DNA of 64,000 nt, taken from positions 1,766,501-1,830,500 of the forward strand of contig JAHDVF020000016.1 of the NCBI GenBank assembly GCA_022606425.2, written 5' to 3'. The translations under genes were made by a program, and so were the position numbers. The DNA comes from Lepidostoma basale (taxonomy: Eukaryota; Arthropoda; Insecta; Trichoptera; Lepidostomatidae). Under the pieces are notes generated by a model, which saw only the letters and a list, made by a program, of their open reading frames with translations, did not search any database and was not told the origin of the DNA. Of this stretch, positions 1-64,000 are shown in pieces. Positions within the stretch are counted from its first letter, which is position 1. Every line of letters starts with the position of its first letter.

Positions 1-267
1 ACAATTCCTTTATATGTATTTATTATAGTTTGAATCCACTTAGGTTTATATGTTTGACTGGTTTCGGCAGCTCTTTGCTATCTTCTGGTCCAGAAGATGA
101 ACTGATTCAGAAGATGGCAGAAGATGCAAAGCGTAATCATAATATAAATGGGTAACCAAAACCAGGATGTCATCAAGAAAGAGTACGAGAATATTTTGAA
201 AACAAGAGTGTGAGACAAATAATTGTATTCTCATCGAAATCGTTGCAACTAGTGCTATTTATTTATT
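1..267. other. No gene recognised
   Basis: AT-rich DNA without a credible exon. Positions 60-120 contain several copies of a CAGAAGATG word and, on the minus strand, a GCCGAAACCAGTC string that faintly resembles the 3' half of a hammerhead ribozyme. The 5' box does not fit well, so no ribozyme is called. Confidence 0.5.
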
Positions 268-503
268 CAAATCAAATCAGTTTATTAACCCAAAATACAT
301 TACAAACAGGAAAATGTTTAAAGTATGAAAAATTGAGTACTGATAAAATATTATAAAAATACAACATAGTACCAGGAACACATTAGAAATGGTTCGACAT
401 TAGGAAGACAATATACTTTCTAAAGTCAAGAGTATTTTTTGTCTCCTGGACGTACCTTCACTAATATGATAGACGTCGATCTCCGAGGAGATCGCGTTCA
501 GTG
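268..503 (-). mobile_element. 3' end of CR1/jockey-like LINE with (GATTT)n tail
   Basis: Read on the minus strand this is the last coding part and 3' UTR of the LINE whose longest copy is at 62410-63003. It begins on the plus strand with the CAAATCAAATCAG tail and runs back into the conserved stretch that encodes the Ser-Glu-Ile-Asp-Val-Phe region. The copy is 5'-truncated and carries small internal changes, so it is dead. Confidence 0.85.
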
Positions 504-863
504 AATCCGGATATTGAAGAAATATTTCTCTCAGTTATCTTAAGAATATTCTCGTGTTATCAGAGAGCACCACTCAATTATGCGGAGATTTCTCAGCAAT
601 CCGTCTGACATTTTTACATCACGGGATAATGTGAAAGATTGCGCGCATTATACGCGTCACGTCGGCACCTCGCAGCCTCCGGATGGGGGCATTAAAGGCA
701 AAACGGCGGGCCCGGCGCCCGCGGCCCTCACGACCCCGGTGGAGACGGAATCACACACGAATAGGTACTTTACGGTACTTGTTCAACAACTACTTTGAAA
801 TAGATCAGACGCTATGCAGAAAATTAATCGAATCAACTTTTTTATATCTTATGCATTATTCTT
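504..863. other. Non-repetitive GC-richer stretch, no gene called
   Basis: This stretch has no clear match to other repeats in the window and contains a short GC-rich block near 640-740. Two overlapping short open frames exist, but neither has a recognisable domain or a splice context, so I do not call a gene. It could be promoter-like or enhancer DNA. That is inference from composition only. Confidence 0.35.
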
Positions 864-1235
864 CTTCTTCAAGTGCTCTGACGGGTCCCCCTGTCCCTGT
901 CCTGCGCCGCTCGGAACAGCTCCTCCACACTTCGGATGCCGGACCACTCCCTTATGTTTTGCAGCCAGGACATTTATCTACTACCGGGCCCTCGGCGTCC
1001 CTCAATTTTTCCCTCCAATATCAGTTGGAGAAGGTGGTACTTCTCTCCACGCAGTACATGACCCAGATGTGAAATCTTTTGAATCTTGAACTCGGTATTG
1101 GTAACCATGTCTGTCCAGAGAATTCTGAGCATTCGGCCATAGAGCCACATTTCAAATGCTTCCAGTATGTTTATTGAGTTGACTTTTAAGGTTCACGTTT
1201 CACATCAATACAATAAAACAGACCACTCTCTGTCG
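864..1235 (-). mobile_element. RTE-like LINE fragment (Gly-His-Val-Leu-Arg family)
   Basis: The minus strand matches the same arrangement as 28330-28760. There a decayed C-terminal reverse-transcriptase tail reads Tyr-Leu-Gly-His-Val-Leu-Arg, then a Gly-Arg-Arg-Gly-Ala-Gly-Arg-Arg block and Ser-Trp-Leu-Arg. The copy at 864-1235 is more diverged and carries frame breaks. Short open frames on the plus strand here are shadows. Confidence 0.7.
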
Positions 1236-1329
1236 GAGTTTCAAATTAATGTTATCATTCCAAAAGAGTGATTTCATTTTATTAAATGCAGCTCATGCTG
1301 CCTCAATTCTGCATTTTATCTCTATATGT

Positions 1330-1435
1330 AAACTGCAACGAGCTGAAGTTTTGTCACATTTGATAATGCCTTAGAAGAGCGAAACATGTCGTTCCCATAA
1401 AATATAATAAAACTTCTAGAAAACTGACGTTTTCA
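1330..1435 (+). repeat. Short repeat family B with hammerhead-like core
   Basis: The core box reads TTGATAA at 1360-1366, then a weakened stem II, GAAA at 1381-1384, the palindrome ACATGT, and GTC at 1388-1390. The tail ATAATAAAACTTCTAGAAAAC is shared with copies near 22141-22240, 22375-22460 and 61955-62110. Relative to the textbook core, C3 is U and G8 is A, a change that would keep that base pair. Stem II here has a C-A mismatch, so activity is doubtful. Confidence 0.6.
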
Positions 1436-1597
1436 TTCGTATTAACATTTTTTCTTGTTTTAATCCTAGTTATTGGTTTGCAGCAAAGTCTATTAACATA
1501 TTTTGCTGTTTTTTTGGGATACCACTTGGGTCTTTAATGTGATAGTTTCCCGTTGCTTCCCATTTTTTTTTGTTTACAACAGGTTATTTAAACTCAA

Positions 1598-1655
1598 TAA
1601 CTGTATACGATTTTTCAGCTATTGATTCTCGTGACATGTGATAGGTAGCTTCTCT
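1598..1655 (-). repeat. SINE body fragment
   Basis: The plus strand carries the reverse complement of the SINE segment that reads ACATGTGATAGGTAGC, with a partial ATACAGTT-type 3' part. There is no tRNA-like head left. It abuts the LINE fragment that follows. Confidence 0.65.
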
Positions 1656-1831
1656 AACTAACTAACTATCACGCCGTCTCCCCGGAGGCAGAAAAAATGG
1701 ACCGCTACACTGTTGTCCTGACACACTTCTCTCGATTCCTCTACATTTATAAATCTTGTCATGCACGCACGCCGATTTCTTTGACTCCTCATGTGACCGA
1801 CATTTAATATTTGATTGATTTGATCGTGCCA
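1656..1831 (-). mobile_element. TTAG-tail RTE-like LINE, 3' fragment
   Basis: It starts with CTAACTAACTATCACGCCGTC, the reverse complement of the LINE 3' terminus (stop codon, GATGG, then TTAG repeats). It reads back through the conserved C-terminal frame (Cys-Met-Asn-Val-Glu-Glu, then Arg-Ala-Cys-Met). It is 5'-truncated after about 175 bases. Confidence 0.85.
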
Positions 1832-1974
1832 GGTAACTTCGCTATTTTTAATATTTGTTTTAACTCTAATGGGAGAGGGGGCGTTGGAATTGTTTTTTGA
1901 AAGGGGGGGGGGGGGTGTAGAAAATGTTGGGAATTTCGGGTCTGAGTGATCGTTTTACACCATGTATATAACAA
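1832..1974. other. No gene; homopolymer tract
   Basis: A spacer between a LINE fragment and a hairpin element. It contains a G-rich run near 1900-1915, which makes C-runs on the other strand. The minus-strand open frame here owes its prolines to that run and is not a gene. Confidence 0.5.
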
Positions 1975-2196
1975 TTTATAACTGTTGATGAAAAAACTTT
2001 GTTTTTGTATCACAATTGTATTTTATTTTACGACAGCTGTTTCATCAACCTATGTTGACATCATCAGATGTTACAATAATATATTAAATTATTGTAATAC
2101 CTGATGATGTCAACATTGGTTGATGAAACAGCTGTCGTAAAATAAAATACATTTGTGATACAAAAACAAAGTTTTTTCATTAACACTTATAAAACC
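1975..2196. repeat. Family A inverted hairpin with hammerhead-like core in each arm
   Basis: Two arms of roughly 105 bases are near-perfect reverse complements around an AT-rich hinge at about 2082-2092. Each arm carries CTGATGA, a stem II of GTCAAC/GTTGAT type, GAAA, the palindrome ACAGCTGT and GTC. Each strand of the DNA therefore encodes one complete core. The right edge meets a tRNA-headed SINE. Confidence 0.85.
2092..2145 (+). ncRNA. Hammerhead-ribozyme-like core, family A
   Basis: CTGATGA lies at 2101-2107, an extra U follows A9, and stem II pairs GUCAAC with GUUGAU (one G-U). GAAA is at 2125-2128 and the palindrome ACAGCUGU would form stem III, most easily between two molecules. GUC ends at 2136, so cleavage would fall between 2136 and 2137. 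Stem I is UAC (2098-2100) with GUA (2137-2139). This is the order known for type I hammerheads with minimal stem III. Activity is inference. Confidence 0.6.
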
Positions 2197-2433
2197 GACG
2201 ACCTTGGTGTCCGAGTGGTAAGTTCATTGACTGCCACCCCGAAGGTTCCGGGTTCGATTACCGGCGAGGGCAGTGTGATTGTCACACTGGCTTTGGTCTG
2301 GTGTAGAATTCACTTGAAAATAAAATGGCGATAGATAAGCTACCTATCGCATGTTACGAGAATCACTATGATAGCTATAATACCCTTTACATCGATTTGG
2401 CTCATGCTGTCATGATGTAAAGAGCGATTCAAC
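2195..2433 (+). repeat. tRNA-headed SINE, copy 1 (tail type 1)
   Basis: The head carries a Pol III box A (TGTCCGAGTGG) and box B (GGTTCGATTAC). The body reads CAGTGTGATTGTCACACTG, then GGTCTGGTGTAGAATTCAC and CACTATGATAGCTAT. The 3' end is GATGTAAAGAGCGATTCAAC. The head looks like tRNA without a proper acceptor stem, so it is a SINE and not a tRNA gene. Confidence 0.9.
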
Positions 2434-2539
2434 AAAAATATTAAATATTGAAATGTCAAAGTATCGTAGTGTTTCGGCCAAAACGATGGACTATATAACA
2501 ATTTTTTTTTGCATTCTTTTGAAGATCAAATAAATAAAG
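2434..2539. repeat. Family A tail fragment
   Basis: The string GTGTTTCGGCCAAAAC near 2470 also occurs near 4830, 34320 (reverse) and 41160. In those places it sits close to family A hammerhead copies, so it is probably part of that element. Confidence 0.5.
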
Positions 2540-3130
2540 TAAACTAACTAACCATCACGCCGTCTCCTCGAGAGGGTAGGCAGAAAGAATGGACTGCCAC
2601 ACTTTACACTTTAATCGATGCGGCACTCCATCCTTCTCTTTTAGCCCCCGCGAGAGACGCGGTCTGATGGGTTGCGAACCTCATCGCCACCAATAGGCAT
2701 CTTCCGCGCACACTTTGATCGTCCAACGTCTACAAAATAAATCTAAAACAAATTATATAAAATACAATGATATAAAATAAAATAACAAATAAAAATAATT
2801 TAGCACATAATGTTCTTTTACATGGAGCACTTGTCGTCAGCTGGACGATCCGGACATTTGTGTATATTGAATTTTTTATTCCACGTTATCCACTGTTTTT
2901 TTTTTAATTATCTGTAATTAGGCACTTAAAACAATTTAACACCAGCAAAACTTTAAAATAGTATTGAAGAATTTATTCAAATTGTCATTGGAACAAATGA
3001 AAAATGTATTTTTACACTTATACCACGAAATATTTTCAAATTTACGGGAGAACTATTTGAAGCAAACCAAATTTCCAAAAACAGAACATATTAATTCATA
3101 TAAATAAATATAAATGAAATATAGAAATAT
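2540..3130 (-). mobile_element. Non-autonomous element sharing the LINE 3' terminus
   Basis: The first 70 or so bases on the plus strand equal the reverse complement of the TTAG-tail LINE end (CATCACGCCGTCTCC, then GGCAGAAAGAATGGACTGCC). Further in, the sequence leaves the LINE and enters a separate body with GATGCGGCACTCCATCCTTC, a GC-rich CGCGAGAGACGCGG box and GGTTGCGAACCTCATCGCC. A long AT-rich 5' part shared with 36242-36890 follows. It appears to parasitise the LINE's retrotransposition machinery. Confidence 0.8.
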
Positions 3131-3714
3131 AAATACCAGAAAAATATATCCAACTTTGTGTTTATCTGTGACGCATAACTTGTTAAGATCGGGGAATATA
3201 GCACCACGCGAAGCCGGCGAGATACCTTTGTTATTGTATGAAATTTCATTATCCCATTAAGTCCTGCCTATATTGGCCGCGCAGGCGCAGGCGCGGTGAA
3301 AGCGGTACAAATTACTAATCGGATATGGCATCTGTAAATTAGTTGAGATAAATAAGATTCTGCATCTGGAACAAAGGGTCCGCACATGCTGCCATCTATC
3401 GGAGGAACAATAGACAGATAGCCGAGACGCACAACAAAGAGTTTCCTAATTTGGTGAGTTTCCGCGATAAGTTATTGGACAGGGGTGTCTCCGTATGGGT
3501 TTTTCTTGCCGTACAATGGAACATGCGTTTTGCAGCTGCGGCTTTAACATGACTGCGTGATTTATGATAGGTGACAATTAGGTTGACAGACTATCCGATC
3601 TAATGGAGCTGGGGAAACATGTGGAGCGTGGATTTACTGAGACGGGAATTTTTGTTAATGGTCCATTTATAAACAGAAACTACACACTCGAGAAATGCCA
3701 TATTCGGTAAGAGT
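3131..3714. other. Single-copy region, possible regulatory DNA
   Basis: No match to repeats in this window. It has mixed composition with a GCGCAGGCGCAGGCGCGG block near 3280 and several GATA and TAAT words. No exon is supported by codon pattern or splice sites. Conservation in related species would tell whether it is functional. Confidence 0.35.
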
Positions 3715-4015
3715 TACATTAAAAGACAAAGTTTGTAACGAATATGTGAGGGGAAGTTTCAAGATTGCAACTATAAAAGAAAAGTTGTCAGAGTCAAGGT
3801 TCTGATGGTACGGTCAAAGAGACCCCACGACCATGTAGTGAAAAGTCTTCCCGTGACTAGTAGGATGAGAGGAGGAGGAAGACCTTCAACCATCTGGCTG
3901 ATGAACGTGGAGAGGCACATGAAGATCCTAGGCTTTAAGGAGGAAGAAGAAGAAGCCATTTATAAAAAAGCCGACTCGCGAGTAACGGGAAGATGCGAGG
4001 AGAAAGAATAAATCC
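3715..4015 (+). mobile_element. LINE C-terminal fragment
   Basis: The open frame from 3805 contains Arg-Met-Arg-Gly-Gly-Gly-Arg-Pro-Ser-Thr-Ile-Trp. It matches the Gly-Arg-Pro-x-x-x-Trp signature found near the C terminus of many RTE/CR1-type reverse transcriptases. A Glu-rich GAA/GAAGAAG tail follows. The upstream part is broken. Confidence 0.6.
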
Positions 4016-4224
4016 ATTTATAATCTCTAAGAGTGGACTCTGAGTGTCTTGGCTTCTTTAAGAATCCTTTCTCTGCAATCTCTCTTACCGGTGATGAGTT
4101 AAATTTAAACCAAAAAGTTATCACTGACCCAAGGAATCATCTTAAAATTATTCAGTACTTTCATGTTCTTATTTTTTCAGATATTTACAAAATTATGTTT
4201 TTGATGAGTTGTCATAAGATTATA

Positions 4225-4330
4225 GATTTTGACATGATTATTCCTTGTTGTAGTTTTCCCTCTACTTTGCCCATTATTAGGACCTTTTCAAGGTTGTCCT
4301 GATCCTTCCGGGCTATGTGACCAAAATATG
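4225..4330 (-). mobile_element. LINE C-terminal fragment (His-Ile-Ala-Arg type)
   Basis: The minus strand reads His-Ile-Ala-Arg-Lys-Asp, then Asp-Asn-Leu-Glu-Lys and Gly-Lys-Val-Glu-Gly-Lys, typical of the region after the reverse-transcriptase domain of RTE-type LINEs. The sequence between 4016 and 4224 is AT-rich without a recognised feature. Confidence 0.6.
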
Positions 4331-4382
4331 TTAACTGTTTAAAAAAAAATTGCTGTTAAATTTTAAAACACTGTTATAATAT

Positions 4383-4665
4383 TTTTAATGTATACAAATA
4401 CTTGTAGACGAATACTGGATTTTACCCATTACGGGTTATCATTTTTAAGGATTAATTGTATCTCAATAGAGACGAAGATGCAAATTGGAAACAGAATATG
4501 GTGGTCAAGGCGTTCACAGGACTTATGACCTGTCATTGGTTAGGTTAAGCGTACGCTTTATATAATACAACATTCCCCATTCCGCCCGTCTTATGACCAC
4601 CACGTCTGACAAATTTTTGGAAGATGTATATATGCTACAATGTTGGGAAACACTTCACATTTTTG
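4383..4665 (-). repeat. Inverted-repeat element R1, copy 1
   Basis: Shares TGTATCTCAATAGAGACGAAG and AACATTCCCCATTCCGCCC with copies at 5515-5790, 45285-45790 and 53690-53996. Its outer part AATGTATACAAATACTTG recurs inverted at the start of the 53690 copy, so the family has long terminal inverted repeats. No coding capacity. Confidence 0.75.
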
Positions 4666-4669
4666 TTAT

Positions 4670-4870
4670 AATATCAAATTTTCTTTTTATTCACTGAGAG
4701 TTTCGCAACAGCTGTTTCGTCAACCGATGTTGGCATCATCAGGTGTTACAATAAACTCGTTTAAAACATAAATTGTGATATTTTAACAGTGTTTTAAATT
4801 TTAACAGTAATAATGTTGAAGTATCATAGTGTTTCGGCCAAAACAATGGACTATTTAAAATATTTTGACA
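4670..4870 (-). repeat. Family A hammerhead-like element, single arm
   Basis: On the minus strand CTGATGA lies at 4742-4736, stem II GCCAAC/GTTGAC has one mismatch, and GAAA is at 4718-4715, followed by ACAGCTGT and a U at the cleavage position. The stem II bases differ from copy 1 in a partly compensatory way. The flank GTGTTTCGGCCAAAAC is included at 4828. Confidence 0.6.
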
Positions 4871-5230
4871 CTACGAGCACATTCTCGAGAGTCTTGCTAT
4901 GATGCTCAGCTAGTCAAGGATCGACTGGTTCATGAACCTGAAAGCATCAATTCTGGATCTTTTCAATGCTCGCATTGTCCAAGACTCCAAGATTCCAACC
5001 ATAAAAGAATATGAGAAAACAATAATTTGTTTTAGCTAGGAATGAAATAGAATTTATTAAATGTAATATGTTTTATAAATGAATACGTCACAAACCAGGA
5101 AGCACTGCGAATGAAGAAAGAAAAAGAAATTGTCAAGACATAAAGCTCAATGAAATGAAACACTTCTGGGACATTATGAGAAACGATAATACAAAGTGCT
5201 GTAACTGATTGTCGGAAGAAGAAGAAAATT
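4870..5230. mobile_element. Two decayed LINE fragments
   Basis: Plus-strand 5080-5225 reads Val-Thr-Asn-Gln-Glu-Ala-Leu then Lys-Leu-Asn-Glu-Met-Lys-His-Phe-Trp. This is like the Thr-Asn-Glu-Glu-Val-Leu and Gly-His regions of RTE-type reverse transcriptases. The 4880-4990 part looks like an antisense LINE piece. Both are heavily mutated. Confidence 0.5.
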
Positions 5231-5261
5231 CAGACTAGAAAACTTTCGAGGATGGTTCACG

Positions 5262-5508
5262 ACGACGACCTTCGTGGCAGAGTGGTTACGAGCTCTGACC
5301 TCCATGCCGAAGGTCCTGGGTTCGATTCTCGGCGATGGCAGTGTGATTGTCACACTGTCTTTGGTCTGGTGTAGAATTCACGTGACAATAAAATGGCGAT
5401 ACATTGGCTACTGATCACATGTCACGAGAATCAATATAATAGCTAAAAAATAAAAATTGTATACAGTAATTGGGTCCAAACGACCTGTTGTGTACATAAA
5501 AAAAAAGA
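5262..5508 (+). repeat. tRNA-headed SINE, copy 2 (tail type 2)
   Basis: Box A TGGCAGAGTGG and box B GGTTCGATTC are clear, and the body matches copy 1 up to AGCTA. The 3' part then differs: TTGTATACAGTAATTGGG followed by TCCAAACGACCTG and an A-rich end. Copy 4 shares this second tail. Confidence 0.9.
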
Positions 5509-5514
5509 AGAACA

Positions 5515-5790
5515 TCCCTAATGACGCTAGTGTAGAGTGAATTTAAATATGTAAAGATAGGCGTGGAATCCTACCATATATACAAGTTCCAAAAATTTGT
5601 CAGACGTGGTGGTCATAAGGAAAAAAAAATGCGGAATGGGGAATGTTGTTAAACATAAAGCGATCGCTCAACCCAACCAATGACATGTCATAAGTCCTGT
5701 AAGCGCCTCGGCCACCACATTCTGTTCCCAGAAAACAATTTACATCTTCGTCTCTATTGAGATACAATTAATCCTTATAAAAAGAACATC
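5515..5790 (+). repeat. Inverted-repeat element R1, copy 2 (uninterrupted)
   Basis: Contains ACAATTTACATCTTCG directly joined to TCTCTATTGAGATACAATT. This is the uninterrupted version of the site into which the Transib element at 53997 inserted in another copy. That makes it a useful empty-site comparison. Confidence 0.8.
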
Positions 5791-6351
5791 CCTGTTTAGA
5801 GTTGATGTATTAAGGGTAGAAATATCATGCCATGAGTTTGGATAAACCTCCGATAAGAGAAGAACAAAAAGATGCGTCACTCTGTTTAGGTCTAGCTTAC
5901 CAAGCAGCCTCCTGTCTCGATTATCCTGTTTCTCTAATAAGAAGAGTGTGCCGCCCTTCAGAGGACAATGGACCGCCTATCCTAGTATTAATATAGCAAA
6001 CAATCACATTCAATATTGAGTCCGTTTAATTATCTTTCCTAAGTGGGGAACAAAGCCCTCGGTGGTGAGCTGCCATCTCGCGGCGATAGGGCGCACTCTC
6101 AAAGTGTTCCTGCCGAGTAGGGCTGGACAACGAGTGCACCTTTGTGCTCCCGAAAGCCGTACCGTGGACTCGCTATTGTATTCGGAAATATTACGTTTCC
6201 CGCCTCAATTCAAAGGGGAATGAAAATGCACTAATTAATTAATGTTCATGTATTAAATATTATGTTTATTTATTCAATAAAGTACAGCGGAGCATAGAAG
6301 TAGGATGGAGTAGATTAAATGTGGTCTGGCGCCCCCTTGTTGTTGCCGTCT
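5791..6351. other. Single-copy region, possible regulatory DNA
   Basis: No repeat match. A GC-richer core at about 6040-6200 contains CCATCTCGCGGCGATAGGGC and is followed by AATTAATTAATG. There is no supported reading frame. Confidence 0.35.
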
Positions 6352-6476
6352 TTAAATGTAAGCCCCGAATGGACCGGGGACAGGCCCAGGGAGTGTACGA
6401 GCGAGGATGATAAAAGGGCGCCGCTACGCCCTACAACAGCCTCGGGTATGCGGCGGGAACTTCTATGTTCCTTTAA
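6352..6476 (+). repeat. 125-bp direct repeat X, left copy
   Basis: GC-rich 125-bp unit that begins and ends with TTAA. It is 123/125 identical to 7264-7388. It contains GGGCGCCGCTACGCCC and CTCGGGTATGCGGCGGGAAC. No coding signal is recognised. Confidence 0.9.
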
Positions 6477-7263
6477 CCCTTAACGTACCGTGTTCAAAAC
6501 AAAACGCTCGCTCCCATGTGGTAAATTCAGTTTACCGCTAACTTTATCTAAATATCAAGCATATGACTCGATGAATCAAAATTAAATTTATGTCATCTTG
6601 TAGGGAATTTCATTAGGAATAGATCGATATCTATAACATACATGGATTATTTGAAAAACATATCATTATTAATATTTTTCTGGAACCATGCGATTTCTGA
6701 TATGGAATGCGTCACAGCATACGAGCAACTGGACACCAAGTATAAACTTGTCTACGCGCCGCGGCCGGCGGGGCGAGACTTTACGAGATTTTACGTATGA
6801 TAAAGGCACCTAGGCAAAATGTATAGTACGTTCAAGACAACGAGTACGTATTAATATTTGTCCCTTTTGGTAAAGTGTTAATATTTTCACAGTTCTGATA
6901 TTATTAAGTTGCGTGCTGCGTTTCCATCCACAGTCGGTATTATTACGTACCTATTGAAAAGGCCAAAGATATAATTTATAATACGTTCAAAACAGCGAGT
7001 AAGTATTTGTCACTTTTGATAAAGTTGTAAATATTAGCAAAACAAATTCTACCTTAACACGAATGAAGGTGAGGGCAGTCTTAGAAAATATTTTTTTTTG
7101 GGATGAAAGAAGTAATTTTTTGCTTTTTTTTTTATTACGAAATATTGAGAACACTTCAATGGAGGATTACAATTTTTTTTATAATATTAGGGTCCATAGG
7201 TTTTAAGAAAATCAACTTTAAATTGGCAGTGGAAACTCAATTGACCACATGGCAACGCGACGG
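6477..7263. mobile_element. TTAA-bounded 787-bp segment between the X repeats
   Basis: TTAA sits immediately on both sides (6473-6476 and 7264-7267). The ends start CCCTTAACGTACC and, on the other strand, CCGTCGCGTTGCC, which are weakly similar inverted ends. Inside, a roughly 75-base module with CGTTCAA and CGAGTA words occurs twice (about 6820-6890 and 6970-7045). It fits a non-autonomous TTAA-targeting (piggyBac-like) element, but the flanking duplication is unexplained. Confidence 0.4.
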
Positions 7264-7388
7264 TTAAATGTAAGTCCCGGATGGACCGGGGACAGGCCCA
7301 GGGAGTGTACGAGCGAGGATGATAAAAGGGCGCCGCTACGCCCTACAACAGCCTCGGGTATGCGGCGGGAACTTCTATGTTCCTTTAA
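7264..7388 (+). repeat. 125-bp direct repeat X, right copy
   Basis: Same 125-bp unit as 6352-6476 with two substitutions, both within the first 20 or so bases. The near identity suggests a recent duplication or gene conversion. Confidence 0.9.
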
Positions 7389-7532
7389 AAAAAACGTAAT
7401 AATAAATGTGAGTGATGAATTGTGATAAAGTCGCGTTTACTGTCCAGAAAGACAAATACCACATTGTATAAAACGCTACTACTACTATACTACTATGACA
7501 AAGTTACTACTATGATAGATATATACTACTAA

Positions 7533-7896
7533 TGAAAATATAAGAAGTGAATGCGGTGCGAATGATGGTGTCATGAACAAAATAATGAAAGGATCATTAA
7601 GATGGTTTGGACATATGAAAAGAATGAATGAAGGAAGAATGGTAAAAAAAAATTATGTTAATGATGTAAATGGAACCAGAAATAGAGGAAGACCAAGGAA
7701 AACGTGGCACGATCAAATAAATCAAATATTGAATGTCGGCCATGTGAGGAGTCAGAGAAATCGACGTGCGTGCATGACACGATGTATGAATGTTGAGGAA
7801 GCGAGAGAAATATGTCAGGAAAGAAAAGTGTGGCAGTCCATTCTTTCTGCCTACCCCTTCGGGGAGACGGCGTGATGGTTAGTTAGTTAGTTAGTT
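7533..7896 (+). mobile_element. TTAG-tail RTE-like LINE, 3' fragment
   Basis: The frame from 7573 encodes Met-Asn-Lys-Ile-Met-Lys-Gly-Ser-Leu-Arg-Trp-Phe-Gly-His-Met, then Asn-Arg-Gly-Arg-Pro-Arg-Lys-Thr-Trp-His-Asp-Gln-Ile, then the Cys-Met-Thr-Arg-Cys-Met-Asn-Val-Glu-Glu block. It ends Tyr-Pro-Phe-Gly-Glu-Thr-Ala-stop. The tail GATGG plus TTAG repeats follows at once. The frame is open for 100 codons but lacks the reverse-transcriptase domain, so this is a dead 5'-truncated copy. Confidence 0.9.
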
Positions 7897-8205
7897 ATAA
7901 AGCGCTGAGGTGGGGAAAAACAATGTATGATAAAATACCCAATGAAGAAGTTAGAAAGGAATTAAAGCGGATGAATGTGTCCAAAATAAAAATAAGAAAG
8001 GTCACTAAGATGGTTTGGACATACGAGTATGTAACGAATGGATAAGAAAATAATGGTCAAAAGTACAAGTAGTGTGAATGGAAAAATAAGTCGAGAAAGG
8101 CCATGAACGACATGGCATGACCAAATTAATCAAAACCGAAAGGGGGACATGTTTGCAGCAGGAACAATGGACGAGCTGAAAATGGACAAAGTAGTAGGTA
8201 TGTGA
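7897..8205 (+). mobile_element. Decayed TTAG-tail LINE, T-type copy
   Basis: The strings ACAATGTATGATAAAATACC and AAGATGGTTTGGACATA and the Ser-Ser-Val-Asn-Gly-Lys region match the subfamily of 57798-58628. Several frame breaks and no tail. It abuts the preceding copy. Confidence 0.75.
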
Positions 8206-9033
8206 GTACAGTGATTCAGTCAAGCTCTTTGGTCGTTGGGTCACCTGAATATTATTATTATTTTTATGATAATTTGTATTTTAAGTGCGCCGTTTTATAA
8301 AATCAATTACTCCAAGGGCGCACTAGGAAATGACTGATCGAACAGTGCAGTCTTCAGAACTTTTTCAACAGTCAGCAGTCTTCCACGCCAACGGACCCGC
8401 AACGCTGAAAGCACGATCATAGAAACATGCTTTATTGGCTCTATTGGCTCCAAAATTTGCCTTGCAGCTGAGGACACAATGGAAAACCTCAGCTGGGACA
8501 TTTGTGGTACCTCTATGGGGAGAAATGAAAATGTTTTGCCAATTTTCATTAAAAGCAGGTGGGGAACGGAGTTGGTATGACTTGAGGCTTTTCCTTTGCG
8601 GTCACCGCGCGGCGTGGGTGACACAATGCGACAGGACGAATTACATATTAAATTAAATTTCGTTTAATTCTAAGCCTTCTGGATAATTGAAATCGGCGGC
8701 CATTACGCGAGCTCTAATCTAAAGAGAGAGAGAAACAAACAAGAAATAATTGCAACTTATCAAGACAATCGCTATTCCGGTACTCGTAGAAAATTCCATA
8801 TGAACATTAATAGCTCTAAATGTCCCTTTTTATTTTAATTCATAAAACATAATTCGAATTCATATTTTTATTTTTATTTTTGGATAGAATATTCAAAATT
8901 ATTATACATAAAAATGTCCACTAGTCTGAGAGATAATATACCCAATGCTGAAATAAAACGTCGGAAAAAGTTTGTCGATGTGATGGACCGTGTTGCCAAA
9001 CTGAAGTGGAAATCAGCGTCCGAACTGCGCACA
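8206..9033. other. No gene recognised
   Basis: A GC-richer segment at 8310-8640 has short open frames on both strands without any motif I recognise. It may be another LINE end, because an AATTAAATTTCG-type tail follows. The rest is AT-rich. Confidence 0.3.
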
Positions 9034-9891
9034 TAGGGGTATTTCTGCTAATTAGGCGGCTAAAATTAAATTCATTGTATTTTTATTTGAAATCATGTAT
9101 ATTTTTCAATTGACGGTAGATTTAACCTTTGGTGAACATATTTTATAAAAAAATATAATATGACATACGAGTAAATTATTGTGCAAAACATACCTAATAC
9201 ATTTCGAAGAAATAAAAAATCAGTGCACTCATTACAACGACGAATCCCATTCTTCTTCGCTAGAACACCATTCAGTTGTTTCATCAACAAACTCCTACGC
9301 AGACAACTCTAAAAACTCAACTCGAAAAATAAATTTATCTTGAAATAATGTGGTTTTGCAATATTATGATTCATTGACCCAAAAATATTGATTTTACGGG
9401 AACTGCGGCCAACTTTGATGCATTTAATAAGTGCAAACGCTCTTTTATCAGATACGATCGATAAAACCACGGGGACACACCCGGAAGTACAACAAAAACC
9501 ATTTTGAATACCAAAAACAAAGTTTTTTTTGACAAAAATAATGAACGTGACTTTCAACCAATTAAAATATATTTAATTATCAGTATATTTTAATAAAACT
9601 TGTCAGTATATTTATACGCTTACCTGTAATAACTGAATCCATCACAAAATTTTCATGAGCGAACTCCAAAATAAAAATTTTCAAGAATTTCTTAAAGAGA
9701 TACGAACACTTAGAATAACAGTCTAATTCAAACAGACACACTCCAGCCCACGCTTTATATTGGATGACGGAAAGGGTTGCTCATTGTTTGGTGTCTATTC
9801 AACATTCCCAATTTTTTTATTATTTTTTATATCGGGGATAAATTCTACAAATTCGATTTATGACCGGCTAATTACAGGAAATACCCCTTAG
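9034..9891. mobile_element. Inverted-repeat DNA element of about 855 bp
   Basis: Left end AGGGGTATTTCTGCTAATTA and right end (reverse complement) AGGGGTATTTCCTGTAATTA match, with TA dinucleotides next to both ends. Two short minus-strand frames (9309-9557, 9093-9290) lie inside, but I recognise no transposase motif in them. It is probably non-autonomous. The superfamily is uncertain. Confidence 0.6.
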
Positions 9892-9967
9892 TGCTGCGGT
9901 GCGTTTTGTGAATAGTGCCAAAGGGTTTACAAATACAATGTTTTTAAAGTTATTTAAATTATATCAA

Positions 9968-10025
9968 TTTTTCTTCTTTTTCAGCCTATTCCCGTCCACT
10001 CCTGGACAAAGGCCTCCTCCATTCG
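9968..10025 (-). mobile_element. LINE fragment (CCTGGACAAAGGCCTCC family)
   Basis: A short piece beginning CAGCCTATTCCCGTCCACTCC, also present at 10875 and 60440. There the antisense frame reads as the end of an RTE-type reverse transcriptase. Confidence 0.55.
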
Positions 10026-10074
10026 CTTCACTCGCATAATAACCAATTCACATTGTATATATTATATGGATAAT

Positions 10075-10398
10075 GTAGGTAGATGAATGCGTCCTAAATA
10101 TAATTAAGAAATGGTCACTAAGATGATTTGGACATATACGAGTAGAATGAATTAATGAGCGAAGAATGGTTAAAAAGATATATACAAGTATTGTGAACGG
10201 AAAAAGAAGCCGATGAAGGCCACGGAAGACATGGCATGATCACATTAATTAATTAATGAAAGGCGGCCATGTTAGAAGTAGGAACAAATTACGAGCGTGC
10301 GTGTCACAGTGTGTGAATGTAGAAGAGGCGCGAGAGTTTTGTCAGGATTAAACAGTATGACGGTCCATACTCTCTGTCTGATGGTGAATTAATTAGTT
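10075..10398 (+). mobile_element. Decayed TTAG-tail LINE, T-type copy
   Basis: Follows the path of 57798-58628 from the Ile-Lys-Lys-Trp-Ser region through CATGGCATGATCACATTAAT and GGCGGCCATGTTAG to a degraded GATGGTGAATTAATTAGTTA end. Several single-base breaks. Confidence 0.8.
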
Positions 10399-10409
10399 AT
10401 ACTAGATCA

Positions 10410-10512
10410 CTAATAAACTAACAATCACGTCGTCTCCTCGAATAGGTAGGCTGAAAGAATGGACTACCACACTGTTCTTTCCTGACACACTTCTCTTGAT
10501 TCCTCAACCTAC
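10410..10512 (-). mobile_element. TTAG-tail LINE, short 3' fragment
   Basis: Antisense 3' terminus only (AACAATCACGTCGTCTCC through CTTGATTCCTC). It lies tail to tail with the preceding copy. Confidence 0.8.
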
Positions 10513-10874
10513 ATACATATTATAATTATTTTCTATATTAATCAATATTACACAGTTGTCAACACACACCTGTACATTGTATTTTATAATAAGTAAGTAC
10601 ATTTGTAGAATAAGTAGTATTATGTTTATGGTAAAGCTGGGTGATTTATTTTTAGATTTACATAAGTATTTGTACTTTGATACAGGCTACAAGTAAATAG
10701 TTTTACATTGAATATAAAATTAAATAGGGTTATTCCAATACTTTTTTTAATATCCAGCGAATGGATATTTTGAAATTAATTAGAATATTACGTTTTAAAG
10801 CAATCTATATGTTTTCCTCAAAGTAAGCATACCCAGAAAATAGACTGCTCTATTTTTCTACACCGAATCATCTT
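10513..10874. other. AT-rich, nothing recognised
   Basis: Low-complexity AT-rich DNA. I see no repeat match or reading frame. Confidence 0.5.
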
Positions 10875-11010
10875 ATTCTTCATCTTCAGCCTATTCCCGT
10901 CACTCCTAGATAAAAGCCTCCTCCATTCGCTTATATCACTCTGTCCAGTGTGGACTTCATCCAGGTTATTCCGACGTGTCTGTTCAGATCATCCTTCCAC
11001 CGTAGTTGCG
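10875..11010 (-). mobile_element. LINE fragment
   Basis: Same family as 9968-10025 and 60440-60640, with CAGCCTATTCCCGTCACTCC, CTTCATCCAGGTTATTCC and CATCCTTCCACCGTAG. It is antisense and a remnant only. Confidence 0.65.
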
Positions 11011-11124
11011 GTCGTATATGTATTGTGTGTAGAAGTCTAAAATATACTGCTCTATTCTTCTGTAATGATTATGTCTAATATTGTGAGTATAAGTCTAAAA
11101 TAGTCTAAATTATTAGACATAAAA

Positions 11125-11415
11125 CTAACTAACTAACCATCACGCCGTCTCCCCGAAGGGGTAAGCAGAAATAATGGACTGCCACACTTTTCTTTCCTGA
11201 CATATTTCTCTCACTTCCTCAACATTCATACATCGTGTCATGCACGCTCGTCGATTTCTCCGACTCCTCACATGGCCGACATTCAATATTTGATTTACGT
11301 GCCACGTTTTTTTCTTTCTTTTCATTCATTCTTTCCATATGTCCAAACCATCTTAATGATCCTTTCATTATTTTGTTCATAACACCATCTTTCGCACCGC
11401 ATTCACATTTTAAAC
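11125..11415 (-). mobile_element. TTAG-tail LINE, 3' fragment
   Basis: Antisense copy starting at CTAACTAACTAACCATCACG. The C-terminal block (Arg-Arg-Ala-Cys-Met-Thr-Arg-Cys-Met-Asn-Val-Glu-Glu) is intact. About 60 bases of the Arg-Gly-Arg-Pro region are deleted near 11310, and the copy continues with the Met-Asn-Lys-Ile-Met-Lys region to 11410. Confidence 0.85.
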
Positions 11416-11829
11416 CTATTTTTATATAACGGACTTTCAGCTTTAACGGGTTCCCTCTCCCCCCAATGAGTTCGTTATATCGAGGTTTACTGCATTATGA
11501 GAATGGAATGTTTTTTTTTTACTTTTTCAAAATAATTTTGCAGTGGTTTGCGCATGCGCTGCCTGTCTATACCTGTTGGTGTAACCCTTGTTAATTAATA
11601 CAGGTTCCCCTGGCGAGTAATAAGCTCTATCAGAGTATATTTATTTGTACACTCAATAAGGCCTGGTGTTTCTCCACTCCTACGTTCTGTGACGCAATCG
11701 GCACGTATCGGGCACCAGCGACTGTCTCAATACGGTAGCGAAGTAGATATTCGCAGACATAGGGGCGCTTGTAAAATAATCTCTGAATTTTCTCCATACG
11801 CATCCGAAACTTTTTGGTTTTTGAGTTAG
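11416..11829. other. No gene recognised
   Basis: Mixed-composition DNA with no match elsewhere in the window. The 11640-11830 stretch is GC-richer, with several CG dinucleotides. Confidence 0.4.
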
Positions 11830-12390
11830 TAAGTTATAAAACTAAGTGACAAAGGCAACAAAGTGAATGGTGCACTTAAAGTTGTCATCGCAAACAAAAA
11901 CCTATCCAAAAAAGGTGTTCTTCTACCGACCCTTATGTATGGAAGCGAAGCATGGAACTGGCAAAAAAGGATGAAAGTAGAATAAATGCAGTAGAAATGA
12001 GATGTCTTAGACGAATGTGTGATACTCTGTGTATGATAGAGTGTCGAATGAAAATATAAGAAGTGAATGCGGTGCGAATGGTGGTGTTATGAACAAAATA
12101 ATGAAAAGATCATTAAGATGATTTGGACACATGGAAAGAATGGTGAAAAAATTATATGTTAACGATGTAAATGGAACCAGAAATAGAGGAAGACCGAGGA
12201 AAACGTGGAACGATCAAATAAATCAAATATTGAATGTGAGAAGTCAGAAATCGACGCGCGTGCATGACACGATGTGTGAATGTTGAGGAAGCGAGAGAAA
12301 TATGTCAGGAAAGAAAAGTGTGGTAATCCATTCCTTCTGCCTACCCTTTAGGGGAGACGGCGTGATGGTTAGTTAGTTAGTTAGTTAATA
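11830..12390 (+). mobile_element. TTAG-tail RTE-like LINE, V-type copy
   Basis: Starts in the conserved Asn-Gly-Ala-Leu-Lys-Val-Val-Ile-Ala-Asn region, then Thr-Leu-Met-Tyr-Gly-Ser-Glu-Ala-Trp, then the Arg-Trp-Phe-Gly-His equivalent. It ends with GATGG and TTAG repeats. Frames are broken by small indels at several points. Confidence 0.9.
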
Positions 12391-12424
12391 ATAATAATAA
12401 TTATGTATTATTGCAATGGATGGA

Positions 12425-12640
12425 GAAAGTATACGTTAAGTCGAGGCAGACCGAGGAAAACATGGCATGACCGAATTAATCAAATTTTAAAGGTTGGTCA
12501 TGCTAGAAGTCGGAAGAATCGACGTGCGTGTATGATTCGCTGTATGAATGTGGAGGAAGCCAGAGAGGTGTGCCAGGATAGAGTAGTGTGGCGGTCCATT
12601 CTCTCTGCCTACCCCTGCCGAGAAACGGCGTGATGGTTTG
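12425..12640 (+). mobile_element. RTE-like LINE, M-type 3' fragment
   Basis: The frame from 12403 reads Ser-Arg-Gly-Arg-Pro-Arg-Lys-Thr-Trp-His-Asp, then Lys-Val-Gly-His-Ala-Arg-Ser-Arg-Lys-Asn-Arg-Arg. It ends in Tyr-Pro-Cys-Arg-Glu-Thr-Ala-stop. The 3' junction is GATGGTTTGTTTTTTG with no TTAG repeats, as in the (GTT)n-tail subfamily. Confidence 0.85.
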
Positions 12641-12699
12641 TTTTTTGTATTATTACAAAATACTAATATAAAATGCGTATATATCGTAATATATCCAAA

Positions 12700-12870
12700 G
12701 CAGCAAATATGGCAGCACTCAATGGAGTTGTAGTGCCAGGCCCTTGTATATGGAGGTGATGCTTGGAGCTAGAAGAAAAAGGAAGAAAGTAAGATAAATG
12801 AGTTGACTGAGAATAATGTGCGGAAAACGATCTATGATAAAATGCCAAACGAAGAAATAAGCGGCGCGCT
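12700..12870 (+). mobile_element. RTE-like LINE internal fragment
   Basis: A decayed piece with CACTCAATGGAGTTGTAGTG, GGTGATGCTTGGAGC and ACGATCTATGATAAAATGCC. It corresponds to the Met-Tyr-Gly-Ser-Glu-Ala-Trp to Tyr-Asp-Arg-Ile region of the LINE. Confidence 0.75.
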
Positions 12871-13224
12871 TTTCTCAAACTTACAATATCTGTCATTGTT
12901 GGCAAATAAACGTGATCCATTTGCTCGTGGTGGGTTTTCCTCCGTATATTTTTATATCCATGTCGGTCTCGGGTATCGCTTCCTAGGTACCCGGGTACCT
13001 CAACCGTTGTTCTGTGCTTAAATAAGTTGTAGCAGAATTATGGCTGCGGTACTCGTCAACCAGTTGTGCGAATTGTGAATTAAACGTATTGCGAATACAC
13101 AGCGGCGTAGCTTTTTAAAATTATTATATGATGTGATATTTCATTTAGTCTTTAAAAAACAAAATCGATATAAGAGACGCGCAGACGTAAAACTGACACT
13201 TATCAACTCTCCCAACGGCGAATT
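12871..13224. other. No gene recognised
   Basis: The only notable feature is a short palindromic GGTACCCGGGTACC at about 12985. The nearby open frames have no motif. Confidence 0.45.
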
Positions 13225-13412
13225 TGTTATAGACTAACTAAATAACTAACCATCACGCCGTTTCCCCGGAGGGATAGGCACAGAGGATGGACCGCCACAT
13301 TGTTCTTTTCTGACATAACTTTCGCGTATCCTCTACTTCCACGCACCGTGACACGCACGCTCGTCGATTATTCCGAGTTCGAACTTAGCCGCCTTTCAGT
13401 AATTGATCAATC
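13225..13412 (-). mobile_element. RTE-like LINE, T-type 3' fragment
   Basis: Antisense end with AACCATCACGCCGTTTCCCC. It reads back through the T-type C terminus, where Val-Glu-Glu-Ala and an Asn-Asn-Arg-Arg equivalent are seen, to TTTCAGTAATTGATCAA. Confidence 0.8.
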
Positions 13413-13614
13413 AGATGTTTAGTGTATATTAATATTATTGATATTTTTATGAGCTGTTTCGTATCACATGTTTCGTATATATTTGCGAGTGCGAGAGATA
13501 CAGGTTATTAATGGAATATTGCACCATTCAGTTTTTAACGTTATCCGTGTGCAGATCTTTCGTTCAATAGTTTTTCAAACGTTTGTGCGTGTTTGCCTAT
13601 GTATTTTTAGAACT

Positions 13615-13975
13615 ACCTAACTAACCATCACGCCGTCTCCCCGAAGGGGTAGGCAGAAAGAATGGACTGCCACACTTTTCTTTCCTGACATATTTCTCTC
13701 GATTCCTCAACATTCATACATCGTGTCATGCACGCGCGTCGATTTCTCTGACTCCTCACGTAGCCGATATTCAATATTTGATTTATTTGATCGTGACACG
13801 TTTTCCTCGGTCTTCCTCTATTTCTAGTTCCATTTACATCGTTAACATATATATTTTTTAACATTCTTTCTTCATTCATTCTTTCCATGTGTCCAAACCA
13901 TCTTAATGATCCTTTCATTATTTTGTTCATAACACCATCATTCTCTATCATACACTGAGTATCCACAAATTCGTC
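13615..13975 (-). mobile_element. TTAG-tail LINE, V-type 3' fragment
   Basis: An open antisense frame of 112 codons covers Met-Asn-Lys-Ile-Met-Lys-Gly through Phe-Gly-Glu-Thr-Ala-stop. It is one of the better preserved C-terminal pieces. The tail is CTAACTAACC on the plus strand. A short sense scrap of the Val-Val-Ile-Ala-Asn region follows at 14010-14060. Confidence 0.9.
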
Positions 13976-14074
13976 TAAAGGATTCGTACAAGAATACCAT
14001 TGTGCAAGTTAAATTAAAGTTGTCATCGCAAACAAAAACCTACCAAAAAAAAAGCTAAAATGGCAATGAATAAA

Positions 14075-14185
14075 TCATGGCATTCGTAAATGTAGATTTA
14101 TTTAAATAATGTATCTACATTTACGGATGTAGATACATTATTTAAATGAACGCTGATGTAAAGCCGAAACTTAAGCCATGAAAAC
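14075..14185. repeat. Short hairpin
   Basis: ATTTAAATAATGTATCTACA at about 14108 pairs perfectly with TGTAGATACATTATTTAAAT at about 14133. The right flank CGCTGATGTAAAGCCGAAAC has hammerhead-like words but no room for a stem II. Confidence 0.6.
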
Positions 14186-14224
14186 AAATATTAAATAAAA
14201 AAGAATTTTAATTAGCAAATATCT

Positions 14225-14635
14225 GAACATCAACAACAACAAACCATCATGCCGTTTCCCCGTAGGGGTAGGCAGAGAGAATGGACCGCCACACTACTCT
14301 ATCCTGGCACACCTCTCTAGATTCCTCCATATTCATACAGCGAGTCATACACGTACGTCGATTCTTCCGAGTTCTAACATGACCAACCTTTAAAATTTGA
14401 TTGAATTGGTCATGCCATGTTTTCCCCGGTCTGCCTTTCTCCATCCATGAGTTCCATATGTCCGAACCAACGCAGTGATCCTTTCATAATTTTGTTCATA
14501 ATACCTTCTTCCGCTCTACATTCCTTTCTTATGTCAGCATTTGAGATTCTGTCGTATATCGTTCTAGCACACATACGTCTTAGGGACCTCATCTCTACCG
14601 CAATTATTCTGCTCTCATCCTTCTTCAAATCAAAT
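14225..14635 (-). mobile_element. RTE-like LINE, M-type copy with (GTT)n tail
   Basis: The plus strand starts CAACAACAACAAACCATCATG, so the sense tail is GGTTTGTTGTTGTTG rather than TTAG repeats. Two antisense frames cover the Ser-Leu-Arg-Trp-Phe-Gly-His and Cys-Met-Thr-Arg-Cys-Met-Asn regions. It is interrupted by the LINE copy at 14636 and resumes at about 14827-14880. Confidence 0.85.
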
Positions 14636-14826
14636 AAAATCAAATCAAATCAAATCAAATCAGTTTATTTTTTCAAAAGATATTACAAACAACAATTATA
14701 GTTAAAGGCATCTATTGAGAACAGGTATAATATAATATATACAATATAATACCAGGAACGCATGAGAGATGGTTCGACATTAGGAATTCAAGATACTCTC
14801 CAAGTCTTCTGAACGTACTTTCACGA
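14636..14826 (-). mobile_element. (GATTT)n-tail LINE inserted in the RTE-like LINE
   Basis: Antisense 3' end with five CAAAT-type tail units, then CAGTTTATTTTTTC and ATGGTTCGACATTAGG. CTTCTTC occurs immediately before the tail and again where the host LINE resumes (CTTCTTCTGCCAG). That gives a 7-bp target duplication and shows the order of insertion. Confidence 0.8.
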
Positions 14827-14880
14827 ATACGAAAGACTTCTTCTGCCAGTTCCATGCTTCGCTTCCATACATTAGCAAAT

Positions 14881-15300
14881 ATATATATTTTTTTATTTCG
14901 TCTTTTTTTATCGTAAGTATCCAGCTACGCCGTCCGCCTTGCGAATTTATAAACACGTTGCATTGTATATATCGGTGCCATAAGGTCTGTGCTAGCGGCG
15001 TTCTATCCTTTTAGGGATCTACCCCCCTCCACGCTGCCCCCTCTCCCCGCACAGCACTCCCTGGCCGCGGGAGGGGCCATCTGGCCCATATACGCAATTG
15101 CCTTCTCATTAATGAGCATTTAAGAAATACCGATTGTAACACAACTCATTGAAAAAATATCCAATACATAGTGGTTCTATGTACAATATAAGAGAAATAG
15201 GGCTGTCAAAAATTATATCATTTAAATTATAACAACGAGTATATTAAAAAAAATACACTGAAGAATGATTTCAGTCATCTGAAACAATGTCTGTTTAAAC
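14881..15300. other. Single-copy region upstream of the gene exons
   Basis: Contains a C-rich block at 15005-15050 and CGCGGGAGGGGCCATCTGGC at about 15068, then ATTAATGAGCATTTAA. There is no repeat match. It is possibly regulatory or an intron of the downstream gene. Confidence 0.35.
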
Positions 15301-15540
15301 CAGAGGTTCCCAAACTTTTTTGTGCCGTAAACCCCTTGCCGATTTTTTCTATTTTGTGTAAACCCCTGCTTTCCTAATTGATTGCTAAAAAAATTGGTCG
15401 CTGCCGAATTCTACTGGCCGGAACTCGCTGTCGAGCTAAAAAAATTTAAAAAAAGGTCCACAACGATTTCGATATTCGTTTTGCGTTTCAATATTCGGTA
15501 TCCAATCAAAACTTTTTTAATGTTCGACTGGGAGAGAAGT
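15301..15540 (+). mobile_element. hAT-type terminus, 5' end only
   Basis: CAGAGGTTCCCAAACTTTTT begins exactly at 15301. This is the common end of many hAT elements, which start CAGNGGTTCCCAAACT. The preceding 8 bases are GTTTAAAC. I cannot find the matching right end, so the element is truncated or very diverged. Confidence 0.55.
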
Positions 15541-15712
15541 ATGTAAAAGCACAAGAAATAATTTACACCATTCTAGGCAAGAATAACCTTAGATTACTGA
15601 ATTAAAAATATTATATTCTAGTCATAAAATGGAACAAAAATCTAGTAACATTTTTGTAAATGCTTTTTTTGTTTCTTTACTCCATTAATAAATGATTGTC
15701 TCTTTCTTCCAG

Positions 15713-15831
15713 TGCGAGAGATCTCCGCTGGACTCAGGAGCCGAAGAGAGCGGGGAGGATTCTGGTAGCGAACCGGAGTCCCCTGGCCAGAGACAACGTA
15801 GTCCATCTCCGGATGGGATGAACTTACACAG
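15713..15831 (+). CDS. Internal exon of an unidentified host gene (acidic, Ser-rich)
   Basis: This is the first of three exons that join in frame, and upstream exons are not visible. The acceptor is a strong pyrimidine tract TCTCTTTCTTCCAG ending at 15712, and the donor GTAAAG starts at 15832. The 39 complete codons are rich in Ser, Glu, Gly and Pro (Glu-Glu-Ser-Gly-Glu-Asp-Ser-Gly-Ser-Glu), with a Gln-Arg-Gln-Arg-Ser-Pro-Ser-Pro run. The last two bases (AG) need one base from the next exon, so the junction is phase 2. The composition resembles disordered regions of nuclear regulators. No known domain is visible and I do not assign a name. Codon use is balanced and unlike the surrounding AT-rich repeats, which supports a real exon. 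Confidence 0.7.
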
Positions 15832-16069
15832 GTAAAGCTTTCAATACATTATTTATAATATTTCTTCTTCTTTCGGTGTCATGTCAGGTCCCTTGAAGTT
15901 GACTATCATTTGAGAGTAGGTGACTCTGTCGCTGGCAGCTGGAAACAGCTCTTCAACACTTATTAAGCCAGTTCAGTCCCTTGTCTGTGGAGCCAGGAAA
16001 TTCGCCTTCTGCCAACATCTCGTCGACTCTCTATTTTGCATTTCATATTTTTCTTCCCTAATCTTGACT

Positions 16070-16435
16070 TGACATAAATAGCCCTTGACGTTCACTGTTG
16101 GACATAGGTCTCCCTCATACTTCTCCATGTATTCTTGTCTTGTGCCTTTCACATATAATTATCAGCAAATTTTTTGAATGTCATTAGACCATTAGATGTG
16201 TCTCTGTTTCTTCTGTCTTCGCGAGGTTTCCACTATATCACCCTTCTGGTCTATCTTTCGTCTACTAGTCTGGCAACATGTCCCCCTTAATCATTTGACC
16301 TAAATATGACACCTTAGGGGTTTTAATATTGGCTAACAATTCCCTATCAGCTCTAGCTCTCATTAAGTTGGATTGCCTCTGGAGAATGTTTATGTTGCAG
16401 ACCATATCGGTCCAAGGAATACACAAAATATCACA
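16070..16435 (-). mobile_element. LINE fragment in intron 1
   Basis: The antisense sequence has the TGTTGGACATAGGTCTCC, CTTGTGCCTTTCACATA and GTCTACTAGTCTGGCAACATG landmarks. These also occur at 33255-33465 and mark the end of an RTE-type LINE. It is truncated and frame-broken. Confidence 0.65.
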
Positions 16436-16621
16436 CGTAACTAGATATAATATATGTTGATGAAAATCATATAAACATGTACTCTGTTATATCAACAGGT
16501 CTTTTGTTTGCCTTAATAAGCAGTCTAAATATTTTGAATATTGCATATTAGTATAAACCATTTACCGACGATAATTTTTTAAGATTAAAAAGTTGTTAAT
16601 GGGTTTTGAAAAACAAGACTG

Positions 16622-16800
16622 CTACACCGAAGTTCCCGGGTTCGATTCCCGGCGATAGCAGTGTGATTGTGAAGAATTCATGTGACAATAAAATGGCGAT
16701 TAATTGGCTACCTATCACATGTCACGAGAATCAATATGATAGCTATATCCTTTACATGGATTTGGCTCGCGCTGTAATGATGTAAAGAGCGATTCAACAC
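16622..16800 (+). repeat. tRNA-headed SINE, copy 3 (tail type 1)
   Basis: Box B GGTTCGATTCCC is kept but the box A part is lost. The body has GTGACAATAAAATGGCGATT and the end GATGTAAAGAGCGATTCAAC, as in copy 1. Confidence 0.85.
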
Positions 16801-16994
16801 ACTAAAATAATAATTGCAATGGAAATGTATTTTTTTTCTTGAAATTTACTCTACAATTTATTTTATATTCCTCAAGCATATACGTATTACCGCTTATGAT
16901 ACTAGGAAAAGTATCAAAATAAAATAATAAAATTAGCTTATAACATTAACTATCTTACCCCAGCCATACAAGTATACAGACAAACAAAACAAAT

Positions 16995-17228
16995 GGATTA
17001 TTATAGTAATAAACGCGAATGTTTAATGGTTTTACTTGATTTAATTCATATAATTACTTATATAAATAGCAGTTACAAATTTGTTTCGCCTTGCGAGGGC
17101 ATTTTCAAATTTAGTTTGAAAATGCCCTCGCAAAGCGAAACAAATTTGTAACTGCCATTTATATAAGTAATTATATGAATTAAATCAAGTAAAACCATTA
17201 AACATTCGCGTTTATTACTATAATAATT
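16995..17228. repeat. Family C inverted hairpin with hammerhead-like cores
   Basis: Two arms of about 110 bases are almost perfect complements around a short AAATTTAGTTT hinge near 17107-17117. Both arms carry TTGAAAA, GCCCTCGCAA, GCGAAAC and the 10-base palindrome ACAAATTTGT. It lies inside intron 1, so the pre-mRNA of the host gene would contain it and could fold into a long stem. Confidence 0.85.
17112..17156 (+). ncRNA. Hammerhead-ribozyme-like core, family C
   Basis: The box TTGAAAA is at 17116-17122 (U3 and A8 in place of C3 and G8). Stem II would be a short GCC paired with an AGC remnant of GGC. GAAA is at 17137-17140, stem III is the palindrome ACAAAUUUGU, and the cleavage triplet is GUA ending at 17150. 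Stem I AGU (17113-17115) pairs with ACU (17151-17153). The left arm keeps GGC in stem II. Confidence 0.45.
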
Positions 17229-17264
17229 ATAATGGAGTTTTACAAAACAAAAACCTCAACAATC

Positions 17265-17620
17265 AATAAAAACAAATGGACATACCAGACCTGACCAAAT
17301 TTGAGACCTTGAAAATTGTACACAGAGTGACCATGAAAGGGAAAACAGACATCATCTTCAAATAACTAAAAATTCAGACGTACACAGACACTGGACCAGG
17401 AACTGTGATAGATATCACTTACCGAATGCACGAACTAAGACAGGACAATCAAGGATATTGAACAATGGACTGAAACTTTACAATGAACTATCAAAAGACA
17501 CAAGGAGTCTCACTACAAATCAATTTAAAATATACCTGAAACATTACATAATTACAAGTAAGATCTAAAAATGTATCCATATAACCCAATTGGGTTTTAA
17601 ATAAAAAATTATAAAAAAAG
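17265..17620 (+). mobile_element. 3' end of CR1/jockey-like LINE
   Basis: The terminal reading frame contains Asn-Gly-Leu-Lys-Leu-Tyr-Asn-Glu-Leu and then Phe-Lys-Ile-Tyr-Leu-Lys. This is the typical end of CR1/L2/jockey reverse transcriptases. An AT-rich 3' UTR with ATGTATCCATATAACCCAATT follows. It is 5'-truncated and lies sense within intron 1. Confidence 0.65.
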
Positions 17621-17749
17621 AAACTGTGAACTATCCACAATTTAACCTATATTGTATTTTTTAGAACTCTGGTGTTTGAATCAAATAAAATTCATTCATT
17701 TTCACCATACAAATGTATGTATTTAATCATTTGTTATAATACTTTTTAG

Positions 17750-17838
17750 GGATTCTGGACCGGAAGGTATATTTGGACCTGGCGGACCTGTTATGTGCCC
17801 CCCTGGTGTCATCTTGAGTTTAGCTGCAGCAGAACAAG
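17750..17838 (+). CDS. Internal exon of the unidentified gene (Gly/Pro-rich)
   Basis: The acceptor ACTTTTTAG ends at 17749 and the donor GTATAT starts at 17839. The first base completes the Arg codon split from the previous exon. The next 29 codons read Asp-Ser-Gly-Pro-Glu-Gly-Ile-Phe-Gly-Pro-Gly-Gly-Pro, then Met-Cys-Pro-Pro-Gly-Val-Ile-Leu-Ser-Leu-Ala-Ala-Ala-Glu-Gln. One base (G) is left for the next exon. The phases 2 and 1 agree with both neighbours without any forced choice, which is the main evidence that these exons belong together. The family is not recognised. Confidence 0.7.
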
Positions 17839-18094
17839 GTATATCTTATGGTTTTTTTCTCTCAAGCTCCCAACCCCACTAGTAGCCGAATAAAATTTAA
17901 CACTACCTCTTGTATTTACCCTCCACCCATTAGCACACTCAAATAGTTAAATAATAATTAATATTCCTACTTAAATGCGTGCATTTCCAAAATCATTATT
18001 GTAATTTTGTACAATACTTTTAAGGATGTCATACGTTGTTTTCTTTTTTAAACTTTCCATAATTTTAGTTTAGTTATATTTACACTTGAGGATG

Positions 18095-18510
18095 AGAGCA
18101 GAATAAATGCGGTAGAGATGAGGTCCCTAAGATGTTTGTGTGGTAGAACGATATACGACAGAATCTCAAATGCTGATATAAGAAAGGAATGTAAGGCGGA
18201 AAAGGGTATTATGAACAAAATTATGGAAGGATGGAGCGCATGGCTGGAGAAAGAATGGTTAAGAAAGTGTACGTTAATGATGTAAATGGAGTACGAAGTC
18301 AAGGCAGACCGAGGAAAACATGGCATGACCAAATTAATCAAAATTTTAAGGTTGGTCATGTTAGAAGTCGGAAGAATTAACGTGCGTGTTATGACTCGCT
18401 GTATGAATGTGTAGGAAGCTAGAGAGGTGTGCCGGAATAGAGTAGTGTGGCGGTCCATTCTCTCTGCCTATCCCTACGGAAAAAGGCGTGATGATTTGTT
18501 GTTGTTGTTG
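18095..18510 (+). mobile_element. RTE-like LINE, M-type, (GTT)n tail, with exact target duplication
   Basis: The copy starts at AGAGCAGAATAAATGCGG and ends with GATGATTTGTTGTTGTTGTTG. TTACACTTGAGGATG occurs directly before it (18080-18094) and directly after it (18511-18525), a 15-bp target-site duplication. The target is the 5' box of a family E hammerhead-like repeat. Frames are broken. Confidence 0.9.
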
Positions 18511-18511
18511 T

Positions 18512-18552
18512 TACACTTGAGGATGGAGGTAACCTCTGAAACATGTTGTGAA
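18512..18552 (+). ncRNA. Hammerhead-like core, family E (restored side of LINE insertion)
   Basis: The box TTGAGGA is at 18517-18523 (C3 is U), stem II is GGAGG/CCTCT, and GAAA is at 18538-18541. The palindrome ACATGT and a GUU triplet end at 18547. Stem I CAC (18514-18516) pairs with GUG (18548-18550). The C3 change without a G8 change should impair catalysis. Confidence 0.45.
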
Positions 18553-18984
18553 CTTTTTGCTTATAAAAATATTAAATAACAGTGCAATAAATTCTCCTTT
18601 CAAAGAATATCTTATTCTATAATATCCATTTTTTTTTTCATAAAACAAAAATAATATGATAATAATTTTTCATTATTTATTATTTGTATTGCATTTATTC
18701 CCCAATGATCGCAAATAATAAAAAAGGGTACATTATTTTTAGGATTATATCTATGTTCCATAATACAAGAAATAAAAAAATATATGCTTTGAAGATATCA
18801 TTATACGAGTATATATAATAACAATAACATACATATTAAAAAAAAAATTTATGGCTTACCAAGAAAATATTCGACATAACATTAAAAGTGGAAAACACAG
18901 TGTTTTAATTCATAAACAAAATCATCATTATGGAATTTCAAAATGTGAACGCTTTAAGTTTATCTGAAATTATTAATAAATAGT

Positions 18985-19085
18985 AAAAGAGAAGGATGGA
19001 GTGCCGCATCGGTTAAAGTGTGGCAGTCCATTCATTCTGCCTACCCCTTTACGGAGACGGCGTGATAGTTAGTTAGTTAGTTGGT
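18985..19085 (+). mobile_element. LINE-parasite element, 3' fragment
   Basis: GAGAAGGATGGAGTGCCGCATC leads straight into the shared LINE 3' end with TTAG repeats, about 50 bases upstream of the exon 3 acceptor. Confidence 0.85.
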
Positions 19086-19136
19086 TACTTTTTATTTAGA
19101 ACCAATATCTATAAATTTTATATCTATGATTTCTAG

Positions 19137-19300
19137 GTGGCAGTGGTCCGCCCCACTTCATCACGATCCCGCTGTCCATGGCCATGGCTGCAGCGGCCGC
19201 TTCCCAGACAACGACAACGGCCTCACAGCATCACCAACAGAACCAGCAGAACAATCAGACCAACGGGCTGCAAGACCTCTCTAGAACTGGGAGAAAGTGA
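19137..19300 (+). CDS. Terminal coding exon of the unidentified gene (Ala/Gln/Asn-rich)
   Basis: The acceptor GATTTCTAG ends at 19136. The first two bases complete a Gly codon with the G left by the previous exon. The exon then reads Gly-Ser-Gly-Pro-Pro-His-Phe-Ile-Thr-Ile-Pro-Leu-Ser-Met-Ala-Met, five Ala, Ser-Gln, four Thr, Ala-Ser-Gln-His-His, a Gln/Asn-rich stretch, and Gly-Leu-Gln-Asp-Leu-Ser-Arg-Thr-Gly-Arg-Lys, then TGA at 19298-19300. The local GC content is far above its surroundings. The Ala and Gln/Asn runs are common in insect transcriptional regulators, but no DNA-binding domain is in view, so the function is open. Confidence 0.7.
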
Positions 19301-19465
19301 CGGTAGGATTGCCCGGACTCCACCGTACCGAGAATCAAAACTGGACTTTGATTGAAGCAATCTAATTGACGCAATAATCATACATTTTTATGAAACCAAA
19401 TTAATGGGACAATTTCACATGTCAATTTAATACAGTTAATAAATGTAATCCTGTAACGGGTGGTG
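19301..19465 (+). other. Probable 3' UTR with poly(A) signal
   Basis: AATAAA lies at 19438-19443, 138 bases after the stop codon, followed by a GT-rich GGGTGGTGATC stretch. No transcript evidence is available, so cleavage here is inference. Confidence 0.5.
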
Positions 19466-19568
19466 ATCTAGGGCAGGGGTCAGTAAACTGCGGCTCACGA
19501 GCCAAATGCAGCTATTTGGCTGCACGAATGGGGCTCTTCAAGGATTGATATCTTTTAAATATGAATTT

Positions 19569-19788
19569 AATAGTATTTTACCTATTTGAACGTACGTGAT
19601 ACGTTCACTTTGACTGTACCATTCTACGATATCCCGTATCACGTACGGGCTTGAGAAAAAGTAATGTACCTAAAATGTACATGTTTCGTAATTTAAAAAA
19701 ATAAAATTAGTATATAATTAAATTTCATTAATAAAAAACCTGCTTGTCTTTTGCACGTTTCTCAGAAAATAACCCAAAGGTAGGGCGG
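19569..19788. repeat. TTAA-type miniature element, copy 1 (nested)
   Basis: The same sequence as 21050-21354, including ATGAACGTACGTGATACG-like, GTATCACGTACGGG and a right end GGTAGGGCGG followed by TTAA. Its left end is degraded. Confidence 0.65.
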
Positions 19789-19979
19789 TTAATACAAAAT
19801 TCATTTCAAATTAAAAATAACAATTAAACATGCCTAACCCAACCAAGGAAACCAGAGGCCATCGTTTAAATTTTATTTATATCAATTAATAAGATTTTTT
19901 ATAAAAAAAATGATATCAATTATTATTCAGTGAATTTAGTTGTATCTGACTTTCAAAAATCAAATTTGGAATTGAGAAA

Positions 19980-20160
19980 ACAAAGCTGTTTATGTTCCAC
20001 TTAAATTTATTTAATTTTTCGGAGGTGACTTCCATCCACAGTTGTAAATATATACCTATTTACACCTATGGTTGGAGGTCACCTCTGAAACATGTCGTGG
20101 TTAGTATTTTTATTGTTTAAATATATTTAATAAAGTAAAGTGGAATATAAACAGTGTTGT
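19980..20160. repeat. Family E inverted hairpin with decayed hammerhead-like arms
   Basis: The arms CCACTTAAATTTATTTAA / TTTAAATATATTTAATAAAG and TTCGGAGGTGAC / GGAGGTCACCTCTGAA pair around 20055. The right arm keeps stem II, GAAAC, ATGTCGTGG and a CAC/GTG stem I, but the box reads CTATGGT. The catalytic core is therefore lost while the stems remain. Confidence 0.65.
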
Positions 20161-20457
20161 TTTTCAATTCCAAAGTTTTTACAATGGAATTCCAGTGTTA
20201 ACGCCTTAACTTTCAATAAAAAAAATTATCTCTCATAAGACATCTAAATCTATGTACTGCTGATATTTGGCTCCTTGACTAATGAGTTTGCTGACCACTG
20301 TTCCAGGGTACAGAACACTTGGCTCCTGATCCAGGGGACTTCGGTTCAAGCCTGGAAACGACCCGATTCCTTCATCATAATAATGAGTTATTTTCTGTTC
20401 AGATTAGAGATTGAATATCCATTGTATAACCCTTCAAGTAATCTTATATCTCTTGCT

Positions 20458-20545
20458 AACTAGCTAACCAACCATCACGCCGTCTTTCCGAATGGACTGT
20501 CACACTTTAACCGATGCGGCACGCCATCCTTCACTTAAATTCATT
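20458..20545 (-). mobile_element. LINE-parasite element, 3' fragment
   Basis: Starts CTAACCAACCATCACGCCG and continues into GATGCGGCACGCCATCC, with an internal deletion in the CTTTCCGAATGGACTG part. Confidence 0.8.
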
Positions 20546-20707
20546 TAACCAGCTTAACTCGGATTAAATAAATAAATAAAATTACTGCACTTCTGAGTAT
20601 TATTTATTTCCACTCGGGATAAATCTTTTTGGCATTTATTTCATCATGACAGATTTGTAGAGTAAGATATATTTTTTTCAATTGAAATATTACGAATTTG
20701 TATTTGT

Positions 20708-20930
20708 GGCGACCTTTATAGCAGAGTGACAGCAGCTATGACTGCCGCACTGGAGGTCCCAGATACCCTGCAATGAAAGTGTGAAAAAAATCATGCTATC
20801 TTTGATCTAGTAGAATTCACGTCACAGCTACCTATCAAATGTCATGAGAATCAACAGCAAACAAGTTGTACACAATAATTGGGTTCAAATAATCTGCTAT
20901 ATATAAAAATGTAGAAATAAACGGGAAACT
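20708..20930 (+). repeat. tRNA-headed SINE, copy 4 (tail type 2), diverged
   Basis: A degenerate head with GCGACCTTTATAGCAGAGTG. The body is GTAGAATTCACGTCACAG, and the tail TTGTACACAATAATTGGG followed by TTCAAATAATCTG matches copy 2. Confidence 0.75.
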
Positions 20931-21049
20931 ACCACATTGAAGGCTTTAATGGCATCCCAGGAACCAGCAAAAATGTTAGACTTACTGCAAACCAATCCTT
21001 AGGGTTGAAACATAAAACAAAGTAATAAATTCAATGCTACTGTATTTAA

Positions 21050-21354
21050 CCGCCCTAAGCATATGAACGTACGTGATACGCACACTTTGAATGTACCATT
21101 ATGCGCTATCCCGTATCACATACTCGTTTGAGAAAAAGTAATATACCTAAAATTTACAAACCGTTAGGGATACGCGCGTGTGCCAACAAAACTTGAGTAC
21201 AAGTCTTCACAAGTATGATAATTTTACAAGGGGCGGGCGAAGTGTGCGGTTGAGTTTTTGACATTTTGTAATTTAAAAAATAAAATTAAATATAATTAAT
21301 AAAAAATTAGATATTTTTGCATGTTTCTCGGAAAGTTACCTGAAGGTAGGGCAG
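21050..21354. repeat. TTAA-type miniature element, copy 2
   Basis: TTAA flanks both ends (21046-21049 and 21355-21358). The termini are CCGCCCTAAG and, reversed, CTGCCCTACC. The 305-bp interior has no coding capacity. TTAA duplication with C-rich ends is typical of piggyBac-derived miniature elements. Confidence 0.7.
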
Positions 21355-21471
21355 TTAAACTAAAAAAATCCTGTAAACATAGTAAAAATAGTTTTTTTTC
21401 TCATGCTTCCATTGTCTGGTTCTCATGCTTCCATTTACGGGTTATTACTATTTTTATTATTATTTTGTTGA

Positions 21472-21692
21472 ATCGCTCTTTACATCATTACAGCATGAGC
21501 ATCAATGTAAACGGTACAGCTTTATATTGATTCACATGATATGTGATAGGTAGCTAATCTCTCGCCATTTTATTGTCACGTGAATTCTACATAACAGACA
21601 GTGTGACAGTCACACTGCCATCGCCGGGAATCGAACCCGGGACCTTTGGTGTGGCAGTCGTAACACTTGCCACACGGCCACGAAGATCGTAT
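21472..21692 (-). repeat. tRNA-headed SINE, copy 5 (tail type 1)
   Basis: Full-length antisense copy. The end GTTGAATCGCTCTTTACATC is at the left, and box B (GGGAATCGAACCCGGGACC on this strand) and box A lie near 21625-21690. Confidence 0.9.
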
Positions 21693-22139
21693 TTGGATAG
21701 CATTAAAATTAATTTGGAAAATGTCTCAAAGCATCAAAATCTTATTCAGAATACATACATAAGAGCCATGAAAAATTATCCCATTAAAAAAAAACAGATA
21801 TCAAATCGCACTGAAAGTGATTTTATACATAGCTTTTTTATAATGAAAACTTGTAGTATTTTTTTAAATACCTACCTTTCTATAAGTATAATAAAAACTC
21901 TCTAAAATACTTATTTTTATATATTTTAATTATGTAAAAGGGATTTTTTTTTTATAGCTCAGAAATGGAATTAATTAATGTAGAATTTTTGTATCGCTTC
22001 CACGAAATACTGTAATAAACAAGATATTAACTACCAAATATCACATTTAATATTGATGAAATTGTCCATTTTATAGAAATTTTTATTATATTGTATTGAA
22101 GTGACATATTTTGCCTTGTTTGGGTATTAATCAAATGTT
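21693..22139. other. AT-rich, nothing recognised
   Basis: Low-complexity AT-rich DNA between a SINE and two family B repeats. Confidence 0.5.
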
Positions 22140-22140
22140 A

Positions 22141-22240
22141 TCTTCACATTTGATAATGCCTTAGAAAGGCGAAACATGTTATTCCCATGAATTATAATAA
22201 AGCTTTTAGAAAGCAGATGTTTTCATTCGTATTAATTATT
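22141..22240 (+). repeat. Family B repeat with hammerhead-like core
   Basis: TTGATAA is at 22150-22156, a good stem II GCCTT-AGA-AAGGC follows, and GAAA is at 22171-22174. Then come ACATGT and GUU. This is the best stem II in family B, and U3/A8 replaces C3/G8. The tail ATAATAAAGCTTTTAGAAAGC is shared with 1410-1430. Confidence 0.6.
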
Positions 22241-22374
22241 TAATATGAAGTCTTACATCATTGTTCAAGAAACCTTATCAAATGTATTTACAAGATTGTA
22301 ATTTTGAGTAATTATATAATTTCTCCACTTTGCATCTGTTATTGATATCAGTATCTATGTTTTGTATTAACAAA

Positions 22375-22460
22375 ATATATATTTGATAATCCTCTAGCAA
22401 GGCGAAACGTGTCACTCCTTAAAATATAATAAATTCTATAGAAAACGGAGGTTTTTTTAT
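22375..22460 (+). repeat. Family B repeat, second copy
   Basis: TTGATAA at 22383-22389, GAAA at 22404-22407, then the near-palindrome ACGTGT and GUC. Only CCU/AGG pairs in stem II. Same tail as above. Confidence 0.55.
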
Positions 22461-23755
22461 ATTAAATATTAAATCTTGAGTTTTACATCATTGTTTAAGA
22501 AACAATATATTTTTTTATATGTTGTCATAAGTTGGCTTGATTTGTCAATTTGTGCAAATTAAATCAACGAAATACATTGAATAATGTTTCTTAGTCAAAG
22601 GAAATGATATTATATTATATATTAATTAATGCATTCAAATCAAAGAGTTTCTTTACAAATATTTATGTAAATAATACATTTTGAAACATAGTATACCTTC
22701 ATCTTCAGGAGAATGATGTAATGGACCCTGGAGATGGTCAACGTGATTGTCAATTTTTAAGTGAATGATGCCCATTGATACAACCAATGGATTCTAGGAG
22801 TGATTTTCAATGCTTTGATTGTAGTACATTTGCCAGCGTCTGCCCGTTATTCGCCTGACAGTATTTAAGGTTGAATATTTAATGTTTCAGATGTACTTAT
22901 AGATATTTTGTTTTACTTATAATCAAATAATAAATCGTATTATATAATATTATAATTATCCAATTGTGGCTCCATCAATTGCACTTCCATTTAAACTGTC
23001 ATTCATGTTTAAACACATGAATATCCAAGCTAATAATATAACTAACAAAATATATATCAAACAGAATACAATATACAATTACAGAATCGATAACTATTGT
23101 ATGATCGTGGAAATAAGGATTGTTATGTATATTTCACTCACAAATACCATCCATAACTTCGTAGAACTAAAAAATGTAATTTGTTTCTAGAAATGTATCG
23201 GTTTGTCAATTTTGACATAAAACTGTACTACTACTGCCATCTATGAACCAATTGTCAAAGCAAACGAAAATTCAATTTAACTTTTTTAATTTTTATATTA
23301 TTTTGTTTTCTACAATATGAATACATAATGTGAAGTTAAGTTATTGTTAAAACAATATTGTGCTTTTTTTTTCAGTTTTCCAAATGCTATAATATGATTG
23401 GATTGCGATATTTCACGCCTTAGTTAAGTAATTTTGATACTTTACAGTTTTTTTTAAATTTGTTTGTATTGTTTGAGTGTAATTGTTATTTTATACATTT
23501 AAATGTATGAATTTAACCATGTATGTATTTATTTAGTGTAACGATATAATTGAAACCGTATCGTAAATTTTTCAGATAGTTAATATCATGACTTAAATAG
23601 TAAAAAATATATAAATAAATTTTATTAGATATTGTAATTTTCGGCGCTGTTTTTGCAATATAATACAACAGCTTATATACTGAATAATTCTGTATTTGAT
23701 TTCATCCGAAGTCAATTGTCTCTCAAAGGAGCTAAGAGCTTCCGTAAGTGTGTGG
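22461..23755. other. AT-rich, nothing recognised
   Basis: About 1.3 kb of AT-rich DNA. The open frame at 22966-23190 has an amino-acid composition typical of chance AT-rich translation and no splice or domain support. Confidence 0.45.
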
Positions 23756-24045
23756 TCACTATCTTCTTTTTAGCCAATTTTACTCCACTTCTAGATATGG
23801 GCCTCTTCTAAACTCTTTTCTTTCTTGGGCTATCTGTTGCCACCTACGACCCTCAAGTTGGATGACATCATCCGTCCACCTTTTTTGTGGACGGATGATG
23901 CGTTTGTGCGGTCACTATCATTTCTATAAATATGATCAAACTATTTCAATCTCACCGTATCAAGTACTTACATACTTGTGTTTAATGTGGTCATGTTTTT
24001 TAACACCACCAGTCTATTTTACCATTTTATAATGATCAGAACTTC
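23756..24045 (-). mobile_element. LINE fragment
   Basis: Antisense landmarks CCACTTCTAGATATGGGCCTC and CCACCTACGACCCTCAAG belong to the class of LINE ends that encode a short Cys/His-poor tail after the reverse transcriptase. A small CATCATCCGTCCAC/GTGGACGGATGATG hairpin lies at 23865-23898. Confidence 0.6.
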
Positions 24046-24054
24046 GCCCCGTGC

Positions 24055-24605
24055 AATGTAGCATGTAGCTCTGTCATCCACTGCTGAACGTAGACCTCTT
24101 TCCAAAGCATATCTATTGCTACTCTCATCCATCCACGTCCGGCAATCCTTACAATATTGTCAATACAGCGAGCAGAAGGACGTCCAACTCTACAAAATCC
24201 TGTGCACGGTTTCCACTCCAGAACCCGTCTTTCTAAACAACTGTCAGTTCTCTAACAAATATGGCCAGTCCCCTTATTTTCGGAGATATCTCAGTGACCT
24301 ATATTTATTGTCGAATAAATCCATTTCTGATCTATCTCTCAAGGTTATTCCAAGCGTGTCTCTTTCCATGGCAGCTGGGAGACTTGTAACTTGTACACTA
24401 GCTCCTTTGACAGTGTCCATGTTTTGACTCCATATGTTATGACTGGCAAGACTCATTGATTGAAGACACCGAGGCATTGTGGTATTTGAGAGGCAAAAAT
24501 ATGAGGTAATTTCCCAAAGGTTGCCGAATCCAACTGAATTCTTTGAATGGCTTCCTTCTCGAAGTTGTACCTGCCTATTGCATTGTGCTTTTGCCACTAT
24601 CAATT
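24055..24605 (-). mobile_element. RTE-like LINE fragment (Gly-Arg-Pro-Ala-Arg family)
   Basis: The minus strand reads a decayed Val-Gly-Arg-Pro-Ser-Ala-Arg-Cys-Ile-Asp, then a Gly-Trp-Met-Arg-Val-Ala block and Tyr-Val-Gln-Gln-Trp. This corresponds to the cleaner copies at 30140-30325 and 31100-31390. The inner half is strongly eroded. Confidence 0.6.
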
Positions 24606-25289
24606 GAATTTTTCAACAATTATGATTGTATATTTTAAAAATAAGCCATTTTTATTGAATCAACAAAAGAAGTGGCCAGCACTCCGAACCGTAGGTCTTG
24701 GCTGGATGCACTGCCGTATTCTCGTAACAACACTTCTTTTGTTTTAATCACTTTTTAAAATTGTTTTTAAATGTGTTTAAAATAGAATGTGGCAATCTTA
24801 TAAATACTTTGAATGAAATAAGTACTTTTATGGGTTTATTTCAAGTAATACACACTTTTATTTAACAATTTATCTTCTTCATACATGGATCACTTATGAC
24901 AATGTATAATAATATAAATAAGTTAATTTCAATAGTTTTATTTCAATTCACCATATTGTTAATCGTATGATTATTTGTTGGTAATTCTAGGTTTGTTTAG
25001 GTTAATCTCTGCATTTTGTTAATGTTTAATTTATTATTTTTTTCATAGGTTAACTCACTGAAGTCGGTGTATTAAATTATAAGATAGAATAAATACGTAA
25101 ATAGAATTTTCATATAAAGAAATAGGTTATATTTTCTAGTAGAAATGTCTTAATAAATAATATATTTTGTAATACAATGAAAGGCTAACGATTCTCCTGT
25201 ACTATTAATATATATTTTGACAGAACAAGGTTTTTGTTTCAACAATTATTTTTCTTTCGCCAAGGCTTTTCATGGTTCTACAATCCTGG
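24606..25289. other. AT-rich, nothing recognised
   Basis: No reading frame or repeat identified. Confidence 0.5.
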
Positions 25290-26130
25290 GTCATCTGGCT
25301 GGCAGCACCCTTAAGTCGTTCCTAAAGGCCGTGCCACACTGTTTGAAACAAGCTCTCCACAGGGGTGACCTTGGTGGAGAGCTGTGGAGCCCACAGGTTG
25401 GTGTAGCGTCCACACTTGGTTCAAAACAAGCTCTCCACAGGGGTCGCCTTTGTGGAGCCCACGGTTGGTGTGGCATCCACAGTAGACACTATTTTCGTAT
25501 ACGTCCGCACTCCACCGATGCACAGTGTTTCAGGGTGCAATATTACGAGCTACTTTTGGTAAAAACCCAATGACATGGAAATGGCTAATTATAAGTGTTT
25601 AGGGAAGAGTATTAGTCATCCAGTTCACACAATAAATTTGAGGCCGATTTGTTGAAATTTCAACCCCTAAATTACCTACCTAATTGCATGCAACAACAAA
25701 ACCGGTTCAGTCGTATTGTTTCGCCGCTAACCGATTAAATTAAAAAACACTTCTATTTCTATCTTTATACTCAAGGTCGAGCTGCAAAATAAAATGTATA
25801 TTTCAACAGACATATACATTTTATAAGAATAAAAATTTCAAAATATTTTTTTTACAGAATAATGAAAAGTAGCTCGTAATATTGGGATTTGAAACACTGT
25901 GCGACGCCGCTATGCAACTGACCTTGACTGGTGGAATCCACAGCCACACATGTGGAATGCGTGTTTACAACAGGCGATCCACACGCTACTATGCGCGTCC
26001 GTCCACAAGGGTCAAACGAATTTTGGTTTAAAACAAGTGTCTACACAGTTTTAAACTGCTGGTGGAGACCGATGTGGAGAGCTTGTTTAATACAGGTTTA
26101 ACTGTGGATATCCACGTTGCAGATGGCCGA
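25290..26130. mobile_element. TIR element with CTCTCCACA motifs, split by a smaller element
   Basis: AAACAAGCTCTCCACA occurs near both the left end (25347, repeated at 25425) and, inverted, the right end (TGTGGAGAGCTTGTTT at about 26072). The GC-rich body has many TGTGGA/TCCACA words. It carries the 25521-25901 insertion. I cannot name the superfamily. Confidence 0.5.
25521..25901. mobile_element. Transib-like miniature element with CACAGTG ends
   Basis: Both ends start CACAGTGTTTCA and share CAATATTACGAGCTACTTTT further in. The 5-base flanks are CGATG on the left and CGACG on the right. Transib elements start CACWRTG and duplicate 5 GC-rich bases, often CGNCG. The 381-bp interior is non-coding, so it would depend on a transposase in trans. 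Confidence 0.65.
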
Positions 26131-26978
26131 CCCGGTCCCCTCCTTTCGTCTTCCAATTGCAGAGCCTTGTTGACGATGTATTCGTTGTCACTCTTGTCTA
26201 TGGCTGTACCATTAGAGCGATCTTAAGGCTTGCTCCGATATTTTTTATTTCAACAACTGGTTATTTTATTCTCAACCAGTTTCAATGATTTACTTATCAT
26301 TGGTAATCGTTTTTCAACTAATCGATGATGCACGAATATACATACAGTTTAAAAAAGAACTGTTTTTAAAATTTCAAAATTTTAACATAGTTCTAATTTT
26401 ATTATTTAAATTTTTTAGTGTCTGAATTGTCTATGGGAGAGTAAATTAGCCTTTTATTTAATGACAACATACCTAATACTGTAATTTTTAAATGAAAATT
26501 CTCATCCAGCAATATTTGACAAATTTCTAATCATCGATTTGTCTGGTGCTTTTCGTAAACAAAATTAATTCAATGTATTTTGTATACAATAAAATTTTAT
26601 ATTGTAAATTAAATTTTGAAACAAAAAAATAGCTCGTATTAAACTAAATTATAAATGTGTTTTTTCTTTATTAATTTATTATAGGCGTTCATTAATTAAT
26701 AAAAAAATAATTGTATATGCAGGCATTCTTAATGAAGAGTTGTATCGTTTTAAATTTAGAATAAAAAAAATAGATTTTTCACCATTGTTACATTTTAAAT
26801 AGATTCCATAATGTAAAAAAAAAAGATTTGTACCCATTAATATTACTTAAATATTCTTTTTTTTATATGCACTGAAATTTAGGATCTTTTAAATGTTATT
26901 TTAATCTGTTATTACTAAATTATATTTTGAATTTGTTAGATTTAACTCATTCATGCAAAGATAATAAGATGTATACAT
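26131..26978. other. No gene recognised
   Basis: A possible short LINE scrap at 26150-26230, then AT-rich DNA. Confidence 0.4.
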
Positions 26979-27227
26979 ATCGCACCTCCAGACTGGCTCA
27001 ATCCAAAATTCATGTTTTTTGGGAAATGAAGAAAACGTGTTTCGGTCCTCGACAGTTTTTGGTAAATCACACTATAACTTTATGAAATGAAAAGCTAAGC
27101 TTTTTTAGCCTTTTTGGGACAGTTTTTGATTTACTGGGTGATAGAGCGCGCTTTTTTTAGTCACCTGTATACTTAACTCAATTCACCAAAATTTTGGAAT
27201 GAACCGGTTTACGACTGGAGGTGCGAT
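26979..27227. repeat. Miniature inverted-repeat element, about 245 bp
   Basis: CGCACCTCCAG at 26981-26991 is matched by CTGGAGGTGCG at 27215-27225, with AT on both outer sides. No coding capacity. The TA-rich flanks would fit a Tc1/mariner-type relative, without proof. Confidence 0.65.
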
Positions 27228-27339
27228 ATTTCTAAACATAAACATCTGTCAGATGCTAAATAAGAGTTCCATCATGTAAACTTTGATGTGTTTAAAACAA
27301 AGGTAAAAGCAGAATTGGAATCCAAAGATTCTTTTTCCT

Positions 27340-27485
27340 AGCCTATACACCATTTACTTGGGGTCTGCTCTTCTTATATGTCATCTCCGGGACTGTGTGT
27401 CCTGGATAGGGTCTGGTGGGATCCTGTATCTTTTGAGACTCTTGCGAATAAGTCCTATCCACGTCAACTAGGGTTTGCCAGGACC
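27340..27485 (-). mobile_element. LINE fragment
   Basis: Pro-rich antisense frame fragments around GTGTGTCCTGGATAGGGTC suggest a decayed LINE. The assignment rests on composition and context only. Confidence 0.35.
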
Positions 27486-27604
27486 TAGCAAAAAGCATTC
27501 TTGTCTTATTAGAATTCAACAAAGGTAATTTTTAATTGAAAGGAAATTAGAGAAGTTATTTCTTAATTTACTTTTGAACCTCATAAATAAATAAAAATCT
27601 GTAA

Positions 27605-27935
27605 TCATTATTTCTTAACTAACTAATTAACTATCTAACCATCATGTACTTTCCCCGGAGTGGGTAGGCAGAGAGGGTGAACAGCCACACTGCTCTATCC
27701 TGACATACCTCTCGAGCTTCTATATTCATACATCGTAACATTACGATTGTTGATTTTTATGACTTTGAATGTGACCATTTTTGAGTAATTGATTAATTTG
27801 ATCATGCCATGCTTTTCTCTGCCTCTTTTTCCATTTGCACTGCTTGTATACAACTTTATAACCATTATTTTCTCATCCATTAATTCCATATGTACAAACC
27901 ATCTAAGTGATTTTTTTTTCGCTTTCGCTGGTATG
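27605..27935 (-). mobile_element. RTE-like LINE, T-type 3' fragment
   Basis: The tail ACTAACTAATTAACTATCTAACC is degraded. The antisense frame keeps Lys-Ser-Leu-Arg-Trp-Phe-Val-His-Met-Glu, then Tyr-Thr-Ser-Ser-Ala-Asn-Gly-Lys. Frame-broken. Confidence 0.85.
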
Positions 27936-28329
27936 CTTAAAAACATGTCAGTAAAGTGTTGGAACATTTTTATAATTTACAGAGATTCTACACAAATGTA
28001 TGTATTTAGATATTAATCACTTAAAATTTTAGATATTTTTATATCGAATGAGTTAAATAGGAAAAATTATAGTTAAAATTTCATGGAATCATCAAATCTG
28101 GGATTGTCTTTTTTATATAGTAAAATACTTAAATTAATTAATCAGATATATACTAATATTTATATTTAGTTAGTAATGTAATGTTGAGTTGACACTTGCC
28201 CCCTGACAACATAGGTTATCACTAGGTGTTTTTAGTCTTTCATTTTATTTCTTTTTTTTTGCATACAGTTTGTTTTGTAATGCTAGTCAAAAATAAATAA
28301 AAAGTTTTTGAAAAAAAAAAGTTGTGTTA
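27936..28329. other. AT-rich, nothing recognised
   Basis: AT-rich DNA, including an A-run at 28310-28320 next to a LINE fragment. Confidence 0.5.
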
Positions 28330-28760
28330 TTATTTACGGTTAATCTTCTTAAAGTGCCCTGTCAGGTCCCCCCGACGTTGGCGATCACTCTGGTAAACTC
28401 TTCCCTATTCTGCGCTGTCCGGAATAGCTCCTCCACAGTTCCGATTCCTGTCCATTCCCTCACATTGCGCAGCCAAGAGATCTGCCTTCTCCCTGCCCCC
28501 CTGCGGCCCTCTATGTTTCCATTCAATATTAGATGCAGCAGGCGATACTTCTCTTCTCGCAGAACGTGACCCAGATATGAAATCTTGCGGACTTTGATAA
28601 ATGGCAGCAGCTCTCTATTTACTCCTGCACGATTCAGGACTTCTGTGTTCGTCACTCTGTCTGTCTATGGGATCCTGAACATTCTTCGGTGAAGCCACAT
28701 TTCAAATGCCTCTAACCGGTTCATTGTATTTACTTTTAATGTCCATGTCTCACCCATATA
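28330..28760 (-). mobile_element. RTE-like LINE, C-terminal fragment
   Basis: An antisense frame of about 97 codons (28655-28362) reads Thr-Asn-Thr-Glu-Val-Leu, then Ile-Ser-Tyr-Leu-Gly-His-Val-Leu-Arg, then Gly-Arg-Arg-Gly-Ala-Gly-Arg-Arg-Gln-Ile-Ser-Trp-Leu-Arg and Ile-Ala-Asn-Val. This is the post-polymerase region of an RTE-type LINE. The 864-1235 copy is a relative. Confidence 0.8.
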
Positions 28761-28854
28761 ACAGAACAGACCACACATAAGACTTTAACATCCTGGCACT
28801 TTAACATCATTACCGTTAATATTTTTTTAAATTATGTTAATTTTATTCTTCTTC

Positions 28855-29340
28855 TCTCTGCTCTACAGTCTTCTAGGTGGACCCCGACCTCCTCTAAAAA
28901 GTTTCTACAGCCGATCCTATCCTAACCTCTCGACTTCCTCCCCTCAGATCTAACTCCCAACAATTGCAGGTCCTTCAGAATGTGCTGCATCTTATAAATG
29001 TCAACTGTGCGGGTTGTTGGCAGCTCCTCCATTCGTACCAGAGGTCCAGCCCACCTAAGCCGTTGGAGTTTTATAAATTTGACGACGTCCGGTTGGTTGT
29101 ATAGTTCGAGTTATGCCGGCGTCGCCATATATTATTCTAGCAGATTGGGCCAAAAATTCTCATTAGGATATTGCGCTCGAACAACCGCAACATCTGGGAA
29201 TCCACAACACTTAGCATCCAGGCCTTCGTTCCATACATCGAGTCTGGCCTTATAAGTGTTTTATATTTGTGAAGTTTTGTTTTCTTCGATATGTGGATAA
29301 ATTTTAGATATTTTTGGAGGCCGAAGTAGCATTTGTTGGC
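28855..29340 (-). mobile_element. LINE fragment, separate family
   Basis: GC-richer antisense sequence with CCAGCCCACCTAAGCCGTTGG and TCGTTCCATACATCGAGTC, the latter the reverse of a Tyr-Gly-x-Glu-Ala-type motif. It is a decayed reverse-transcriptase tail. The plus-strand frame here is a shadow. Confidence 0.6.
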
Positions 29341-29589
29341 TCAGATAATGCGCTTTTTACGAGTATATAATTTTTATATGATATGATAAAGGTAAATATA
29401 ATTATTCAGAATCTAGTTGAGCAAGAGTCAACTATTTAGAAATCTAAATATATCGTAAGAAAAGCAACATAGTATTTGGATTTGAAGTGGCCACATTTCA
29501 CACATAAATAACTTTACATATATATTTTTAAAATATATAAGTTGGTTTATTTTATTTATATTAATAACAATAATACACAAGTGAGAACT

Positions 29590-29998
29590 TTAATGAGATC
29601 TCTTAGACAAATGTGTGATACTCTGTGTATGATAGAGTATCAAATGAAAATATAAGGAGTGAATGAGGTGCGAATGATGGTGTTTTGAACAAAAAATGAA
29701 TGGATCATTGTGATGGTTTGGACATATGGAAAGAATGAATGAAGAAAGAATGTTAAAAAAGTATATTGTTAACGATGTAAATGGAACTAGAAACAGAGGA
29801 AAACCGAGGAAAACGTGGCATGATCAAATAAATCAAATATTAAATGTCGGCCACGTGAGGAATCAGAGCAATCGACGCGCATGCATGAAACGATGTATGA
29901 ATGTTGAGGAAGCGAGAGAAATATGTCAGGAAAGAGTGTGGCAGTCGATTCTTTCTGCCTACCCCTTCAGGAGACGGCGTGATGGTTTGTTAGTTAGA
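29590..29998 (+). mobile_element. TTAG-tail LINE, V-type copy
   Basis: Starts in the Arg-Ser-Leu-Arg region and keeps Met-Glu-Arg-Met-Asn-Glu-Glu-Arg through Asn-Arg-Gly-Lys-Pro-Arg-Lys-Thr-Trp-His-Asp. It ends GATGGTTTGTTAGTTAG, a tail intermediate between the two tail types. The next LINE abuts it directly. Confidence 0.9.
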
Positions 29999-29999
29999 T

Positions 30000-30115
30000 A
30001 AATCAAATCAGTTTTTTAATACAACAGACATTGCAAACAGCATAAATGCTTGAGACATCTATTGAGTATAAAACCAGTAATACCTATACGTGCATGAAGG
30101 GTTGGGAATCTATGA
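30000..30115 (-). mobile_element. (GATTT)n-tail LINE, 3' end
   Basis: Short antisense 3' UTR fragment beginning AAATCAAATCAG. Confidence 0.8.
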
Positions 30116-30139
30116 TTTAGTTATATCTATAGAGATTTA

Positions 30140-30325
30140 GATAGGGTGGTAGAGTGGAGACCCCGCGAAGACAAACGAAACAGAGGGAGACCCCTCACAC
30201 GATGGTCCGATGACATTACAAGAATTGCTGGCGATTGGATCCAAAAGGCACAAGATAGGGATACGTGGAGAAGTATGGGGGAGTCCTGTGTCCAGCAGTG
30301 GACGACAACGGCTGTTTAAGTATAG
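30140..30325 (+). mobile_element. RTE-like LINE, Val-Gln-Gln-Trp family
   Basis: Reads Val-Val-Glu-Trp-Arg-Pro-Arg, then Arg-Gly-Arg-Pro-Leu-Thr-Arg-Trp-Ser-Asp-Asp, then Asp-Thr-Trp-Arg-Ser-Met-Gly-Glu-Ser and Val-Gln-Gln-Trp. This is a recurrent C-terminal signature of insect RTE-type LINEs. 5'-truncated. Confidence 0.8.
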
Positions 30326-30329
30326 AGAT

Positions 30330-31090
30330 CTATATGGAATAGCAACTCGGTGAGAAGACGAATCATCGTCAATACAAGATTCGAGTTTCGAAGTGTTGCG
30401 GCAATGATATTGTAGAAACCAATCGTTTTATTTTTGATTCATACTACATAGTATCACGATTATGACGAGTTTACCATTGACGTACATAATTTCGATTCTC
30501 AAAACGTGTAACTGAATACTTTATGCATTAGTATGAAAGCGTGTGCGTTTTTTAATATTATTTCATATGAAGATAAGAGGGGCCGAAAATCTGCATGTTA
30601 ACCGCAAATCATTACCCCATATCCAAATGCAGATTATGCTAATTAGTTCATTGTTGGCTCCTGCGCGTCACCTGAGTTATTGCATCTCGAATCGGAATTA
30701 TTAAAGCATTTGATAGTCAAATGAGGTGAGATTCCGACGAAGCGATAAGCGGCCATTAATTTTTTATGGTTCACATATCCTCCGCAGTCCGTTTGGTATT
30801 CCGCGGACATTTTCACAAAAGACTTATCGAATTGTTGCATTATATTTTAATGACCGCGATGACGCCCTGGATAGCCAAAGTGTGATTAATAAATCAATGC
30901 GGGGGTCTTCATAATGAGCATTGTTTTATAAATGTTCGTCGCAATTTTATAACAAAATTACGTCATTAAATTTCTTCTAATTTTAACAAATCGAATTACA
31001 AATTTCTTATGAATCATAACAGTTTTTATGCTACTATAATAATGCCCATTGTTCGTGAGTACGAGCATAAGGAGCCCAAAAATATTTAGA
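30330..31090. promoter_or_regulatory. Single-copy region, candidate enhancer
   Basis: At 30540-30930 there is no repeat match, unlike most of the window. The stretch has TTATGCTAATTAG, GAATTATTAAAG, GCCATTAATTTTTTATGG and GTGATTAATAAATCAATGCG. These TAAT/ATTA-rich cores are separated by GC-richer blocks, a texture often seen in developmental enhancers. This is inference; no function is shown. Confidence 0.3.
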
Positions 31091-31099
31091 AATGTCCTA

Positions 31100-31390
31100 T
31101 TTTACATAGACACATGACAACAAGCCAAGGTGACTGAGGTTGCTCTGAGGATGGGTGGGCTGAAGTGGCGATGGGCTGGCCATATCTGTCGGAGAACCGA
31201 CGGCCGATGGGGGAGACGGGTCTGGAGTGGAGACCGCGTACAGGATTCCGCAGAGTTGGACGTCCCCCTGCCCGCTGGACCGACGATCTGAAGAGGATTG
31301 CTGGACATGGATGGCTGGGAGCGGCAATGGATAGGGGGCGGTGGCGTGCTTTGGGAGAGGCCTACATTCAGCAGTGGAGCAGATAGACGG
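31100..31390 (+). mobile_element. RTE-like LINE, Val/Ile-Gln-Gln-Trp family, cleaner copy
   Basis: Reads Lys-Trp-Arg-Trp-Ala-Gly-His-Ile-Cys-Arg-Arg-Thr-Asp-Gly-Arg-Trp-Gly. It continues through Val-Gly-Arg-Pro-Pro-Ala-Arg-Trp-Thr-Asp-Asp and Arg-Trp-Arg-Ala-Leu-Gly-Glu-Ala-Tyr-Ile-Gln-Gln-Trp. There is one frame change near 31215. Confidence 0.85.
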
Positions 31391-31399
31391 ACTTTGTCA

Positions 31400-31605
31400 C
31401 ACTCTGGACAAGGATATTCTGGGGCCACGGCTATAACTCGTCCTTTCCGTTTTTCGGATCCCTGGCACGCAGTCACAACTCTTCTCCACTCCGCCCTATC
31501 GGTTGCCAACTGCTCCCAGTCCATTTGTCTGTCTACACTCTTCAATACAAGTTGCAAGTTGTCCTTATATCTCTTGCGCTGTCCTCCATGCTTCCCTTTT
31601 CATTT
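31400..31605 (-). mobile_element. LINE fragment (antisense)
   Basis: The antisense frame on the minus strand at 31557-31400 includes Gln-Leu-Val-Leu-Lys-Ser-Val-Asp-Arg and a Cys-Pro-Glu-Cys pair. It probably comes from a LINE N-terminal or a different LINE end. Low certainty. Confidence 0.4.
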
Positions 31606-32314
31606 TATTAGTTCGCTATATGATTTTTTTTTCTCCAAAGATATAATATGTGAGATTGCAAGCACATACTGTGTACTCGTATATATTATATATAGTAATA
31701 TATTATACAAATTTATTTAATTATCTTTGTTCGATGTTTAAAAACATGTTTTTCCCGTAAAAATGTTATTTTCTCCGTGCATTTCAAATGGTATAGTGTT
31801 GGTCACAGACGATAAAAGTTCATTAGAGATTCCGATAGTTACTCTACTGAAACAATGGCTTGTAGCCGGCGGCTGTATAAGGAAGGGACATTATACTCGT
31901 AGATATACCTGTATAGCCAATAAGGGTGCCACTGTTATTCGGTCACTTGCCCAACAGCACTCGTAACTGTTTATAAAATATATAGCATAAACATTAAACT
32001 AACCTTTCTTTTACTCTACTAAAAAAATATCCATGTAACGGTGCTGAAAACCACTCATATAAACGGGTCGAAACAGACTGATTTGATTTGTTTCTGTTCG
32101 ATTTCTGGGTGCATGACGAATTACATGTCTCTTTCGCCTCTCCCAAAGCTCGCTACTGTCCCATATCCATTGTCACTCTCATTATACAATGTCATCTCAT
32201 CATACACGTTCACATATCTATTTTTAAATACCGGACTGTTGGCGCATCGTGAGACAGGAACAACGCTTTAGAAAACCGATGTAAGCCGAGAATTTCTTTC
32301 TTAAGCCCGATATA
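31606..32314. other. No gene recognised
   Basis: AT-rich with a few GC-richer patches (31800-31930). No supported frame. Confidence 0.45.
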
Positions 32315-32695
32315 TCAAATCAAATCAAATAAAATCAGTTTATTAACTCAAAAGACATTACAAACAGCAAAATGTTTAAGACATCTATTGAATGCAGGTA
32401 AAATATTATAAAAATACAACATAATACCAGGAACGCATTAGAGATGGTTCGACATTAGGAAGACAATATACTTTCTAAAGTCAAGAGTATTTGTCCTTCA
32501 CTAATATGAAAGACGCCGATCTCCGAGGAGACCGCGTTCAGCAGACAAATTGCTCTTCCTACCGGTGACACCGGAGGCAGATTGGTTCTGGTGGCCGGTA
32601 GGTAAAACAATCTGTGCTGTCGCTGACGGAAAAATCATCAGGGACAAAAAGACCAACACCCTCTAGCACGACCTAGTTCTCGAAATACCTCCGGA
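32315..32695 (-). mobile_element. (GATTT)n-tail LINE, 3' region
   Basis: Antisense copy. It has the tail CAAATCAAATCAAATAAAATC, then the 3' UTR with CCAGGAACGCATTAGAG, then the Leu-Pro-Ala-x-Arg-Thr-Asn coding region at 32540-32600. It aligns with 62650-63000. Confidence 0.85.
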
Positions 32696-32899
32696 TTAAT
32701 TTAAAGAAATGGGTATTGAGTGCCCATTTCTTCGAAGCTGTAAAGATTAATGTATATTACTTACCGCCGGATCTAATTCAAAGTTCCTGTTCTAGGAAGA
32801 AAATAACAGAACATAAGTGTGATTCTTTCCTAGACAGTTTTAAAACACCTGGTTTCCTATTGCCAACTTCGTTCCATTCGTTTAACTTCATATGGTCGT

Positions 32900-33245
32900 A
32901 ATCTTGAAGAGTTTTAAGCTTCTTGATGATTTAATTCCAAGCTCTTCGATGCTGCAACTTTTGCTCCTAGCAATCTGCTTCGCCCAACCTACTCAGATCA
33001 GTCAGAAAATTATACATCAGGCGTTGTCTAGGCATTCCTCGAAGTCTTACTCCGGTTGGTCTTGACGTGTACAGGGTCTTGATTGCTCTGGTCTTTCACC
33101 CCATTCCCAATCCATGCTAGGCGACCAGCTCTCACGCTGCTCGTCATAAGGAGCTGCTGGATCATTGTGCTAATAACCTGATTGCATCTTTGCCTCCAAG
33201 CTCTCGCTGTAACTCCAGGTCTGGGTAACATGATCATTTTAGAAT
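32900..33245 (-). mobile_element. LINE fragment (antisense)
   Basis: The antisense frame 33237-33028 includes Ala-Trp-Arg-Gln-Arg-Cys and Leu-Ala-Trp-Ile-Gly-Asn-Gly-Val-Lys-Asp-Gln. The latter resembles the Trp-x-Gly-His region of RTE-type LINEs. Confidence 0.55.
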
Positions 33246-33254
33246 CCTATTCTT

Positions 33255-33470
33255 TGTTGTTCATTCTATTATGTCCACTGCTGGACAAAGTCCTTCCCTA
33301 TACTTCTTCAAGTGTTGTGCCTTTCGTATCCAGTCACCAGCAATTTTTCGAATATCATCATATCATCGAGTAGGGGTTTCCCTCCGTTTCTTCTGTCCTA
33401 GCGAGGTCTCTACTCCACCACCCTACTGGTTCATCCTTCGTCTACCAATCGGGCAACATGGCAATTTGAA
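33255..33470 (-). mobile_element. LINE fragment (antisense)
   Basis: Carries CCACTGCTGGACAAAGTCC, TTGTGCCTTTCGTATCCAG and TCTACCAATCGGGCAACATGG, the same landmarks as in intron 1 of the host gene. Confidence 0.65.
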
Positions 33471-33479
33471 TTAATTACT

Positions 33480-34105
33480 ATAAGACAAGTAGCGTGTCTA
33501 CGTGCGAATCGAGATGCCATTTTGATTATTATATTATTATAATGGCATTAATATTCCCGCCAAGCCAACGGTTAGCATACACCCGCGCGTCCACCGGAAG
33601 GCGCTCCGCCGGAAACTGCCGCCATTTTAGGGAAGTGTTTTCATTGAAAAGTCACTCGGCAAGCCGCGCACGCGCCGCAGTATTTCGCATAATGTTTTAA
33701 TTAGCAATTTTGTAATTCTAAGAAGCTTCGGACATTATTTTGTGCTTATCTAGGCGTGACAGGTTGATACTGTGCGTAATCGAAGAATGCATTTTTTACA
33801 ATGACTACTCCGGACATAATACAACAGCTCTTGAATAACCTTTATTTAGACAGATTAACATACTTATTTGTCGTGCATAACTTTTGAACATACCATTGGA
33901 AAGGTGTAATGGTTTTCAACAATGAAATGAAGTTAAATCTCAAGGTTCGAAATTTGAACAGTAAGAAAGACGATAATTGTTAAAATTAAAGAATTACAAA
34001 AGTCATCAACGCTGCTGAATATTATGATCAAGCAAAATTATTAAATGAAAAGTATAATTATTCAGCTCATATACTCACTTTGTGCTTAGACATTTAAAAA
34101 AATAT
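33480..34105. promoter_or_regulatory. Single-copy GC-richer island, candidate regulatory DNA
   Basis: At 33555-33690 there are many CG dinucleotides (CCCGCGCGTCCACCGG, CGCGCACGCGCCGCAG), followed by GTTTTAATTAGCAATTTTG. It has no repeat match and no credible exon. The part after 33780 is AT-rich. Confidence 0.3.
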
Positions 34106-34109
34106 AATA

Positions 34110-34292
34110 AAAAAACTTTGTATTTAACCACGGTATGCTTATTATAATTGATGCCAACTAGTTTCGCTTGGACCCAAGCTTCATCAGGTCAGTATAACAA
34201 GTTGTTATATTGCCCTGATGAAGCTTGGGTCCAAGCGGAACTAGTTGGCATCAATTATAATAACCATACCGTGATTAAATACAACGTTTTTA
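34110..34292. repeat. Family D inverted hairpin with hammerhead-like cores
   Basis: Arms of about 85 bases pair around CAAGTTG at 34195-34204. Each arm holds CTGATGA, AGCTTGGGTCCAAGC (a 6-bp stem II with a 2-base loop), GCGAAAC or GCGGAAC, and the palindrome ACTAGT. Confidence 0.85.
34145..34192 (-). ncRNA. Hammerhead-ribozyme-like core, family D
   Basis: On the minus strand the box CTGATGA lies at 34187-34181, stem II GCUUGG/CCAAGC is perfect, and GAAA is at 34165-34162. The palindrome ACUAGU and a GUU triplet follow. Stem I would be GAC with GGC (one mismatch). In the plus-strand arm GAAA has become GGAA, but stem I GCC/GGC is perfect. Confidence 0.5.
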
Positions 34293-34319
34293 TATTTATT
34301 TTATATTTTTATCAAATAT

Positions 34320-34460
34320 TCCACTGTTTTGACCGAAACATTATGATACTTCGATATTATTAGCTGTTAAAATTTAAACACTGTTATAATATCACAATTT
34401 TCATTATTCACTTTTTGAGTGTCGCGACAGCTGTTTCGCCAACCGATGTTGGCATACTGA
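34320..34460 (-). repeat. Family A fragment
   Basis: The minus strand has stem II GCCAAC-ATC-GGTTGGC (perfect six pairs), GAAAC, AGCTGTC and GCGACACTC, but the 5' box is replaced by TTCAGTA. The GACCGAAAC flank is also present. Confidence 0.6.
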
Positions 34461-34589
34461 ATAGTCATTAAAAATATACTATTTCGGCAATGTGTGTTAC
34501 ACATTACAGTTTAATGAATACACTGATCTATTAAAAATATATTTCGGCATTGTTGTTTCCGTAATTGTTTTTTACTGATTAAATTATCT

Positions 34590-34652
34590 TAGTCAAGAGA
34601 TTGCCGCGCGTACCCCTAGGGGTAAGCGTACCACTGATTGGGAAACACTGAC
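34590..34652 (-). mobile_element. hAT-type terminus
   Basis: The right boundary reads, on the minus strand, CAGTGTTTCCCAATCAGTGG, then GTACGCTTACCCC. This is a hAT-like end. The partner end is not visible. Confidence 0.5.
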
Positions 34653-34654
34653 TT

Positions 34655-34938
34655 ACATAGTTTAAACATATGGAACGAATAGATGAAAGCAGATTGATTT
34701 AAAAGTTTTATATATACAAATAGTGTGAATGGAAAAGAACCCAAAGAAGGCCGGGAAAAAAAATATATCTAGACCAAATGAATTAATTACTAAAAGGCGG
34801 CTACATTTGAAGTCGGAAAATCGACGAGCGTGCTTGTTACGGTGTATGAATGAAACTGAGGATGAAACTCGAGGAGTGTGTAAGGAAAGAGTGGTGTGGT
34901 GGTGGAAATGTGTAATGATTAGTTAGTTAGTGATGTAT
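34655..34938 (+). mobile_element. RTE-like LINE, T-type 3' fragment
   Basis: Begins at CATATGGAACGAATAGATG, keeps the Ser-Glu-Asn-Arg-Arg-Ala-Cys and Cys-Met-Asn equivalents, and ends ATGATTAGTTAGTTAG. Internal insertions and deletions. Confidence 0.85.
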
Positions 34939-35009
34939 TTATGTATGGTAACAAAAATATTGTAATACGTATAAAAACACACAGAAACAATTAAATAAGG
35001 CTAATTACA

Positions 35010-35885
35010 TATATGTATATCTTCTTGTGCTGTGCTACGCTGTGCTACTTGCAGACAACGAGCACGAACTGCAAGCCCTGGTGTCTAGTATGTATGAGGT
35101 ATGCAAGCGATACGATTTGATGATGAATGTGAATAAGTCTAAGGTAATGATTTTCGAAAAAGAAGGAAGCATGACAGTCTGCAACATTAGTGTAAACGGT
35201 GAAAATCTGGAACAAGTGGATGAATTTGTTTATTTAGGAGTATGTTTACAAAGGATGGGAGGGTGGAGAAGGATATTGAAAGAAGGGTTGGGGCAGGCAA
35301 CAGAATAAATGGTGCACTTAAAGTTGTCATCGCAAACAAAAGCCTATCCAAAAAAGCTAAGATGGCAGTGCACAATGGTGTTCTTGTGCCGACCCTTATG
35401 TATGGAAGTGAAGCATGGAACTGGCAAAAGAAGGATGAAAGTAGAATAAATGCAGTAGAAATGAGATCTCTAAGACGAATGTGTGGCAAATCTGTTTATG
35501 ATAGAGTGACAAATGCAAGTATAAGAAGTGAATGTGGTGCGAATGAAAGTGTTATGAACAAAATAAGGAAAGGGTCATTAAGATGGTTTGGACACATGGA
35601 AAGAATGAGTGAAGACAGAATGGTAAACAAGGTATATGTAAACGGCGTGAACGGAGCTAGAAATAGAGGAAGGCCGAGGAAACGTGGCACGATCAAATCA
35701 ATCAAATATTGAATGTCGGTCACGTGAGGAGTCAGGAAAAATCGACGTGCGTGCATGACAAGATGTATGAATGTAGAGGAAGCGAGAGACGTATGTCAGG
35801 ACAGAACAGTGTGGCGTTCCATTCTTTCTGCCTACCCCTCCGGGGAGACGGCGTGATGGTAAGTTAGTTAGTTAGTTAGTTATAT
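35010..35885 (+). mobile_element. TTAG-tail RTE-like LINE, longest V-type copy
   Basis: Covers the end of the reverse-transcriptase palm and thumb to the 3' tail. The first part reads Cys-Tyr-Ala-Val-Leu-Leu-Ala-Asp-Asn-Glu, so the Asp-Asp of the Tyr-Ala-Asp-Asp catalytic box is deleted. Then come Tyr-Asp-Leu-Met-Met-Asn-Val-Asn-Lys-Ser-Lys and Phe-Val-Tyr-Leu-Gly, a frameshift at about 35240, and a 156-codon frame (35242-35709) through Thr-Leu-Met-Tyr-Gly-Ser-Glu-Ala-Trp to Arg-Gly-Arg-Pro-Arg. A second shift at about 35680 precedes the C-terminal block and TTAG repeats. Confidence 0.9.
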
Positions 35886-35899
35886 CTTCTTATTCTTCT

Positions 35900-36240
35900 G
35901 CTTTATTTAGGAGTGCATTCTCGGAGCGTGTTCCTGAGATGTAGATGTCCAGCTGTCTCGCCGTCTTTTGAGTGGTCTTCCTGGAGGTCCAATTCCTGTT
36001 GGTACTTTATTTGCCGCATTACTTATCACTCTTTCAGAACAAGCTCTCTCCAGAAGTGTCTTCCCAGTCTTCCCCATCGCACGACATCTTCCACATTGCA
36101 GATCTTTCTTATTCCGGAACTTCTTACTCTGTCTCGGAGAGTCGTTCCCGCAACGGATGAGAGAGTCCTCATTTCTGTGGTTCTTAGGAGACTTTTTGTC
36201 CTGATGGCGTCAGGCCTCGTTTCGATTCCATATATCATTA
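35900..36240 (-). mobile_element. LINE fragment, Arg-Thr-Thr-Glu-Met family
   Basis: An antisense frame of 70 codons reads Met-Ile-Tyr-Gly-Ile-Glu-Thr-Arg, then Arg-Thr-Thr-Glu-Met-Arg-Thr-Leu and Leu-Arg-Asp-Arg-Val-Arg-Ser, then a Trp-Gly-Arg-Leu-Gly-Arg-His motif. This is the post-polymerase region of a different RTE/CR1-like LINE. Confidence 0.8.
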
Positions 36241-36241
36241 A

Positions 36242-36890
36242 AACTAACTAACTAACTAACCATCACGCCGTTTTCCCGAAAGGGTAGACAGAAAGAATGG
36301 ACTGCAACACTTTAATCGATGCTGCACTCCATTCTTCTCTTTTCGCCAACGCGAGAGACGCGGTGTGATGGGTTGCGAACCTCATCGCCACCAATAGGCA
36401 TCTCCCGCGCACACTTCAATCATTCAACATCTACATAATAAATCTAAAACAAGTTATACAAAATACAATGATATAAAATAAAATAACACATAAAAATAAT
36501 TTAACACATAATGTTCTTTTACATGGTGCACTTGTCTTCAGCTGGACGATCCGGACATTTGTGTTTATTTAATTTTTTATTTCACTGTTTTAATTTTAAT
36601 TAGGCACTTAAAACAATCCAACACCAGCAAAAATTTGATTGAAGAATTTATTCAAATTGTCATTGGAACAAATGAAAATTTTATTTTTACACCTGTCAAA
36701 ATTATTTTTATAAACGAAAAAACTTGTATTATTTTAACATAAGAAGAGTGAAAACGTATTTCGTGTCACAAATAACTATCACAAAGTGCGGCAACAATCA
36801 AATTGACCAAAACAATTCACTTATACAAGAAATATCTCCAAATTGACAGGAGCACCACATGAATCAAACCATCATTATATCATTATAGGA
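36242..36890 (-). mobile_element. LINE-parasite element, long copy
   Basis: The shared LINE 3' end lies at the left (TAACTAACTAACTAACCATC). Then come the GATGCTGCACTCC and CGCGAGAGACGCGG boxes, AATGTTCTTTTACATGG, CAATCAAATTGACCAAAAC and GGAGCACCACATGAATC. The inner sequence also occurs inverted at 37570-37830. Confidence 0.85.
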
Positions 36891-36969
36891 TAAACGTATG
36901 TCTTGTAGATAGTATTTTGTTCTCCTTTAGCATATTTTTGTTTTTCCAAACATTTTTTAAATATATGTA

Positions 36970-37485
36970 AGTAACTAACTAACTAACCACCGGTAGGTAG
37001 AAAGAATGGACTGCCACACTTTTCTTTCCTGACATATTTCTCTCACTTCCTCAACATTTATATATACATCGTGTCATGCACGATGATTTCTCCGACTCCT
37101 CACGTGGCTGATATTCAATATTTGATTTATTTGATCGTGCCACGTTTTCCTCGGTCTTCCTCTATTTCCAGTTACATTTACATCGTTAACATATACTCTT
37201 TTTACCATAATTTCTTCATTCATTCTTTCCATGTGTCCACACCATCATAATGATCCTTTCATTATTTTGTTTACAACACCATCATTCGCACCGCATTCAC
37301 TTCTTATATTTTCATTCGACACTATCATACACAGAGTATCTACACATTTGTCTAAGAGATCTCAATTTTTCAGCATTTATTCCAATTTCATCCTTCTCTT
37401 GCCAGTTCCACGCTTCGCTTTAATACATAAGGGTCGGTACAAACACACCTTTGTGCACTGCTATTTTAGCTTTTTACGTAAATTA
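36970..37485 (-). mobile_element. TTAG-tail LINE, V-type copy
   Basis: Antisense from CTAACTAACTAACCACCGG through the Arg-Gly-Arg-Pro and Trp-Phe-Gly-His regions to TTGTGCACTGC, with small deletions in the C-terminal block. Confidence 0.85.
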
Positions 37486-37489
37486 AATA

Positions 37490-37585
37490 ACTTTGTTTTT
37501 ATATCACAATTGTATTTTATTTTACGCGACAGCTGTTTCATCAACCTATGTTGACATAATCAGGTATCACAATAATATATCATAT
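37490..37585 (-). repeat. Family A hammerhead-like repeat, single arm
   Basis: The minus strand reads CTGATTA (G8 lost), stem II GTCAAC/GTTGAT, GAAA, ACAGCTGT and GTC, then GCGTAAAA. It is predicted inactive because of the G8 change. Confidence 0.6.
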
Positions 37586-38145
37586 GTAAAATTTTCGTGA
37601 TTTTTCGAATCTTTATGTGTATTTGTTCCTATGTCAATTTGAATAATTTCATTTTTTTTTTTAATGAAAATTTGGTTTGATCATGTGGTGCTCCTGTTAA
37701 TTTGGAGATATTTCGCGTATTTAACTGTTGCCGCACTTTATAATAGTTAATTGTGACACGTAATACGTTTGTACTGTTTTGCTGTTAAAATTATATTCGT
37801 TTTATCGTTTTTATGCTAAATTAAAAAAACGACGGGTTCGTGGAACATAAATTAAATATACAATTGTGCACCATCTAAAATGAACATTTTGTGTTAAATT
37901 ATTTTTATTTTGTTATTTTATTTTATATCATTGTATTTTATATTATTAATTTTAGATATATTTTGTGGGTGTTGCACGATCAAAGTGTGCGCGGGAGATG
38001 CCTATTGGTGGCGATGAGGTTCGCAACCCATCACACGAAAAGAGAAGGATGGAGTGCCGCATCAGTAAAAGTGTGACAGTCCATTCTTTCTGCCTACCTT
38101 TTCAGGGAGATGGCGTGATGGTTAGTTGGTTTGTTTGTTAGTCAT
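37570..38145 (+). mobile_element. LINE-parasite element, nearly complete copy
   Basis: Sense copy with GTGGTGCTCCTGTTAATTTGG near the 5' side, CCATCTAAAATGAACATTTTG, GGTTGCGAACCTCATC (reversed), GGATGGAGTGCCGCATC and the LINE-like end ATGGCGTGATGGTTAG. The CGCGTCTCCCGCGG box is deleted in this copy. Confidence 0.85.
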
Positions 38146-38644
38146 TGATTTAATTTTGAAGTTCTTGCTGAAATTGAGTTAGGTACCTAAATATTTTAAG
38201 AACGGTTAGTTACTATTTATGGGAGAAAATATTAAAGGTGGAAAATATAATAATAAAATAATAATAATAATAATAATAAGATAATAATAGTTTTTAATTT
38301 CATATAATAAATTTCATTAAATGTTTTTTATATTGTTTATATAATTAAGTAACTATTCTTCGTGACAATACATCATTAAAATGTTTACTCGCCAGATGTT
38401 TTCTTGTTTTTCGACTGTTAATAGTCAAGGGAGATATAAAGTTAACAAAAAAATTGCCACGAAAAAGGAGTGAAGGCGTGGTGTATGGTGCATATTAATT
38501 TCGCGGGGAATGTACAAGACTCCGGGGTACAGTAGTGGACGAAAAAAATTGACTCCATTAACTCAAAAGTATTCATATGTACGACATGTTGCGGCGCGAG
38601 CACACATTGTATGGATTTAATTTAATAAAATATGATAAAAAATA
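38146..38644. repeat. Spacer with a (TAA)n microsatellite
   Basis: A trinucleotide run ATAATAATAATAATAATAAG lies at about 38255-38280. The remainder is AT-rich and unrecognised, with a GC-richer patch at 38460-38600. Confidence 0.6.
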
Positions 38645-39070
38645 GATAATATCGTAAGTATACACAAAAGTCCGGATCGTCCATGTCAACATGTGCAACA
38701 TCGAAAAAAACATTATGTGTTATTACATTATGTGCTAAATTATTACAGATTCGTGGAACATAAATTAAATAGACAATATGTGCACCATCTAAAAAGAACA
38801 TTTTGTGTTAAATTATTTTTATTTTGTTATTTTATTTTATATCATTGTATTTTATATTATTTATTTTAGATTTATTTTGTGGGTGTTGCACGATCAGAGT
38901 GTGCGCGGGAGATGCCTATTGGTGGCGATGAGGTTCGCAACCCATCACACCGCGTCTCCCGCGGAGCGAAAAGAGAAGGATGGAGTGCCGCATCAGTAAA
39001 AGTGTGACAGTTCATTCTTTCTGCCTACCCTTTCAGGGAGATGGCGTGATGGTTAGTTAGTTAGTTTTAT
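38645..39070 (+). mobile_element. LINE-parasite element, second adjacent copy
   Basis: Very similar to 37770-38145 but retains the CGCGTCTCCCGCGGAGCG box. It ends with TTAG repeats at 39055-39066. The two copies share most substitutions, so one may be a local duplicate of the other. Confidence 0.85.
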
Positions 39071-40596
39071 TCTGCGAAAAAGCACTTTTCACAAAACACA
39101 GTCAAAATTTTGTTGTTTGACTTAATAATGAGGTTATACTGTTAAAAATACTCTACAATCAAAAACGCACTAAGTCCTGTCTTTTCTGTAATAAGTCAAT
39201 ATAACAAAAATCCGTTCAGGGAAAAAGCATCAAGGGACTTAAGGGAAATTCCCTGGATAAATTTTTGATGATAAATTATCAATAATATCATTTCGGATGT
39301 ATTCAGCGGAGCTTATAGAGCAGTACTGACTTGAAAAAATGTGAGATTGTTGGTCCTGGTGATTGGTGGATATTTTGGAGATATCTAGTAAGTGATGTCT
39401 ACATGCTTCATTTAGGGGCAAACGTGGCAATTATTATTTTCTTTCTTTCCTCTTTTTACTAATTAATTATTATTTTACCTAATAGGTACTGTACATAACA
39501 TAAATTTATTGCATAACTTTTTTAATTAAAGAACAAAAAAACATTTCTCGCAAAGAGACTATAGTGGGTACAATGTGACTCAATTTGAATACCTTACTGT
39601 GGTATTGTGTATCAGCGAAAATGCACTAAGCCATGTCAATCCACTATTATTTTGAAAAAAATGTGCTGATAGTTCAGTTATTATTTATAAACCATTAAAT
39701 ATAACTAACTAACTAACTAACCATCACGCCATCTCCCCGAAAGGGTAGGCGGAAAGAATGGACTGTCACACTTTTACTGATGCGGCACTCCATCCTTCTC
39801 TTTTCGCCCCGCGGGAGACGCGGTGTAATGGGTTGCGAACCTCATCACCCGCGCACACTTCGATCGCCCGACACCCACAAAATAAATCTAAAACAAATAA
39901 TATAAAATACAATGATATAAAATAAAATAAGAAAAAAAATAATTTAACACAAAATGTTCTTTTTAGATGGTGCACATATTGACTATTTATTTATGTTCCA
40001 CTAATCCACCGTTTTTTTAATTTAGCGCATAATGTAGTAACACATAATCTTTTTTTCGATGTTGCACATGTTGATATGGACGATCCGGATTTTTGTGTTT
40101 ATTTATGTTATACGTATCCACCGTTTTTTAAATAAGCTGTAATTAGGCACTTAACCAGCAAAAATTAAAAATAATAATGAAGAAATTATTCAAATTGTCA
40201 TTGGAACAAATGAAAATTTTATTTTTACACCTGTCAAAATCCTTTATAAAAACGATAAAACTAATATAATTTTAACAGCAAAACAGCTTTTTTCTTCTTT
40301 AACTTTTGATAAACTCAATACCTTGACACTGTAAACTTCCATAATTATGATATTTATGTGAATTTAAAACTGTTGAAAAAAAAAATTGACATTCCAATAT
40401 TTATTATTCTTCTTAAAAAATATATATATTTATTATTATTTTTTTTTTAAAAATATAATGTATTTAATAAAACAATATACCATTTTTTTCAAATTGGCTT
40501 AGTAATGTATAGTATAAAAAATTGTTGTATCGTTATAAACATTGAAATTCAATTATCTCAGAAGTAGTAATTTTGACTTAGTGCTTTTTCGCAGAA
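39070..40596. mobile_element. Inverted-repeat element TTCTGCGAAAAAGCAC with nested insertion
   Basis: TTCTGCGAAAAAGCAC at 39070-39085 is matched by GTGCTTTTTCGCAGAA at 40581-40596, a perfect 16-bp inverted pair. Related internal words (GCGAAAATGCACTAAG) occur at 39615. Without the nested 39700-40300 copy it would be about 930 bp. No transposase frame is visible. Confidence 0.6.
39700..40300 (-). mobile_element. LINE-parasite element, nested copy
   Basis: AACTAACTAACTAACCATCACG at the left, then the CCCGCGGGAGACGCGG box and the AT-rich body to the CAAATTGTCATTGGAAC region. It lies inside the 39070-40596 inverted-repeat element. Confidence 0.85.
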
Positions 40597-40681
40597 ATAC
40601 CCACGATATTTAATTAAGGATACTACGGCATACTCTCTAAATCTTCATCATCATCGTCTGTCCCTCATGTCCGAGGGAGAA

Positions 40682-40837
40682 TCAAATATTGAATGTCGGC
40701 CACGTGAGGAGACAGAGAAATCGACGCGCGTGCATGACACGATGTATGAATGTTGAGGAAGCGAAGAGAAATATGTCAGGAAAGAAAAATGTGGCAGTCC
40801 AATCTTTTTTCCTACCCCTTCGGGGAGACGGCATGAT
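40682..40837 (+). mobile_element. TTAG-tail LINE, C-terminal scrap
   Basis: From AATCAAATATTGAATGTCGG to GACGGCATGATGG. One extra base breaks the Glu-Glu-Ala block, and no TTAG tail is left. Confidence 0.85.
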
Positions 40838-41115
40838 GGTACTTTTTTACCATTCTTTCTTCATTCATTCTTTCCATGTGTCCAAACCATCTTAATGATC
40901 CGTTCATTGTTTTGTTCATTACACCATCATAAGCACCGCATTAACTTCTTATATTTTCATTCGACACTATCATACACAGAGTATCAGTACAATCGTCAAA
41001 GAGATCTCATTTCTTCTGCATTTCTTCTACTTTCATCCTACTTTTGCCAGTTCCATACATAAGGGTCGGTACAGGCACACCATTTTGCACTGAATTTTAG
41101 CTTTTTATGTATATA
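40838..41115 (-). mobile_element. TTAG-tail LINE, internal fragment
   Basis: Antisense piece from the Met-Glu-Arg-Met region (ACCATTCTTTCTTCATTC) back to the start of the Val-Leu-Val-Pro-Thr region. It directly abuts the sense scrap, which gives an inverted fusion. Confidence 0.85.
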
Positions 41116-41461
41116 TTTGTTATGTAAGATAGTTAGTTAGTTTTATAATGTTGAAATATCTTAGTGTTTCGACCAAAACAATGGATTATTTATTTTTTGT
41201 TTGTTATTTTGATTGGTAAAATTTTCCGCCCATTACTGTACCCGAAGTACTAGTAGATTGCAATAATGCGTGTGTGGGATGTGATAACATCGAATCTTCT
41301 ACCGTGCTGTTACCCGCCTTCTTTGTCACTGTATACCACGAGTTTCATCTGTTCTCTCCTCATCTGCTACCACCCATCCCACATTCTACCCACGGAATCA
41401 TCACAAGAGAAATTGCACATCGTACCGCTATTTTTATATACTCGTTTACTTAATTAAAGAT
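41116..41461. other. No gene recognised
   Basis: Contains a family A flank (GTGTTTCGACCAAAAC at about 41163). The rest is unremarkable. Confidence 0.45.
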
Positions 41462-41925
41462 AACTTAAAGTTGTCATCGCAACAAAAACCTATCCAAAAA
41501 AGCTAAAATGGCAGTGCACAATGGTGTTCTTGTACCGACCGTACTTGTACTCTTGAAGCATAGAACTGGCAAAAGAAGGAACAAAGTAGAATAAATGCAG
41601 TACAAATGAGATCTCTTAGACGAATACTCGTATATGGATACTCTGTGAATGATAGAGTGTCGAATGAAAATATAAGAAGTGAATGCGGTGCGAATGATGG
41701 TGTTATGAACAAAATAATGAAAGGATCATTAAGATGGTTTGGACACACAGAAAGAAAGAATGATCAAATAAATCAAATATTGAATGTCGACCACCTGAGG
41801 AGTTAGAGATATCGACGTGCGTGCATGACACGATGTATGAATGCTGAGGAAGCGAAATAAACGTTGGAGAGTCCATTCTTTCTGTTTAACTCTTCGAGGA
41901 AACCGCGTGATGGTTAGTTTGTTAA
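41462..41925 (+). mobile_element. TTAG-tail LINE, V-type copy
   Basis: Starts at AACTTAAAGTTGTCATCGC and passes through the Lys-Gly-Ser-Leu-Arg-Trp-Phe-Gly-His region. A deletion at about 41760 removes most of the Arg-Gly-Arg-Pro segment. It ends GTGATGGTTAGTTTG. Confidence 0.85.
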
Positions 41926-41934
41926 TTTATAATT

Positions 41935-42130
41935 GTAAGCACGATTGTTGCACATAAATTATAAGAATTGTGACAAATTTGTTTCGCCTTGCGAGAGCAT
42001 TCTCAAACTGCTTTGAGAATGCCCTCGTAAGGCGAAACAAATTTGTTACAATTTATATAAATAAAATCCAAAAACCACTAAATAATCGTGTTACTATTAT
42101 TAATTAAAAATGAAATTTTACAAAATTAAT
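41935..42130. repeat. Family C inverted hairpin with hammerhead-like cores
   Basis: The arms GACAAATTTGTTTCGCCTTG and CAAGGCGAAACAAATTTGTT-type strings pair around CAAACTGCTTTG at 42004-42015. The right arm has TTGAGAA at 42013-42019, GAAA at 42034-42037 and the palindrome ACAAATTTGT. Confidence 0.8.
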
Positions 42131-42189
42131 ACCTCAACTAGTTAGTTAGTTAGAAATAGTAATTAATTTTATTTTTTAATATGTTAAAC

Positions 42190-42590
42190 CACCAATACTC
42201 CTAATGACTTTGAATCAAAGTTTAGGAATATTTCGTTGATTTTTAACGATAAATGCGAGATCACAAAGTCAACTTGTTTGTAATTTGGGCTTCAATGTTT
42301 TTGAGATGTTTTCGTCTATTATTTACCTCTTTCTCGCATCTGCCATTGCAAGGCCGTGCGATAAATTTACGTGGCACGCATAGCGCTGTACGGTGGCGGT
42401 CTTGCTATATAAGGGAGGTTCGCGTAGCAAGGCGGGATCTTAACTGCGGGAATGGGCAAGTTTTTCACTCGGCAAAGGCGCGGTCAAAAGGAGTCCGCGA
42501 GAGACAGGTCGGCACCGAAACATGCCGAGATGGAGCAGTGATCAAATCAGCCTCGCTGCACTCTAAATAAAGCACAATTTACAATGGACA
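42190..42590 (+). promoter_or_regulatory. Promoter-like block, possible solo LTR
   Basis: A TATATAAGGGAGG box at about 42406, a GC-richer stretch after it, and AATAAAGC at about 42567 lie within 165 bases. This is the order of promoter and poly(A) signal seen in LTRs. I cannot define terminal TG/CA or a duplication, so a promoter of another origin is equally possible. Confidence 0.3.
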
Positions 42591-42599
42591 GTGATCGTA

Positions 42600-42975
42600 A
42601 CTGCACCGTAACGTCACCGTGTGGTCCTATAGAAGACAATTAGGAATTTCCTGGAGAGATCACATCACGAATGAGGAGGTTTTTCAAAGAATCGAAGGAG
42701 GAAGGCACCTGCTCAGGACCTTGTCCGAAAGGCTTGCAAGATGGATCGGCCATGTAATACGATAAGAAGGCCTCTTGCATGTCATAATGGAGGGTATGAA
42801 CGAGGGAACAAACTCTAGGGGACGCCCACGCCGAGAGTACCTGGAGGACCTGTTGGTGGACGTGCGCTACATCATATGCAGATTTCAAATGAGCCGCACA
42901 AGACAGGGAAGAATGGAAGAGAAGAATAGAGGAAATTGCTGCAAACCAATCCCAGGATTGAAACCAGAGAGAGAG
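42600..42975 (+). mobile_element. RTE-like LINE, Ile-Ser-Trp-Arg-Asp family
   Basis: Reads Arg-Arg-Gln-Leu-Gly-Ile-Ser-Trp-Arg-Asp-His-Ile-Thr-Asn-Glu-Glu-Val. It continues Leu-Ser-Glu-Arg-Leu-Ala-Arg-Trp-Ile-Gly-His-Val-Ile-Arg, then after a frame break Ser-Arg-Gly-Arg-Pro-Arg. The same family starts at the right edge of the window. Confidence 0.85.
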
Positions 42976-42994
42976 AGAGCGTCATCGATGTATT

Positions 42995-43190
42995 TCATTT
43001 CATTTCATTTATTTATTTTAAACATATCTAAAGCATTACAGAATTTTTTTTCCAATATACTAAAGATACAAGTTAAAGATACACAATAATAAGTAATACA
43101 TAATAGATTAATAAAAAGAGCGAGAAACATAAGATGCATGACAAATTAATAAAATAAATATACCATACAATTATAACTGAACTTCTCAGC
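42995..43190 (-). mobile_element. LINE 3' UTR and tail fragment
   Basis: Starts with CATTTCATTTCATTTATTTA, the reverse complement of a simple LINE tail, then AT-rich 3' UTR with AAACATATCTAAAGC. Confidence 0.5.
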
Positions 43191-43199
43191 AAATTATCA

Positions 43200-43695
43200 C
43201 TCAATACCCCCATGTCTCGCACGAGACACACCGCGAGCCAAGTTTTCCACCTTCCTGTTTATCGCACAAACTACGCTCTGAGCGCGGCACTATATCGAAT
43301 CTGTGATATCTACAACAAACATTTTGGAGACATTGACGTCTTTCATTTGAGCGAGCGAAATTTCAAAAAAGTGATCGGAGCAACATTTCGGCGCGGATGT
43401 GACCACGATGTAACGTGATATTATAATACTTGTATATTACTTTTTATTTTATTTTATCTTAATTTTATTTTTTATTTCCAGTACTATAAGTATTTTAACT
43501 CTTAAATATTATGTATACCTTATTTTGTCTTAGTTTAACTTCAATCTTGTTTCTCACTATCATTTGTTGATTGTTAACTATTATTTTTAATCTGTGGTAG
43601 CATGTAATTGGCCCTATTTGAATTATTCTGAATGTTTCTTTTATATATATGTTATTGATATCGCTGTATGCTACCCTAAATAAATAAATAATAAA
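43200..43695 (+). mobile_element. CR1/jockey-like LINE, 3' end
   Basis: The frame 43212-43415 reads Val-Phe-His-Leu-Pro-Val-Tyr-Arg-Thr-Asn-Tyr-Ala, then Arg-Ile-Cys-Asp-Ile-Tyr-Asn and Asp-Val-Phe-His-Leu-Ser. This is the usual C terminus of this LINE group. A 260-base 3' UTR follows and ends AATAAATAAATAATAA. Confidence 0.8.
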
Positions 43696-43699
43696 GATA

Positions 43700-43990
43700 G
43701 TACTTCCCTCAGATGAGCCAAACTATCACAAAATATGTCAAACTCCGAGGTGATACGATTAAGCAAAGATAATGCTCTACCTACTGGCATAAACATTGGC
43801 AGGTTGGTTCTGCATCGTGGGAGATAAAACAATCTATGGCCGCTTTGTCGAAGATAATTATCGGGGACGAACAGACCTACATCACTCAGGATTTCTCAGT
43901 TGTGTATACATCCGCCTATCAGTCGAAAGAAATGGACACCCAAGTGAAAGTCTCGTCTCCTCTCGAGTGACTGGTAGCCTAGCATCCCTA
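43700..43990 (-). mobile_element. LINE 3' region, relative of the (GATTT)n-tail LINE
   Basis: Antisense landmarks (GGTGATACGATTAAG, GGCAGGTTGGTTCTG, AAAACAATCTATGGC, TATCGGGGACGAACAG) follow the same order as 32540-32660, so this is a diverged copy of that C-terminal region. Confidence 0.65.
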
Positions 43991-44047
43991 GCAAGAAATC
44001 AGTTGGAAAGAGCCACGCCTTGAATACCACCGACTTTTTATATCAAA

Positions 44048-44290
44048 TGCTGTAATAAAATGTTTCCTGCCCCAATCCTTCTTTCAATATCCCTCTCCAC
44101 TCAATTTTGTAAACATATTACCCAAATACACGAACTCATCTACTTGCTCCAAATTTTCACTATTCACGCTAATGTTGCAGACTCTCATGATTTCTTATCT
44201 TTCAAAAATCATTGCCTTGGACTTTTCATCCAATGGATCGTCAAATCATTTCGCATGCATGCCTCATATGCATACCTCGTAATACATAAG
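44048..44290 (-). mobile_element. RTE-like LINE, polymerase-region fragment
   Basis: Antisense TTCCTGCCCCAATCCTTC, CATCTACTTGCTCC and ATCATTGCCTTGGAC match the Asn-Lys-Ser-Lys to Arg-Val-Gly-Ala-Gly segment of the TTAG-tail LINE. It breaks off before the tail. Confidence 0.8.
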
Positions 44291-44371
44291 TTGTAAGAAC
44301 TGTAAAAATAACGTAACAAAATAAAATAATTAAGAACATAATTTATAATCAGATTCCTCCTTTTACTCATT

Positions 44372-44790
44372 TTTCCTTAAATACTTTGTCTACATTTAAA
44401 TGGAGATTAATCTCCCAAGCTCCCATTCCCAATCAAATGCAAATTAATCATTTATTAATTTCTATATAAATTATGTCTTTTCAAATGTATGTTTTTTCTA
44501 AAGTATAATTTTTAAAAATATAATCATCATGTATTATTATTATTTAATATTATTTATTATTTCTTACTGTTAAAAAATAATTGTTAGTACCTACTTATAA
44601 CAAATAACCCAGGTTAATTTTTAAATTTATTATTGTATCGAATTTTAAATGCGTTTTTTATTAGTCTTTCTTTGTTTAGTTTTTGCTATATTTTTACTCC
44701 TGAAGATGGAGGTATCCTCCGAAACATGACGTGTTTTTTAATATTTTAAAATAAATAGTGGATTCAACAAAGTTTTTTAATTTCCAAAGT
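44372..44790 (+). mobile_element. Family E hammerhead-bearing element, full-length copy
   Basis: Starts CCTTAAATACTTTGTCTAC, as does the copy at 61260-60836, so the 5' end is defined twice. After an AT-rich body and AGTCTTTCTTTGTTTAG comes the core. The box is at 44700-44706 (CTGAAGA), stem II is GGAGG/CCTCC and GAAA is at 44721-44724. The last part reads ACATGAC instead of ACATGTC, so the cleavage triplet is lost in this copy. Confidence 0.75.
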
Positions 44791-44799
44791 ATACGAAAT

Positions 44800-45284
44800 A
44801 AAATATACTTAAAATAATTGCTTTTAGGATTTCATTACTTTTAATATAAATCACGACTTCCATAAGAATGAAAGAAACTCTGTCTTTCAATGGCGGAAGG
44901 AACTGTTCTCTCTTTAATAAGATTTGCTTGAATGCACTTATAATTGGAGCAGGCGGACGAGTAATGTAATCACAGCGAGGGTGGAATGGACCCAGCCCAC
45001 CCCACCCCCTCAGTTGGGCCTGGAAATTAATTTTCTCTGTTGCCAACCTTTAGTCTTAAGTAATATCAGAAGCGCCACGTCAAAACACCACAAGTAAAAA
45101 TTACCACATCATCTTCAAGCAGCAATAATTTAAATACAGGGAATCTTATGACTTATGTCGAACAATGACTTAATCTACTTGTTCGTCTAAAACTGTGATC
45201 AGCAAAGTGATAGTTATGATAGTCAACATCAGCAGTACATCAGAGTTTTTATTTGAGAGACAAAAAAAATGTTTTTTCGTGAAT
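44800..45284. other. Single-copy region, no gene called
   Basis: GC-richer at 44935-45030, with CACTTATAATTGGAGCAGGC and a CCCACCCCACCCCC run. It is not repeated in the window. The minus-strand frame here has no motif. Confidence 0.35.
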
Positions 45285-45790
45285 GTATACTTATACTTGT
45301 ATACGAATCCTGGATTTTCACCCATGGTGGGTGGTTAATTCAAATTTAATTGTATCTCAATAGAGACGAAGACGCAAACTGGAAACTGAATATGGATGAT
45401 CAAGGTGTTTACAGGACTTATCACCTGTCATTAGTTGGGTTAAGCGCACGCTTTATGTAATTACAATATTCCCCATTCCACCTTTGTTATTATGATCATG
45501 CATGATAAATTTTGGAAGTTGTATATATACTCCAAATCCACACTTATCTTCTCGTGTCAGTTTTAATTGGCCATCTGTGTAGAATTGATTACACTTGTCA
45601 ATCTTTTTAAGATTAACCTTTATAATCCACCCACTAACGCCATCTATGGAGAATGATTTTTAGCATTTTAGCAAACTAGCCTATTAGCGTATTGTTTTAG
45701 AAGTCGCCTGGAGTATTATTCCATATTCAGTTTCCAGTTTGCGTATTCGTCTCTATTGAGATACAATTAAATAAAAAATAAAATAAAAAT
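45285..45790. repeat. Inverted-repeat element R1, fold-back copy
   Basis: GTATCTCAATAGAGACGAAG with GCAAACTGGAAACTGAATATGG at about 45350-45395 reappears inverted at 45718-45768. This copy can therefore fold over about 48 bp with a loop of roughly 330 bp. Confidence 0.75.
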
Positions 45791-45862
45791 TGTATTTGGA
45801 TGTTTTGATTAATGAATTAATGGTTTTAATTCAAACAGTTAACTTTAACATTTATTAATTAG

Positions 45863-45985
45863 GATCTTCGTGGCAGAGTGGTTAGAGATCTGACTGCCAT
45901 ACCGAAGGTCCCTGGTTTGATTCCCGGCGATGGCATTGTGATTGTTACACTGTCTTTGGTCTGGTGTAGAATTCATTTGTCTATT
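45863..45985 (+). repeat. tRNA-headed SINE, copy 6 (head only)
   Basis: Head GATCTTCGTGGCAGAGTGG and box B GGTTTGATTCCC, then body to GTAGAATTCATTTG. The 3' half is missing. Confidence 0.85.
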
Positions 45986-46194
45986 ATTTATGACATGAGT
46001 GGCTCATTTGAACATATTAGAGCCAGTAAAATACTAATTTGGAGTTAGTGAAAATTTATACATAAATTTACTTAAAACTAACTAAACTAAACAATCGAAC
46101 AAATAATAAATTACGGCAAGTTTAAGTAAGAATTGCATTATCAAATTTAAGTTTAAACAACTTATTAGCTAATGCTGAAGTAATTTGAGTAATT

Positions 46195-46740
46195 TATTAA
46201 CTAACTAAACTAACCATCACGCCGTTTCCCCGGAGAGGTAGGCAGAGAGGATGAATCGCCACATTGTTCTATTCTGGCATAACTCTTGCGCCTCTTCTAC
46301 ATTGACACATCGTGACATGCACGCTCGTCGATTGTTCCTACTTCGAACATATTCGCCTTTCAGTAATTGATTAATTTGGTCGTGCCATGTCTTCCTCGAC
46401 TTCTTTTTCCATTCACGCTACTTGTATATATCTTTTTAACCATTCTTCCCTCATCCATTCGTTCCATATGTCCAAACCATCTTAGTGACCCTTTCTTGAT
46501 TTTATTTATCACGCGTTCATCCGCTTCACACTCGTTTCTTACTTTATTATTAGATATTCTATCATACATTGTTTTTCCGCACATCCTTCTTAGTGACCTC
46601 ATTTCTACGGCATTTATCCTACTTTCATCCTTCTTCTGCCAACTCCAAGCTTCACTTCCATACATAAGGGTCGGCACTAAAACTCCATTGTGCACTGGCA
46701 TCTTTGCTTCAGTCGATATATTTATATTTGCGGTAATGAC
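46195..46740 (-). mobile_element. RTE-like LINE, T-type copy
   Basis: A 134-codon antisense frame reads Met-Pro-Val-His-Asn-Gly-Val-Leu-Val-Pro-Thr-Leu-Met-Tyr-Gly-Ser-Glu-Ala-Trp-Ser. It continues through Lys-Gly-Ser-Leu-Arg-Trp-Phe-Gly-His and Tyr-Thr-Ser-Ser-Val-Asn-Gly-Lys-Arg-Ser-Arg-Gly-Arg. After a break the C terminus and CTAAACTAACC end follow. Confidence 0.9.
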
Positions 46741-46945
46741 TTTGAGTTTATTAAAACGTAACAAAAAAATTTGTTTGGAGAAATAAAATTTTACATTTAT
46801 TCAGTGTAAAATAAGTTACAATTTTCCGTTGTAAAAATTCACTATTTTATAATTAAAAAATACAAATATAAATATACTGTTCCATACAAGATACATTATA
46901 GGATAGATACATTATAGGATAGATACTAAATATATAAATAGGTGG

Positions 46946-47560
46946 TATGTTTACAAAAGATGGACGAGTGCAGAGGGATATTGAAAAAAGTGTTGGGACA
47001 GGCAACAACGTGAATGGTGCACTTAAAGTTGTCATCGCAAACAAAAACCTATCCAAAAAAGCTAGAATGGAAGTGCACAATGGTGTTCTTTTATCGACCC
47101 TTATGTATGGAAGCGAAGCATGGAATTGGCAAAAGAAGGATGAAAGTAGAATAAATGCAGTTGAAATGAGATCTCTTAGACGAATGTGTGATTACTCTGT
47201 GTATGATATAGTGTCGAATGAAAATATAAGAAGTGAATGCGGTGCGAATGTTGGTGTTATGAACAAAATAATGAAAGGATCATTAAGATGGTTTGGACGC
47301 ATGGAAAGAATGGTAAAAAAATTATATGTTAACGATGTAAATGGAACCAGAAATAGAGAAAGACCGAGGAAAACGTGGCACGATCAAATAAATCAAATAT
47401 TTAATGTCGGCCGTGTGAGGAGTCAGAGAAATCGACGCACTTGCATGACACGATGTATGAATGTTGAGGAAGCGAGAGAAATATGTCAGGAAAGAAAATT
47501 GTGGCACTCCATTATTTCTGCCTACCTCTTCGGGGAGACGGCGTGATGGTTAGTTAGTTT
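46946..47560 (+). mobile_element. TTAG-tail LINE, best open V-type copy
   Basis: One frame of 199 codons (46947-47543) runs from Met-Phe-Thr-Lys-Asp-Gly-Arg-Val through Arg-Trp-Phe-Gly-Arg-Met to Leu-Phe-Gly-Glu-Thr-Ala-stop. TTAG repeats follow. There is no catalytic domain, so it cannot mobilise itself, but it is useful as a consensus for the C-terminal region. Confidence 0.9.
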
Positions 47561-48045
47561 ACTAAATATAAAAGATTAATCATAAATAGATTAATCATAA
47601 ATATAAATAAAAATTAGGACGATAATACATTAACCATAGTTAGTACACAGATAATAAATGGAGAGATAGATGTTTTAATATGGAGTTTTACATCTTGTTT
47701 ACGTGTAATTTACATAGTGACAATTTGCGCCACTGGAAATAATTTTCATCCCCTTTGTTCAAGTGTAATGTAATGTTGAATAATTTAAGAGTAGATAGGT
47801 AATATCACAGATTGCAGCTGGCAGCATCACGGGGCGAGGAAATCAATGAGATAAATGCATCAGATACTCCAGTGAGTGCAAGATACTGAATCTAATTTAA
47901 TTCTAGTCTCCCATTGCGATCTATCTAGAATGATTTCATTCCATGATTCTTCGGTCTTCGTAGGATTGACCCTGAATATGGTGTCTTTCGGCGTTTCCAG
48001 GGGCACCGGATTTTAATAACATCAATGGTAGAGACACCTTTCTTG
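47561..48045. other. No gene recognised
   Basis: AT-rich, then a GC-richer part at 47810-48040 without repeat match or exon support. Confidence 0.4.
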
Positions 48046-48835
48046 GGTGGTTTAACTAATTAACTAACTATCACGCCGTCTCTCCGAAGGGGGGTAGGCA
48101 GAAATAATGGACCACCAAACTGTTACATCTCTCGCTTCCTCTACATTCATACATCGTGTCATTCACGCACGTCGATTTCTAAGACTCCTTACGTGACCGA
48201 CATTTAATATTTGTTTGATTTGATCGTGCCAAGTTTTCCTCGTCCTTCCTCTATTTCTAGCTCCGTTCATGTCGTTTACATATACCTTCTTCACCATTCT
48301 GTCTACACTCATTCTTTCCATGTGTCCAAACCATCTCAACGATGACATTCATTATTTTGTTCATAACACTTTCATTCGCACCGCATTCACTTCTTATATT
48401 CGAATTTGAAAATCTATAATATCATATACAGATTTACTACACATTCGTCTTAGAGATCTCATTTCTACTGCATTTATTCTACTTTCATCCTCCTTTTGCT
48501 AGTTCCATGCTTCACTTCCATACACAAGAACACCATTGTGCACTGCCATCTCAACTTTTTTGGATAGGCTTTTGTTTGCGATGACAACTTTAAGTGCACC
48601 ATTTTCTCTGTTGCCTGCCCCAACCCTTCTTTTAATATCCCTCTCCACTCTCCCATCTTTTGTAAACATACTTGCTAAATAAACAAATTCATCCACTTGT
48701 TCCAGATTTTCACCATTCACACTAATGTTACAGACTGTCATGTTTCTTTCTATTTCGAAACCTTACCTTGGACTTATTCACATTCATCATTAAATCGTAT
48801 CGCTTGAATACCTCATACATACTAGACTGGGTGTT
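48046..48835 (-). mobile_element. TTAG-tail LINE, long V-type copy
   Basis: Covers about 790 bases antisense, from TTAACTAACTATCACGCCG to the Tyr-Asp-Leu-Met-Met-Asn-Val region (TTCATCATTAAATCGTATCG). It includes the Val-Asp-Glu-Phe-Val-Tyr-Leu segment. Several stops and shifts. Confidence 0.9.
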
Positions 48836-49041
48836 TTACAGTTGGGTAAAGAGCTGTTGTATGGAAGTGAAGCTTGGAGCTGGCAAAAGAAGGATGAAAG
48901 CAGGATAAACGCCGTAGAAATGAGACCATTAAGAAGAATGTGCGGGAAAACGATGTATGATAGAATACCGAACGATGAAATAATAAATAAATGTAAGGCA
49001 GATGACTGCATCATGGACAAAATTAAGGAAGGATCCCTGAG
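48836..49041 (+). mobile_element. RTE-like LINE, T-type internal fragment
   Basis: Reads Leu-Tyr-Gly-Ser-Glu-Ala-Trp-Ser-Trp-Gln-Lys-Lys, then Lys-Thr-Met-Tyr-Asp-Arg-Ile-Pro-Asn-Asp-Glu-Ile. It stops abruptly in Lys-Glu-Gly-Ser-Leu, where the tandem repeat begins. Confidence 0.85.
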
Positions 49042-50490
49042 TAGGAGGTATCGGACGTTAAAATACTTGTTAGTAATAGTGAAGCATGGAACTGGCAAAA
49101 GAAGGATGAAAGTAGAATAAATGCAGTAGAAATGAGATCTCTAAGACGAATGTGTGGCAAATCTGTATATGATAGAGTGACAAATGCAAGTATAAGAAGG
49201 GAATGTGGTGCGAATGAAAGTGTTATGAACAAAATAAGGAAAGGGTCATTAAGATGGTTTGGACACATGGAAAGAATGAGTGAAGACAGAATGGTAAAGA
49301 AGGTAAACGGCGTGAACGGAGCTAGAAATAGAGGAAGGCCGAGGAAAACGTGGCACGATCAAATCAATCAAATATTGAATGTCGGTCACGTGAGGAGTCG
49401 GAAAAATCGACGTGCGTGCATGACAAGATGTATGAATGTAGAGGAAGTCGAGAGACGTATGTCAGGACAGAACAGTGTGGCGTTCCATTCTTTCTGCCTA
49501 CCCCTCCGGGGAGACGGCGTGATGGTAAGTTAGTTAGTTAGTTAGTTAGTAATTTACATAGAAAATACCGAATGTAAGTAGGACGGTTTTACGAATATAA
49601 TACCGTTCTGCTATCCTGATACCAAGATTTCATTTTAAAACCTTCTGTATGGAGAAATTTGCGTTTTTCAACTTTATTATTAAAAATTATAAAATCGCGA
49701 AAAAATAATTCAAAAGATGATGAAAATTTTTTTTTCTATGCCAAAAATCTCAAATTCTCCATACAAAATTATATCTTGAAAATATTAAGTACCAGGAGTT
49801 CAAGGCGTGCTAGGAGGTATCGGACGTTAAAATACTTGTTAGTAATTTTACATAGAAAATACCGAATGCAATAAGTAGGACGGTTTTACGAATAGAAAAA
49901 ATTCAGATTTCAAACTACCCACATTATCTTCTTGGTCGTTCTGCTATCCTGATACCAAGATTTCATTTAAAAACTTTTTGTATGGAGAAATTTGCGTTTT
50001 TCAACTTTATTAAATTAAAAATTATGAAATCGTGAAAATCAAATTTCGGAATTAGTTTTTGAGATGATATATTTTTTTTACAATGCAAATAAATCCCAAA
50101 TTCTCCATACAAAATTATGTCTTGAAAATATTAAGCACCAGGAGTTCAAGGCGTGCTAGGAGGTATCAGACGTTAAAATACTTATTATTTTATATCAAAA
50201 ATACCTAAGTGAGGACGGTTTTACGAATCGAAAAATTTCATGCTTCACATATCTTTTTGGCCATTCTGCTATCCTGATACCAAGATTTCATTTTAAAACA
50301 TTTTGTATGGAGAAATTTGCGTTTTTCAATATAAAAAATTATAAAATCGTGAAAACCAAATTTCGGAATTGGTTTTTGAAATGATTATTTTTTTCAATGC
50401 AAATCCCAAATTCTCAATTACAAAATTATGTTTTAAAAATACTAAGCACCAGGAGTTAATGGCGTGCTAGGAGGTATCGGACGTTTACAT
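49042..50490 (+). repeat. Tandem repeat array, monomer about 311-346 bp, split by a LINE
   Basis: TAGGAGGTATCGGACGTTAA or a close form starts at 49042, 49811, 50157 and 50468. Each unit also contains AGGACGGTTTTACGAAT, ATCCTGATACCAAGATTTC, GTATGGAGAAATTTGCG and CACCAGGAGTT. The LINE at 49079-49548 splits the first unit. Spacing between the last three starts is 346 and 311. Confidence 0.85.
49079..49548 (+). mobile_element. TTAG-tail LINE inserted in the tandem array
   Basis: The copy starts at GTGAAGCATGGAACTGGC and ends in TTAG repeats. The host repeat reads CTTGTTAGTAA before it and TAATTTACATAG after it, while an uninterrupted unit has GTTAGTAATTTTACATAG at 49840. The target contains GTTAG, matching the LINE tail, which may have primed integration. 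A 133-codon frame covers the C-terminal region. Confidence 0.9.
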
Positions 50491-50593
50491 AGACATATTA
50501 TATTTTATTTCATAAATAAAAAAGATATCTTTCGTTTCTTTCATGCGTATGAGAGTGAGCAAGACAGGAAGCATTTGGGTGGAACCCTTACGT

Positions 50594-50756
50594 TTTTCTA
50601 TGCAGATCGTGGCTCGAGGTGAAGGCTCACGTAATACGTTTGTGGTTCTATACTGCTGACCAGGAGCGCAAGAAATCGAAAAGGTACCTAGTTAAAATTT
50701 AATAACTGCTGCAATACTTCACCCCGAGCCACGATCTGCATAGAAAAGTATGTCGG
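50594..50756. repeat. Fold-back element with 31-base arms
   Basis: TTTTCTATGCAGATCGTGGC at 50595 pairs with GCCACGATCTGCATAGAAAA at 50735. The match extends through CTCGAGGTGAAG / CTTCACCCCGAG. About 100 bases lie between. Confidence 0.7.
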
Positions 50757-50759
50757 CGG

Positions 50760-51178
50760 CCGAAAGTTTTGCACCGATTGCTTTCAAATTTTGAACAATG
50801 TTACATTCGTATAAACACGTGCTTTTACTTTGGATATCGTCTTCTCGAAAGTTCAAACGCGGGATTTATTTTCCCCCCTCATTTTGGAAATTTATATCTT
50901 GGATTTTGTTGGATGAAGAGAGGAGGGTGCCTTGGAGGATGTGGTGGGTAGGATCCGACATTTGGGCCTGAGTATCCGGGTAAGGAGAAAGTGTGGAGGG
51001 ATCGAAGGTGGCCTTGGATAGAGCCGAGGTCATGGGTGGAGACCAAGGGACGCGGACGGTGAGAATGAGTTGCCTTGGGTGGGCCGGTGGTTTCAGGTGG
51101 GGAACATTGAATCACCATTTGGGCTATTTTCAAGTTATCCAAATTAAGCCACACCAACGCGTGGCTGGGTACAGCTAG
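50760..51178 (+). mobile_element. Helitron 3' part
   Basis: Ends GCCACACCAACGCGTGGC (a GCCAC/GTGGC hairpin), then TGGGTACAGCTAG followed by T. This is the CTAG terminus after a short hairpin that Helitrons carry. The upstream part is GC-richer and non-coding. I cannot place the 5' TC end. Confidence 0.65.
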
Positions 51179-51594
51179 TAAGTTATAAAAGATGATGTAC
51201 TCGTACTAGCTATGACAGAATACAAAATGAAAAATAACATAATAAATCGAATGTATTTCCTTATAAGGTGTCTCACCTCATTATTTTGCAACAGCAAAAG
51301 AAATATTATATTTATTTACAGATCAATTTTATTTAAATACTATAATTAGGTAGTATTAAAAAAAAGACGGGATGTATGAAGCTGTTGAAATAAGCAAGTA
51401 GTCAGTCAAATCTCTTCGGTCCATAAACCACGCACTGTGCAAGCATTTCTCGAGGCTGCGTGAGAAGGGGTAGCTAATCGTTAGTTTTGGAACTGGAAAT
51501 AAAATATTGATTACTAAAATTTTTAAATTTGCTTAATGTAATTCCCCCTCCCCCCTAAAATTTACTAAAATCAATAAAATGACACACTGTTTTG
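51179..51594. other. No gene recognised
   Basis: AT-rich with one C-run at 51545-51560. Confidence 0.5.
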
Positions 51595-51655
51595 CGACTA
51601 AGTTCAGTTTGAGAATGCCCTCGCAAGGCGAAACAAATTTGTCACTATTATTTGA
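51595..51655 (+). ncRNA. Hammerhead-ribozyme-like core, family C, best copy
   Basis: TTGAGAA is at 51609-51615, then GCC-CUCGCAA-GGC, and GAAA at 51630-51633. The palindrome ACAAAUUUGU follows, with GUC ending at 51643. Stem I AGU (51606-51608) pairs with ACU (51644-51646). The U3-A8 pair replaces C3-G8. The element body resumes after a LINE insertion at about 51840. Confidence 0.5.
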
Positions 51656-51689
51656 TTGTACATAGATCTTGCGATCTATTTATGCAGGA

Positions 51690-51830
51690 TATCAACTTTC
51701 TTCCTATGATGAAGACGACCAGCCTTCACTCCATCTTTTTGGTGGTCGTCCTGGTGGTCGACGGCCCTCTGGAGTCTCGTGCATCACGATCTTAAGAATT
51801 CTTTCTGGATCCATTCTCTCGATATTATTA
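51690..51830 (-). mobile_element. LINE fragment within the family C element
   Basis: Antisense GGTGGTCGTCCTGGTGGTCG and CTGGAGTCTCGTGCATC come from a Gly-Arg-Pro-Pro-region LINE end. The flanks at 51655 and 51840 belong to one family C copy. Confidence 0.55.
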
Positions 51831-51894
51831 TTACTATTTATATAAATTTAATCCAAGTAAAACCACTAAACAATCATGATTACCATTATAAATT

Positions 51895-51985
51895 AAGACT
51901 GAAAGCGTCTGTTTTCTAGAATTTTGTGGGAATGACATGTTCCGTTTTGCTTACATGCATTATTAAATGTTCGCCTTCGCATTTG
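51895..51985 (-). repeat. Family B repeat, decayed
   Basis: The minus strand has AACATGTCATTCCC and TTCTAGAAAACAGACG, as in the other family B tails. The 5' box reads TTAATAA and GAAA is disrupted. Confidence 0.55.
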
Positions 51986-52205
51986 ATACACAAATTCACT
52001 CACATTCTTCAAGTTCTCTTCGTTCGCACTTATGTTCTAAACTGTCATTTGCTCTTCCCTTTCAAAAACTTTAACTTTCCGACATTCATCATTGAATCAT
52101 TTGACTTGCATACCTGATACATTCTCGACACCAAGACTTGTAATTCGTCCGCACTATCCGCAACGAGAACGGCATCGTCCGCGTAAAGCGTGGTATTATA
52201 ACAGT
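51985..52205 (-). mobile_element. RTE-like LINE, polymerase fragment with intact YADD
   Basis: The minus strand reads Asn-Thr-Thr-Leu-Tyr-Ala-Asp-Asp-Ala-Val-Leu-Val-Ala-Asp, then Val-Ser-Arg-Met-Tyr-Gln-Val-Cys-Lys. The Tyr-Ala-Asp-Asp codons lie at 52185-52174. It is the only copy in the window that keeps the catalytic Asp pair of this LINE. No tail is attached. Confidence 0.85.
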
Positions 52206-52504
52206 ATTCCGAATTCAACAGTTAAAAATGTTTTATAACAAATAAGTTGCGTATTCCTTCTCGCACTAGCTGAAGAATTCCGATTTACGATGGCTGATTA
52301 CATCAGCGCATTCCTCCAGCACCGCTGAACGCGCCATCCCTGGCTCTTGATACTTCCATTTTTGGTGGCCTCCTTGTCGGTGACAGAAGTCGCAATAGGC
52401 ATGGAATGCTTTCACTGCGCGTGTCTACATCTTCCGTCCACAATTCGCAACTTAATGCTACAATGCAACTTTGATAAATATTTACAAATAAACAGTAACT
52501 ATTT
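52206..52504. other. Possible LINE scrap, otherwise nothing
   Basis: A GC-richer section at 52300-52450 has antisense LINE-like words (CCGCTGAACGCGCCATCC) but no clear frame. Confidence 0.35.
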
Positions 52505-52612
52505 AATTATTTACTAAGGCATGGACAATGATGTAAAACTCCGTATAAAGTAATTAATAAAGCTCACGTTTTCTATAAGATTTATTATATTTTAAATGTG
52601 ACACGTAACATG
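52505..52612 (-). repeat. Family B tail fragment
   Basis: The minus strand reads AATATAATAAATCTTATAG, AAAACGTGAGC and a GTTTTACATCATTG end. These match the 3' part of family B. The ribozyme-like part is only a GTCACA remnant. Confidence 0.55.
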
Positions 52613-52649
52613 TGACATTTGACATAAGAACGAACGACTGAAATCGAAA

Positions 52650-53507
52650 ATGAAAAGAGGAGAGGAGAAGAGGAGGAGAGGAGGAGAGGAGGAGAGGAGG
52701 AGAGGAGGAGAGGAGGAGAGGAGGAGAGGAGGAGAGGAGGAGAGGAGGAGAGGAGGGAGAGGAGGAGAGGGAGGAGAGGAGGAGAGGAGGAGAGGAGGAG
52801 AGAGAGAGAGAGAGGAGGAGAGAGGAGGCAGGAGAGGAGGAGAGGAGGAGAGGAGGAGAGGAGGAGAGGAGGAGAGGAGGAGAGGAGGAGAGGAGGGGAG
52901 AGGAGGAGAGGAGGAGAGGAGGAGAGAGGAGGAGAGGAGGAGAGGAGGAGAGGAGGAGAGGAGAGGGAGGAGAGAGGAGAGGAGGAGAGGAGGAGAGGAG
53001 TAGAGGAGGAGAGGAGGAGAGGAGGAGAGGAGGAGAGGAGGAGAGGAGGAGAGGAGGGGAGAGGAGGAGAGGAGAGAGGGAGGAGAGGAGGGGAGAGGAG
53101 AGGAGGAGAGGAGTGAGAGGAGAGAGGAGGAGAGGGGAGGAGGAGGAGAGAGGAGAGGAGGAGAGGAGGAGGAGGAGGAGAGGAGGGAGAGGGAGGAGAG
53201 GGAGAGGAGGAGAGGAGGAGAGGAGGAGGAGGAGGAGGAGGAGAGGAGGAGAGGAGGAGAGGAGAGAGAGGAGAGGAGGAGAGTATAGAGAGGAGGAGAG
53301 GAGGAGGAGGAGAGGAGGAGAGGAGGAGAGGAGGAGAGGAGGAGAGGAGGAGAGGAGGGAGAGAGGAGAGGAGGAGAGGAGGAGAGGGAGGAGAGGAGGA
53401 GAGGGAGGAGAGGAGGAGGAGGAGAGGGAGGAGAGGAGAGAGGAGAGGAGGAGGAGGAGAGAGGAGAGGAGGAGAGGAGGAGAGGAGGAGAGGAGGAGGG
53501 AAGAATA
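52650..53507. repeat. 860-bp polypurine minisatellite, AGGAGAGG unit
   Basis: Almost uninterrupted G/A on the plus strand, mostly the 8-base unit AGGAGAGG with AGG, GGAG and GA variants. Only a few pyrimidines break it (near 52830, 53000, 53113, 53284). Long open frames on both strands (Arg/Gly/Glu-rich, and Ser/Pro/Leu-rich) are artefacts of the repeat. Confidence 0.95.
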
Positions 53508-53689
53508 AATGAAGAAAAGAAATCAATTCGTTATTATTACAATAGAGTTGGCCAATTTCAAGAGCAGTCTATGGTATATCTTCAATATATTACATATTAG
53601 GATTGATATGTTCTGTATTTCCTCGTGTGTTTTAATTATTATTTTTATTTAAAAAAAAAAACATTTTAATTTGTTTTGAATGTATACAA

Positions 53690-53996
53690 ATACTTGTAGA
53701 CTGGATTTTACCCATTGCGGGTTAATCATTTTTATCATTTTTGCGTAGCCTTTCACATTCCATTAATAAATATTTTCTGCTTAATGCTTACATTTAATCT
53801 TAATAGATGGCGCTAGTGCAGATTGAATTAAAATGTGAAGTGTTTCTCAACATAGTAGCATATACATCGTTCAAAAATTTGTCAGATGTGGTGGTCGTAA
53901 GAAGGGCGGAATGGGGAATGTTGTATTACATAAAACGATCGCTTAACCCAACTACCATACGAGTATTCTGTGTCCAAAAAACAATTTACATCATCG
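53690..53996 (+). repeat. Inverted-repeat element R1, left part of interrupted copy
   Basis: Starts GAATGTATACAAATACTTG and runs to ACAATTTACATCATCG. It continues at 56936 (CATCGTCTCTATTGAGATAC) after the Transib element. Confidence 0.85.
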
Positions 53997-56935
53997 CACA
54001 ATGGGGCAGGATTCAGAATTCTCATACAATAACCCAAAAAATAAAAATTATGATTCATTAAACGCTTTGTTATTATATGATGACTCAGATATATTTAGCA
54101 TATGATCACGAGCAGATAGACAAGCTAGACTGTGACACGTTCGCTCTAGCACCCCTCAATCGGAGCCGATTACTCGTAGAGGTTACACGTCCGTTATTTC
54201 AAGTCAGCGCAACACCTAGTTTCTAACATTTATTTAGTTGTATTATTGATAAAAAATTTAAAGTTTTAGTATGGAACCTTACACGTCAGGTATGTATCCT
54301 CTTTTTCGAGTTAAATTAATTGTAATTACGGCTTGTTTTAAATGTAAAAAAATTAAACCGATTTCGCATTAAAATGATACAGAGGTTTTTGTAATATTAA
54401 AAAAACATTTAGAGATTTAGTATAGAATCCCGATGAATTCCGCAAGTATTTTAATTGATTTATAATAAGTAATTGTTGTACTTTATTGATATGATGTTAT
54501 TTTTTGCCACTTTTTGCACCTTTTTATAATAACAGCACATTTCGAATAACCAAAAATGAGAAAAAAATACACCAATTTTGTATCTTATTCTGTTTTTCCT
54601 TTTCTCGCATACCTAGGTACCAGCTCCAGCACTTTGTTCATGACAAAGCATCAATTAATAACGCTTATGAAGAGTTTCGGAAAAGAAAAATTGGAGTATC
54701 AGATTGATTTCCTGCAAAAAGAAATCATAAAACGGACAAGGTGTGTTGATGAGTTAGGAAAAAGTGTTACGTGTGTTAAAATTTTTATTCGGTTTAAATT
54801 TGATTATAAATCATGATGGGAATCAGCTCACTGGATGAAAGAAAGATTTCTCGATGTTAATAAAACGTGGCTTGATACATCCGTTTCTTTTATTCGCGCT
54901 ACAAAAACATGTGGCGGTCGCCCGATGATTCCTTTTGAGGAGAGTACAGAAAGGGTGAAGCGGCAAAAGACGGTTAATCTGAGGAATTCTGCATCTCTGC
55001 CAGACTTACCCTACGCAACACAAATGGAACTTAGAGCTGCATGACAGGCAGATGCCTCAAAGTTGGTTCGAGGTATTTTATCTGTTCCAACAGGTTCAGG
55101 TAAATCTTATCAAACTTCCAGGGAGTCTTTTGGAAACGTGTTCATGTGAGCAGAAGATGCTTTAGCACTTTTAATAGAAGCGGACTTGCCTCCACATCAG
55201 TATAACGCTATTAAGTTGAAATCTAAAAACTTATATCCTTCTTATTAAACTGTACAGGCCTAAAAAAGACGATGTTATCCAGAGCCAGAAAATATACATG
55301 TCACGGATACTTTGGTATATGTTGATTTGCAGATCATGCTTAATCTCACGATTGAGCGTTTAATTATCACCCATCAAGATGTTGTTTTTACACTCAAACC
55401 CAAAGAATTTAATAATATGATATTATATTCCAAATGGGGAGTTGATGGAAGTTCGGGGCACAGTTCACATAAACAGGCTTTTTTTGACGCAGATGCCGAT
55501 GATGCAGCGGTTTTTATCATATCATTTGCCCCCTTACGCCTAGTGTCTGGTGCCAAAATTATTTGGCAAAATCCAAGACCTGGTTCAACGAGGTATTGCA
55601 GACCTCTGAAAATAGAATTTATTAAGGAATGCACAGCAGTACCTTTGGAAGAGAAACGAAGGGTAGATGAAGAAATAAAAATATTACCACAACCATAGTC
55701 AGACTAGATGGGCGCGTTATCGTAATCAAACATCATTTAATATTCGCAATGATTGATGGCAAAGTATGTAATGCTATCACACATACTTCTTCTACCCAAA
55801 AATGTTACATACGTGGTGCCACATCTAAACAATTGAATTATAATATATAGATGCATTGCTAACAAAATAAATAAAAACAGAAAATTTAGAATTCGGCATT
55901 TCGGTCTTGCACGGATGGATACGCTTTTTTTGTGTCTTCTCCAAACTGCCTATAAAAGCTCGAGGGACAGACAAGGAAATCGTTGAAGAAACTAAGAAAA
56001 AAATTCAAGCTCAGTTCAAAGAAAAACTAGGTTTGATCGTGGACAAACCAAGCCGGGCTTTGGTAACACAAACGATGGAAATACCGCCAGGCGTTTTTTT
56101 TTTAATGCAGAGGTGTCTGCAGAAATAACCAATTTAGATGTAGAATTAATAAGAAAAATGCACACCATTTTAAAAGTTATATCATGTGGTCATGAAATTA
56201 GTGTGGAAAAATACCGGGAGTATGCGTTACATGCAGCCAGATATTTTGAAGAAAAATATCCGTGGTGTAATATGCCACCCACACTTCACGAATATTTGAT
56301 ACACGGACCTGAAATAATAAAAACGTCAATATTGCCGATAGGTCAATTAACCGAAGAAGCGCAGGAAGCACGTAACAAAGATTTTAAAAAGTTTAGGGAG
56401 TAACACTCGAGGAAATCCAGCAGAACGAATTCAAACAGGGATATTTTAAATTTTCTTTTACTCTCATCAGATCCTTTAATAACTAGTAAGAGGAAATTAC
56501 CGAAAGAGAAACTAACTAGATTCCCCAAAGACATTTTGGATCTGATAATACCTCCATCTACAGGGTCCTCCAGCCAAATCGAAAATGATGAATCCGATGA
56601 CAGTGATGAGAAATATCTGATAACGAGTAAAAAAAATATTGGTGTGTATTTATGAAGGGTAAAATCGACGTTCTTTCAAGAAACGTATATATTATGTAAA
56701 ACTAAGCTGCATTTTACGTTATTAAAAATAATAAAAAATGACTTTAACGAGCATATAAAAATAAGACAGTATTTGACACATATTTCATTGTTATTGGAAA
56801 AATAAAGTGTTAATATTCATGACATTGTCTCTTATTTTCATTAGCCTACCTAATTACATTAAATTCTTTGATTTATAGCTATATATATAGCTTCTATGAG
56901 TAAATGACACGTTTTCATATTTTGGCCCCACTGTG
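53997..56935 (+). mobile_element. Transib DNA transposon, complete ends, decayed
   Basis: A 2939-bp element. The left end is CACAATGGGGCAGG and the right end, reversed, is CACAGTGGGGCCAA. CATCG flanks it on both sides (53992-53996 and 56936-56940). The interrupted R1 repeat closes exactly when one CATCG and the element are removed. The length, CACWRTG ends and 5-bp duplication all fit Transib, the superfamily related to RAG1. The transposase remnant lies at 54556-56655, between AT-rich 5' and 3' flanks. Confidence 0.92.
54556..56655 (+). pseudogene. Transib transposase (RAG1-like DDE), broken
   Basis: The transposase would cut at the CACWRTG ends and join them to a 5-bp staggered target. In order: an N-terminal part with Arg-Pro-Met-Ile-Pro-Phe-Glu-Glu and Leu-Pro-Tyr-Ala-Thr-Gln-Met (54907-55040). 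Next is Lys-Trp-Gly-Val-Asp-Gly-Ser-Ser-Gly-His with the first Asp at 55444-55446, then Ile-Trp-Gln-Asn-Pro-Arg-Pro-Gly-Ser-Thr-Arg. Next is Met-Ile-Asp-Gly-Lys-Val-Cys-Asn with the probable second Asp at 55755-55757, followed by Cys-Tyr-Ile-Arg-Gly, where the family has Cys in place of Arg. Next is Leu-His-Gly-Trp-Ile-Arg-Phe-Phe, and last Leu-Thr-Glu-Glu-Ala-Gln-Glu-Ala-Arg-Asn-Lys with the Glu near 56356. Stops lie at 55045, 55150, 55246 and 56401, with frame changes near 55280, 55695 and 56050, so it is dead. Confidence 0.9.
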
Positions 56936-56975
56936 CATCGTCTCTATTGAGATACAATTAATCCTTAAAAAATAC
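56936..56975 (+). repeat. Inverted-repeat element R1, right part of interrupted copy
   Basis: CATCGTCTCTATTGAGATAC then AATTAATCCTTAAAAAAT, matching the sequence that follows the target site in the 5515-5790 copy. Confidence 0.85.
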
Positions 56976-57029
56976 AAAGTATGCATGTACAAGCATATTG
57001 ATTTTTTTATAAACTCTTTTGGGAAGTTG

Positions 57030-57258
57030 ACTTGGAAAAAATGATTAAGGAAAGAATAATTAAGAAAATATATGTTGGCGATGTGAATAGAGCAAGAAAT
57101 AGAGGCAAACCAAGGTAATTGTGACACGATTAAATAAATCCCTAACCACTCCACGTGAGGAGGCGGCGAAATTGGCGCACATGTATTGAACGATTTATGA
57201 ATGTCGAGGAATCAAAATGTCAGGAAAGAAAATTGTGGCAATCCATTCTTTAGTTATT
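57030..57258 (+). mobile_element. TTAG-tail LINE, decayed 3' fragment
   Basis: AAGAAAATATATGTTGGCGATG, AGAAATAGAGGCAAACC and ATGAATGTCGAGGAATC follow the V-type order. The 3' tail is lost after CAATCCATTCTTTAG. Confidence 0.75.
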
Positions 57259-57797
57259 GACGATATACAATATTTTTCATCGTTTTAATAAACTCTAAGC
57301 AAAATTTGACTTAAAAAGCACCAAACATACGTAAAGTGATCATTCACCAAACAATACATGAAATGAATCTTTTTTACGTCGTGTTTTTAATTTAATATGA
57401 ATACAAGTGTGTTGTTAGAAATTTAGGGTCGTATTGTTTACCCCCTCAGTCACACTCCAGCGATTATCTCGTCAATCAATATTCGATTTAACGCATAACT
57501 TTACCCCATAAAACACCTTATGTTACCCCGAAAAAATATCGTATATTGCCCTTTGTGATGAGGCAATTAAGGGTGAAATTCGTTTAACGCTGAAAAATTA
57601 CGAACATAGTTTTGATAAATGTAGGTTGTAAACCTTTCACCATAGTTGGGGGCTTTTTTAGGGTTAAAATTGAGCGGATATGCAAAAAATGAATACGCAA
57701 TATTGTGTGAACAACCCCTTCTATATATTGATTATGCTTTGTATTGATTACTTATTTTCCAATATTTGTTTATAGATTTAAACGTATTAGTATAAAT
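57259..57797. other. No gene recognised
   Basis: Mostly AT-rich. The part at 57420-57710 is not repeated in the window, with repeated TTACCCC words, and no exon is supported. Confidence 0.4.
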
Positions 57798-58628
57798 CGC
57801 TGACAGTGAAGACAATTTGCAAGTCTTGGTAGCAAGGATGTATGAGGCGTGCAAAAAGAGTGACTTGGTGATGAATGTGTCTAAATCTAAAGTGATGGTT
57901 TTCGAGAAAGAAGAATGTATGACGATTTGTGATATAAGTGCGATGGGCGAGAAATTGGAGTAAGTTACTGAATTCACGTATCTGGGAAGCATGTTTACAA
58001 GGGACGGAAAAATGGAGAAAGACATCGAAAGGAGGGTTGGTGCTGGGAATAAAATAAATGGCGCACTCAAAGTCATAACTGCAAATAGAAATATATCCAC
58101 AGAAGCAAAGATGGCAGTACACAATGGAGTTCTAGTGCCAAATCTCATGTATGGAAGTGAAGCTTGGAGCTGGCAAAAGAAGGATGAAAGCAGGATAAAC
58201 GCCGTAGAAATGAGATCACTAAGAAGAATGTGCGGGAAAACGTTGTATGATAGAATACCGAACAATGAAATAAGAAAGAAATGTAAGACAGATGACTGCA
58301 TCATGAATAAAATTAAGAAAGGATCCCTGAGATGGTTCGGACATATGGAACGAATGGATGAGAGTAGAATGGTTAAAAAGTTGTACACAAGCAGTGTGAG
58401 TGGGAAAAGAAGCCGAGGACGATCGAGGAAAACATGGCATGACCAAATTAACCAATTACTAAAAGGCGGCCAAATTCGAAATCGGAATAATCGACGTGCG
58501 TGCATGGTGCGATGTATGAATGTGGAGGAAGCCCGAGAGGTGTGCCAGGACAGGCCAGTGTGGCGATCCATCCTCTCTGCCTACCCCTCCGGGGAAATGG
58601 CGTGATGGTTAGTTAGTTAGTTAGTTTT
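57798..58628 (+). mobile_element. RTE-like LINE, longest T-type copy, TTAG tail
   Basis: Starts just after the catalytic box (Asp-Asn-Leu-Gln-Val-Leu-Val-Ala-Arg-Met-Tyr-Glu-Ala-Cys). It has one in-frame TAA at about 57961 after Glu-Lys-Leu-Glu, then a 204-codon frame 57991-58602 from Met-Phe-Thr-Arg-Asp-Gly-Lys to Ser-Gly-Glu-Met-Ala-stop. Motifs include Asn-Leu-Met-Tyr-Gly-Ser-Glu-Ala-Trp, Arg-Trp-Phe-Gly-His-Met-Glu-Arg-Met and Arg-Gly-Arg-Ser-Arg-Lys-Thr-Trp-His-Asp-Gln. The tail is GATGG plus TTAG repeats, so the T subfamily shares the V-type tail. Confidence 0.92.
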
Positions 58629-58704
58629 AGTATAAACGATAACAAAGTATTTAATAAAATTTTCTAAAATAAAACTCTTTGTATTTACCGATAAGGTATA
58701 TCTG

Positions 58705-58930
58705 TGGTGTTGAGGATATATTAAGACGGGGAAGAAGCAGAAGGCGCTTTTGGAGAGATCACGTAGACCGCATGGAATTCAAGAATTGAATAAAATGTCA
58801 GAGATGAAAACCCAAGCAGTAAAGACTACCACGAAGGCCGCCAAAAAGATGGAGAGATGACTAGACATGATCATCCCAGGACAACTCACCGTCACAAACA
58901 GGTCATACGACCTAAACTAAGAGAAAGAAG
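58705..58930 (+). mobile_element. LINE fragment, decayed
   Basis: Words such as Arg-Ser-Arg-Arg-Arg-Phe-Trp-Arg-Asp-His-Val-Asp and CCACGAAGGCCGCCAAAAAG suggest the Gly-Arg-Pro region of another RTE-type LINE. Frames are broken. Confidence 0.55.
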
Positions 58931-58949
58931 TAGAAGAATCAGTATTGGT

Positions 58950-59005
58950 ATTAAAATTGATGCCAACTAGTTTCGCTTAGACCCAAGCTTTATCAGGACA
59001 AAATA
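58950..59005 (-). ncRNA. Hammerhead-like core, family D, antisense
   Basis: On the minus strand the box is CTGATAA (58996-58990, G8 changed), stem II is GCTTGG/CTAAGC, and GAAA is at 58974-58971. The palindrome ACTAGT and GUU follow. Stem I GUC pairs with GGC with one wobble. The G8 change makes activity unlikely. Confidence 0.45.
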
Positions 59006-59034
59006 ATAACTTAAATTTCTTCTTCTCACCTAGA

Positions 59035-59215
59035 CATTCTTCTTGACCCTTAGGCCGACGACTTCATCTCTTTGGCGGTCTTCTGGGGTGACAGTAGCCA
59101 AAAGGAATCTGATGTGCCACAACGTTTGGGATTCTGGAGGGATCCATCCTCTGCACATTCCAGTATCTTCTGCGTCGTCTGCCCCATCTTACGATATCTT
59201 CGTTTATTCTTCAAT
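59035..59215 (-). mobile_element. LINE fragment (antisense)
   Basis: CTTTGGCGGTCTTCTGGGG, CTGGAGGGATCCATCC and TGCGTCGTCTGCCCCATC are antisense LINE C-terminal landmarks. The plus and minus short frames here are its broken remains. Confidence 0.6.
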
Positions 59216-59442
59216 TTAAATTTATTTAAAAAAATCATCCATTACAGACATCCAAGAGGTTTGTGATTACATAAAAAAAAACAATGAAAAAAAACATTAA
59301 AAGTATTAATATAGTAAGAAAAAACAATAGATAATTTGAACATTTAAGAACAATTAAAATTTATTTAAAAAAAAGTTAAATTAGAAAAAAAATGCAAATA
59401 AAATGAGTATAAAACTGTTATTTGATTCGTTATTATATTACA

Positions 59443-59485
59443 TTGGCCTGATGAAGCTTGGGTCCAAGCGAAACTAGTTATTATT
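59443..59485 (+). ncRNA. Hammerhead-like core, family D, sense
   Basis: CTGATGA is at 59448-59454, stem II GCTTGG-GT-CCAAGC is perfect, and GAAA is at 59470-59473. ACTAGT and GUU end at 59479. The core is intact, but the bases outside do not form stem I here, as if the element ended or recombined at this point. With the antisense copy at 58950 it brackets about 450 bp of other repeats. Confidence 0.45.
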
Positions 59486-59489
59486 TTAT

Positions 59490-59808
59490 ATCTATGAGTT
59501 TTAAATGTCTAACCACAAGTGAGTCCTTCACATAAAAAATTTTGTATTTATTGTTTCTTGAGCAATGTTGTAAAACTCTGTAAATTGAGGACAGATTATT
59601 GTAAAGGTGCCAAGTATCAAAAATGTATAAAATAAGTTTTTGATCCCAATTGGTGTTAAACATAAAGGCCAACAACGATGCAAAGGTGAATAGCGATTGA
59701 ATAATGTAGTATAGTTCAAACTTTTGCCTAAAGATGTCACCCGTAGACACATGTTACGCAGTTTTTCTCTTTATCTTTTGTTTTATGTTTAAACCACTTA
59801 GCAACTTT
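59490..59808. other. AT-rich, nothing recognised
   Basis: No repeat match or supported frame. Confidence 0.5.
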
Positions 59809-59809
59809 T

Positions 59810-60240
59810 GAAATCACCAGTCTTCATTTATGGGAGCGATAATTTGTAAAATACATTCGAAACATGTAACGAAAAATAATCTCACAAGTGGGAAAAACAT
59901 TGATTTAATTCATAAAATAATTGTGGAATTATACAATGCAATCGTAAATCGTCAATTTCGAAAGAAATATAATCAATTGTGATATTTTATAACAGTGTTT
60001 TTATTTAAACAGCTAATTTTTAGGCGTTAAAACTGTGAAATTCCATAATGGCGACTTTTGTGAATTAAAACTTTGTTTTTTCCACATTTGAGTTTATTTT
60101 TCTCGACATTTTTCGAAGGCCTTCATTATTGGGAGAACGATATAAACTTTATATCGTTCTCCTGACGATGAAGATGTAAGCCTTCAAACCATGTCGAGAA
60201 AATAAGCTCAAAGGTGGAAAACATAGTGTTTTAATTCATA
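59810..60240. repeat. Family F hairpin and relatives, decayed hammerhead-like arms
   Basis: At 60095-60215 GAACGATATAAACTTTATATCGTTC forms the hinge. The right arm has CTGACGA (60162-60168), a GAAG/CTTC stem, a damaged GAAA (CAAAC) and ATGTC, with a perfect UCUC/GAGA stem I. The left arm keeps TTCGAAAAATGTCGAG. A more eroded relative lies at 59830-59900 (CATTCGAAACATGTAACG). Confidence 0.55.
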
Positions 60241-60244
60241 AAAT

Positions 60245-60430
60245 ATCAAATTATTGAAGATATGTAAACGACGTAAACGGAACTAGAAATAGAGGAAGAC
60301 CCAGCAGTGCATGCATGACACAATATATGAATGATGAGAAAACGAGAGAAATACGTCAGGAAATAACAAATTGGCGATTATTTCCGTGAACCCCTTCGGG
60401 GACAGATCCTAATGGTCTGTTACGTGCTAC
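60245..60430 (+). mobile_element. TTAG-tail LINE, decayed 3' fragment
   Basis: GTAAACGACGTAAACGGAAC, AGAAATAGAGGAAGACC and CCCCTTCGGGGACAG keep the V-type order. The central part is deleted and the tail is mutated. Confidence 0.75.
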
Positions 60431-60439
60431 TTTGTACTT

Positions 60440-60645
60440 CTTCTTCAGCCTATTCCCGCCCACTCCTGGACAAAGGCCTTCTTCATTTGCTTCTACACCA
60501 CAGTCTTGTGCAGACTGCATCTAGGTTCTTCCAACGTGACGGTTAAGGTCATCCTTTCACTGTAGCTGTGGTAGCCCTGCACTTCTCTTTGCGGTCCATG
60601 GTCTCCAAGTCAGCATTTTTTTTGTCAAATTTTCATCCGAACTTC
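60440..60645 (-). mobile_element. LINE fragment (antisense)
   Basis: The most complete of the CAGCCTATTCCCGCCCACTCC family, with CTTCCAACGTGACGG and CTTTGCGGTCCATGG. It is the end of an RTE-type LINE in antisense. Confidence 0.65.
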
Positions 60646-60744
60646 TCTCTATGTGATCAACCAATTAAGTTAGTTATTTTAAATAAATTGATAGTCCTAT
60701 TTTAATAGTGTTCCAAATTAAACGGTTAAAATAATATAATATTT

Positions 60745-60835
60745 ATTTTAAAATATTTAGCAGAAGAAGGATTAAAGTAGGATAAATGCCGTAGATATGA
60801 GGTCACTAAGAAGATTGTGCGAAAGAACAATGTAT
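60745..60835 (+). mobile_element. RTE-like LINE, T-type copy, left part
   Basis: AGAAGAAGGATTAAAGTAGG through GGTCACTAAGAAGATTGTGC to AACAATGTAT. It continues at 61261 after the family E insertion. Confidence 0.85.
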
Positions 60836-61260
60836 TGCACTTTGTTAATTGAAAATAACTTTGTTTATCCTCAAAATATTAAAAAACACGACATGTTTCG
60901 AAGGATACTTCCATCTTCAGGTGTGAATATATAATAAAAACTAAACAAAGAAAGACTAATAAAAACGCCTTTAAAAAAGAACGCAAATAAAATACATTTA
61001 AATTAAAAAATTAACCTGGGCTAATCGTTTTAAGTACTTATAATTATTTTTTATCAGTAAGAACTAATAAATAATATTAAACAATAATAATGCATAATAA
61101 AAAAATAATAATATAAAATTGTATTTTATAATATTATAATTTGGAAAAAAACATACATTTGATAAGACATATTTTATATAGAAATTAATAAATGATTAAT
61201 TTGATCAATGATTAGGAATGGGAGCTAGTGAGACTAAAAGTAGACAAAGTATTTAAGGAG
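60836..61260 (-). mobile_element. Family E hammerhead-bearing element with exact target duplication
   Basis: A 425-bp insertion flanked by AACAATGTAT (60826-60835 and 61261-61270); AG before both sides may extend this to 12 bp. On the minus strand it starts CTCCTTAAATACTTTGTC, like 44372, and carries the core near its 3' end at 60924-60886. It has no reading frame, so mobility must have come from other proteins. Confidence 0.9.
60884..60926 (-). ncRNA. Hammerhead-ribozyme-like core, family E, most complete
   Basis: On the minus strand stem I ACAC (60924-60921) is followed by CTGAAGA (60920-60914), a U, stem II GGAAG/CCUUC with one mismatch and one wobble, and GAAA (60899-60896). The palindrome ACAUGU and GUC end at 60890, then GUGU (60889-60886) pairs perfectly with ACAC. 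All textbook core bases are present apart from the extra U after A9. Confidence 0.6.
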
Positions 61261-61635
61261 AACAATGTATGATAGAATCTCTAATAATGAAGTAAGAAAG
61301 GAATGTAAGGAGGATGAATGCGTGATAAATAAAAATAAAAATGGAACGAATGGATGAGGAAAGAGTGGTTAAAAAGTTAAATTCAAGTAGCGTGAATGGA
61401 GAAAGAAGTCGAGGAAGTCCAAGAAAGCCATGGCATGACCAAATTAATCAATTACTGAAAGGCAGCCATGTTCGATATATGTTGGGAACAATCTACAAGC
61501 ATGCATGTTACGATGTGTGAATGTAGAAGACGTGCGAGAGTTATGTCAAGATAGAACAATATGGCGAACCATCCTCTCTGCCTACTCCTCCGGCGGAAAG
61601 GTTTGATAGTTAGTTAGTTAGTTAGTTAATATTTT
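61261..61635 (+). mobile_element. RTE-like LINE, T-type copy, right part
   Basis: Continues AACAATGTATGATAGAATC through GAATGGAGAAAGAAGTCG and CATGGCATGACCAAATTAAT to TTTGATAGTTAGTTAGTTAG. Frames are broken. Confidence 0.85.
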
Positions 61636-61950
61636 AGAAATAATCTATGTTCCGTGATATGTATCGATATTATCGTGTCCAGCGTGACAGGTGACCGGTA
61701 GCTTATTGCTTTGACCATTGCATTATGAAATGCATTCTCATTAAGGCTTTGTGCACGTTCGCATTCAAACTCACCCCGCGGGTTGTTGCTCCCGAGCACG
61801 TGTGCTGATGACCGTTGTCATTAGGGTAGACTTAATAATTCAACCCTGTCACGTGCAATTGCACTTCTGCTCATACGTGGACAAGGGCATTGTTTGTATA
61901 AATGCTTTGATGAATACACAACTTAACTTTATTGTTTCTTGAAAAATGAT
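61636..61950. other. Single-copy region, no gene called
   Basis: GC-richer and not repeated, with ACTCACCCCGCGGG and CCCGAGCACGTGTGC. The short frame at 61751-61942 has no motif. Confidence 0.35.
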
Positions 61951-61954
61951 GTAA

Positions 61955-62110
61955 AACTTCATATTAAATACAAATGTAAACGTCTGTTTTCTTGAAGTTT
62001 TATTATATGGCATTTGACTAGAAGTTTTATTATTAAAACTTTTGATAATATCTCCGACTGCCATTTCGTGTCATTCCCTACCATAAAGCATAATAAAACT
62101 TCTAGAAAAC
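61955..62110. repeat. Family B tails, decayed
   Basis: ATAATAAAACTTCTAGAAAAC ends at about 62110, and a similar tail lies at 61975-62035. The TTGATAA box is recognisable at 62042 but GAAA and stem II are lost. Confidence 0.5.
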
Positions 62111-62199
62111 GTACGAAGTGACGATCTAGAAAATATTGGGAACCTATATTCTAGTTGCTTATAGTAAACAGTTTTAATTTTTCGTTTTTTTGTATGCAA

Positions 62200-62408
62200 T
62201 AGATCGCTTAAAATCAATTCCTGTATCCAATTTATTTTTAGTTATTATATTGATTCTAATAACATGTGATAAGTAGCTGATTTATCGCCATTTTTATCCT
62301 ATTTAAATCCGATTTAATTCAAGTTTTAATCCAATTACTGTATACAATTTGTTTTTAGCTATTATATTGATTTTCATAACATGTGACAGGTAACAGGTAG
62401 CTAATCTC
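62200..62408 (-). repeat. Two SINE tail fragments (tail type 2)
   Basis: Both contain the reverse complement of TAGCTAAAAA, of the ACATGTGATAGGTAGC body and of the ATACAGTAATTGG end. They lie next to each other without tRNA heads. Confidence 0.7.
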
Positions 62409-62409
62409 G

Positions 62410-63003
62410 AAAGTGGTTCTGTGATATGGAGTCCTCACGAGGCGAGATATTCCATTATGCTGGAGAGGGTTCAGAAAAAATTTCTGAGGTATCTCTACAT
62501 GAGGGAGTATGGTAGCTATCCTTGGCTCTATCCACGGCATTTCTTTTGGGAATGCTCGGAACCAATTCTCTACAGCTTCGAAGAGATGGACATCTAATTA
62601 TCCATTTCTTTAGATTAATTAGGGGATACTTCGAGAACTCGGCCGTACTGGAGGGTGTTCGGCTTTTTGTCCCCGATAGATATCTCCAACAGCGACAGCA
62701 CAGATTGTTTTACCTACCGGCTGCCAGAACCAATCTGCCTCTGGTGACACCGGTGGGAAGAGCAATTAGTCTGCTGAACGCAGTCTCCTCGGAGATCGAC
62801 GTCTTTCGTGTTAGTGAAAGTACGTTCAGAAGGCAAATACTCTTAATTCTGGAGAGTATCCTGTCTTCCTAATGTTGAACCATCTCTTATGCGTTTCTGG
62901 TAGTATACTATATATAATATATTATTTTACCTGTTCTCAATAGATGCCTTAAAAATAAATTTTGTAATGTCTGTTGATGAAATAAACTGATTTGATTTGA
63001 TTT
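62410..63003 (+). mobile_element. (GATTT)n-tail CR1/jockey-like LINE, longest copy
   Basis: Reads Val-Ile-Trp-Ser-Pro-His-Glu-Ala-Arg-Tyr-Ser, then Leu-Glu-Arg-Val-Gln-Lys-Lys-Phe-Leu-Arg. After a frame change it reads Leu-Phe-Tyr-Leu-Pro-Ala-Ala-Arg-Thr-Asn and Ser-Glu-Ile-Asp-Val-Phe-Arg, stopping at about 62872. The 3' UTR of about 110 bases ends with TGATTTGATTTGATTTAA. Only the region after the polymerase is present. Confidence 0.85.
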
Positions 63004-63004
63004 G

Positions 63005-63155
63005 ATTTAATCTATCGTCATTTTTATTGTCACGTGGATTCTACACCAGACCGAAGACAGTGTGAAAATCACACTGTCATCGCCGGGAATCGAACCCGGG
63101 ACCTTCGATATAGCAGTCATAGTTCTTGCCATTTACCACTATGGTGTCTCTCAAA
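63005..63155 (-). repeat. tRNA-headed SINE, copy 7
   Basis: Antisense copy. GGGAATCGAACCCGGGACC is the box B region, and the body reads GTCACGTGGATTCTACACC. The 3' half is absent, cut by the LINE tail. Confidence 0.85.
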
Positions 63156-63839
63156 ATACAGAAAACTAAATTATACAGTTGCAGTAAAACATCTCTGTTT
63201 AAAGTTGTTACATTCAAATTAAAAATAGCCATATCCAATGTCCAACCTCCAATAGGAAAAAAACGAATTAAATGTGTTCTGTGATTTACTTCTTATTAGT
63301 TTAAGGATAACAGTGAGATGGTTTTGACATGTGTATACAATATTTATAAAAAAAAATATGGGAATTTTCATACATCCTGAGGTTATTTATATGAAAAAAG
63401 GCTCTCTGGAGTAAAAATGGGGGTGCTTGCATGTGATCAGCGAGCGTGAGTATGCAGAGGGGTGGAATATAATCATCCCCATGGGATGGAATGATAAAAT
63501 CACTCACACGTGAGGGCGGGAAAGTCGATTTTTCAACCCGGAAAATATTGCTGCTATGATTATCTTTGTATGTTGCGGTTCAGATGAGAGTCGTGTTTTG
63601 GTTTGCTTGTTTTCAGCTAGAATTATTTCTCCTTTTTCTTTTCAAAATGTCAGAATAAAAATATACCATCCGCTGTTTTGGCTTCAATATTTCTAAATGT
63701 TTTAATTTTGAAACACTGTTATTACAAAACAAACTACCTATTTGTTCCAGAACATAGGGGTTTTCAAAAGAGCGCCGATTTAGCTTGAATAAATGCGACG
63801 CTGTAAACACTTCCCTCCTTAGTTCAAGGGAGTTATACC
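63156..63839. other. No gene recognised
   Basis: AT-rich with a few GC-richer patches. The short frames on either strand show no motif. Confidence 0.45.
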
Positions 63840-64000
63840 CTAGTATACATCCTCATCAAGACCTATGTATGGAGTATCTTGATGTAGGTACGGCTGCGAG
63901 ACATGGTGCCTATCCGAAAGAGATAAACGGAGACTAGAGGTTTTTGAGATGTGGTCCTATAGAAGACTATCAGGAATTTCCTGGAGAGAATGAGTTTCTT
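63840..64000 (+). mobile_element. RTE-like LINE, Ile-Ser-Trp-Arg family, cut by window end
   Basis: Reads Lys-Thr-Tyr-Val-Trp-Ser-Ile-Leu-Met, then after a one-base shift Tyr-Gly-Cys-Glu-Thr-Trp-Cys-Leu-Ser-Glu-Arg-Asp-Lys-Arg-Arg-Leu-Glu-Val-Phe-Glu-Met-Trp. It ends Ser-Gly-Ile-Ser-Trp-Arg-Glu. It is the segment just upstream of the one seen at 42600 and continues beyond the window. Confidence 0.85.

Follow-up and report, generated by a model that had tools for sequence, protein, structure and literature searches.

What are the short repeats scattered along this stretch of Lepidostoma basale DNA, and is the hammerhead-like core they share a mark of the elements that made them? A sequence-only reading of the 64-kb window (the whole stretch analysed) had described five families, A to E, with a common order of CUGANGA-like box, stem II, GAAA and short palindrome, and had proposed that several lineages of Penelope-like elements or small retrozymes live here side by side. 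The motif order was borne out at all listed positions. A hammerhead-like motif is readable at 16/16 of them, some copies being degenerate: A at 2101, 4742 and 37550; B at 1360, 22150 and 22383; C at 17116, 42013 and 51609; D at 34187, 34215, 58996 and 59448; and E at 18517, 44700 and 60920. Minimal type I hammerheads have been described in Penelope-like elements (Cervera and de la Pena 2014; Lunse, Weinberg and Breaker 2017, both as cited in the available text of PMC7761336), the title of the second paper referring to minimal hammerheads that cleave as dimers. Penelope-type elements with minimal hammerheads are a known kind. Judging from sequence, we interpret the units as very short (about 100-160 nt) reverse-transcribed 5' parts of several Penelope-like retroelement lineages, with a probability of roughly 80%.

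The strict descriptor comprised [CT]TGAN[AG]A, 1 base, a stem II of at least 3 bp, GAAAC, a palindrome of at least 6 and an H17 other than G. It yielded 12 matches in the window, whereas 100 order-2 Markov windows contained none. Nine of the 12 are named positions, and 7/16 named positions fail at least one item: stem II is weak in register at 4742, 1360, 22383 and 17116, position 8 is U at 37550, GGAA replaces GAAA at 34215, and the palindrome is broken at 44700. A looser scan allowing up to two box mismatches found 19 matches in the window, compared with a random mean of 4.9. When stem II was read with one extra unpaired base after the box, 27 matches were obtained, against 0 in the canonical register; the strict descriptor likewise gave 0 at gap 0. 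The extra base is U in families A, B, C and E and A in family D. The statement that the families differ in almost every base holds less well for B and C, where it is too strong because the two resemble each other in box and stem II. Further stem II types are present in 200 kb outside the window. The extra base, a U3-A8 pair in B and C, and head-to-head pairing are additions to the original description. The copies in the window are as follows (window coordinates, strand, feature).

1975..2083, minus: family A, left arm of head-to-head pair; motif 2032-2067
2085..2193, plus: family A, right arm; motif 2101-2136 (strict descriptor match)
4662..4840, unstranded: subfamily A' asymmetric head-to-head pair; left arm (minus) with motif, right arm (plus) mostly tail
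37478..37579, minus: family A copy adjoining an RTE fragment; no partner seen
34351..34478, minus: subfamily A', motif without the box part
1354..1445, plus: family B copy (U3-A8); no partner seen
22047..22138, minus: family B, left arm of an old head-to-head pair
22144..22235, plus: family B, right arm; motif 22150-22180 (U3-A8; strict descriptor match)
22381..22494, plus: family B copy (U3-A8)
61967..62115, unstranded: family B, decayed head-to-head pair (61967-62008 minus, 62038-62115 plus)
16997..17109, minus: family C, left arm, short tail; motif 17074-17108 (U3-A8)
17113..17268, plus: family C, right arm, long tail (U3-A8)
16986..16997, unstranded: 12-bp target duplication of the family C pair, left copy
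17269..17280, unstranded: the same duplication, right copy
41919..42138, unstranded: family C head-to-head pair (41919-42007 minus, 42012-42138 plus)
51554..51653, plus: family C copy with upstream pseudo-LTR part
34106..34200, minus: family D, left arm
34202..34296, plus: family D, right arm
58914..59012, minus: family D, left arm of a split pair (427 bases between the arms)
59436..59541, plus: family D, right arm of the split pair; motif 59448-59479 (strict descriptor match)
18492..18614, plus: family E copy at the 3' end of an RTE fragment
60836..61258, minus: family E insertion within an RTE copy; motif 60890-60920
44620..44790, plus: family E copy
19962..20177, unstranded: family E-like head-to-head pair
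60057..60240, unstranded: family F head-to-head pair, a degenerate motif in each arm; bounds approximate

Family F at 60057-60240 is likely a sixth type. Of about 20 loci in the window, 10, or about half, are head-to-head inverted pairs, and the rest have no partner. The arms of the family A pair at 1975..2193 are 109 nt long and 94% complementary, and 1 nt lies between the arms in both pair A1 and pair D1. In the family C copy at 51554..51653, an insert is followed by the tail again at about 51824-51904. Target duplications in the window were seen for pair C1 and for family E, where the 12-bp sequence AGAACAATGTAT stands at 60824-60835 and 61259-61270 around the insertion at 60836..61258; none was shown in the window for families A, B, D or F. 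Outside the window, 11/15 motif matches had a head-to-head partner at E below 1e-5. Matches to miRNA-precursor models below the cut-off fall on inverted pairs in the window such as A1, C1 and C2.

This arrangement bears on the suggestion of small retrozymes, that is, non-LTR retrozymes spreading via circular RNAs self-cut from tandem repeats. The animal elements of that group, as described in the accessible part of PMC7229834, resemble the present units in carrying a type I hammerhead in non-coding repeats, and we also found one tandem array with 269-bp spacing, on the contig labelled C1. However, their repeats are tandem, about 300 bp long and contain mostly canonical ribozymes (PMC7229834), whereas in the window we saw no tandem units but inverted pairs or single copies, some with target duplications. 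Among the U3-A8 neighbours listed, 7/7 with starts up to 100 nt apart were head-to-head, and of the four with starts 100-200 nt apart, 2 were head-to-head, 1 was tail-to-tail and 1 was direct. For the window copies the retrozyme suggestion was not upheld, and we regard it as very improbable.

We then considered whether the stems covary, using matches chosen without a stem requirement and with the box allowing only C/U at position 3 and A/G at position 8. Between families, stem II paired in 116/132 cases against a permuted mean of 74.1 (maximum 97) and stem I in 87/132 against 53.5 (maximum 72), counts in which relatedness is not controlled; 0/5000 permutations reached the observed pairing of either stem. 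Within family B, stem II pairing did not exceed what independence predicts by any real margin (73 vs 72.4, 77 vs 74.9 and 77 vs 76.0 of 86). Stems I and II thus covary between families, and no covariation was seen within family B. A tail motif common to the families was not significant (112 vs 104.7, sd 4.6). The Rfam hammerhead models, whose silence even at relaxed thresholds the original reading had named as one of the points that would speak against it, gave no match in the whole window at the gathering score or at E up to 10, nor in two short pieces. RF00163 has one match in the genome, L001, which resembles the 3' half of such a motif. A MAFFT alignment intended for a covariance model misaligned stem II.

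The core occurs in two classes. The CUGANGA box, GAAA and H17 are present in A, D and E, decayed copies excepted, and families B and C carry U3-A8 in place of C3-G8. A genome pattern count restricted to ACATGT-palindrome copies gave 22,230 copies of the U3-A8 class, about half of those counted, with C3-G8 in nearly equal numbers; in the same copies, positions 3 and 8 occupy two matched states and mixed ones are few. The genome carries tens of thousands of copies of these units. We found no report of U3-A8 hammerhead cores in the open-licence literature, and this pair, found in about half of the counted ACATGT-palindrome copies, may set the units apart from known minimal hammerheads, as may the extra base. 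The two classes may reflect a naturally occurring double substitution in the core tertiary pair. The swapped core pair in about half of the counted copies is what is unusual here.

These observations also bear on whether the motif cuts RNA at all. The elements could be of Penelope type while the motif has lost, or never had, ribozyme function here, persisting as promoter start, translation start and reverse transcription template. The missing Rfam match in the window, the U3-A8 core of B and C and the lack of covariation among family B copies are consistent with this, as is the Anolis ribozyme, which is reported not to cleave without protein and whose mutants still inserted in vitro (PMC11167929, in the text available). 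On the other hand, stems I and II remain paired even though the family sequences are unrelated, H17 is A in 48/49 family C arms, and positions 3 and 8 keep to two matched states. We view a motif without ribozyme function as doubtful, yet a serious possibility.

Family C provides the best record of insertion. From 1919 first-look candidates, 40 matches were scored and 30 loci fetched, giving 23 pairs, a sample that favours copies with one long arm. A head-to-head partner was present for 31/40 scored matches. At 7/30 fetched loci there was no partner, and one such copy (L019), with a flank match of 11 bases, is apparently nested in a copy of family B. Direct repeats of at least 10 bp (10-13 bp) bound 17/23 pairs, compared with 0.4% for re-paired flanks; three of the 17 (L015, L028 and L029) sit in simple repeats, and a clear target duplication was absent in 6/23 pairs. 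One arm has a tail about 40 nt longer than the other, with ends at about 160 (long) and about 120 (short) in query coordinates, and 20/23 partners stop at the short tail, the other 3/23 being shorter. For family C, this agrees with the extra 30-40 nt of tail that one copy may carry in Penelope-like insertions, just as inverted head-to-head pseudo-LTR copies and target duplications of about 8-13 bp do.

The same sample allows the opposite ends to be placed, within the base or two of error that local alignments may introduce. After removal of the reference copy and one out-of-range piece from 55, 28/53 family C 5' ends fall at, or one base to either side of, the A of AGT, an initiator-like site that reads TCAGT in longer copies. 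Three longer copies (L003, L018 and L031) have TATAAG at -31; the window's longer family C copy lacks it and reads AATAAAATG. In L011, L021 and L023, both arms share the same 5' end point with filler between them, and about 11/23 junctions hold at least 4 bases explained by neither arm. Partners are trimmed from the inside to differing depths, and junction fillers differ.

Inverted repeats with flanking duplications would also be expected of foldback DNA elements (MITEs) that carry hammerhead-like palindromes in their terminal inverted repeats by chance. That origin is extremely unlikely in view of the different, fixed tail points at which the family C arms stop, the variable inner trimming and fillers, and the partnerless copies, including the one apparently nested in family B. 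Alternatively, the same elements might form pairs by self-priming, a cDNA or antisense RNA folding back and being copied into a palindrome. Self-priming has been proposed for Penelope elements of Adineta, which have palindromes at the inverted junction (available text of PMC3846280), and the single nucleotide between the arms of A1 and D1 fits it. It is harder to reconcile with arms that differ in tail length, with shared 5' ends separated by filler, and with the unexplained bases at about 11/23 junctions, and we consider it unlikely.

Under the Penelope-type reading that we prefer, each unit would consist of a short stem I, the extra core base, stem II, a palindromic stem III, the predicted cleavage site H17 and a tail in which reverse transcription starts. 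The element's endonuclease would cut both target strands, and each target 3' end would serve as primer on an RNA of its own, starting cDNA at one of two sites in the tail. Both cDNAs would be extended as far as the 5' end of their RNA, and their ends would be joined, often with filler. The miniature inserts would then document priming from two ends and at two sites, each arm standing for one site, with end joining afterwards. If transcription starts at the initiator-like site, as the family C ends suggest, stem I is made of the first transcript bases. From the TCAGT start, the predicted ribozyme would then trim a capped leader, removing the first ~38 nt and probably needing a dimer or the element protein to do so; single genomic copies would mostly be dead. 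We infer a ribozyme at the RNA 5' end as a proposition open to test. The full combination of leader trimming by a 5'-end ribozyme, two core classes and two-ended, two-site priming with end joining is put forward tentatively.

Several features of known elements agree with this scheme, as far as the accessible parts of the papers go. Penelope-like minimal hammerheads share the core order and have almost no stem III, and they occur in thousands of dispersed copies in animal genomes, some of them in Penelope pseudo-LTRs (PMC7761336). The RNA printed for Poseidon of Anolis carolinensis (PAc), as we read it, has CUGANGA plus one U, stem II, GAAAC, a tiny stem III and a 3-bp stem I, as here, and its start codon lies in the same place as the AUG of families A, B, C and E (PMC11167929). 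The PAc protein acts on both DNA strands, cutting and extending each, and has two internal start sites for cDNA, which would give an optional tail like the one here (PMC11167929). PAc units, however, are pseudo-LTRs of tandem elements with an ORF (PMC11167929), whereas ours are ~100-160 nt, often head-to-head, and by eye contain short frames that end within or near the motif. Penelope of Adineta vaga likewise has an inverted pseudo-LTR and head-to-head palindromes, a 31-bp tail on one inverted copy, 8-10 bp duplications, and TATA and initiator-like sequences (PMC3846280). Its pairs mostly flank ORFs (PMC3846280), while here little beyond motif and tail remains.

What the minimal hammerhead does in Penelope elements is still called a mystery (PMC7761336, in the text available). 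A core that begins at the RNA 5' end would make that role testable: it might be removal of cap and leader, and cleavage might switch the RNA from translation to template. Fixed-end copies with duplications would also document, in the genome itself, how the two sides of a Penelope insertion arise, and the natural U3-A8 class, about 22,000 copies, offers a ready test of the hammerhead 3-8 pair.

Finally, we searched for Penelope-type reading frames, of which the original reading had seen none (neither reverse transcriptase nor GIY-YIG) in the window. With tblastn, a query of the Anolis element's first 78 residues gave weak matches only (best E 0.17; 0.93 in the window), and a genomic GIY-YIG frame peptide had no match at E up to 1 in 361,742 bases. 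No family unit joined to a Penelope ORF was seen among the GIY-YIG frames examined, and 800 bases at one of them, L052, contained no family motif. The L052 peptide, which we take to resemble a Penelope N-terminus, had no homolog in a homology search and no Pfam family above the cut-off. The genome nevertheless contains at least 62 GIY-YIG matches (150 scored of 541 candidates), two of them in 758-aa frames. Of the original proposal, the part on Penelope-kind, minimal hammerhead-like type I cores in several lineages side by side is supported. Neighbouring GIY-YIG matches formed five pairs, all head-to-head.

The sequence-only reading had proposed that at least five short-repeat families (A to E) share a hammerhead-like core, consisting of a CUGANGA-like box, stem II, GAAA, and a palindrome. 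These repeats are real and most likely belong to a known kind, the Penelope-type minimal hammerheads. The motif is readable at all 16 positions for which it was proposed, although it is degenerate in at least one item at seven of them. A scan of the window in the canonical register, with no base between the box and stem II, returned no matches. Allowing one unpaired base at this point yielded 12 matches, nine of them at the proposed positions, and none in 100 random windows sharing the order-2 composition of the window. Across the window and 200 kb of the genome, gaps of 0, 1, 2, and 3 bases gave 0, 27, 1, and 2 matches, respectively. Among the 15 matches found beyond the window are several types of stem II absent from it, with stem I as long as 7 bp.

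To avoid circularity, matches for the stem test were gathered by box, spacer, GAAAC, and palindrome, and the stem was not demanded. Of 35 matches, 33 had distinct spacer sequences, related copies among them. At the outer positions of stem II, 116 of the 132 cells were paired, compared with a permuted mean of 74.1 and maximum of 97; for stem I, 87 of the 132 cells were paired, compared with a permuted mean of 53.5 and maximum of 72. None of 5000 permutations attained either observed value. Kinship among the 33 copies overstates this significance, yet many families have unrelated stems. Covariation beyond independence was absent within family B (86 equal-length copies, from 96 sequences listed), as expected if the copies are dead. 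The predicted covariation of stems I and II was found between families but not within family B.

In an active hammerhead, the base at position 3 pairs with that at position 8. Families B and C carry U3 and A8 here. In the stem-test set, these positions were C-G in 20 copies, U-A in 10, U-G in two, and C-A in one, and among 49 gapless family C arms, U3 was present in 48 and A8 in all. Across the genome, pattern matches that include the ACATGT palindrome (reversed-pattern controls in parentheses) numbered 20,640 (4) for C3-G8, 22,230 (44) for U3-A8, 1,666 (11) for U3-G8, and 1,679 (15) for C3-A8. The odds ratio is 164; because copies are not independent, the counts show two discrete states with few mixed copies, not thousands of events. 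A match beyond the window, L038, combines U3-A8 with a different stem II and A as the extra base, so the U3-A8 core probably occurs in more than one lineage. A C3G/G8C double mutant is employed in the Anolis element study (PMC11167929). Elsewhere, three U3-A8 motifs lie in the same orientation at an exact 269-bp spacing (contig C1:1464008-1464575), possibly a retrozyme-like tandem array. The only RF00163 match among the genome matches listed (73 candidates scored of 94,533) was L001:1501-1617, where the model pairs a distant box, and a local degenerate box plus extra base sits directly before stem II.

Many copies are arranged as two inverted arms. The head-to-head pairs in the window are as follows:
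1975-2193, pair A1
4662-4840, pair A'
16997-17268, pair C1
34106-34296, pair D1
60057-60240 (approximate bounds), pair of F, a likely sixth family
Pairs C2, D2, and E4
Two pairs of family B

Partnerless loci are about as numerous in the window. Genome-wide, a head-to-head partner was found at 31 of 40 scored family C matches, a nearby partner at 23 of 30 fetched family C loci, and a head-to-head partner at 11 of the 15 matches outside the window. Among the neighbours listed, all seven U3-A8 neighbours within 100 nt were head-to-head. Filler bases are frequent at family C junctions (about 11 of 23, read by eye). One partnerless family C insertion (L019) has an 11-base flank match; this copy apparently sits inside a family B copy, which would make the two an ordered pair of insertions.

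The outer ends of family C pairs carry direct repeats of 10-13 bp in 17 of 23 cases, three of which lie within simple repeats; re-paired flanks gave 0.4%. In the window, C1 and a family E insertion each have a 12-bp target duplication, and no clear duplication was found at the other window loci tested. Family C has two tail end points, at query coordinates of about 160 (long tail) and 120 (short tail). The scored arms, chosen by score, end near the long tail point (157-166), and 20 of 23 partner arms stop at the short one, the other three being shorter; L020 attains the long point only under looser scoring. The 53 family C 5' ends cluster around the A of AGT: 17 coincide with it, 28 are no more than one base away, and 36 lie from -3 to +4. 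This A belongs to TCAGT in longer copies, three of which (L003, L018, and L031) have TATAAG at -31; TATAAG is absent from the window's longer copy (51554-51653).

Family C shows paired arms, target duplications, tails of unequal length, recurrent 5' ends, and promoter-like signals, and its data fit two cDNAs made from both sides of a double cut and then joined. The target would be cut twice, with each side priming one cDNA; both cDNAs would extend to the RNA 5' end and join to each other. Transcription would start at the recurrent 5' end, which is the start of stem I, so that a ribozyme, if active, would span roughly transcript bases 1 to 38. The other families may behave similarly. The protein of the Anolis element cleaves and extends the two strands of the DNA, and cDNA begins at two internal sites, which accounts for the optional tail (PMC11167929). 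In Adineta, elements with inverted copies also show tails, duplications, and palindromes in head-to-head arrangement, and the study accounts for these by self-priming (PMC3846280). Judged against the open papers searched, a set that does not include the main ribozyme papers, three features are new: the size of the U3-A8 class, the location of the ribozyme-like core at a start with promoter-like signals, and the sharpness with which insertion ends are recorded.

In the 768.8-Mb genome, at least 62 sequences match GIY-YIG with an E-value no higher than 0.001 (150 scored of 541 candidates). Two of these matches lie in frames of 758 aa, and five pairs of neighbours are arranged head-to-head. At the start region of one 758-aa frame (L052, C742:4701-5500), the 800 bases read contain a partial open frame and no family motif. 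No family unit was found joined to an ORF. GTGAGT in this region resembles a 5' splice site.

Directly after the family A pair, at about 2200-2270, a sequence resembles by eye the start of a tRNA-derived SINE; ARAGORN found no tRNA there. The two best matches of the window's RTE protein are unnamed metagenome proteins and its best named relatives are in moths, pointing to a probable insect host. One RTE fragment is broken by a family E insertion. These neighbouring features are located as follows:
7480-7900, 12000-12660, 35220-35880, 46938-47570, 57964-58630, and others, RTE-type retrotransposon fragments, best named relatives in Lepidoptera
52628-53500, long purine-rich array of approximately 8-bp units with strong GC skew
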